Shown: positions 1 to 33,592 of the stretch, piece after piece | Layout: every line of letters begins with the position of its first letter | How positions within the stretch are numbered: the stretch's first letter is position 1 | NCBI RefSeq assembly: GCF_900491935.1 | Contig: NZ_UEXK01000004.1 | Location: forward strand, 4,390,581-4,424,172 | Length of the DNA: 33,592 bases | Direction: 5' to 3' | DNA from: Klenkia terrae | Lineage (GTDB): Bacteria > Actinomycetota > Actinomycetes > Mycobacteriales > Geodermatophilaceae | Program-made: the position numbers and the translations under genes | Notes under the pieces: model-generated | The model's database searches: none | What the model was told of the DNA's origin: nothing | The model's input: only the letters and a program-made list of their open reading frames with translations

Positions 1-98
1 CTGATCGACCCCGTCCAGGCCCATCCCGTCGGGGTGCCGGCCGCGGAGCAACTCGCGGCCGGCACCCCGACGGGATGGGCCTGGACGGGGTCGATCAG
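1..98. repeat. 45-bp perfect inverted repeat (giant hairpin) at the window edge
   Basis: Bases 1-45 are the exact reverse complement of bases 54-98, separated by an 8-base loop (GAGCAACT, 46-53). The right arm ends at 98 and covers the stop codon (95-97) and last codon base of the methanol dehydrogenase gene. It could be an exceptionally long intrinsic terminator of the U-less actinobacterial kind, serving this gene and perhaps a convergent one off the window. A stem this long without a mismatch, starting exactly at base 1, could equally be a fold-back artefact at a contig end. Confidence 0.9.
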
Positions 99-1387
99 GT
101 GAGGAGGTCGTCCAGGTCGCCGTTCATGCAGTGCTCGACGACCGGGCGGACGGTCTCGAACGTGCACTCCTTCGGGTTGCCCGGGGTGCAGGCGTCGCCG
201 AGGACGTGGTTGGTGATCCGGTCGACATCGGCGTCGTCGCCGGTGATCACCTTGGCGTTCTCGTAGAAGGCGGTGGGGCCGGTGCCCAGCCGGTTCTTGG
301 AGTAGCTGTCGGCGGTGACGTCGGTGAACTTCTCGGTGATGCCGACGTCGCGCAGCAGTCGGATCGCCGCGGCCAGGGCCGCGTCGGCGGCCTGCACGTC
401 GGTCATCCCGTAGGGGTCCACCCCCATGGCGGCACCCATCTCGGCGAACCGCTTGTACTGGGTGGGCATGTTGAACGCCCACACCCGGGGCAGGGCGATC
501 GCGTTGTTGAGACCGTGGTGGGTGTCGTAGAAGGCGCTCACGGCGTGGCTGATCGAGTGGATGATGCCCAGCCCGCCGGAGTTGAAGGCCTGCGCGGCGA
601 TGTACTGGGCGTGCATCATGCCCTCGCGGCCCTTGAGGTCCTGGCCGTTCCAGACCGCGGCCCGCAGGTTCTCCGCGGTGAGCTTCACCGCGTACAGCGC
701 GTTGCCCATCGACGGCGGGAAGTTCAGCCGGCTGACGTAGGGCTCCGAGGCGTGCGCGAGGACGTCGAAGCCGCACTGGGCGGTGTAGTCGACGGGGCAG
801 TCGTAGTACATGACCGGGTCGTCGATGGCCAGCGTGGCCACCGAGGTGTCGTCGAAGGCGACGTACTTGTGCGGGTTGTCCGGGTCGGTCGTGGTGTCGG
901 TGATGACGTAGGCCCAGGAGGTCTCCGACCCGGTGCCGGCGGTGGTCGACACCGCGATGTGCGGCGGGTTCTTGGGGTTCTCGGACTGGTTGAAGCCCTC
1001 GAACTCGTTCACGCTGCGGCCGTCGTGGGCCACCGAGATGCGGGCGCCCTTGCAGGCGTCGTGGCTGGAGCCGCCGCCGATGGACACGAAGCTGTCGCAG
1101 GCGTTCTCCTGGTACAGCTTCACCGCGTCCATGACGTTGTAGTCCTTGGGGTTGGACTCGACCTTGTCGTAGATGACGACGTCGAGGCCGTGCCACTTCA
1201 TGGACTCGGAGATCTTCTCCACGATGTTCGTGCCCCGCAGACCCGAGGTCATGATCAAGGTCTTCTTGAAGCCCAGCTTGAGGGCCTCGGGCCCGATGAG
1301 CTCGTGGGCGCCAGGGCCGAGCATCGCCCGCGGGAACGGGTGGAACTCCTTGATGGGGAACGGCTTGAGCAGTTCTTCGACCTGCAT
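95..1387 (-). CDS. mno: NDMA-dependent methanol dehydrogenase (iron-containing alcohol dehydrogenase family)
   Basis: A 430-residue cytoplasmic group III alcohol dehydrogenase that oxidises methanol and other short alcohols. It closely resembles the actinobacterial Mno/Mdo enzymes, which keep a tightly bound NAD(P)H and pass electrons to NDMA in vitro and, as proposed for the family, to a mycofactocin-linked acceptor in vivo. Visible motifs are the family N-terminus FPIKEFHPFPRAM (about 10-22), the nucleotide-binding GGGSSHD (104-110), TTAGTGSE (148-155) and the metal-binding region with DVLAHASEPY and GIIHSISHAVSAFYDTHHG. The length is normal. The ATG at 1387 starts the conserved N-terminus; no strong ribosome site precedes it. 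It is transcribed alone, its stop codon sits inside the long palindrome at 1-98, and three operator-like repeats lie 90-150 bases upstream. No DevR-type box is seen, so it probably is not part of the dormancy island. Confidence 0.93.
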   Translation of the reverse strand: MQVEELLKPFPIKEFHPFPRAMLGPGAHELIGPEALKLGFKKTLIMTSGLRGTNIVEKISESMKWHGLDVVIYDKVESNPKDYNVMDAVKLYQENACDSFVSIGGGSSHDACKGARISVAHDGRSVNEFEGFNQSENPKNPPHIAVSTTAGTGSETSWAYVITDTTTDPDNPHKYVAFDDTSVATLAIDDPVMYYDCPVDYTAQCGFDVLAHASEPYVSRLNFPPSMGNALYAVKLTAENLRAAVWNGQDLKGREGMMHAQYIAAQAFNSGGLGIIHSISHAVSAFYDTHHGLNNAIALPRVWAFNMPTQYKRFAEMGAAMGVDPYGMTDVQAADAALAAAIRLLRDVGITEKFTDVTADSYSKNRLGTGPTAFYENAKVITGDDADVDRITNHVLGDACTPGNPKECTFETVRPVVEHCMNGDLDDLLT

Positions 1388-1475
1388 GAGTGGACCTTCC
1401 TCGTCAGCAGCGGTGCCGGAGTCGGGGCCGAACCTATGGCGCGGGTCACACGATGGGCAGAGTCTGGGCCGGTGT

Positions 1476-1535
1476 CCGACCGGTCGGAGATCGACGTCGG
1501 CCCGACCGGTCAGGCAGACCTGCCCGATCGGTCAG
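1476..1535. promoter_or_regulatory. Three operator-like repeats CCGAYCGGTCRG upstream of mno
   Basis: Three copies of a 12-base near-palindrome occur in a row: CCGACCGGTCGG at 1476-1487 (perfect palindrome), CCGACCGGTCAG at 1502-1513 and CCGATCGGTCAG at 1524-1535. Start-to-start spacing is 26 and 22 bases. The smaller palindrome GGCAGACCTGCC (1513-1524) lies between copies two and three. The cluster is about 90-150 bases upstream of the methanol dehydrogenase start, a usual place for an activator or repressor of alcohol metabolism. The regulator is not identifiable here. Confidence 0.6.
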
Positions 1536-1819
1536 GTCGGCCTCGGACCGCGCCCGGTCACCCCAGGCGGGGGAGGGTGATCGAGGACGGGTGGGCGGCG
1601 TCGTGGTGCACCCGGAACGCCCGGTCCAGCCCGCCGGTCGCGGCCCCCGCGGCCTATTGGTGCCCAGGTTGCGGGCAAACCGGGGGGAAGGGCTCCGGGT
1701 CCTCGTCCGAGCCCACCAGCAAGCCCTCGCAGGCGGGGAGCAGCTGGTCGTGGTCACTGGTGATCGCCGGTGAGCCGGTGGATCACCACATGAGTGTCAC
1801 GAGTCGATCTGAGCTTGAC

Positions 1820-1863
1820 CAACAGAAAGCCCCGACCTCCTGACCTGCAGGAACACCGGGGCT
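1820..1863 (-). terminator. Intrinsic terminator, minus strand
   Basis: On the minus strand AGCCCCG pairs with CGGGGCT (1857-1863 with 1828-1834); an inner TCCTG/CAGGA stem extends the hairpin, and it is followed by TTTCTGTT. It lies just downstream of the tRNA-like fragment, the arrangement expected for a tRNA gene end. Confidence 0.6.
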
Positions 1864-1867
1864 GCAC

Positions 1868-1893
1868 TGCGTCCGAGGGGGGACTTGAACTCC
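1868..1893 (-). other. tRNA 3'-end-like fragment, possible attachment-site scar
   Basis: The minus strand reads a T-loop-like TTCAAGT followed by CCCCCC and an acceptor-like TCGGACGCA. The 5' side of the T stem pairs badly (CGGAG against CCCCC), and no matching 5' acceptor strand or anticodon arm is found upstream, so it is not a whole tRNA. Such 3' fragments are commonly left when integrases recombine at tRNA genes, so a remnant att site is the favoured reading. Confidence 0.4.
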
Positions 1894-2337
1894 GAACTCG
1901 GCCTGAGCATCTAGGGGCATTGCAGGGCTCTGAGCTGCGCGTTCAGCGCCTCCGGTGTCTGCTGCATCGGCCTCCAGATGCATGCAGATGCACCCAGGTT
2001 CCCGGGCTGCAGTATCAAGATCAGTATCACGGGAGGCTCAAGAGGGCTGCGGTGGGGATACCCCTTCGGGCCCCATTCTGGTTGATCGGTCGCTCAGTCG
2101 GAGAGGTCGGATTCGTACTTCTGGGCACCTTGGAAGACCGTCCGAGGACACCGGTTGGACGGCCGACTCCCCGGTGTCGAGCGGAAGCCCTGACGCTCGG
2201 AGTGGCATGGGGTCTCCTTTGCTGCTCGTGCTGCGGCCCTCCCGGCGGGGCGCTGGGGGCCGTGGCGGGTGCGGCGAGCAGCCCGTCTTCCTCCAGCCGG
2301 GTCGGACGTCGGATCACCGACGACCGGCCGCTGGATC

Positions 2338-2351
2338 GGGACCTCCGCCCC
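2338..2351. promoter_or_regulatory. DevR-like box
   Basis: GGGACCTCCGCCCC fits the left half of the DevR-type near-palindrome GGGACCTNNGTCCC and has one mismatch in the right half. It lies about 75 bases upstream of the Usp start at 2425, the same distance as the box upstream of the Hsp20 gene. Confidence 0.5.
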
Positions 2352-2424
2352 TCCCGGCCGGTCGAGAGCGGCACCACGGTGGACAGGCCCGGCGACCGGT
2401 CCGGGCTGACCACGGAGGTGTGCC

Positions 2425-3441
2425 ATGCCCGACCTGACCGACGTCCCCTCCGGCCCGAGCAATACCTCGGCCGATCCCTCGTCCCCGCCCGTCGTGGTGG
2501 GAGTGGACGGCTCGGTCGATTCCCGAGCCGCCCTGGTCCACGCCCTCGGCGCGGCGGCACGCCGGGGAGGGGAGCTGCGGATCGTGTCGACCTTCTCGCT
2601 GCAGGCGATGTGGTGGGGTGGCTGGCCGATCGCCCTGCCGCTGGACAGGCTGAGGGACGACCTGGAGGCGCGGGTGCGCCAGATGCTGACCGAGGTGCGC
2701 GACGACCCGGCCGTCGCCTCCGTGGCGGGCGCGGACCGCGTGGTCACCATGCTCGACGTCGCGGTGGGGCCGGCGGTCACGAGGCTCGTCGAGGCCTCGG
2801 CCGGTGCCTCGTTGTTGGTGGTGGGCACGCATGGGCGTGGAGTCGCGCGGGACGTGCTGCTGGGGTCGGTGGCGCTGCAGTGCGTGGCGCACGCGCACTG
2901 CCCGGTCCAGGTCGTCCGGGCAGGTACGCAGGTCGGTCGACCGGGTCCGGTGGTCGTCGGCGTGGACGGGTCTGAAGGGTCGCGGGCGGCGCTCGTCGCG
3001 GCCCTGGCCGAGGCGGCTCGCCGCGGGGCGGAGGTCGTCGCACTGGCCGCGTTCGAGATGGTCGACCATTGGGTGGACCTGTCCACCGTGGGCGCCCCAG
3101 GACGGGACGAGGTGCGCTGGCAGGTGCAGCGCGGCGTCGATGACCTCGTCGCCGATGCGCTGTGCGAGCACCAGGCCGTGACGGTCGGTCCGGTCCCCGT
3201 CGTGCGGACCCTGGTGGTCGAGGGGCCACCCGCCCAGGTGCTGGTGCGCGAGGCGACCGACCTGGACGCCGTGCTGCTCGTGGTCGGGAGCCGCGGTCGC
3301 GGTGAACTGCGCGGGCTGCTGCTCGGCTCGATCGCGCTGGCCTGTGCTGCCCGGGCACCGGGCCCCGTGCTGGTCGTGCACCCGACGTCCGTCCGGGCGA
3401 CGGACTCGGCCCCGATCGCGGCCGCCGCGGCCACCGGCTGA
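2425..3441 (+). CDS. Universal stress protein, tandem Usp domains, canonical ATP-binding type
   Basis: A 338-residue cytoplasmic protein with two UspA domains in tandem (about 22-165 and 173-322), like the long Usps of the mycobacterial DosR regulon. Each domain opens with VVVGVDGS and ends with the ATP-binding G-2x-G-9x-G-S pattern: GTHGRGVARDVLLGSVA in the first and GSRGRGELRGLLLGSIA in the second. Both domains probably bind ATP. Usps of this type are linked to growth arrest and hypoxia survival; the partner is unknown. The ATG at 2425 is preceded by GGAGGT at good spacing and by a DevR-like box 75 bases upstream. It is monocistronic and faces the nitroreductase operon tail to tail with a 14-base gap. 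Confidence 0.93.
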   Translation: MPDLTDVPSGPSNTSADPSSPPVVVGVDGSVDSRAALVHALGAAARRGGELRIVSTFSLQAMWWGGWPIALPLDRLRDDLEARVRQMLTEVRDDPAVASVAGADRVVTMLDVAVGPAVTRLVEASAGASLLVVGTHGRGVARDVLLGSVALQCVAHAHCPVQVVRAGTQVGRPGPVVVGVDGSEGSRAALVAALAEAARRGAEVVALAAFEMVDHWVDLSTVGAPGRDEVRWQVQRGVDDLVADALCEHQAVTVGPVPVVRTLVVEGPPAQVLVREATDLDAVLLVVGSRGRGELRGLLLGSIALACAARAPGPVLVVHPTSVRATDSAPIAAAAATG

Positions 3442-3455
3442 CCCGGGGCGCACGG

Positions 3456-4394
3456 TCAGCGGGCGAGGCCGGCGTCCGGGTCGCGGTGCAGCGGCGGCAC
3501 CTCCCACGTCTCGGTGTGGTCGTGCAGGACGTCGACCATCGGACGGCGGGGCCCCGGCAGCGGGCCGGGGGTGCCTCTGCCGACCCGCACCAAGGCCTGC
3601 AGCCGTCGGCCGGGGCACAGCTCCTGCTCCGCCCGCGCCCGGACGGCCGGCACCTCGACCGGTCCGGTGACCGGGCCGCCCGTGCGGCCGTGGCGGGTGG
3701 CCTCCAGCAGCACCCTCTGCAGGGCCCGGCCGGCCTGCACACGGTCGGAGGCGGTGTCCCCAGCGGTGACCAGCGCGATCCGCGCGGGTGCCCGCGCCAG
3801 CTCGGCCGCACCGGTCCGGCGGGTGCCGTGCAGAGCCGGGCACAGCGCGGCGGCGTCGCCGGCCCACTGCGTCGAGCGGTTGGCCAGTTCCTGCGGGAGC
3901 ACCATCAGCTGGACGCCGTGGGCAGCGGCCGCGCCGGTGAGGTCCGCGGCCAGGTCCCAGGGGAGGTCCTCGGACACCAGTCCCTCCCGGCAGGTGTGCC
4001 GCAGCTCGACCACCGGGTCGAGCGCCGCCAGGCGCGGATCGGGGACCTGCCCCCCTGGTCGGAGGACGGCGACCAGCGCCTCGTCCGCGGGGTCGGGCAG
4101 CACCTGCACGTCGACGGCGACACCCACGGCTGCGGCGCCGACCTCGGCGGTGCACAGCGCGGCGCCCGCGCCGGCCAGCGCGACGAGACCGGTGGGGTCG
4201 TGGTCGACGCAGCGGGAGCGGTCCAGCCGCAGTTCCAGCCGGTCCGGGAGGAGGACCCACCACCACGGTTGGGTGTCCTCTGCCGACGGGGACCAGCGGG
4301 CGCGGTCCACGCCGCGCCGCAGGGCGTTCGACGTCCGCCGCGGCAGCCGCCGGGGGGAGGAGGCCGGCGGGGCGATGCCGGGCATGCCGATCAC
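3456..4394 (-). CDS. Acg-like nitroreductase family protein (divergent)
   Basis: A 312-residue flavoprotein of the Acg subgroup of nitroreductases, whose mycobacterial members (Rv2032, Rv3127, Rv3131) belong to the DosR regulon. Their substrate is unknown, and sequestration of FMN has been proposed. Family features are the N-terminal SAEDTQPWWWVL (37-48) and the following LRLDRSR...DPTG block. Relatives usually carry S-V-H-N-T-Q-P-W; here HN is replaced by ED, so flavin or substrate contacts may differ. The GTG at 4394 overlaps the stop of the upstream Usp (GTGA), and the ATG three codons later is an alternative. It is the last gene of a three-gene operon with the Usp and a second nitroreductase. 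Confidence 0.85.
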   Translation of the reverse strand: MIGMPGIAPPASSPRRLPRRTSNALRRGVDRARWSPSAEDTQPWWWVLLPDRLELRLDRSRCVDHDPTGLVALAGAGAALCTAEVGAAAVGVAVDVQVLPDPADEALVAVLRPGGQVPDPRLAALDPVVELRHTCREGLVSEDLPWDLAADLTGAAAAHGVQLMVLPQELANRSTQWAGDAAALCPALHGTRRTGAAELARAPARIALVTAGDTASDRVQAGRALQRVLLEATRHGRTGGPVTGPVEVPAVRARAEQELCPGRRLQALVRVGRGTPGPLPGPRRPMVDVLHDHTETWEVPPLHRDPDAGLAR

Positions 4395-5293
4395 CGTGCG
4401 GACGTCCGGGCCCGGACCACTCCGCGCGGTCGGCGGACGTCCGCACCGACCGGGACCACCAGCACCGGGCATCCCACCCGGTCCAGCACCCAGCCCGACG
4501 TGCGGCGGGCCGGGACGCGGGGGCGCAGTCCGTGCCGGCCGAGCACGAGCACGGCAGCGGACTCCGCTGCCTCCAGCAACCTGTCCGCGGCCGTCCCGGG
4601 TCGCAGGACCAGCTCGACCGGTACTGCGGGGTGCCCGGTGCGGACGTCGGCGACCAGCCGTTCGAGCAGGTCGGCCTCGGCCTGGGCCACCGAGTGCTCC
4701 GGTGGAGCAGCGGAGCTGGGCCCGGTCCCGTGCACCCGCCAGGCGTGCAGCACCACGAGCGAGGAGCCCCGCACGCATGCCTCGTCGACCGCGGCACCGA
4801 TCAGCTCGGCCGTGCCCGGCCGGCAGTCCACGCCGACGACGACCGGCCCGGTGGGGTCGCCGCCGGCGCGGTGCACCAGGACGGGGCAGGGCGCGTCGCG
4901 GACCAACCGGCCGGCGACCCGGCCCAGGGTGGGGCGGCTGCCGGTCGAGCTGCCCCCGACGACGATCCGGCCCTCCGGGCCCGCGCGCCGGGCGAGGACC
5001 TGCTCGGCGCTGCCGGTCGTGTACTCGGCCGTGACCCGCAGGGCCGGGCACGCGACGGTCAGCTCGTCCTGCAGCACCGCGAGCCGCTGCTGCAGCGCCC
5101 GAGCACCCACCTCGAGCGCCGCCGTGATCCCCCCGGCGCCCCCGGAGGGGATCACGGTGAGGATCGACGGTGCTCCTGCCACGAGGTGGAGCGGCAGCAG
5201 TCGACGTCGGGCCTGTGCTGCACCCTCGCGGGCGGCCGCCGTCGACGCGGGGCCGCTGTCGACCCCCACGACGACCGACGGCGGAGGGCTCAC
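4391..5293 (-). CDS. Universal stress protein, tandem, degenerate ATP-binding motifs
   Basis: A 300-residue protein with two Usp domains (about 8-145 and 153-290). The strand-one motifs VVVGVDSG and VVVGVDCR are kept, but the nucleotide-binding ends are altered: the first domain reads VGGSSTGSRPTLGRVAGRL, the second LGRHGLRPRVPARRTSG, without the normal G-2x-G-9x-G-S/T. ATP binding is therefore doubtful, and a structural or partner-binding role is possible. The GTG at 5293 overlaps the upstream nitroreductase stop (GTGA) and its own stop overlaps the next GTG, so all three proteins are probably made together. Because it sits between two flavoproteins it may work with them. Confidence 0.88.
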   Translation of the reverse strand: MSPPPSVVVGVDSGPASTAAAREGAAQARRRLLPLHLVAGAPSILTVIPSGGAGGITAALEVGARALQQRLAVLQDELTVACPALRVTAEYTTGSAEQVLARRAGPEGRIVVGGSSTGSRPTLGRVAGRLVRDAPCPVLVHRAGGDPTGPVVVGVDCRPGTAELIGAAVDEACVRGSSLVVLHAWRVHGTGPSSAAPPEHSVAQAEADLLERLVADVRTGHPAVPVELVLRPGTAADRLLEAAESAAVLVLGRHGLRPRVPARRTSGWVLDRVGCPVLVVPVGADVRRPRGVVRARTSAR

Positions 5294-6432
5294 ACCCACG
5301 TCGTCCCCCCGCGTCCGTCGGACACCGGCAGGTGATGACCGGGCAGGTCCCGGGCGGCCCGTGCACCGCGGGCCGCGGGCCAGCCGGTGGGGCCCGGGCA
5401 GGGGACGGGGGGTGGTCCGGGAGCAGGTCGGGTGCTGCCGCTGACCACCTCGTGACGGGCTCGTCGGGGGCTGGCCGCGGTGGGCACCGCCCGGCCGATC
5501 CGCAGCAGCAGCTGCGGGTGCACCCCCCAGCACAGCTCGCGGCCCAGCGATGCGCGGGTGCGGGGGACCTCGGTGACCTGGCTGAGCGGACCGGCCGCCC
5601 AGCCGTCTGCGGTGAGCTCCAGCAGCACCCGCTCCATCGCCTCGCCGGCCCGCACCCAGGCCCGTTCGTCGTCGGCATGGCTGGCCAGCACCACCAGGGC
5701 GCCGGTCCTCCCCGCCCGCGTCGCGGCCGGCAGGGCACCCAGGCCTCGGGTGTCGAAGTCCCGGACGGGGACGTCGTCCTGGGCGCTGCCGTCCACCCGC
5801 GGCACCGTGGTGGACGGCACGCCGTCCCCGCTGCGGGTGTCGCGGTTGGTCCAGATCCGCAGCTCGTGCCGGTAGGCGGGGTCGGCGTTCTGCTCCGCAT
5901 CGGCGTCCTGGGCGAGACGGGCGACGAGCCGGTGCTGGTCCTCGGTCAGCACCGGCACCGCGACGGTGTCCTCGGCGGCGGCCGCGACGAGCACCCGGTC
6001 GAGCACGTCCGGGGGGACCGGGTCGTCGGTGTAGCCCCGGCGGTTGGTGCGCCGGGCCCGGACCTGCGGGGCGAGCGCGGCCAGGGCGCTGTCCGGGGGA
6101 CCGTCGACCAGGTGGACGACGGCGGCCAGGTCGGGGTCGGTGGTCCGTGCGGAACGGTCCACCTCGACCGCCCGGCCGCGGGCGGCCAGCTCGACCCGGG
6201 TGTTGAGGACGGCGGCGCCCACGCTGAGCATGAGCTCACGGCCGGCCGGGTCCAGGACGGGCAGTCGGCGGCTGCGGTCAGCACGGACGTCGATGCGGTC
6301 CGGGTGCAGCACCAGGAGCCAGGGCTGGGTGTTGTGCACCGACGGGGCCAGCAGCGCGGCGTCGGCAGCGGCCTCGATGTCGGCCATCCGGGTCGGGTCG
6401 ACGGGTCGGGGCAGGTCGGGTCCGGTGGTCAC
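5290..6432 (-). CDS. Acg-like nitroreductase family protein
   Basis: A 380-residue flavoprotein of the Acg nitroreductase family. The conserved N-terminal motif APSVHNTQPWLLVLHPD (29-45) is intact, followed by a conserved DRSRRLPVLDPAGRELMLSV block and the late GWAAGPLSQVTEVP and LLRIGRAVP segments. Roughly the last 55-60 residues, after SPRRARHEVV, are rich in Pro, Gly and Ala and exceed the usual family length of about 330, so the C-terminus may be a recent extension by loss of the original stop. The GTG at 6432 is preceded by GGAGG at 4-5 bases. It is the first gene of the nitroreductase-Usp-nitroreductase operon, with a DevR-like box about 80 bases upstream (6511-6524). Confidence 0.9.
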   Translation of the reverse strand: MTTGPDLPRPVDPTRMADIEAAADAALLAPSVHNTQPWLLVLHPDRIDVRADRSRRLPVLDPAGRELMLSVGAAVLNTRVELAARGRAVEVDRSARTTDPDLAAVVHLVDGPPDSALAALAPQVRARRTNRRGYTDDPVPPDVLDRVLVAAAAEDTVAVPVLTEDQHRLVARLAQDADAEQNADPAYRHELRIWTNRDTRSGDGVPSTTVPRVDGSAQDDVPVRDFDTRGLGALPAATRAGRTGALVVLASHADDERAWVRAGEAMERVLLELTADGWAAGPLSQVTEVPRTRASLGRELCWGVHPQLLLRIGRAVPTAASPRRARHEVVSGSTRPAPGPPPVPCPGPTGWPAARGARAARDLPGHHLPVSDGRGGTTWV

Positions 6433-6510
6433 GGTGCCTCCAGGGGTCGGGTTCCCCGACCGTCCCGTAGCTGCCGCCGCGTGCGGCAGGGGCCGTGGGC
6501 CACATCCCGG

Positions 6511-6524
6511 GGGACCTGGGTCCC
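6511..6524. promoter_or_regulatory. DevR-like box between the nitroreductase operon and a Usp remnant
   Basis: GGGACCTGGGTCCC is an almost perfect palindrome (GGGAC-CTGG-GTCCC) of the DevR-box form. It lies 79 bases upstream of the nitroreductase start (6432, minus) and 37 or more bases upstream of the plus-strand Usp remnant, so it could serve both directions. Confidence 0.7.
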
Positions 6525-6560
6525 TGGCCGGTCCGGGTTCCGCCGACCCACGGTGGTCCG

Positions 6561-6955
6561 GTGGAGCTGGGACAGGTGGACGGGAGCTGGCCGGGTGCCG
6601 ATGCGTGGCTGGTCTGCGGGGTCTCCGGATCACCGAACAGCCGGGCCGCGCTGCGGTGGGCCCTGCGCGAGGCCGCGGAGCGCGATGCCAAGGTCATGGC
6701 TGTCCGGGTCTGGGCCGGGGGCGCTGCTGCGGCGCGCGCGGAGTGCGAGCGGGACCTGGTGGCCACGGTGCGGGCAGCGGTCCAGGACACCGGGGTGCGC
6801 GGACGTACCTGGGTGCGCTTGCTGGACGGTGACCCCGACGGCGTGCTCGCCGCGCTCGCCGAGGAGGCGGACCTGCTGGTCCTGGGATCCCACGAGGTCT
6901 CCCACGGCGGGTGACCCGGGGATGCTCCTCGGGTCCGGTGCCGGCGACAGGTCAC
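6561..6955 (+). pseudogene. Single-domain universal stress protein remnant, frameshifted and truncated
   Basis: The plus strand encodes most of one Usp domain (WLVCGVSGSPNSRAALRWAL... to ADLLVLGSHEVSHGG), then stops at 6912-6914 just where the ATP-binding loop should continue. One frame over, the next bases encode GMLLGSGAGDRS, the expected continuation with the G-S pair, so a one-base shift near 6911 has broken the gene. The usual final strand (CPVLVV) is absent because the convergent Usp gene ends at 6952. The GTG at 6561 is chosen because a more distant GTG (6495) would place the DevR-like box inside the coding region; GTG 6576 is also possible. A short functional protein cannot be excluded. 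Confidence 0.7.
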
Positions 6956-7854
6956 CCCGGTCCGCCGAGGGGGAGCACCAGGGTCGGGCAGTCGGCGCGG
7001 TGGGCGAGGACGGACCCGGTGTCCCGGTGCGGTGTCCGGCGTCCACCGCGGCGGCCCAGCACCAGCAGCTGTGCGGCGGTGGCTGCACCCAGCAGCGTCG
7101 GCAGGACGGGGCCGTGGCGCACGACTCCCCGTACGACGACGTCGGGGAAGTCCTCCCGGCAGCCGGCCAGGCTCTCGCCCCAGAGCCGGACCTCGTCGTC
7201 ACGGGCGTCGGTGAGGCTGAGCGGGCCGTCCGGGTGCTCCCACGCCGAGGCCGGCGACGGTGCGTCCCAGACGTGGACGGCCACCAGCTCGGCCCGTCGG
7301 CGTGCGGCCTCGGCGAAGGCCAGGCGGACGGTGGGCCCGGACTCCGCACGGCCGTCCAGGGCCAGGACGACGGGGCCCGGCGGACCGATGACCACGGTGC
7401 GGGACGCGGTCGGGACGAGCAGCAGCGGCACCGGTGAGCTCTCCAGCAGTGCAGTGGTCACCGACCCCAGGAGGACCCGTTCGGCCAGGTTGCGGGCCCG
7501 ACTGCCCACCACCAGCAGGTCGGTGTGCGCGGCGGCGGCCAGCAACGCCGGTGCGGTGCTCCCGTCGGCCAGCCGCCACTGCACGTCGAGTGGCCCCCCG
7601 ACCGGCGCGGTGTCCTGCGCAGAGTCCTGCGCCGCGTCCTGCGCCGCCGTCCGCAGGGCGAGCTCGGTCGACGACCGCAGGGCGCAGGCGGCGCCGTGGC
7701 CGTCCCGGCCCTGGACACCGGCGCCGGCCCAGGGCGACACGTGCACGATGAGCAGTCCGCACCCGCGGTCCCGGGCGGCCCGGGCTGCGACCGCGACGAC
7801 CGGCCTGGATGCGCGGGACCCATCCACCCCGACGACGACCCGGGGCCCGTTCAC
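6952..7854 (-). CDS. Universal stress protein, tandem
   Basis: A 300-residue protein with two Usp domains (about 4-150 and 158-298). The first opens with RVVVGVDGS and ends in GSRARNLAERVLLGSVT, close to the ATP-binding consensus. The second opens with VVLALDGR and has a degenerate loop, GRRGGRRTPHRDTGSV. A DAAQDSAQDTA stretch at about 73-85 comes from a short repeat of GTCCTGCGC-type codons on the plus strand. The GTG at 7854 overlaps the stop of the Rv1733c-like gene (GTGA); an ATG 21 bases upstream would give a 25-base overlap and is less likely. It forms a two-gene operon with the membrane protein, under a DevR-like box. Confidence 0.88.
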   Translation of the reverse strand: MNGPRVVVGVDGSRASRPVVAVAARAARDRGCGLLIVHVSPWAGAGVQGRDGHGAACALRSSTELALRTAAQDAAQDSAQDTAPVGGPLDVQWRLADGSTAPALLAAAAHTDLLVVGSRARNLAERVLLGSVTTALLESSPVPLLLVPTASRTVVIGPPGPVVLALDGRAESGPTVRLAFAEAARRRAELVAVHVWDAPSPASAWEHPDGPLSLTDARDDEVRLWGESLAGCREDFPDVVVRGVVRHGPVLPTLLGAATAAQLLVLGRRGGRRTPHRDTGSVLAHRADCPTLVLPLGGPG

Positions 7855-8450
7855 CGCAGCAGCTGCTTGCGCCACGAGGGTTCCACCGCCGCCCAGCCCG
7901 CCGCCCAGCGACGGGCCCGCGACCGGTCGAGCAGCGCCACCCCACCGAGGTGGGCGAGGACTGCGGTGACCACGACCCCGAGTGCCGTCACGGTGCCGAT
8001 GGCCGCCGACTGCAGGGCGACGTCGGAGGGGCTCAGCGGGGCGTGCCGCCGCTCACCGGTCGCGGTCGTCCAGATCATGATCCTGTCGCCGGCGTCGTCC
8101 CCCGCCGACGCGGGCACCCTGCCCTGGACCGGGAGGCCTGCCGGGGAGGTCCAGCTGGCTGCGACCCACACCGGTTCACCGGACGTGGTGCCCGCGGTCC
8201 GGTGGACGTCGACCGCCAGCACGGCCTCCACCTGGTGCAGGCGCGCGGTGTCGGCAGCGGCCTGCTGGGACAACACCTCGCGGGCCGCCGTCCCGGCCGA
8301 CAACCCGATGGCCGGGGACATCACGAGGACGGCGGTCAACCACAGCCGCAACCCGACGTGGAGACGGTCCGTGGTGCGTCTCATCGACCCTGAGCCCAGG
8401 CTGAACCGCCGCACGGCGTGGCCCAGGCAGAGCACTCGTCCGTTGCTCAT
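7851..8450 (-). CDS. Rv1733c-like two-helix membrane protein
   Basis: A 199-residue protein resembling M. tuberculosis Rv1733c, a DosR-regulated membrane protein of unknown biochemical role known as a latency antigen. As in that family there is an N-terminal motif before the first helix (RRTTDRLHVGLRLW, about 24-37), a first membrane helix at about 33-55, a soluble loop with a GEPVWVAASW segment and GDRIMIWT (about 85-145), and a second helix at about 150-176 followed by a short charged tail with W residues. The ATG at 8450 has a GAGGAG site at suitable spacing. It is co-transcribed with the following Usp through a GTGA overlap; DevR-like boxes lie about 90 bases upstream (8541-8554). Confidence 0.82.
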   Translation of the reverse strand: MSNGRVLCLGHAVRRFSLGSGSMRRTTDRLHVGLRLWLTAVLVMSPAIGLSAGTAAREVLSQQAAADTARLHQVEAVLAVDVHRTAGTTSGEPVWVAASWTSPAGLPVQGRVPASAGDDAGDRIMIWTTATGERRHAPLSPSDVALQSAAIGTVTALGVVVTAVLAHLGGVALLDRSRARRWAAGWAAVEPSWRKQLLR

Positions 8451-8540
8451 CCTGCTCCTCCCCGGCCGCCTGTCCGGCGACCCAGCCCACCGTGACGTCG
8501 GTGGCCCCTCCTCGGGGACGGGCCAGGGTCCCGGCTCGAC

Positions 8541-8554
8541 GGGACCTCGGTCCC
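8541..8554. promoter_or_regulatory. DevR-like box upstream of the Rv1733c-like gene
   Basis: GGGACCTCGGTCCC, flanked by C and G, is a strong near-palindrome. A second, wider pair of half sites (GGGAC...GTCCC, 8515-8532, with an 8-base spacer instead of 4) lies closer to the gene. Paired boxes are usual in DosR promoters. Confidence 0.7.
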
Positions 8555-8581
8555 GCCGAGCGGACCGGACCGGCCGCGGCC

Positions 8582-9037
8582 TCAGACCGGGGGGAGCAGG
8601 CGGGGCGGCCAGCTCGAGGGGTGCCGGGCCCGGCAGGCAGCGAGCTCCGCGGCACCGGGCTCGGGTTGCCCGGGACCTCCGGCGCCGGAGGCGTGGACGG
8701 GGCAGGACGGGAGCGAGTCCAGGGCATTCCCGTGCCCGGCCGGGTTCGTGCTGTGCAGGTACCGCCCGCCCTCGGGCCGCGGCAGTGCGACGACCGGCCG
8801 GGCGTCGCCCAACCAGGACACGACGTAGCGGGCGGTCCCGCGGCACAGGTCCTCCAGGACCCCGGCAACCGGTCGCGGTGACCACGCGGCCGCGGCCGCC
8901 CCGGCGCACACCGCACTGATCGCCCCGCCCGGCACCCGGTGGACGTGGTGCACCACGCGCAGCTCGGGCACGGGGTCGGCGCAGTCCACCCTGCGGTCGT
9001 CACCGGGGCGGCCCCCGGTCGGCGTCGCTCCCTCCAC
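8582..9037 (-). CDS. DUF3892-like small protein
   Basis: About 151 residues of unknown function. The middle resembles DUF3892: a start such as [12 protein letters not shown], then [26 protein letters not shown], then [24 protein letters not shown], matching the family's pattern of W, G..Y.V and KYL.T...NLL.LP.C. The C-terminal 45 residues are Pro/Ala-rich and not conserved in appearance. The GTG at 9037 follows GGAGGT at 4 bases; GTG 8986 is another possible start. It is divergent from devR, sharing the interval that holds two DevR-like boxes, so it is probably a regulon member. Confidence 0.6.
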
Positions 9038-9100
9038 GTCCACCTCCGGTCGACCCGCTGACGAGGTGCCGACGCTGGCCGACGCCGGCACACCACACCA

Positions 9101-9114
9101 GGGACTTGGGACCC
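9101..9114. promoter_or_regulatory. DevR-like box (imperfect) in the devR promoter region
   Basis: GGGACTTGGGACCC keeps the left half GGGACTT of the consensus; the right half is imperfect. It lies 64 bases upstream of the DUF3892-like start (minus) and 112 bases upstream of devR (plus), close to the stronger box at 9133-9146. Confidence 0.45.
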
Positions 9115-9132
9115 TGGTCGGGCCGGACGTGC

Positions 9133-9146
9133 GGGACCTTCGTCCC
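9133..9146. promoter_or_regulatory. DevR-like box upstream of devR
   Basis: GGGACCTTCGTCCC lies 80 bases upstream of the devR ATG. The same 14 bases recur exactly at 24489-24502 between the second kinase and a Usp. This suggests autoregulation of devR, as known in M. tuberculosis. Confidence 0.75.
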
Positions 9147-9225
9147 GGGTCCTGGGCATCTCCGGGTGTCTAGGGTCGGGGCAGGCGACGGACCGGCCGC
9201 CGGGGACGGGGAGGACGGGGGACCG

Positions 9226-9897
9226 ATGACGACCGACACGGACCGACCGGAGCAGCTGCGCGTCTTCCTGCTCGACGACCACGAGATCGTCCGGCGCGGT
9301 GTGGCCGACGCACTGGAGAGCGACCCGGGGATCGTCGTCGTGGGTGAGGCCAAGAACGCCTCCGAGGCGTTGGCCAGGGTGCCGGCGTTGCGTCCCGACG
9401 TCGCCGTCCTGGACGTGCGGCTACCCGACGGCGACGGGGTGACCGTGTGCCGCGAGCTGCGCTCCCGGATGCCGGACCTCAAGGTGGTCATGCTCACCAG
9501 CTACAGCGACGACGAGGCGCTGTTCGACGCGATCATGGCGGGGGCCTCGGGGTACCTGCTCAAGCAGATCCTCGGTCAGGACCTCGTCGCGGGGGTGCGC
9601 ACCGTCGGTGCCGGCGGATCGCTGCTGGACCCCACGGCCACGGCTGCCGTGCTCGACCGGATGCGGCGGGCAGCCGAGCCCGCCGGGCCGATGGCGTTGC
9701 TCAGCGACCAGGAGCGCACCGTGCTGGAGCTGATCGGCGAGGGCCTGACCAACCGCCAGATCGGTCAACGGATGTTCCTGGCCGAGAAGACCATCAAGAA
9801 CTACGTGTCGCACCTGCTGGCCAAGCTGGGCCTCGAGCGGCGCACCCAGGTGGCCATCCTGGCCACCGAGCTGCGCGCTGCCCCACCACGCCGCTGA
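9226..9897 (+). CDS. devR: DevR/DosR-type response regulator (NarL family)
   Basis: A 223-residue transcription factor, close in length and sequence to M. tuberculosis DosR (217). The receiver domain (about 10-128) has the acidic pair DD17-18, phospho-acceptor D63 in [12 protein letters not shown]91 and K113. The LuxR-type HTH (about 155-218) reads [22 protein letters not shown] followed by [25 protein letters not shown], nearly identical to the DosR recognition helix region, so it should bind the same GGGAC-type boxes seen throughout the window. The ATG at 9226 follows a GGGGAGG tract at rather long spacing; an upstream in-frame extension to 9106 would cover the boxes and is rejected. It ends 17 bases from the convergent DevS-like kinase gene, its probable partner. 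Confidence 0.95.
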
Positions 9898-9905
9898 CTG
9901 CTGCT

Positions 9906-9927
9906 GCCGGCCGGTCAACCGGTCGGC
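9906..9927. terminator. Bidirectional hairpin between devR and the kinase gene
   Basis: GCCGGCCGGTCAACCGGTCGGC is a 22-base near-palindrome with one mismatched pair. It lies between the convergent gene ends and covers the stop codon of the kinase gene (9915-9917). There is no U-tract on either strand, as is common in actinobacterial terminators. Confidence 0.5.
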
Positions 9928-11651
9928 ACCGGCAGGGGGACCCGCCAGCGCAGTGCCGTACCGCCGTCGGGCAGCGGGACGGCGACGCACGACCCGCCTC
10001 GCCGCTCGGCGCGGTCCGCGGCGTTGCGCAGCCCGCTGCGGGCCACCGCCGGATCGATGCCCCGCCCGTCGTCCCGGACCTCGACGACCACCTCCTCGGT
10101 GACCTCCACCGTGACCGTGACGTGGCGGGCCGCGGCATGGCGGGCCGAGTTGCTGACACCCTCGCGGACCACGGCCAGCACGTCGGCGGCCAACGGCCCG
10201 GTCACGAGGGAGTCCACCGCACCCGAGGTGCGGACCGCCGTGCGCAGGACGTCCCCGGCCGTCTCGGTCACCACCTCCCGGAGCCGGCGGCGCAGACCGG
10301 CCGAGGGGTCGACGGCACGGCTGTCGTGCAGGTCGTAGATGGTCGTGCGGATGTCCCGCACCGTCTCGTCGAGCTGCTCGACCACCCTGCTCAGCCGCAC
10401 CCGGACCTGGTCGTCGGCCACCCGGGGGAGCGCTGCCTGCAGGCTCAGGCCGGCGGCGAACAGCCGCTGGATGACGTGGTCGTGCAGGTCCCGAGCTATC
10501 CGTTCCCGGTCGGCCACCACGTCCAGCCGACGCGCCACCCGCTGACGAGCGGCCGTGTCCAGGGCCAGGGCGACCTGGTCGGCGAAGGCGCGCACGAGTT
10601 GCCCGCAACCGGGGTCGAAGGTGGCCCGTCCGGCGCGGCGGGCAGCGACGACGACCGCGCCGCGACCTGGGGGTCCGGGCAGGGGCACGCCCAGCGCCGG
10701 GCCCCATGCGACGTGCCCGTCCGGTCCGGTGGACGAGCGACCGGCCAGGTCCACGATGACGACGGCCCCGGTGTCGACGACGGCCTGCAGCGGCGGTGAG
10801 TCCGCGGGCCACAGCCGTTCCCCGCTCAGGTCCACCAGACCCACGCCGCTCTGCGCCTGGACCTCCCAGCCACCGGCGGCATCCGGCCCGAGCAGCAGCC
10901 AGGCGCCGTCGGCCTCGGTCAGGCTCGCCACCCGCTCGACGACCAGCGCCAGGGCGACCTCGGGAGGCTGCCCGTCGAGCAGCGCAGCCCGCACGTCACC
11001 GACGGCTGCCTGCCACCGCGACAGCTCAGCCCTGTCCCGGTGCTGGTGCGCGTTGTCGATGGCGGTGCCGGCAGCGGCCGCGAGGGCGACGAGCACTCTC
11101 TCGTCCTCGTCGGTGAACGGGCCGCCACCCCGCTTCTCGGTCAGGTAGAGGTTGCCGAACACGACGTCCCGCACGGTGATCGGTACCCCCAGGAACGCGC
11201 GCATGGGCGGGTGCCCAGGTGGCAGGCCGACGCTGGACGGGTGCTCGGCGAGGTCGTCGATCCGCAGGGGGCGGGGGGCGGTGATGAGCTGGCCCAGGAT
11301 GCCGTCACCGTGCGGGGGGCGGCCCATCGCCGCCCGTTGCTCCGCGGTGACCCCGACGGTGAGGAAGGTCCCCAGCCCACCGCCCGGGGCGAGCACCCCC
11401 AGCGCCCCGTACCGGGCGCCCACCAGGTGGGCGGCAGCCAGCACCACGCGGTGCAGCGTCCCGTCCAGGTCGAGCCCGCTGGACACGCTGAGGAACGCAG
11501 CGAGCAGCTCGGGCACCCGTTCCTGGGTGCGGGCGACCGAGGCCAGCCGGTCCTGCGCCTCCTCGAGCAGATCGTTCAACCCCATCCCGGCCAGTGCCTC
11601 GCACTGGGCGCAGCCCTCGCCCGGCCCGGCGCCGGGCTGTGCCGCCCTCAC
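9915..11651 (-). CDS. devS: DevS/DosT-type sensor histidine kinase (GAF-GAF-HisKA_3-HATPase)
   Basis: A 578-residue cytoplasmic kinase, the same length as M. tuberculosis DosS. GAF-A (about 58-205) carries PPGHPPM with H147, at the position of the heme-binding H149 of DosS, so heme-based gas or redox sensing is likely but not proven. GAF-B covers about 230-370. The dimerisation/phospho-acceptor helix reads RIARDLHDHVIQRLF with H390. The ATP-binding domain has an N-box around VREGVSNSARHAAARH and a G-box in DDGRGIDP. An unusual GCAQC motif (C14, C17) precedes the GAF domain. The GTG at 11651 overlaps the stop of the PNPOx-like gene (GTGA); starting at a later ATG (11585) would lose the CxxC. 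It is convergent with devR. Confidence 0.93.
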   Translation of the reverse strand: MRAAQPGAGPGEGCAQCEALAGMGLNDLLEEAQDRLASVARTQERVPELLAAFLSVSSGLDLDGTLHRVVLAAAHLVGARYGALGVLAPGGGLGTFLTVGVTAEQRAAMGRPPHGDGILGQLITAPRPLRIDDLAEHPSSVGLPPGHPPMRAFLGVPITVRDVVFGNLYLTEKRGGGPFTDEDERVLVALAAAAGTAIDNAHQHRDRAELSRWQAAVGDVRAALLDGQPPEVALALVVERVASLTEADGAWLLLGPDAAGGWEVQAQSGVGLVDLSGERLWPADSPPLQAVVDTGAVVIVDLAGRSSTGPDGHVAWGPALGVPLPGPPGRGAVVVAARRAGRATFDPGCGQLVRAFADQVALALDTAARQRVARRLDVVADRERIARDLHDHVIQRLFAAGLSLQAALPRVADDQVRVRLSRVVEQLDETVRDIRTTIYDLHDSRAVDPSAGLRRRLREVVTETAGDVLRTAVRTSGAVDSLVTGPLAADVLAVVREGVSNSARHAAARHVTVTVEVTEEVVVEVRDDGRGIDPAVARSGLRNAADRAERRGGSCVAVPLPDGGTALRWRVPLPVPTG

Positions 11652-12106
11652 CAGAACCCGGCGGGTACGCAGCGGGGCCCCTGGGGCTGCCCGTCGCGGT
11701 GGACCCGGCGTCCCCTCAGCAGCCCCACCGTGATGCCGACGTAGCAGTGGCCTGCCCCACCGGGCGCCCAGGGCCGCACGCCGTACGCATCGAGGCGGTG
11801 GATCTCGTCGGGGTCCTCGATCACCCGTGAGGGGCCGACCACGGTGACGTTCCACCCGGTGCGTTCGGCGAGGTCGACGTCGTCGACCTCGAAGGCGACC
11901 ACCGTGTGCCGGCTCGCCGCGGTGACCTTGCTCCCGCGCCTGGTCGGGATGACGATCTCCGCGCCGTCCACGACGAAGGCCACGGGTTGCACCGCCGGCA
12001 GCGCGCCCTCGGTGAACGCGATGCGGCCGATGGCCGCCGTCCGCAGCAGTGCACGGCAGGTTGCCTCGTCCAGTTCCTCGATGCGCCGCTCCGCTGTGCC
12101 GTCCAT
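11648..12106 (-). CDS. Pyridoxamine 5'-phosphate oxidase-like flavin/split-barrel protein
   Basis: A 152-residue PNPOx-like split-barrel protein (ALLRTAAIGRIAFTEGALPAVQPVAFVVDG, then VVAFEVDDVD and GWNVTVVGPSRVIED). The family binds FMN, F420 or heme-type cofactors; it includes the DosR-regulated Rv3129. No exact substrate can be assigned. The ATG at 12106 follows GGAGG at about 5 bases. Its stop overlaps the GTG of the DevS-like kinase, so the two are translationally coupled. A flavin- or redox-binding protein paired with a redox/gas sensor kinase hints at a shared signalling role (inference). It lies 147 bases after the flavodoxin gene and may still be on the same long transcript. Confidence 0.8.
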   Translation of the reverse strand: MDGTAERRIEELDEATCRALLRTAAIGRIAFTEGALPAVQPVAFVVDGAEIVIPTRRGSKVTAASRHTVVAFEVDDVDLAERTGWNVTVVGPSRVIEDPDEIHRLDAYGVRPWAPGGAGHCYVGITVGLLRGRRVHRDGQPQGPRCVPAGFW

Positions 12107-12253
12107 CCTGCCTCCGCCCGGTCCGGTGCCGGTCCTCCCGGCCCGCAACGTCCCCACCCTGTCCGGCCGCGGCCGCGCGCACACCGGGCGTTGGTCACGC
12201 ACCTGCAGGTATTTCGGCCCGGTGCAGCTCGGGTGCGGCATTCAGCGTGGTGC

Positions 12254-12832
12254 TCAGCGTGGGGCGGTGCCGACCTGGGCGGCGCCGGCGGGGCTGAGCT
12301 CGAGCTGGGAGGCGATCTCCTCCGCCCAGCTGCGCAGCGCCGTCCAGTCGCGGAAGTCCCCGTGCGGTGCGCGCATGGCGGTGACGACCGCCCGTTCACC
12401 GAAGCCCAGCCGGGCCGGGTCGAGCCGACCGGGCAGCGTCCGCTGTCCCCGGGCGAGCAGCTCGTCGGCGAGCGGACCGATGTCGTGCGCCTCGTCGGGC
12501 GGGAACGGGTGCTCGCCGATCGGGCCGCTGCTGAGCAACCACACGGGACGCCTGCGCAGGGTGACCAGGTGCTGGTTGGCCCAGCGCCGGGCCGGCTCGG
12601 CCCAGCGTCCGGCGTAGACGCTGCTGCCCAGCACCACGGCGTCGAACTGGGCGGGGTCGGGATCCTGCTCGACCCGCCGGCAGGCGGCGGTCAGGCGGCA
12701 CCGCCGACCGGCCACGCTCTCCTGCAGGTCGACCGCCAGCCGCTCGGCGAGCTCGGCGGTCGACCCGTGCTTGCTCGCCACCGTCACCAGGACCCGGGGT
12801 CCGGGACCGGGTCGACCAGGAGCGCCGGTCAC
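12254..12832 (-). CDS. Flavodoxin-domain protein
   Basis: A 192-residue FMN-binding protein of the flavodoxin_5 / HemG-like class. The phosphate-binding loop is VTVASKHGSTAELAERLA (about 16-33), followed by DAVVLGSSVYAGRW (about 68-81) and VWLLSSGPIGEHPF, the usual isoalloxazine-contacting segments. Members transfer electrons or act as menaquinone-dependent protoporphyrinogen dehydrogenases; which applies here is unknown. The GTG at 12832 overlaps the upstream Usp stop (GTGA). It is the last gene of the Usp-membrane protein-phosphoketolase-Usp-flavodoxin run. A related but broken copy is at 28667-29160. Confidence 0.85.
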   Translation of the reverse strand: MTGAPGRPGPGPRVLVTVASKHGSTAELAERLAVDLQESVAGRRCRLTAACRRVEQDPDPAQFDAVVLGSSVYAGRWAEPARRWANQHLVTLRRRPVWLLSSGPIGEHPFPPDEAHDIGPLADELLARGQRTLPGRLDPARLGFGERAVVTAMRAPHGDFRDWTALRSWAEEIASQLELSPAGAAQVGTAPR

Positions 12833-13749
12833 GACGTGGTCGCGATCGCCTGCGGTCGGACAGCGGCGTGCGCCGCGACCGAGGCGACCGGGACGACGAG
12901 GACGGGCACGTCGGCCTGGTGCAGCACCGAGTGCACGGTGGCCCCCGGTCCACCGTCGGCCAGGCAGCGGCGCCCCACGACCAGCATCCGGGCCGTCTCG
13001 GCGAACTGCACCAGCACCCGTCCGGCCCGTCCCGGGGCCACGGTGACGTCGATCTCCAGGCGGGGACGGCGGCGGCGCAGCTCGGCCACCGCCGGTTCGA
13101 CGGCGTCCCGCTCGGTCCGCTCGGTGGCGTCGCGGTCCAACCGCCACCTCAACGACGCCGGCGCGTCCTCGGTGAGCTGCCGCCACGCGTGCACGACGGC
13201 CAGGGACACCGAGTTCGCCTCTGCCTCCTGGGCCGCCGCGGCCAGCACCGCCGCGGTGCCGGGGCCGCCGTCCACCCCGGCGAGGACCTCGTGCCGGTCG
13301 GCGTGGAGTGCGGGCAGCGGGCGGTGCACCAGGACCGCGCAGGGCGCAGCGGCCGCCACGGTCTCGGCCACGGTCCCGAGGACACCGGTGGAGCCCCAGG
13401 TGGTCCCGCTGGCGCCGACCACCAGGAGGTCATCTGCCTCGACGGCCCGGCAGAGCGCGGTCTCCGGGCGGCCCTCGACCAACGTGGCCCCCACGGTCCA
13501 CCCCGGGATGCTCGCCGTCAGCTCGCGGCGCAGCCGGTCCAGGGCAGCGTTCGCGCTGCGCCGGGCGGCGGCCCGGGCAGCGAGGGTGTCGGGCAGCCCG
13601 GGCATGAGCTGGTCGGTCCAGGTGAAGGCCCGGACCAGGCGCAGCGGCCGCTGGCGGCGGACCGCCTCGGCGGCGGCGACGTGGGCGGCCAGCTCGGCGT
13701 GCTCGGAGCCGTCCACCCCGACGACGACGGACGGGGTGTGGGTGGTCAT
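12829..13749 (-). CDS. Universal stress protein, tandem, degenerate ATP-binding motifs
   Basis: A 306-residue protein with two Usp domains (about 6-150 and 155-290). SVVVGVDGS opens the first domain; its loop GASGTTWGSTGVLGTVAET keeps a G-T near the end. The second opens with EVLAGVDGG and its loop GRRCLADGGPGATVHSVL lacks the consensus. ATP binding is likely reduced or absent in the second half. The ATG at 13749 overlaps the phosphoketolase stop (ATGA), and its own stop overlaps the flavodoxin GTG, so it is made stoichiometrically with both and may modulate or bridge these enzymes (inference). Confidence 0.88.
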   Translation of the reverse strand: MTTHTPSVVVGVDGSEHAELAAHVAAAEAVRRQRPLRLVRAFTWTDQLMPGLPDTLAARAAARRSANAALDRLRRELTASIPGWTVGATLVEGRPETALCRAVEADDLLVVGASGTTWGSTGVLGTVAETVAAAAPCAVLVHRPLPALHADRHEVLAGVDGGPGTAAVLAAAAQEAEANSVSLAVVHAWRQLTEDAPASLRWRLDRDATERTERDAVEPAVAELRRRRPRLEIDVTVAPGRAGRVLVQFAETARMLVVGRRCLADGGPGATVHSVLHQADVPVLVVPVASVAAHAAVRPQAIATTS

Positions 13750-16205
13750 GGGTGCTCCTCGGGCGGGGGAGGGGATCCCCAGGTCCAGTCGCGGACCTCG
13801 GGCAGGTCGTCGAGCGCCTCGACGACGTGGGTGCGGTGCCGGTCGAGCTGGTCCCGGCAGAGCGCGGTGAGCCGGTCGGCGCCGTCCGGCACGCGGCGGG
13901 CACGGCGGAGGGCCTCCAGCACCAGGTGGTAACGGCTCATGCGGTTGAGCACGACCATGTCGAAGGGTGTGGTGGTGCTCCCGTGCTCGGTGAACCCGCG
14001 GACGTGGAACCGGTCGGCGTCGGGTCGGCCGTGCAGCAGCGGGTGCACGGTGCGCGGATGGCCGTGGAAGGCGAACACCACGTGCACGGTGTCGGTGAAC
14101 AGCTCGGTGAACCGGTCGGTGGGCAGCGCCGCCGGGTGATCACCGGGTGGGAGCAGACCGAGGAGGTCGACGACCGCCACCACCCGTACCTGCAGGTGCG
14201 GCACGTGGGTGCGGAGCAGCTCTGCGGCGGCAAGCACCTCCAGCACGGGCACGTCCCCCGCTGCCGCCAGCACGACGTCGGGGTCGTCGTCCGGTCGGCG
14301 GTCCGGGTCCTCGCTGCCCGCCCACTCCCACACGGCCGCCCCGGCGAGGACGAGGGCGCGGGCCTGCCCCAGGTCGAGGTACTGCAGGTGCTCCTGCTTG
14401 TCGACCACCACCAGGTTGACCTGCCCCCGACCGGCCAGGCACTGCTCGGCGACCACCAGCGCCGTGTTCGCGTCGGGCGGGAACCAGATCCTGGTCACCT
14501 CGGGCGCCAGCGGGGCGACGGTGTCGACCAGGCCGGGGCCCTGGTGGGAGAAGCCGTTGTGGTCGTTGCGCCAGCACGTGCTGGTCAGCAGCACCGTGAG
14601 CGAGGGCACCGGGGTGCGGTCGGGCTGGCCGGCGGCCAGCTGCAGCCACTTGGCGTGCTGGACGACCATCGACGCCGCGACCATCGCGAAGGCCTCGTAG
14701 GTCGCGAACAGGCCGTGCCGGCCGGTCAGGGTGTAGCCCTCCAACCACCCCTCGCAGAGGTGCTCGCTGAGCACCTCGAGCACCCGGCCCTGCGGGGCGA
14801 CGTGGACGTCGTGGGGGAGCACCGGTAGCTGGGTGCACCGGTCGGTCACCTCGAACACCGCGCCCAGCCGGTTGCTGGTGGTCTCGTCGGGGCAGAACAG
14901 GCGGAAGTCACCGCCGCCGTCGGGCCGACCGGTGGCCGCGAGGAGGTCGCGCAGCAGGCCGCCGAGCGGCAGGGTCGACCCGTGCCGGACCACCCCGGGT
15001 GCGGGGAGGTCCAGGGCGTGCTGGGCGAGGTCGGGCAGGGGCAGGGGGCGGACGCGGAATCCCGGACCACCCGCCCGCGAGCTGGCCGAGATGCGCAGGT
15101 CGGCCTCCGGGGTCAGGGCGGCCAGCTCGGGCACCAGGCGGCCCCCGGCGTCGAAGCACAGGTCGGGTCGGTAGGACCACAGCCAGGACTGCAGCTGGGC
15201 CAGGTGCCCCGCGTCGTCGCGGACGTGGGTCAGCGGGACCTGGTGGGCGCGCCAGGTGCCCTCCACCAGGACGCCGTCCACCAGCCGGGGACCGGTCCAG
15301 CCCTTCGGGGTGCGCAGCACGACCGCCGGCCAGCGCGCCGGCCGCACGTCCTCACCTGACCGTGCCCGTCGCTGCAGGTCGGTGATGGTGGCGTGGGCCT
15401 GGGTGAGGGCGTGCTCCAGCTGGCGGAACACCTGGTGCGGGTCGTCGCCGGCGACCACCACCGGTGCCCAGCCCTGGCTGGCGAGGAACGCGCACACATC
15501 GGCGTCGGAGGACCGGCCCAGCACGGTGGGACCGGAGATCTTGTACCCGTTGAGGTGCAGCACCGGGAGCACCGCACCGTCCCGGACCGGGTCCAGGAAC
15601 GCCGGTAGCCGCCAGGACGCCGCGAGCGGGCCGGTCTCCGCCTCGCCGTCGCCGACCACGCAGACCGTCAGCAGATCAGGGTCGTCGAAGGCGGCGCCGG
15701 CCGCGTGCGCCAGCGCGTAGCCCAGCTCACCACCCTCGTGGATGCTGCCCGGCACGTGCACCCCGGCGTGGCTGCCCACCCCGCCCGGGGTGGAGAACTG
15801 GCGGACGAGGCGGCCGAGACCGGCCAGGTCCGGGGTCACCTCCGGGTGCACCTGGCTGTAGTGCCCGTCCAGCCAGGAGCAGGCCAGCAACGCCGGGCCT
15901 CCGTGGCCCGGGCCGGTCACCACCAGCACCTGGCTGCCGGTGCGCCGGATCAGCCGGTTGAGCAGCGTGTGCAGCATCGTCAGACCGGGGCTGGTGCCCC
16001 AGTGCCCCAGCAGGCGCGGCTTGACGTCGTCGGGACGCAGCGCGCGGTGCAGCAGCGGGTTGTCCAGCAGGTAGATCTGGGCCGCGGTGAGCAGGTTGGC
16101 CGCACCCCACCACCTCAGGTCGAGCTCCAGGTCGAGATCGCTGTAGCGCTCGGGCTCCGGCGGCACCGCGCCGTCCGTGCGGGCACCGAGGGCGGTCACG
16201 GTCAT
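13746..16205 (-). CDS. xfp: Xylulose-5-phosphate/fructose-6-phosphate phosphoketolase
   Basis: An 819-residue thiamine-diphosphate enzyme that cleaves xylulose-5-P or fructose-6-P with phosphate to acetyl-phosphate plus glyceraldehyde-3-P or erythrose-4-P. The family length is normal. Visible hallmarks are LLGHWGTSPGL (65-75), GPGHGGPA (98-105), PGSIHEGGELGY (152-163) and the TPP motif GDGEAETGPLA...LHLNGYKISGPTVLGR from residue 185, plus GLFATYEAF and HQGPGLVD in the later domains. The usual SHxxPExPGS element reads SHAGVHVPGS here, a small departure. The ATG at 16205 overlaps the upstream stop (ATGA) with GGAG nine bases ahead; its stop overlaps the next Usp. In a dormancy island it would give acetyl-phosphate, and so ATP, without oxygen (inference). 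Confidence 0.95.
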   Translation of the reverse strand: MTVTALGARTDGAVPPEPERYSDLDLELDLRWWGAANLLTAAQIYLLDNPLLHRALRPDDVKPRLLGHWGTSPGLTMLHTLLNRLIRRTGSQVLVVTGPGHGGPALLACSWLDGHYSQVHPEVTPDLAGLGRLVRQFSTPGGVGSHAGVHVPGSIHEGGELGYALAHAAGAAFDDPDLLTVCVVGDGEAETGPLAASWRLPAFLDPVRDGAVLPVLHLNGYKISGPTVLGRSSDADVCAFLASQGWAPVVVAGDDPHQVFRQLEHALTQAHATITDLQRRARSGEDVRPARWPAVVLRTPKGWTGPRLVDGVLVEGTWRAHQVPLTHVRDDAGHLAQLQSWLWSYRPDLCFDAGGRLVPELAALTPEADLRISASSRAGGPGFRVRPLPLPDLAQHALDLPAPGVVRHGSTLPLGGLLRDLLAATGRPDGGGDFRLFCPDETTSNRLGAVFEVTDRCTQLPVLPHDVHVAPQGRVLEVLSEHLCEGWLEGYTLTGRHGLFATYEAFAMVAASMVVQHAKWLQLAAGQPDRTPVPSLTVLLTSTCWRNDHNGFSHQGPGLVDTVAPLAPEVTRIWFPPDANTALVVAEQCLAGRGQVNLVVVDKQEHLQYLDLGQARALVLAGAAVWEWAGSEDPDRRPDDDPDVVLAAAGDVPVLEVLAAAELLRTHVPHLQVRVVAVVDLLGLLPPGDHPAALPTDRFTELFTDTVHVVFAFHGHPRTVHPLLHGRPDADRFHVRGFTEHGSTTTPFDMVVLNRMSRYHLVLEALRRARRVPDGADRLTALCRDQLDRHRTHVVEALDDLPEVRDWTWGSPPPPEEHP

Positions 16206-16540
16206 GGTCGGGGCTCCTGGGATCGGCGGGTGGCTCCGATCGTGGCGCCGCCGAGCAGCTCCGGTCGGGGGCCTTGGTCCCGCATCCCCGAGCCGTACCG
16301 CCCTCGCACCGGCCGGCCGGTGCGCCGTCGGCCCCAGCGGAACCAGGCCAGCGGGCCGACCCAGCTGATCGCGATGACCAGGACCCAGGGGAGCTTGGCC
16401 CCGCGCACCTGGTCCGGCGGGCAGCGCCGCAGGTCTGTCCACGCCGACACGGCCAGGGAGAGCTGGGTGCCGCCCACGACCAGCAGCGTGGTCCGGGTGG
16501 CGGGCTCGAGGTCCCTCCACCGTCCCCGGGCGCGGTTCAC
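16202..16540 (-). CDS. Small PLDc_N-like membrane protein
   Basis: A 112-residue protein with two predicted membrane helices (about 15-35 and 50-68). The second region, KLPWVLVIAISWVGPLAWF followed by RWGRRR, is the hallmark of the phospholipase-D nuclease N-terminal domain (PLDc_N), a membrane anchor that also occurs as stand-alone small proteins of unknown function. The tail after residue 72 is unlike the family and contains, at the DNA level, a DevR-like box (16268-16281). The GTG at 16540 overlaps the upstream Usp stop and its TGA overlaps the phosphoketolase ATG, giving tight coupling on both sides. Confidence 0.7.
   Translation of the reverse strand: MNRARGRWRDLEPATRTTLLVVGGTQLSLAVSAWTDLRRCPPDQVRGAKLPWVLVIAISWVGPLAWFRWGRRRTGRPVRGRYGSGMRDQGPRPELLGGATIGATRRSQEPRP
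16267..16307 (+). repeat. Composite regulatory element, copy 1
   Basis: A DevR-like box followed, after six unmatched bases, by CCGAGCCGTACCGCCCTCGC. Copy 2 (25622-25662) has the same order, length and spacing, with only one difference outside the six-base spacer. Here it is on the plus strand, opposite to the genes around it. Confidence 0.6.
16268..16281. promoter_or_regulatory. DevR-like box inside the PLDc_N-like gene, upstream of xfp
   Basis: GGGGCCTTGGTCCC lies 63 bases upstream of the phosphoketolase ATG, within the 3' part of the preceding gene. It is part of a 41-base composite element on the plus strand (16267-16307) that recurs at 25622-25662. It could be an internal promoter element for xfp. 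Confidence 0.55.
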
Positions 16541-17490
16541 CGGCCAGCGGTGTGCATGGTCACGGAGGCACCCGGGTGGTCCTCCGGGGCTCGTGGCCCG
16601 TCCCCCCGTCCGACCGCGGGCAGCGGCACGACCAGCACCGGGCAGGGAGCGTGGTGCAGCAGCCCGCGGGTGGTGGACCCCAGCCCGGTGACCGGTCCCC
16701 GGTGGCGGTGCCCCACCACGAGGAGCTCGGCCGTGCTGGCCATCGACCGGAGAGCGGGCACCTGCCGGGCCCTGACCAGAGCGGGCCTGACGGTGACGTC
16801 GGGCCAGGTGCCGGCCTGGCCGGCGAGGGCCTCGGACAGGAGACGCTGCTCCTCGTCCCGCACGCTCGCCCAGTCGATCAGCGGGCCGATCGCCCGGTAG
16901 GTGGGTTCGAGGGCGGGCTCGACCCAGCTGTGGACCACGACCAGGTCGCCGCCCCGGGCGTCGGCCTGCTCGAAGGCGGCGCGCAGCACGGCCGCCTCGC
17001 CGGGGCGCCCGGCCACCCCGACCACGACCGACCGGCCCTCGACGAGGACCGCGGTGTCCTCGTCGGGCAGGACGAGCACGGGGCAGGCAGCGTGGGCCAC
17101 CACCCGGGCAGCGGTCGCGCCGGGACCGGCGATCCGGTCGCCCGACCGGCCGCCAAGCACGAGCGAGGACGCCCCCACGCTCTCCTCGACCAGCACCTCC
17201 GCGACGTGGCCCGAGCGCACCGCGGTCTGCACCGAAGAGGCCGGCAGCAGGTCGCCGACGGCCCTCGTGGCGCGCTGCAGCAGGTCCTCGGCGGCGCGCC
17301 GGTGGAGCTCATGGACATCGTGCGCGGCCCGGGAGCTGGTGAACCACCCCGGCCGTACCGGGTGCTCGACGTGGACCATCCGCAGTCCCCGCCCCAGCCG
17401 GGCGGCTTCCCGGGCTGCCGCCCGGGAAGCCGGGACGGCTTGGGGGGAGTGGTCCACGGCGACGACCACCGGTGGGGCGATGTTGTCCAT
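16537..17490 (-). CDS. Universal stress protein, tandem, degenerate ATP-binding motifs
   Basis: A 317-residue protein with two Usp domains (about 7-145 and 152-297). The starts VVVAVDHS and VVVGVAGR are weakened forms of VVVGVDGS; the loops GGRSGDRIAGPGATAARVV and GHRHRGPVTGLGSTTRGLL keep some glycines and, in the second, an S-T-T, but not the exact spacing. The final strands CPVLVLP and CPVLVVP are typical. The ATG at 17490 is preceded by AGGAG at good spacing. It begins a run of five genes joined by exact 4-base overlaps, 49 bases after the CBS gene, so it may belong to an eight-gene transcript from 19091. Confidence 0.88.
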   Translation of the reverse strand: MDNIAPPVVVAVDHSPQAVPASRAAAREAARLGRGLRMVHVEHPVRPGWFTSSRAAHDVHELHRRAAEDLLQRATRAVGDLLPASSVQTAVRSGHVAEVLVEESVGASSLVLGGRSGDRIAGPGATAARVVAHAACPVLVLPDEDTAVLVEGRSVVVGVAGRPGEAAVLRAAFEQADARGGDLVVVHSWVEPALEPTYRAIGPLIDWASVRDEEQRLLSEALAGQAGTWPDVTVRPALVRARQVPALRSMASTAELLVVGHRHRGPVTGLGSTTRGLLHHAPCPVLVVPLPAVGRGDGPRAPEDHPGASVTMHTAGR

Positions 17491-17539
17491 GCTGGGCTCC
17501 TGTCCTCCGGGCGCCGCCCGGCTCCTGGGCTGGGCCTGC

Positions 17540-18001
17540 CTATCGGCCCTGGGGTGCAGCCTGGGCCGCCCGGTCTCCGTCCCCCAGGGCCTCCGGTCGG
17601 GCCGGGTCGGGCCTTCGGTCCTCCTGGGTGGTGGTGATCAGGAGGTCGGCAGCGCTGACGATGCCGACCAGTTCGCCACCCAGCACCACGGGCATGCTCC
17701 GCAGCCCGTCCTGGACGAGGGCGTCCGCGACGCCGGCGAGGCGGGCGCCGGGGGACAGGCACCGGACCGGGGTCCGCATGACCGCACCCACCGATGTCCC
17801 CGCTCCGGGCCCGGCCCGCAGCAGGTCCAGCTCGGCGACGATGCCGACGACCCGGCCGTCGGCATCCAGCACGGGCAGTGCGCCGACACCCCAGCGGCGC
17901 AGCACCGCCGCCGCGGTGCTGACCGGGTCGTCGACGGAGACGGTCCGCACCGACCGGGTCATCACATCACGCACCCGCAGGTCGCCAGCCGTGCCGGTCA
18001 C
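17540..18001 (-). CDS. CBS-pair protein (HRP1-like)
   Basis: A 153-residue cytoplasmic protein made of a CBS pair: CBS1 at about 10-62 (VRDVMTRSVRTVSVDDPV... GALPVLDADGRVVGIVAELDLL) and CBS2 at about 70-125 (VGAVMRTPVRCL... SMPVVLGGELVGIVSAADLL). It resembles Hrp1/Rv2626c, one of the most strongly DosR-induced proteins of M. tuberculosis, though Hrp1 has a different tail. CBS pairs usually bind adenosine nucleotides; the ligand here is unknown. The GTG at 18001 overlaps the stop of the membrane protein gene (GTGA). It is the third gene of the CBS-membrane-CBS operon. Confidence 0.88.
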   Translation of the reverse strand: MTGTAGDLRVRDVMTRSVRTVSVDDPVSTAAAVLRRWGVGALPVLDADGRVVGIVAELDLLRAGPGAGTSVGAVMRTPVRCLSPGARLAGVADALVQDGLRSMPVVLGGELVGIVSAADLLITTTQEDRRPDPARPEALGDGDRAAQAAPQGR

Positions 18002-18423
18002 CGCGGTCCTCGGTCCCGGCTCCGGTCCACCAGGCGGCCGAGGACGACGAGCACGGCACCGTAGAGCAGGCACAGCGGCTGGAACCAGGAGAAGGTGGCG
18101 AGGACGGCGACCTGTCCCACGATCCACCCGACCAGCAGCGCACCGGCGAGCGTCGTGAGGTCGCCGGTGGCCGGACGGCGACGCGCCCCGGCCCAGGCGG
18201 CGACGAACATGGGCAGACCGACCAGCACGAACAGGGCGGCCCCCGCCAGCACGGGGCTGTCCCACGGCAGGCGGTCCCGCACCCGCGCGCCGAGGTCGAG
18301 CCCATCGCTGGCGAGTCCCACGGCGCCGGTGGCCGCGGTCAGCCCCATGAGGGCGCAGGGCAGGACGACGGCGCCGGGGCCCGCCCGCAGCTGGGTGGTG
18401 GCCGGGGCGGCATGCCGGGTCAC
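17998..18423 (-). CDS. Four-helix membrane protein of unknown function
   Basis: A 141-residue integral membrane protein with about four hydrophobic segments (roughly 17-38, 56-80, 90-110 and 113-129) and a basic end (DRSRDRGPR). No known family is recognised. The GTG at 18423 overlaps the stop of the CBS-BON gene and its own stop overlaps the GTG of the CBS gene. Being locked between two CBS-domain proteins, it may be a membrane partner whose activity they gate (inference). Confidence 0.7.
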   Translation of the reverse strand: MTRHAAPATTQLRAGPGAVVLPCALMGLTAATGAVGLASDGLDLGARVRDRLPWDSPVLAGAALFVLVGLPMFVAAWAGARRRPATGDLTTLAGALLVGWIVGQVAVLATFSWFQPLCLLYGAVLVVLGRLVDRSRDRGPR

Positions 18424-19091
18424 CGGGGTCCCCCGGCAGTGCCGGCCGGTTCGTGGTGCGGCGCGCCGACCGGTGCATCACGCACGCGCACGTCCACCAC
18501 CCCGGGCACCGTGCGGGCCAGCGTGGTCAGCGCCGAGGCCTCCTGCGCCGGGTCGGGGGAGGGCGCGCCCGCGCGGCGCACCAGCGCAGCGCACCCGTCG
18601 GAGACCCCCACCTCGAACCTCCCGGGTTCACCGGTGTACTGCTCGATGACGCCCAGCAGGTCCAGGCGCACCTCCTCGTCCCGGCGCAGCAGCATGCCGA
18701 GGAGGTCGCGGCGGCTCAGCACCCCGACCACCCGACCGTGCTGGAGGACGGGCAGGCTGCGGTGCGAGCGCTCCAGCAGCAGGCGTGCGGCGTCGGCGAC
18801 GTCGTCGGCGACGTCCACGGCGGTCGCCGGGGCGGTCATGATCCCGGCGACCAGCGCGGCCGGTCGGTGGTCCCGGTCCCGGACGTCCCGGCGGGCGTGC
18901 AGCCGGGGGTCGGGTCGGATGCGGTCGCGCACCAGATCGACCTCGGCCACCACGCCGAGCAGCCGGTCCCCGGTGTCCACGACGGGGAGCGCGGCGAACC
19001 CGCGGGACGCCAGCACCTCCGCGGCGTAGGTGGCCGGCGTGGCCGGCCCCACCGTGACGGCCGGGGCGCTCATCAGCTCTCGCACCTGCAC
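18420..19091 (-). CDS. CBS-pair plus BON-domain protein
   Basis: A 223-residue protein with a CBS pair (about 1-58, VRELMSAPAVTVGP... FAALPVVDTGDRLLGVVAEVDLV, and 82-138, VAGIMTAPATAV... SLPVLQHGRVVGVLSRRDLL) followed by a BON-like domain (about 140-210, VIEQYTGEPGRFEVGVSDG... VPGVVDVRV). CBS domains sense nucleotides and BON domains are thought to bind phospholipids or partners, so it may link energy state to the membrane. The GTG at 19091 has GGGAGG four bases ahead. It heads the long minus-strand gene run; several DevR-like boxes lie 95-155 bases upstream (19185-19245). Confidence 0.87.
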   Translation of the reverse strand: MQVRELMSAPAVTVGPATPATYAAEVLASRGFAALPVVDTGDRLLGVVAEVDLVRDRIRPDPRLHARRDVRDRDHRPAALVAGIMTAPATAVDVADDVADAARLLLERSHRSLPVLQHGRVVGVLSRRDLLGMLLRRDEEVRLDLLGVIEQYTGEPGRFEVGVSDGCAALVRRAGAPSPDPAQEASALTTLARTVPGVVDVRVRDAPVGAPHHEPAGTAGGPR

Positions 19092-19184
19092 GTGTCCTCC
19101 CGGGCTCGGGGAGCCCGGACGGGCCCGTCACCGAGCCTGTGCCCGGGCCGGCCGGCGGCCCAGGGGCCTTCGCCGCTGCGCCCC

Positions 19185-19198
19185 GGGGCGAAGGACCC
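19185..19198. promoter_or_regulatory. DevR-like box (divergent, weak)
   Basis: GGGGCGAAGGACCC, read on the minus strand as GGGTCCTTCGCCCC, is a weaker match to the box form. It is the box nearest to the CBS-BON start (19091). Confidence 0.4.
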
Positions 19199-19210
19199 GG
19201 CGCGCCGCGC

Positions 19211-19224
19211 AGGACCTAGGTCCC
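19211..19224. promoter_or_regulatory. DevR-like box in the CBS/cydD divergent region
   Basis: AGGACCTAGGTCCC contains the perfect 12-base palindrome GGACCTAGGTCC (19212-19223). It is 120 bases from the CBS-BON start and 81 bases from the cydD remnant start. A further partial site, GGGGACCTGGGGTC, lies at 19232-19245. Confidence 0.6.
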
Positions 19225-19304
19225 CCGGCGGGGGGACCTGGGGTCAGCGCGGCCAGGACCTCGGCCGGAGGCCGGGCCACCGGGCCGTTCCTAGGGTCCT
19301 GACC

Positions 19305-20096
19305 GTGGACACCCTGAGCGGGGCCGGACACCGACTGCGTGCCGCTGGCGCAGGCGTGCGCGCCGGCCTGCTGGGTCGGCGCGCCGCCGACCTCGTCCCG
19401 CGGGTCCGGGGGCACCTCCTCGGGACCGCCGCGCTCGGCGCGGGTGCGGCGACCGCCGCGATCCTCGCGGCGGGCGCCCTCTCCCGGGCGCTGACCGGTG
19501 AGCGGCAGCAGCTCGGAGTCCTGGTGGCCGCGGTGCTGCTGCGGGCCGGGGCCGGGTGGCTGCGCGAGTGGTGGGCGCACCGCTCGGCCCGCCGGGCCGT
19601 CGGCGAGCTGCGGGCGGGCCTGGTCGACCGCACGACGACGGCCGGGCCCGGAGCTCTCGACCCGTCGGAGGTCGCTCTGCTGGCCACCGATGGCCTGGAC
19701 CGGCCGGAGGAGGACCTCGCCGTCCACCTGCCCGCCCGCATCGAGGCCGCGGTCCTCCCCGTGGCCGTGCTCGTCGTGGTCGCCGTCGTCGACCCGCCCA
19801 CCGCGCTGATCCTGCTGGTGGTGCTGGTGCTGCTCACGGTCTTCCTCGTCCTGGTCGGGCTGGTCGCCCGTGACGAGGCCGACGCCCGGCTGCACACCCT
19901 GACCCGGCTCGGCGCCCAGCTGCTCGACCTGGTCGCCGGACTCCCCACGCTGCGCGCCCTCGGCCGCGACCAGGACGAGGTGGCCGTGGTGGAGGCCCGG
20001 TCACGGGCCCACCGGCGAGCCACCGTGCGCACCCTGCGGACGGCGTCCCTGTCCGGTCTCGTGCTGGAGCTGGACCTGCCACGGGTCGCAGCATGA
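19305..20096 (+). pseudogene. cydD: Truncated CydD (N-terminal membrane part of a cytochrome bd assembly ABC exporter)
   Basis: 263 residues match only the N-terminal half of CydD, the thiol (glutathione/cysteine) exporter subunit needed for cytochrome bd oxidase: membrane helices at about 38-60, 66-82, 145-165 and 166-185, then the family signature ARLGAQLLDLVAGLPTLRALGRD and ATVRTLRTASLSGLVLEL. The frame then leaves the family (DLPRVAA) and stops; helices five and six and the whole ATPase domain (Walker A/B) are missing and do not reappear downstream in any frame. The GTG at 19305 is the likely start. Either a 3' deletion pseudogene or a stand-alone membrane fragment; the first is more likely. 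DevR-like boxes upstream suggest the intact gene was hypoxia-controlled. Confidence 0.8.
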
Positions 20097-20122
20097 TCCA
20101 CGACGCGTTCGGCGCCCGCACG

Positions 20123-20136
20123 GGGACGGAGGTCCC
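20123..20136. promoter_or_regulatory. DevR-like box upstream of the SHOCT-adh genes
   Basis: GGGACGGAGGTCCC has intact GGGAC and GTCCC half sites with the usual 4-base spacer. A second, weaker site GGGGGAAGGTCCCC follows at 20160-20173. They lie 113-150 bases upstream of the SHOCT gene. Confidence 0.6.
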
Positions 20137-20285
20137 TCCTGCTCGGGTCCGACGACGACGGGGGAAGGTCCCCGGACCGCAGCGGCGGGTTCCCCCTGCG
20201 CCGCACGCTCGGACCGGAGCCGGGCCCACGGCCGGAGGGGAGTCGACGTGTCCGTCGCACGAGGACCGACGACAGGTGCCCGACC

Positions 20286-20555
20286 GTGACGACGGGGTGG
20301 GGCGGGTCGACGGCCTGGGGACCGATGACCGGTGGCACGGGCGTGCCCACGCTGCTGCTGGCCCTGCTCGTCGTGCTCGTCGTGACCACGATCGTCGTCG
20401 TGGGGGTGCGGTCCGGCCGGGCCGCCGGCGGTCCTCCGCCGACCACGCCCCGGCGGGGGGCCGCCCGGGAGCTGCTCGACGGGCAGCTGGCCCGCGGCGT
20501 GGTCGACGAGGACGAGTACCAGCGTCGCCTCGACGCCCTGGCGGACAGCCGGTGA
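20286..20555 (+). CDS. Small membrane protein with SHOCT domain
   Basis: An 89-residue protein with one membrane helix (about 21-43, VPTLLLALLVVLVVTTIVVVGV), a Pro-rich linker, and a C-terminal SHOCT motif (about 58-85, ARELLDGQLARGVVDEDEYQRR). SHOCT motifs occur at the ends of many bacterial membrane proteins and may mediate oligomerisation. The GTG at 20286 has AGGTG upstream; the ATG at 20325 is an alternative and would leave only a few residues before the helix. It lies 53 bases before the alcohol dehydrogenase gene and is probably co-transcribed with it. Confidence 0.75.
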   Translation: MTTGWGGSTAWGPMTGGTGVPTLLLALLVVLVVTTIVVVGVRSGRAAGGPPPTTPRRGAARELLDGQLARGVVDEDEYQRRLDALADSR

Positions 20556-20608
20556 CCTCCCGAGAGCTCTCGACCAGCACCCACCAGCACCGACCACGAG
20601 GAGTTGTC

Positions 20609-21619
20609 ATGAAGGCTGCCGTCGTCCCGCGCCTCGGCGCACCCCTGCAGATCCAGGACCGTCCCGTTCCCGAGCCCGGCTCCGGCGAGGTACTGGTCCG
20701 GATGGAGGCCAGCGGGCTCTGCCACACCGACATCCATGCCGCCCGCGGCGACTGGCCGGTGCAGCCCAGCCCACCGTTCGTGCCCGGCCACGAAGGCGTC
20801 GGCATCGTCACCGCCCTCGGGCCCGGGGTGACCTCCCGGTCGCTCGGGGACCGGGTGGCGATCGCCTGGCTCGGGTCGGCCTGCGGGCACTGCCGGTCCT
20901 GCGTCGCGGGGTGGGAGACCCTGTGCGAGTCGCAGACCAACTCCGGCTACGGCCGGGACGGCGCGTTCGCCGAGTGCGCGACCGTGGCCGCCGACTTCGC
21001 CGTCCGTGTCCCGGACGGCGTCACGAGCCTGGACGCCGCCCCGCTGACCTGTGCCGGGGTCACCACCTACAAGGCGGTGAAGGTCGCCGGGGTGGCTCCC
21101 GCCGACTCCGTGGCGGTGTTCGGGATCGGCGGGCTGGGGCACCTGGCGGTGCAGTACGCCCGGATCGCCGGCGCCTTCGTCACCGCGGTGGACATCACCG
21201 AGGAGAAGCTGGTGATGGCCCGGGAGCTGGGCGCCGACCACACGGTGGACGCCTCGACCGCCGACCCCGTGCAGGCCATCCAGGCCCGCGGTGGGGTAGA
21301 CGTGGCCATCGCGCTCGCGGCCTCGCCGACCTCGTTCGACCAGGCCTACCGTTCGCTGCGGCGCGGCGGGCGGCTGGTCTGCGTGGCGTTGCCGGCCGGG
21401 GGGAACCTGTCGCTGCCGATCTTCGACATGGTGCTCTCGGGCAAGCACGTCCTCGGCTCCATCGTCGGCACCCGCAACGACCTGGCCGACGTGTTCGCCC
21501 TGCACGCGGCGGGCCGGACCCGGGTGATCTCGGTGGAGCGCAAGCTCGACGAGGTCAACGACGCCATGGCCGAGGTGCTGGCCAGCACCGTCCCGGCCCG
21601 CGTCGTGTTCGGGTTCTGA
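20609..21619 (+). CDS. Zinc-dependent alcohol dehydrogenase (medium-chain family)
   Basis: A 336-residue NAD-dependent alcohol dehydrogenase of the AdhA/AdhP type, interconverting primary alcohols and aldehydes. Catalytic zinc ligands are visible as C38 in GLCHTD and H61-E62 in PGHEGVG; the structural zinc site is C92, C95, C98 and C106 in ACGHCRSCVAGWETLC; the Rossmann motif is GIGGLGHLAVQYA (about 171-183). The length is normal. The ATG at 20609 follows GAGGAG at good spacing. In the proposed hypoxic setting it could dispose of reducing power by making alcohol from aldehyde, complementing the acetyl-phosphate made by the phosphoketolase (inference). It is followed about 200 bases later by the Hsp20 gene with its own box. 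Confidence 0.94.
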   Translation: MKAAVVPRLGAPLQIQDRPVPEPGSGEVLVRMEASGLCHTDIHAARGDWPVQPSPPFVPGHEGVGIVTALGPGVTSRSLGDRVAIAWLGSACGHCRSCVAGWETLCESQTNSGYGRDGAFAECATVAADFAVRVPDGVTSLDAAPLTCAGVTTYKAVKVAGVAPADSVAVFGIGGLGHLAVQYARIAGAFVTAVDITEEKLVMARELGADHTVDASTADPVQAIQARGGVDVAIALAASPTSFDQAYRSLRRGGRLVCVALPAGGNLSLPIFDMVLSGKHVLGSIVGTRNDLADVFALHAAGRTRVISVERKLDEVNDAMAEVLASTVPARVVFGF

Positions 21620-21735
21620 CGCGAGGTCGCCTGCAGGGGGTCTGCGCGCTCGAGGTGCACAGGGGCCGGTTCGCGGACGGACCGCCCTCCGGCCAGCCAC
21701 CGGGACGGCGGCAGGACGTCCGGGCGGGGGCAGAG

Positions 21736-21749
21736 GGGACCTGCGCCCC
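21736..21749. promoter_or_regulatory. DevR-like box upstream of hsp20
   Basis: GGGACCTGCGCCCC has an intact left half and one mismatch in the right half. It lies 77 bases upstream of the Hsp20 ATG. Confidence 0.55.
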
Positions 21750-21825
21750 TCCCGCGGGTCCGCCAGGGCTCGGAAGGTGGTCGGGGGCGGGACGAGCTCG
21801 CCCGGAACACCCACCTGGAGGAACG

Positions 21826-22308
21826 ATGACCTCGCTGCAGGAACGACGGGCCGCCCCGGCCCTGCCCCCGTTCACGACCCTGGACCGGGTGCTCGACGAC
21901 TGGCTCCGTGCACTGCCGCTGTCCCGCGAGGTGCTGCTGCGGCCACTGGCAGACCGTCCGGCCGGGCAGGACCTCATCCGCGTGGACGAGCACCGCGACG
22001 GCTCGACGCTCGTGGTCCGGGCCGAGCTACCCGGCATCGACCCCGAGCGGGACGTCGATGTGGTCGTCGCCGGCGGGATGCTGCGGATCGACGCCCGGCG
22101 GGAGTCCGAGGAGGAGCACCGCGAGGACGGGTGCATCCGGCACGAACTCCGGCGTGGTCACCTGACCCGTACCCTCCCGCTCCCCGAGGGCACCACGGAG
22201 GGGGACGTGTCGGCGAGCTACCGCGACGGGATCCTGGAGGTGCGTGTGCCCGTCGCCGAGCAGCCCACGGCACCCGCCGAGACCCGGGTCCCGGTGAGCC
22301 GCACCTGA
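21826..22308 (+). CDS. Hsp20 / alpha-crystallin small heat-shock protein (HspX-like)
   Basis: A 160-residue holdase chaperone that keeps unfolding proteins soluble without ATP. The alpha-crystallin domain spans about 45-145 (IRVDEHRDGSTLVVRAELPGIDPERDVDV... to GILEVRVPV), with the conserved A-x-x-x-G-I-L-x-V motif near the end (SASYRDGILEVRVP) and a flexible tail. HspX/Acr (Rv2031c), the best-known DosR target, is in this family. The ATG at 21826 follows TGGAGGAA at good spacing. A hairpin terminator follows at 22316, so it is probably monocistronic. Confidence 0.93.
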   Translation: MTSLQERRAAPALPPFTTLDRVLDDWLRALPLSREVLLRPLADRPAGQDLIRVDEHRDGSTLVVRAELPGIDPERDVDVVVAGGMLRIDARRESEEEHREDGCIRHELRRGHLTRTLPLPEGTTEGDVSASYRDGILEVRVPVAEQPTAPAETRVPVSRT

Positions 22309-22315
22309 GTTCCCA

Positions 22316-22351
22316 CCGCGGACCGGACCGGCGGAGGCCGGTCGTCCGCGG
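22316..22351 (+). terminator. Hairpin terminator after hsp20
   Basis: CCGCGGAC pairs with GTCCGCGG and the inner GACCGGC with GCCGGTC around a GGAG loop, giving a long GC-rich stem 8 bases after the Hsp20 stop. There is no U-tract. Confidence 0.7.
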
Positions 22352-22391
22352 GGCGTCGAGCCCTCCCACGTGGGTGGGACTCCGCCGTCCT

Positions 22392-22422
22392 CACCGGAGT
22401 GGCACGAGGTGCAACTCCGGTG
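22392..22422. repeat. Hairpin with a 9-bp perfect outer stem
   Basis: CACCGGAGT (22392-22400) and ACTCCGGTG (22414-22422) are exact reverse complements; inside, GCAC-GAG-GTGC forms a second stem. The 31-base structure lies between the convergent hsp20 and kinase genes and could be a terminator for minus-strand transcripts or a regulatory RNA element. Confidence 0.6.
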
Positions 22423-22674
22423 GGGAACGGGCGGGAGGACCTCGGACCCTGGCGGCAACCGTCCAGGACGGACACCGTGGGCCGTACCGAGAACCCTGTG
22501 GTCGATGTGCGTGGTCGGCCGGGACCGGGTCATCGGCCCGGCCCGGGAGCCCCCCGTCTCCCGGGTCGGGTCTCGTGCAGCGGGGTGGATCCCGCCCGTC
22601 GCCTCGTGGGCCGACGGGTGCCGGGCACCGGCTCGGGCCGCCGGCCACCACCGTCCTGGTGGTCGTCCACCCCG

Positions 22675-24432
22675 TCACCCGTTCGGCGACACCGGCAGCG
22701 GGACCTCCCAGCGCAGCAGCGTCCCCCATCCGTCGGCCACCGGCCGCACCGTGCACGAGCCGCCCCGACGCTCGGCGCGCTCGGCCAGGTTCCGCAGCCC
22801 GCTGCGGGCGACGGTCGGGTCGACGCCGCGGCCGTCGTCCCGCACCTCGAGGACCACCCGGTCGGTGACGTCCACGGTGACCGTGACGTGCCGGGCGCCG
22901 GAGTGCCGGGCGGCATTGCTCACGCCCTCGCGGACCACGGCGGTGACCTCCCCGGCCAGGTCACCGGTGACCAGGTTGTCGACCGCGCCGGACATGCGCA
23001 CCGTGCAGTCCAGCTCCTCGCCCGCGGTCTCGGTGACGACGTCCAGCACCTGGCGTCGGAGGCTCTCGCCGTGGTCGGCGCCGTCGGTGGTGTGCAGGTC
23101 GAAGATCGTGGTGCGGATGTCCCTGACCGTCTCGTCGAGCTGGCCCACCACCTGCCGCAACCGCTGGTGGATCGCGACGTCGTGGACCCGGTTCGTGGTG
23201 GCCTGCAGGCTGAGGCCTGCGGCGAACAGCCGTTGGATGACGTGGTCGTGCAGGTCCCGGGCGATCCGGTCGCGGTCTTCGTAGACATCGAGCCTCCGGG
23301 CGACCTGCGCGCGGGTCGCCATGTCCAGCGCCAGCGCGACCTGGTCGGCGAACTCGCAGACCAGAGGGCCCACCGCTGGGTCGAAGGGTGCCCCGCCACC
23401 CCGGCGGGCGACGACCAGGACCGCGGCCCGCGCGTCGATGCTGCGCAACGGGACCCCGAGCGTGGAACCCCACGGCACGTGCCTGTTCGGCCCGTCGTAG
23501 GGGATGCCGCCCATGTCGAGGGCAACCATCTCCCCGGCGGCGTGCACTGCCCCCAGAGCCGGCGCGTCGTCAGGGTGCAGGCGCCGGCCGGTGCTGTCGA
23601 CGAGCCCGTCCCCTGCCTGCGCCCGGACCTCGTAGGCGCCGTCGCCGGAGTCCGGTCCGGTGAACAGCCACACGCCGTCGGCAGCGGCCAGGTCGGCCAC
23701 CCGGTCCACGACGAGGTGGAGCGCCTCGTCCGGTGACATGCCGTTGAGCAGTGCTCCGCGGACATCGCCCACGGCGTCGGTCCACCGGCGCCGGAGCTCG
23801 CCCTGCTCGAAGAGCCGGGCGTTGTCGATCGCGATCCCGGCCGCCCCGGCGAGGGCGACCAGCACGGCGGTGTCCTCGGCGGTGAACTGGCCGCCACCGC
23901 GCTTCTCGGTCATGTACAGGTTTCCGAAGACCGTGCCCCGGACCAGCACCGGCACCCCGAGGAAGGTGTGCATCGGTGGATGCCCCGGGGGGAAGCCGAC
24001 CGACGCGGGGTGCGAGCTCAGCTCCGCGATGCGCAGGGGGTGCGGGTCGGTGATCAGCTGACCCAGTACGCCCTTCCCCTCGGGCAGGTGACCCATCGTC
24101 GCCTGCACGTCGTCGTCGAGACCGACGGTGATGAACGCCCCCAGCCCGCCTGTCGGGTCGAGCACCCCGAGGGCGCCGTACCGCGCGTCGACCAGCCTCG
24201 TCGAGGCCTCGACGATCTGCCGCAGCGTGGTGTCCAGGTCGAGGCCGGTGGTGACGCTGAGGAAGGCGTCCAGCAGATCCTGCACGCGCTCCTGGGTGCG
24301 GGCGACTGCGGACAGGCGCTCCTGGACCTCTCCCAGCAGCTCGGTCAGCCGCATGCCGGCGAGCGGGGACGGGGGGTGCTCACCGCCCGCCGCGGGCGGG
24401 GCGCCGGCTGGTTCGACCATGCCCGAGAGCAT
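22675..24432 (-). CDS. Second DevS/DosT-type sensor histidine kinase
   Basis: A 585-residue kinase with the same build as the one at 9915-11651: GAF-A (about 62-208) with FPPGHPPM and H151 at the DosS heme-ligand position, GAF-B (about 232-372), phospho-acceptor H395 in RIARDLHDHVIQRLF, and an ATPase domain with VREGVSNAARHSGARH and DDGRGVDP. It lacks the CxxC of the first kinase. The ATG at 24432 is used; the ATG at 24420 is equally possible and neither has a strong ribosome site. The gene stands alone, divergent from a Usp gene, with one DevR-like box (24489-24502) between them. Two kinases with a single regulator recall DosS and DosT of M. tuberculosis. Confidence 0.93.
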   Translation of the reverse strand: MLSGMVEPAGAPPAAGGEHPPSPLAGMRLTELLGEVQERLSAVARTQERVQDLLDAFLSVTTGLDLDTTLRQIVEASTRLVDARYGALGVLDPTGGLGAFITVGLDDDVQATMGHLPEGKGVLGQLITDPHPLRIAELSSHPASVGFPPGHPPMHTFLGVPVLVRGTVFGNLYMTEKRGGGQFTAEDTAVLVALAGAAGIAIDNARLFEQGELRRRWTDAVGDVRGALLNGMSPDEALHLVVDRVADLAAADGVWLFTGPDSGDGAYEVRAQAGDGLVDSTGRRLHPDDAPALGAVHAAGEMVALDMGGIPYDGPNRHVPWGSTLGVPLRSIDARAAVLVVARRGGGAPFDPAVGPLVCEFADQVALALDMATRAQVARRLDVYEDRDRIARDLHDHVIQRLFAAGLSLQATTNRVHDVAIHQRLRQVVGQLDETVRDIRTTIFDLHTTDGADHGESLRRQVLDVVTETAGEELDCTVRMSGAVDNLVTGDLAGEVTAVVREGVSNAARHSGARHVTVTVDVTDRVVLEVRDDGRGVDPTVARSGLRNLAERAERRGGSCTVRPVADGWGTLLRWEVPLPVSPNG

Positions 24433-24488
24433 CGCAGCCCCGGTAGCGGGTGAACAGGCTCCGGACGAGACCGGGTGGACCACGGACG

Positions 24489-24502
24489 GGGACCTTCGTC
24501 CC
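24489..24502. promoter_or_regulatory. DevR-like box between kinase 2 and a Usp gene
   Basis: GGGACCTTCGTCCC, identical to the box upstream of devR (9133-9146). It is 57 bases from the kinase ATG and 100 bases from the Usp GTG, so it may control both. Confidence 0.75.
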
Positions 24503-24601
24503 GCCCGTCCAGGACGTGCGCCCGTCCTGGGTGGGCTCACGGGTGAAGACGCTGGCACCAGCCCGGTGCACGCACCCGGGGACGACACCGAGGAGGCCGT
24601 G

Positions 24602-25594
24602 GTGGACGACGAGACCGAGCCGAACGACCGGCAGGGCCGCGCGGGGACCAGGAGCGGGCACCCCCGGGTGGTGGTCGGCGTCGACGGGTCAGCCGGCTCC
24701 CGGGACGCCCTCGGGTGGGCACTCGTCGCGGCGGCCCGCGCCGGTGCGTCACTCGAGGTCGTGTCCGCCTTCCCGGTGGACTTCTACTGGACCGACCCCT
24801 ACCTGCTCGACCGCGGCCGGGTCGACTCGCTGCGCTCGGACACCGGGGCGCGGACGCGGGAACTCGTCGAGGCGGTCCGCCGGGAGCCCGGCGTGGCCGC
24901 AGTCCCGGGCACCGGCGACGTCCCGGCGGAGGTCACCGTGGTGGCCGGGGCGCCGGCCGAGCACCTGGTCCGCGTGGCCGAGGGCGCCGACCTGCTCGTC
25001 GTCGGCAGCCGGGGCCGTGGCGGCATCCGCAGCACCCTCCTCGGCTCGGTGGCGCTGCACTGCTCCACCCATGCCGCGTGCCCGGTCGTCGTCGTCCACC
25101 CCTCGACGACGACCGGCCCGGCCCGTGTGGTCGTCGGGGTGGACGGGTCGGTGCCGTCCCGGACCGCGCTGGCCAGGGCAGCTGAGGCGGCTGCCGAGCG
25201 GGGCGCGGAGCTCGAGGTGGTGGCCGCGTACGACCTGCCGAACTACTGGAGCGAGCTGTACGTCGTGCTCGCCGAGTCGCTCGAGGAGGTCCAGGACGCC
25301 GCCCGACGACACGCCGAGGCAGCGGTCGCCGAGGTGCTGGGAGAGCAGCCGACGGTCCCGGTGACCGTGGTGACCGTCCGGGGGACGGCGGGGGAGGCGC
25401 TCGTGCAGCAGGCCGCCGGCGCCGAGCTGCTGGTCGTGGGCAGCCGCAGCCGGAACGCGCTGTCGGGCATGCTGCTCGGCTCGGTGTCCCTGCACAGCGT
25501 GGTGCACGCGCCCTGCCCGGTGATGGTCGTGCACCCGGCGCCGGGCGCCGCCCAGGAAGGGACGTCGTCCACCCTGGCCGGCGCCGCGAACTGA
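24602..25594 (+). CDS. Universal stress protein, tandem Usp domains, canonical ATP-binding type
   Basis: A 330-residue protein with two complete Usp domains (about 20-165 and 172-315). Both begin RVVVGVDGS, and both loops match the ATP-binding pattern: GSRGRGGIRSTLLGSVA and GSRSRNALSGMLLGSVS. The aromatic stretches FYWTDPYL and NYWSELYV sit at the same place in each half, as in the Usp at 2425, with which it shares overall build; the two are probably paralogues. The GTG at 24602 follows AGGAGG at 5 bases; the GTG just before it would be too close. It is divergent from the second DevS-like kinase. Confidence 0.92.
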   Translation: MDDETEPNDRQGRAGTRSGHPRVVVGVDGSAGSRDALGWALVAAARAGASLEVVSAFPVDFYWTDPYLLDRGRVDSLRSDTGARTRELVEAVRREPGVAAVPGTGDVPAEVTVVAGAPAEHLVRVAEGADLLVVGSRGRGGIRSTLLGSVALHCSTHAACPVVVVHPSTTTGPARVVVGVDGSVPSRTALARAAEAAAERGAELEVVAAYDLPNYWSELYVVLAESLEEVQDAARRHAEAAVAEVLGEQPTVPVTVVTVRGTAGEALVQQAAGAELLVVGSRSRNALSGMLLGSVSLHSVVHAPCPVMVVHPAPGAAQEGTSSTLAGAAN

Positions 25595-25621
25595 CCGCCC
25601 GACCGTCGCCCAGGAGGAGCA

Positions 25622-25662
25622 GGGGGCCTTGGTCCCCGAGGGCCGAGCCGTACCGCTCTCGC
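25622..25662 (+). repeat. Composite regulatory element, copy 2
   Basis: GGGGGCCTTGGTCCC, six variable bases, then CCGAGCCGTACCGCTCTCGC, matching copy 1 at 16267-16307 in order and spacing. The box core is 25623-25636. Here the element points toward the gene at 25727, 65 bases downstream. The CCGTACCGC part lies about 20 bases from the box centre, where a -10 region could be. Confidence 0.65.
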
Positions 25663-25726
25663 CGCGGCCGAGCCGCCCGCCGATCGTGGAGGGGCAGGGA
25701 TCAGACCCGCTGGGAGGAGAACCACC

Positions 25727-26041
25727 ATGACCACACCTCAGGACGCCGGGACGTCGCGGCAGCGCCCACGCCCCGACCCGCTCGCCATGTCACCGGCGGA
25801 GAAGGTGGCCGCGGAGTGGGAGGCCCGGCACGACGCCGCGGCCCGCGGCCACAGCGGTTCCGCCGGCGCCGTTCAGCACTACCTCGCCGAGTCGCGGGCC
25901 CGCGAGGCGCAGCGCGGCGGGTCCGGGTCGGCCGCGCACGCCTCGACGCCGCCCCACAGCCCGGCACCGGTGGACCCGGCGTCGTCGACCCCGCCCCCGG
26001 CCCGGCGCCGACGCTGGTGGCCCTTCGGCAGAGCTCGCTGA
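25727..26041 (+). CDS. Small unknown protein under a DevR-like box
   Basis: A 104-residue soluble protein that I do not recognise. The first half is charged and probably helical (MSPAEKVAAEWEARHDAAAR, 21-40, then GAVQHYLAESRAREAQR); the second half is a Pro/Ser/Ala linker ending in the basic-aromatic tail RRRRWWPFGRAR. The start is clear: ATG with GGGAGGAG at 6-7 bases. Codon use resembles its neighbours. It is monocistronic, with the composite box element just upstream. The WWPFGR tail could contact the membrane or nucleic acid, but this is a guess. Confidence 0.75.
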   Translation: MTTPQDAGTSRQRPRPDPLAMSPAEKVAAEWEARHDAAARGHSGSAGAVQHYLAESRAREAQRGGSGSAAHASTPPHSPAPVDPASSTPPPARRRRWWPFGRAR

Positions 26042-26059
26042 GCGCGGATCCCCCGCACC

Positions 26060-27658
26060 TCAACCGGGCACGAGGTCCCGGCGTCGGAACGAGCCGAGAC
26101 CGGCCGCCAGCAGCGCGACGGCCAGCGCAGACAGGGTGAGCAGCGGCAGCGCCGCCCACTTCTCGGCCGGCACCGCCGGCGTCCGGGCCACGGGGGACAG
26201 GACGGTCACCCATCCCGGCCAGTCGAAGGACTCGGCGAACAGGGTGATGCCCGCGACGCCCCCGACGACGATCCATGCGGCGGGCACCGCGGCGGCGGGG
26301 ACAGCGCCGAGGAGCGCCCCCGCCAGCCCGGCCACCACCCACACCGCCGGTGCGTAGCCCAGCGCCGCCCCGGTGAGCCGGAGCAGGTCCGTTGCGTCAC
26401 CGGTGACCACCGCGCGGCTGACGCCGGTGGCCAACCCGTCCAGCGCGAGCAGGGCCGTGGCCCCCACCAGGGCCACCGTCAGGTGGCTGCCCAGCCAGCG
26501 GAGCCGGCCGACACCGGCGGCCAGCACCGGCTCGGCCCGGCCGGCGGCCTCCTCGGTGCGCGCCCCGATCGTGGCCGAGACGGTGTAGCCGGCCACCATC
26601 AGCGCGGTGACCTGCAGGGTGACCCCGAGGTAGGCGTTGACCAGGCCGGCGGTCGAGCCCGCGGGGAAGAACACCTGTGCATCCGGGTTGTCACCGATCA
26701 GCGTCTCGACGGACTCGGCCAGGCCTCCGTAGACCAGGCCGAGCAGGACGATCCCCGCCGCCCACGCCAGCAGGGCGCCGCGGTGCAGCCGCCAGGCCAG
26801 GCCCAGCGGGCTGGACAGCGACCGCGGTGCCGTGGCCGCCCCGGGTCGGGGTTGCAGAAGCCCCGACCCCAGGTCGCGGCGGTCCAGCAGGTGCCGGGCG
26901 GCCAGCATCAGCACCGGCGTCCCGACCACGGGCAGCAGCAGCGGCCACCACCGGTCCGCCGACCACGGGTGGGTGGCCTGGGCCCAGCCGACGGGCGATG
27001 CCCAGGACAGCCCGTCGTGGGTGATGTCGCCGATCGCCCGCACCACGAGGGACAGCCCGAGCGCGCCACCGACCAGCCCGTGCACACCCCTGGTCCCCGC
27101 GGTCAGCTGCGCACAGACGGCGGTGACCCCGGTGAACACCCAGCCGACGCCGGCGGTGGCGGTGCCCAGCAGCACTGAACCCTGCTCCGGCAGACCGGTC
27201 AGCGCCGCCCCTGCCGCGACCGACGCCCCCATCCCCGTGCAGGCCAGCACCGACAGCAGGGTGGCCGCCGTCACCGGCGCGTGCCGCCCGACCTGCGCCG
27301 AGCGGACGAGCTCGGTCCGGCCGGACTCCTCGTCGGCCCGGGTGTGCCGCGCGGTGGTGAACATCGCCATCAGCACGGTGAGCACCACCAGCGGGGTCGA
27401 GATCTCGAAGGCAACCGTGCCGGCCACCGTGTCCAGGCCCACCGGCGGCCCGGAGAACGCGATGCTGGCCGCGTTGCTCCCCGCCGACGCCTGGTAGGCC
27501 GCCAGTGCCTCGGGAGTCCGGTAGATGGTCTGGTTGGAGGTGGACTGGACGGCCACCAGCGCGCCGCCGGCGAGCAGCCACACCGGTAGGCGCAGCCGGT
27601 CCCGGCGCACCGCGAACCCCAACAGCGCCAGGGTGCCGGTCAGCGTCGGGGTGCTCAC
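26060..27658 (-). CDS. ABC-2 type exporter permease (antibiotic/polyketide exporter-like)
   Basis: About 532 residues with roughly twelve membrane helices in two similar halves, as in the large actinobacterial ABC permeases annotated as polyketide or tetronasin exporters. The two halves begin with [21 protein letters not shown] and [19 protein letters not shown], and each has a cytoplasmic [13 protein letters not shown] / [13 protein letters not shown] loop, the family hallmark E-x-G-R. It would form the channel for the ATPase encoded upstream; the substrate is unknown. The GTG at 27658 overlaps the ATPase stop (GTGA); the ATG at 27667 gives a 13-base overlap instead. Confidence 0.88.
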
Positions 27659-28575
27659 GACGACCATCTGCCGGCCGGGACGGCCTCGGTCGGGACGTCA
27701 CCGTACTGCCGCAGGAACAGCTCCTCCAGCGTCGGCGGGGCGCTGACCAGGCTGCGCAGGCCGGCCTCGACCAGTCGTCGGACGGCACCGTCGAGCTGGT
27801 CGCGGTCGACGTCGAACCGCACCCGCCGGTCGGCGACCTGCAGCCCGTGCACGCCGGGGAGGCCGGTCAACCCGGTGACGGCGCGCTCCGTCTCGGCGGT
27901 GACCGACGTCCGGGTCAGCGAGCGCAGCTCGGCGAGGGTCCCGCTCTGCACGGTCCGCCCCAGCCGGATGATGCTCACCCGGTCGCACAGCGCCTCGGCC
28001 TCGGCCAGGAGGTGGCTGGACAACAGCACGGTGCGCCCCTCGGCCCGGGCCTCGCGGATGCAGCTCTGGAAGATGGCCTCCATGAGCGGGTCGAGGCCGG
28101 AGGTCGGTTCGTCGAGCACGAGCAGCTCCACGTCGGAGGCCAGGGCCGCGACCAGGGCGACCTTCTGCCGATTGCCCTTGGAGTAGGTGCGCGCCTTCTT
28201 CCGCGGGTCGAGCTCGAAGCGTTCCAGCAGCTGCTCTCGGCGCCGCCGGTCGATCCCGCCCCGCAGCCGGCTGAGCAGGTCGATCACCTCGCCACCGCTG
28301 AGGGTCGGCCACAGCGTGACGTCGCCGGGCACGTAGGCCAGCCGCCGGTGCAGCGCGACGGCGTCCCGCCAGGGGTCCCCCCCGAGCAGCCGGACGCGTC
28401 CGGAGGTGGGCCGCAGCAGACCCAGCAGCACCCGGATGGTGGTCGACTTGCCCGATCCGTTCGGGCCGAGGAACCCGTGCACCTCACCGGCCCGCACCTG
28501 GAGGTCGAGCCCGTCCAGGGCGCGGGTGCGCCCGAAGGTCTTGACCAGGTCCGACACCGAGATCACCGCGGTCAC
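27655..28575 (-). CDS. ABC transporter ATP-binding protein
   Basis: A 306-residue ATPase partner of the following permease. Walker A is GPNGSGKST (about 37-45), the Q-loop region follows, the signature is the variant YSKGNRQKV (about 132-140) in place of LSGGQ, Walker B is LLVLDEP with the D-loop SGLDP, and the switch His is in LLSSHLL. The C-terminal 90 residues form the usual DrrA-type extension. The GTG at 28575 is chosen; a second GTG at 28566 is possible. No strong ribosome site is visible. A poor DevR-like site (GGGACCGGCGACCC, 28635-28648) lies upstream, so regulon membership is doubtful. Confidence 0.9.
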
Positions 28576-28666
28576 AGCTGAGGACCGTGCCCGGCCGGGC
28601 GGTCCGCGGGAAGGTGCTCCCGCTGCTGATCCGCGGGACCGGCGACCCTGGTCCCGTCGCCGCAGG

Positions 28667-29160
28667 TCACGCTGCGCCCGGGGGCACGACCTGGTCGACC
28701 TCGAGCTGGGCGGCCACCCGGTCCGCCCAGCGGTCGATCGCCGGCCAGTCCCGTGCGTCGCCGGGACTACCGCCGACCGCCCGCCAGAAGGCCCGACCGG
28801 CCAGGCCCACCTCCCGGGTGTCGACGACCCTGGCGAACAGCGGGTGGACGTGCAGCGCCAGGCCCGGGGCGAACTTCCGTTGCACCCGGCGGACCTCCTG
28901 TGCGGCCATCCGGCGGCCCAGGAACCCGTCCGGGGCCACGCCGCCGACGCTGAAGGCCCAGCAGGGCCGTGCAGGGACCTCGAACGCGCGCCGGAGGAAG
29001 TCGACCGCCTCCGGCAACCACGCCATGCCGTGCACCGCGCTGCCCACCACCCGTGCACCAAAGTCCTACGGCTGCACGTCCGGGCCCAGCGGCAGGCAGG
29101 CGACCAGCACCCCGGACCCGCGCAGCCGGGCGGCAAACCGTTCGGCGATCGGGACGTAGG
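28667..29160 (-). pseudogene. Flavodoxin-domain pseudogene with an in-frame TAG
   Basis: Reading the minus strand in one frame gives [18 protein letters not shown], then [10 protein letters not shown], a TAG stop at 29066-29068, then [18 protein letters not shown] and a full flavodoxin C-terminal half (PCWAFSVGG... to VPPGAA). Homology continues across the stop in the same frame, so it is a nonsense mutation, not a frameshift. The N-terminal FMN phosphate loop (expected T/S-x-x-x-T/S) is also missing; only [11 protein letters not shown] is left. The related intact gene is at 12254-12832. A 127-residue product could still start after the stop but would lack the FMN site. Confidence 0.8.
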
Positions 29161-29234
29161 CCGGGCGCGGGACCGGCTGGGCGGGACCCCGGGATCGACC
29201 TGCGGTGCGGGCGGGAGAGCGAGGAGGGTCCCCG

Positions 29235-30863
29235 GTGACCGAGAAGCACACGCCGTACCCGGTCCGCGTCGACGCCACGCTCGACGCACCGATCTCCCGG
29301 TGGCTCTGGCTGGTCAAGTGGCTGCTGCTGATCCCGCACGCCGTCGTGCTGGCGTTCCTGTGGATCGGCGTCGGGGTCGTGTCGGTGGTCGCCTTCGTCG
29401 CCGTCCTGGTCACCGGCCGGTACCCCCGGCCGCTGTTCGACTACACCGTGGGGGTGCTCCGCTGGACCTGGCGGGTCCACTACTACGGCTACGCGGCTCT
29501 GGGCACCGACCGCTACCCGCCGTTCACCCTCGCCGACGTGCCGGACTACCCGGCGCACCTGGACGTGCCGTACCCCGAGCGGCTGTCCCGTGGGCTGGTG
29601 CTGGTCAAGTGGTGGCTGCTGGCGCTGCCGCAGTACCTGGTCGTCGCCGTCCTCGCCGGTGGCGGCCTCTGGTTGAGCTCCTGGTCCAGCCGCGGCGGGG
29701 ACGACGGCTGGGCCTTCGGCGGACTGGTGGGCCTGCTGGTCGTCGTCACGGGGGTCATCCTGCTGTTCACCGGGCGCTATCCCGGGCAGCTCTTCGACTT
29801 CGTGCTGGGCCTGGACCGCTGGGTGCTGCGGGTCGTGGCCTACGCCACCCTGCTGACCGACGAGTACCCCCCGTTCCGGCTGGACATGGGCGGCACCGAC
29901 CCGGGCTCGCGGCCCCTGACCGGCCCACCGGCACCCGTCGGGGGCGGGGCGGCTGTGGACGGGCCGACCCCGCCGGCCAGCTCGCCGGCGGTCGGCTCGC
30001 CGTCGGTCGGCGACGGCCGGCACCCGGTGGGCAGCCGGTGGACCGGGGGGCGCGTGGCGGCCCTGGTGATCGGCGCGCTGCTGGTGCTCGCCTCCACCGG
30101 GCCGCTCCTCGGCGGCGGAGCGCTGCTGTGGGCCGACCGCACCCAGCGGGACGGCGACTGGTTGACCAGCCCGGACGTCGTGGCCGCGACGGACCGCTAC
30201 GCGCTGGTCAGCGACGACGTCCCCCTGGACACCGCCGGTGCGGACTGGGTCGTCGACGACTTCCTGGGCGACGTCCGCATCGAGGTGACCGCACTCGACG
30301 GGGAGGAGGTGTTCGTCGGCGTCGCGCCGTCCGCCGCGGTCGCCGGGTACCTGGGCGGTGTCGGACGCACCCGGGTCGACGACGTGGGTGACGAGGGGCG
30401 CGGCTGGGCCTGGGACACCGGCTCCGGGTCCCGCATGGGCCCGGCGATGATGGACGACCTGCCCGGCGGACCGCCGGGGACCGCCCCCGGCGAGCTCGAC
30501 ATCTGGACGGCGTCGTCCGAGGGCGCCGGGACGCAGACGCTGGAGTGGACCCCGGAGGACGGCGACTGGACGGTCGTCGTGATGCCCACCGACCGGGGCG
30601 CGGGCCTCGCCGTGCGGCTGGCCGTGGCCGCGACCGCACCGGGCCTGGTCTGGCTGGCCTCGGGGCTGCTCGCGCTCGGTGCGGTGCTGCTGGTCGCCGG
30701 CGTCCTGCTGATCGCGCTGGCGGTGCACCGCGCCCAGGGCCGCCCCACGCCACCGCCGGCCGGCCACCCGGCCGCGCCGACCGGCCCGGCCCCGGACCCG
30801 GGCGGCGCTCCACCGGCTCCGACCGTCGACCGGCCGCTGAGCCCCTCCGGCGGGCAGCGCTGA
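29235..30863 (+). CDS. DUF4389-type membrane protein, two repeats plus extracytoplasmic domain
   Basis: 542 residues. The N-terminal 210 contain two DUF4389-like repeats, each with [19 protein letters not shown]- or [17 protein letters not shown]-type helices, TGRYP and a DEYPPF/DRYPPF motif (about 20-105 and 110-215). A Pro/Ser linker (about 215-270) follows, then a helix (about 276-300), a soluble domain of about 165 residues ([20 protein letters not shown]... to [15 protein letters not shown]) probably outside the membrane, and a last helix (about 475-500) with a Pro-rich tail. Function unknown; such proteins often lie in DosR-type islands of soil actinobacteria in my reading, but this is not established. 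The GTG at 29235 follows GGAGG at 7 bases. Confidence 0.82.
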
Positions 30864-30917
30864 GCTGTCCGCGGGCCGACACCGCGCACCGACCGTCGGG
30901 TCGGGGGTGCCTGCGGC

Positions 30918-33488
30918 TCAGCCGCGCGGCGGTGCTGCCCGCCCGGTCCGGTCGACGGCATCGACGCCTCGGCCAGGCCGCCGGGCCCGCACGGCCTTGC
31001 CGATCGCGTCCACGGCCAGCACCGCGGGGACCGCGCACCCGGCCACGGCCAGGCCGGCCAGGGACGGCGGCCGATGGCCCAGCAGGTCCGCGACCGGTGG
31101 CACGGTGAGCACCGCGGCCAGCACGAGCACCTCGACACCCAACGCACCGACCAGCAGCGGGTTGCCGCGCCAGCCCAGCCGCCAGACCGGCCGGCTGCTG
31201 CTGCGGCAGGCGAAGGCGGTGCCGAACTGGCCGAGGACGATTGCCGTGAAGGCTGCGCCCGAGGCGGTCGCCAGCGCGGTGCCGGATGCCGTCTCGCCGT
31301 AGCTCCACCCCGCCGACACCAGCACGGTGAGGAAGGCGGTCATCGCGACGGTCGCCTCCACGGGTCCCAGCACGGCCAGCGCCCGGGTGAGCACGTGCCG
31401 GTCGACGAGCCGGCGGCGGGGCGGTGGACCCTCCAGCACCCGAGGGGAGGAGGGCTCCGCGCCCAGCGCCAGCGCCGGCAACAGGTCGGTGGCGATGTCC
31501 AGGCCGAGCACCTGCAGCACCCCGATGGCCAGGGGGACCGCCCCCCCGGTGACGCTGAAGACCAGGAAGGGCGCGAGCTCGGCCACGTTGTCGGTCAGGT
31601 GGTAGGTCAGGAAGCGGCGGATGTTGGCGAACGTCGTGCGCCCCTGCCGCACCGCCGCCACGACGGTGGCGAAGTGGTCGTCCAGCAGCACCAGGTCCGC
31701 TGCCTGGCGCGCGACGTCGGTGCCGCTGCGCCCCATGGCCACGCCGATGTCGGCCGCCCGCAGCGCCGGCCCGTCGTTCACCCCGTCGCCGGTCATGGCC
31801 ACCACGTGACCGCGTGCCTGCAGTGCCCGGGCGATGCGCAGCTTGTCCTCCGGCGCGACCCGGCACACCACGATCCCGTCGTGGTCGAGCAGCGCACCCA
31901 GGGCCGTCGCGTCGGCCGGCAGGTCGGCGCCGGTGACGACCCGGCTGGAGCCCTCCTGCCACAGCCCCACCTGGCGGGCGATCGCGGTCGCGGTGGCACC
32001 GGCGTCCCCGGTGACCATGGCGACCGCGATGCCGGCCCGCCGGCACTCCACGAGCGCGGCGTCCACACCTTCCCGCGGTGGGTCCTCCAGACCGACCAGG
32101 CCCAGCAGGTGCAGCTCCCGTTCGGCCTCGTCGGCCCCCGCCCGCGCAGGCAGGTCCACGGTGCGGACGGCGACGGCGAGCACCCGCAGCCCGGCGGAGG
32201 CCAGCCGGGTCGCCTCCGCAGCGGCGCCGGACGGGTCGGTGCAGCGGGGGAGCACCGAGTCGGGGGCACCCTTCACGTACAGCTCGTGGCCGACCAGGAC
32301 CGACATCCGGCGGCGACGCGGGTCGAAGGGGAACCGGCGGGTGGCCGGGACGTCGTCCGGAGCCGGGGCGCCGCTGCGGCGGGCGAGGGCGTCCAGGGCG
32401 GCCTCCATGGGGTCGCCGGAGGCGGTCCACCCGTCCGGGGCCTCCTGGATGCGCCCGGTCGAGCAGCGCACCGCCGCCCGGGCGAGCTCCGCGGTGGCCT
32501 CCCGCGCGCCCGGTGGACCGGTGAGCTGCCCGGTCGGCTCGTAGCCCACGCCGCTCACCTGCACCCGACCTGCCGGTGTCCACACCTCGAGCACCGCCAT
32601 GCGGTTCTGGGTGAGGGTGCCGGTCTTGTCGGTGCAGATGACGGTGGTCGAACCCAGCGTCTCCACCGACTCGAGCCGGCGCACCAGGGCCTGCTCACGG
32701 GCCAGCAGCTGGGCGCCGCGGGCCAGGGACAGCGTGACGGTGGGGAGCAGCCCCTCGGGGACCAGCGCGACGGTGACGCCGACGGCGAACAGGAACCCGT
32801 CGGAGGCCGGGAGCCCCAGGAGGAGGCCGGTGCCGAATCACGCCAGCCCGACGGCGACCGCCAGGACGGTGATGGCCCGGACCACCCGGTCCAGCTCCCG
32901 GCCCAGCGGCGACCTCGCGCGCTGCACCGTGCCGGTGAGCGTGGCGATCCCGGCCAGCCGGGTGTCACCGCCGACGGCGGTGACGGCGGCCGAGCCCTCG
33001 CCCTCGACGACGAAGCACCCCGCCGAGCCGGTGTCCCCGCCCGCCTTGTCCACCGGCTCGCTCTCCCCGGTGAGCATCGCCTCGTCCAGCCGCAGGCCGT
33101 GCACCTCCACCAGCACGAGGTCGGCGGCCAGCCGGTCACCGGCCTCGAGCAGCACCCGGTCGCCGACGACCAGGTCGACGGCGTCGACCTCCTGCCGGCG
33201 CCCGTCGCGGACGACGGTGACCCGGTGCGGGACGAGGTCCCGCAGGGCCTGCGCCGCCCGGTCGGCCCGGTGCTCCTGGACGAAGGCGAAGGTGCCGTTG
33301 AGCAGCACGACGACGACGATCGCCATCCCGAGCTGCGGCATCCCACCGAGCACGGCCAGCGCGGCGGCCCCCCACAGCAGCAGCGCGAAGAAGTGCACGA
33401 ACTGGGCCACGAGCATGCGCGCCGCGGACGGGGGACGCTGCTGGGGCAACCGGTTGCCCCAGCCGCGGCCCCCGTCCGCGGCGCCCAT
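30918..33488 (-). pseudogene. Cation-transporting P-type ATPase (CtpF-like) with an in-frame TGA
   Basis: A P2-type ATPase of about 860 codons, related to CtpF/Rv1997, a DosR-regulated pump. In order: N-terminal membrane helices with AQFVHFFALLLWGAAALAVLGG, the actuator LTGESEPVDK, helices M3-M4 with VPEGLLPTVTLSLA, phosphorylation site DKTGTLTQN, nucleotide site YVKGAPDS, hinge MTGDGVNDGPAL and C-terminal helices. A TGA at 32838-32840 falls between VLAVAVGLA and FGTGLLLGLPASDGFLF, in the same frame with homology on both sides; TGG (Trp) by one base change would restore it. The gene is therefore a nonsense pseudogene, a strain variant or a sequence error. The frame stays open upstream of the ATG at 33488 to the window edge, so the true start may lie outside. 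Confidence 0.85.
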
Positions 33489-33592
33489 CCCCGCGGCCCG
33501 GTACCAGCCGTGCCCCGCCCGCGTGCCCCGGGGGGCCGGCCGGCTGGCGCGCCTCGCTGGCAGGCCTGCGCCGGCGGAGGGCGGCGTCGTCG

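Follow-up and report, generated by a model that had tools for sequence, protein, structure and literature searches.

The window (the whole stretch of 33,592 nucleotides analysed here, from a soil-type actinobacterium of the Geodermatophilaceae) carries at 9226-9897 (+ strand) a response regulator, DevR1, whose best PDB match is 3c3w, the M. tuberculosis DevR (E 5.5e-83; the next-best protein is VraR, E 2.9e-42), in agreement with the original prediction of a DevR orthologue-like regulator. DevR1 keeps the positions D54, T82, K104, K179, K182 and N183, which we take to be those of phosphorylation and DNA contact. The two DevS-like kinases that had been announced are both present with the domain order GAF-GAF-HisKA_3-HATPase: DevS1 (9915-11585, - strand; GAF, HisKA_3 and HATPase; His125/Tyr147); and DevS2 (22675-24432, - strand; His151/Tyr173), whose PDB matches are the heme-GAF chains of DosT/DevS (2vzw/2y8h, E about 1e-48; DosT/DevS-type at sequence level only). 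These His and Tyr positions, presumably those of the heme, are kept in all three kinases, including DevS3 of the second island described below. The genes and residues, like the boxes below, are read directly from the sequence. None of the eight other genomes of the genus held a DevR above 79% identity (E <= 1e-75), whereas other genera reach 84-89%. The DevR tree, which omits L109, L110, L112 and L113 because they repeat named records, as well as rows that are short or contain stops, gives DevR1 no settled position; L109 was not counted beside L038.

Typical regulon families surround the two-component system (Usp, Acg, Rv1733c, CBS and Hsp20 by Pfam/NCBIfam). The predicted Usp family is represented by seven genes in the window: 2425-3441 (+, two domains, Pfam Usp E 7e-45), 4391-5155 (-), 6576-6914 (+, short, alternative start 6495), 6952-7854 (-), 12829-13749 (-), 16537-17490 (-) and 24566-25594 (+, two domains), all recognised by Pfam. 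Acg nitroreductases had been proposed in the plural, and only the FMN-binding oxidoreductase at 5290-6432 (-) passes the NCBIfam cut-off (273 vs 199 bits); the divergent Acg-like oxidoreductase at 3456-4394 (-) falls below it (NF047509, 147 bits). The Rv1733c family protein (7851-8450, -; NF050032, 107 bits, cut-off 80), the PNPOx-like flavoprotein (11648-12106, -; PF12900), the phosphoketolase XFP1 (13746-16205, -; all three XFP domains, PDB phosphoketolases at E 6e-244) and the PLDc_N protein (16202-16540, -; 25.8 bits, cut-off 23.3) are present as expected, together with a flavodoxin-domain protein (12254-12787, -; PF12724). The supposed CBS-BON gene (18420-19091, -) encodes a CBS protein in which no BON domain was found; it is followed by a protein with no family in the Pfam scan (17998-18423, -) and another CBS protein (17540-18001, -; Pfam).

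Further to the right are a short ABC transporter membrane-domain protein (19305-20096, +; PF00664), a zinc alcohol dehydrogenase (20609-21619, +; Pfam), an Hsp20 family protein (21826-22308, +; assigned at HSP20 family level) and the 104-residue protein (25727-26041, +), which as foreseen belongs to no family in Pfam or NCBIfam and has a 59% match in the DevR locus L038 of one relative. They are followed by an ABC exporter (26060-28575, -; permease at 26060-27667 with no Pfam match, ATPase at 27655-28575 with PF00005) and by a membrane protein at 29235-30863 (+) that Pfam assigns to DUF4389; the DUF3892 formerly proposed was absent among the window proteins scanned with Pfam, and the proposed SHOCT match lies under the Pfam cut-off. 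The CtpF-like gene is indeed a P-type ATPase (30918-33488, -), split into two same-frame pieces (30918-32684 and 32838-33488) by one in-frame TGA. No protein family was found for the ORF at 1794-2975, and Rfam, applied to the window with its gathering thresholds, gave no match.

The extent of 30 kb given originally was too small, since the cluster continues about 14 kb past the window, to about C4:4,438,000. The regulon is also not collected in one place: a second island about 275 kb away (C4:4.670-4.694 Mb) encodes DevR2 (78% identical), the third DevS, 14 Usp-domain matches and a phosphoketolase, XFP2, and has the same boxes. A candidate tRNA-Pro island was rejected there: a tRNA-Pro lies at the right, but a search of L005-L007 gave no repeat of it, and gene calling yielded nothing in the interval.

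DevR-box-like sites were scored with a matrix built from relatives' devR promoters and not from the window sequence, its sites being hand-picked from matches with at most two mismatches to GGGAC-N4-GTCCC (6 of 26 loci had no match); the matrix omits locus L041 and one duplicate site (L032), and the background stretches were placed by hand. At a score of at least 13, boxes were found in 7 of the 16 non-convergent gaps of the window and in none of 87 background gaps (Fisher p 6e-7); at a score of at least 11, one of the 87 background gaps has a box. The asymmetric matrix at the latter score gave 10 matches per 4,201 intergenic bases of the window vs 2 per 19,160 in the background. Boxes are therefore far above chance and not equally frequent in other intergenic DNA of this genome, which leaves the predicted regulon standing; their presence at most promoters, also predicted, does not hold, with about half of the gaps carrying one.

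The sites lie before usp 2425 (2336-2353, score 16.8); between Acg 5290 and Usp 6576 (6509-6526, score 14.0, an exact match to the strict pattern, which falls within the ORF if the start is 6495); before the Rv1733c-usp pair (8539-8556, 18.5); before devR (9131-9148, 22.1, with a weaker one at 9099-9116); in the divergent gap between the CBS-CBS-Usp-PLDc_N-XFP-Usp run and 19305, where there are two (starting at 19183 and 19209, spanning 19183-19226; 12.7 and 17.1); at 20121-20138 (14.6); between devS2 and usp 24566 (24487-24504, 16.9); before the ABC exporter (28633-28650, 14.9); and, more weakly, before the 104-residue ORF (25621-25638, 11.4). A box pattern with a 6-base spacer was discarded as wrongly spaced (660 forward matches vs 643 in the control).

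A general stress/Usp cluster under non-DevR control, in which the palindromes would be a by-product of GC-rich intergenic sequence, would agree with two results: the strict pattern has no more matches in the whole genome than its mirrored control (14 and 15), and a matrix of the published Streptomyces OsdR sites (GGGCC type) showed no clear excess in the window. The locations of the strict matches differ, however: 11 of the 14 lie in the two islands (7 in the first, 5 of these in the window, and 4 in the second, leaving 3 elsewhere, so that the regulon is not strictly local as had been supposed) compared to 1 of the 15 mirrored ones, although the window count is not independent because the strict pattern was chosen after the window boxes had been seen. 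Moreover, no background gap reaches a score of 13, and candidate boxes recur before XFP in relatives, where the mirrored matrix gives none. We consequently regard this explanation as highly improbable. Orthology, the kept heme and DNA-contact positions, the genes present and the excess of boxes all give good support to the predicted DevR/DosR (OsdR)-type regulon and its own two-component system.

The edges of the cluster suggest how it came to be assembled. An att-like direct repeat at 1830-1893 (+) copies the 3' end of tRNA-Leu(GAG) and its terminator (88% over 65 alignment columns, same orientation, E 8e-17). The intact tRNA-Leu(GAG) lies outside the window at C4:4443700-4443785 (ARAGORN), 89 bases from a tyrosine integrase at the right edge; no further copy of its 3' end was found in the stretches of this genome that were searched. 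The drift of the repeat to 88% counts against an island. Synteny with three sister species (G022, G029, G036) ends at 4392118-4392143, and on the other side synteny with G022 takes in the tRNA. G022 has the same tRNA with a 75% identical integrase, and the dev cluster is absent in the 30 kb beyond. Because the tRNA and integrase at the right, the 88% repeat at the left and the synteny breaks at both edges coincide, the stretch from window position 1830 to C4:4443724 looks like an integrated island of 51.3 kb; we consider it likely that the tyrosine integrase inserted this genomic island at tRNA-Leu(GAG) and that the island carries a nearly self-contained DevR/OsdR-type hypoxia/NO regulon. The clustering is probably explained by an integrase/tRNA-Leu island lying partly beyond the window. 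As to DevR loci in general, ARAGORN called tRNA-Leu(GAG) in L053 and L055, the latter call overlapping two coding genes and looking false; a general link was rejected, the 1 in 80 named loci (ARAGORN) being taken as chance.

The repeat, the integrase and the synteny breaks are plain in the nucleotide record; acquisition by integration has to be weighed against an ordinary chromosomal OsdR/DevR cluster, lost or moved in the sister species, with the integrase and the tRNA repeat belonging to another abutting element, smaller or decayed. The neighbourhood is rearranged: in G022 the Fe-ADH block lies about 95 kb from the tRNA with the flank between them inverted, so the island reading needs an added rearrangement, and the relatives showed no clean empty site (no tRNA-Leu in the stretches of G029 and G036 that were examined). 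Composition is ordinary and counts against an island (GC 0.742 vs 0.743 and 0.748 in the flanks), being lower only by the integrase (0.694 over 5.7 kb, 4438000-4443661); no replication or transfer genes (ICE/AICE) were recognised among the island proteins scanned, a scan that some small ORFs fall outside; and most relatives' DevR loci show neither a tRNA nor a related integrase. A DevR-phosphoketolase-Usp region of M. massiliense with no adjacent phage genes was judged ancestral and lost elsewhere by its authors (PMC4263727, as far as the available text goes). Nevertheless, the sole second copy of the tRNA end that was found sits immediately to the left of the boxed gene that comes first, at most 290 bases from the break common to the three sister species, and we hold an ordinary cluster to be unlikely.

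Under the island reading, DevS1 and DevS2 would detect O2, NO or CO via their heme-GAF domains and phosphorylate DevR1, which in its phosphorylated form would bind the GGGACC-type palindromes at its own promoter and in about half of the island gaps, turning on the Usp, Acg, Rv1733c-family, CBS, Zn-ADH, ABC exporter and phosphoketolase genes, the last as an operon; the second island (DevR2/DevS3/XFP2) probably shares these boxes. The phosphoketolase would convert sugar phosphates to acetyl phosphate, from which acetate kinase could make ATP without respiration. Acetate kinase is encoded elsewhere in the genome and adjoins XFP in many relatives' DevR loci; as a boxed target here it was rejected (best upstream score only 8.1). 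In vitro, acetyl phosphate serves as a phosphate donor for OsdR (PMC5069765, available part), so a DevR-controlled XFP could feed back on its regulator. That a whole oxygen-sensing dormancy regulon (sensors, regulator, operators, effectors and phosphoketolase) forms a site-specifically integrating island, a hypoxia-survival programme gained in one step, with the XFP product acting back as a metabolic latch, is a tentative proposal that we find somewhat doubtful as a whole. If this is right, such a regulon can move in a single piece and become established next to one already present, and the strong differences in DevR regulons among actinobacteria would be easier to understand. The repeated linkage of phosphoketolase to DevR, frequently together with acetate kinase, offers a testable path to respiration-free ATP under a dormancy regulator and suggests that acetyl phosphate may feed back. 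Because the closest named relatives are environmental bacteria, much of this is testable outside pathogens.

The DosR/DevR regulon of M. tuberculosis is scattered over the chromosome. It resembles the present one in DevR, two heme-GAF kinases (DevS, DosT), GGGAC-N4-GTCCC palindromes and the Usp, Acg, Rv1733c, CBS, Hsp20 and PNPOx families (partly after PMC5069765, available part), and differs from it in that here there are two islands, a phosphoketolase and no nar genes in the island parts scanned. A clustered DevR-type regulon is already known in the OsdRK region of Streptomyces coelicolor (SCO0167-SCO0219; Urem et al. 2016, PMC5069765), which as far as the available text goes shares a DevR orthologue and DevS-like kinase in mid-cluster, a self-regulated regulator, Usp, nitroreductase, PNPOx, ADH and CBS-type stress genes, and DevR-type palindromes. 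That region has a single kinase (OsdK) and boxes of the AGGGCCGATCGGCCCT type, and it includes nitrate reductase and transporter genes; the available part of PMC5069765 makes no mention of an integrase edge. Here there are two kinases, boxes of the GGGACC type, a phosphoketolase, a second island and an edge with integrase and tRNA. M. massiliense MMASJCM_2507-2524, where DevR is tabulated beside phosphoketolase (PMC4263727), is the only such neighbourhood among the matches listed: an accessory block with Usp, ADH, phosphoketolase, DevR and sensor kinase as here, it differs in its about 18 genes, its sulfate transporters and, according to its authors, its lack of adjacent phage genes, and the available text does not describe it as a DevR regulon. 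No report among the matches listed fitted a DosR regulon with an island or integrase. In tRNA-borne islands the intact tRNA and tyrosine integrase lie at one end and a displaced tRNA 3' fragment at the other (Islander, PMC4383910, available part), the arrangement seen here; unlike that description, the cargo is a signalling regulon with operators, no transfer module was recognised and the fragment is at 88%. What appears new, being seen in no report among the matches listed, is the integrase/tRNA packaging and the presence of boxes at phosphoketolase promoters.

The gene cluster of the window (4390581-4424172 of its contig) is predicted from its sequence to be a genuine DevR/OsdR-type regulon that probably sits on a tRNA-Leu genomic island (island 1), and a second, related island (island 2) is present in the same genome (4.81 Mb, 23 contigs, 99.98% complete). 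The regulator of the window, DevR1, whose best named relatives are in Modestobacter, Geodermatophilus and Blastococcus, placing the host in the Geodermatophilaceae, matched M. tuberculosis DevR (3c3w) at E 5.5e-83, versus 2.9e-42 for the second-best protein, VraR. DevR1 and its island 2 counterpart, DevR2, keep the positions aligned to DevR D54, T82, K104, K179, K182 and N183, which serve phosphorylation and DNA contact. The window kinases DevS1 and DevS2 share 64% identity; DevS2 aligned with the heme-GAF chains of DosT/DevS (E about 1e-48), and the alignment showed a His and a Tyr, at the positions of DevS H149 and Y171, kept alike in DevS1, DevS2 and the island 2 kinase, DevS3. Many Geodermatophilaceae have a further DevR-like regulator (62-68% identity), alone or alongside the close one.

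Codon-usage gene calling and Pfam and NCBIfam scans bore out most of the gene list originally predicted for the window: DevR, two DevS kinases, seven Usp genes, an Acg oxidoreductase (273 bits, NCBIfam cut-off 199) and a second, divergent Acg-like one (147 bits, same cut-off), an Rv1733c-family protein (107 bits, NCBIfam cut-off 80), PNPOx, flavodoxin, two CBS proteins, PLDc_N, phosphoketolase (XFP), Zn-ADH, Hsp20, an ABC exporter and a P-type ATPase. The BON part of the claimed CBS-BON protein and DUF3892 were absent from the scans of the window proteins, and SHOCT matched under its cut-off. The P-type ATPase gene (30918-33488) consists of two same-frame pieces split by one in-frame TGA, either a pseudogene or a sequencing error. 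A short ORF at 28667-29050, matching neither Pfam nor NCBIfam, is similar on visual inspection to the C-terminal region of the flavodoxin (12254), and has a relative in 6 of 27 close DevR loci.

A palindrome resembling GGGACC-N3-G-N-CCC recurs upstream of devR in 26 loci of relatives, six of which gave no match with two or fewer mismatches. A matrix built from 14 sites in the relatives' devR upstream regions, none from the window, was compared between the intergenic DNA of the window (4,201 bases) and twelve background stretches (19,160 bases): there were 10 matches versus 2 at a score of at least 11, and 8 versus 0 at 13 or more. Boxes at 13 or more were found in 7 of the 16 non-convergent gaps of the window versus 0 of 87 in the background (p 6e-7; 1/87 at 11 or more), so that such boxes are not equally frequent in background intergenic DNA, and their placement "at most promoters" was overstated; the gap preceding the usp gene at 6576 was counted empty because the later gene call starts this gene at 6495. 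Of the 10 matches, one (25621) lies ahead of the 104-residue ORF; another (22434-22451, score 15.5) lies between two convergent genes, where no called gene or promoter fits. The strict pattern GGGACCTNNGDCCC has 14 matches genome-wide: the window has 5 and its right flank 2, island 2 has 4, and 3 lie outside these. Its mirrored control has 15, of which island 1 contains none and island 2 a single one. For the window only the matrix test is independent, because the strict pattern was chosen after the boxes there had been seen; it was fixed before island 2 was scanned. A matrix of published S. coelicolor OsdR sites gave no clear excess of matches.

Contrary to the original proposal, the regulon is not collected in one place: the second DevR (DevR2, 78% identity) and third DevS lie at 4675574-4677856 of the same contig, within an island of about 4.670-4.694 Mb encoding Usp proteins, a HATPase, an ANTAR protein, DUF4342, flavodoxin, two P-type ATPases, a CBS protein, an Acg-like protein under cut-off and a second phosphoketolase, whose start follows a box by about 35 bases. 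The genome has 42 Usp-domain matches: island 1 accounts for 17, island 2 for 14, and the remaining 11 lie outside both. The tree joins DevR2 to the DevR of G022 (92% identity, support 100/99), a genome of the same genus that has an island sharing much of the island 2 gene order; DevR1 branches basally in the family clade, without firm placement. Its matches (E <= 1e-75) in the eight other genomes of the genus reach at most 79% identity, and five of the eight have none.

To the right of the window the cluster extends to about 4,438,000 (PPDK_N, Usp, DUF1918, Usp, SPFH, two P-type ATPases and two Acg/nitroreductase-like genes). The proposed right edge is a tRNA-Leu(GAG) at 4443700-4443785, 89 bases from a tyrosine integrase (410 aa, PF00589, E 4e-19), and window positions 1830-1893 repeat, in the same orientation, the tRNA 3' end and terminator (65 alignment columns, 88%, E 8e-17), giving a repeat-to-repeat span of 51,315 bases; the stretches of the own genome that were searched contained no further copy of the tRNA 3' end. 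Synteny with the same-genus genomes G022, G029 and G036 on the left takes in the Fe-ADH block and ends at 4392118-4392143; on the right, that with G022 includes the tRNA (127 bases, 94%). G022 has the same tRNA with a 75% identical integrase followed by other genes, with no dev cluster among the genes called in 30 kb past them. Simple insertion is insufficient and a rearrangement must be added, because in G022 the Fe-ADH block and the tRNA lie about 95 kb apart with the intervening flank inverted; also counting against simple insertion are the GC of island 1, ordinary except near the integrase, and the lack of recognised transfer genes among the island proteins scanned. Outside this probable tRNA-Leu island, the iron-dependent alcohol dehydrogenase (95-1387; 93-97% identity in five of eight other genomes of the genus) stands out by its codon profile, with GC of 0.60/0.42/0.98 at the three positions, and a long terminator-like inverted repeat (1-94) lies directly downstream of it. 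In locus L003 a baeRF_family3 (release-factor-like) domain match (14241-16730) lies between the dev genes and the integrase. Among relatives' loci, L053 (Wenjunlia) has a tRNA-Leu(GAG) (14516-14603) about 3.8 kb from its DevR, without an integrase related to that of island 1.

The window phosphoketolase has all three XFP domains, aligns with solved phosphoketolases over almost its full length, and comes sixth in a run of genes that begins at 19091, with 4-base overlaps or short gaps between them and two boxes ahead. In 57 family genomes, 10 of the 28 XFP places (two own, four belonging to a single genus) have a DevR match on their contig no more than 25 kb away. In 158 class genomes most XFP genes have no DevR linkage; at least 7 of 86 non-own places do (G157, G091, G074, G151, G166, G086, G075; six families), versus a rough chance expectation of about 1. 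A box scoring at least 14 within about 700 bases upstream was found for 7 of 11 family XFPs of at least 67% identity (G002 in a gap common to devR; G023 and G019 on contigs other than any DevR match), for 2 of 15 at about 50% identity and, outside the family, for 3 of 13; upstream of the same 39, no match to the mirrored matrix was seen. XFP is present in 10 of 80 named DevR loci, nine with acetate kinase within 66 bases and the tenth ending at the locus edge; in Actinophytocola (L055:6486-10642) XFP, AckA and DevR follow in a row on one strand. Acetate kinase adjoins XFP in 5 (L106, L111, L114, L116, L119) of 12 further XFP loci (L106, L107, L110, L111, L114-L121) and in neither own island; the single acetate kinase gene of the genome (3121266) has no box upstream. 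Phosphoketolase may have metabolic and feedback roles in the regulon.

No DevR regulon on an integrase/tRNA island appeared among the literature matches listed. A review names XFP as an acetyl phosphate source (excerpt of PMC6456759), and for R. equi DosR boxes and an Xfp are given in separate places (excerpts of PMC2947987). The DevR-phosphoketolase neighbourhood is already published, since a table for M. massiliense lists Usp, ADH, phosphoketolase, DevR and kinase in one region (MMASJCM_2507-2524; PMC4263727), although the excerpts of that paper do not treat them as a regulon. Island 1 and the OsdRK region of S. coelicolor are systems of one kind, as far as the excerpts of PMC5069765 describe the latter.
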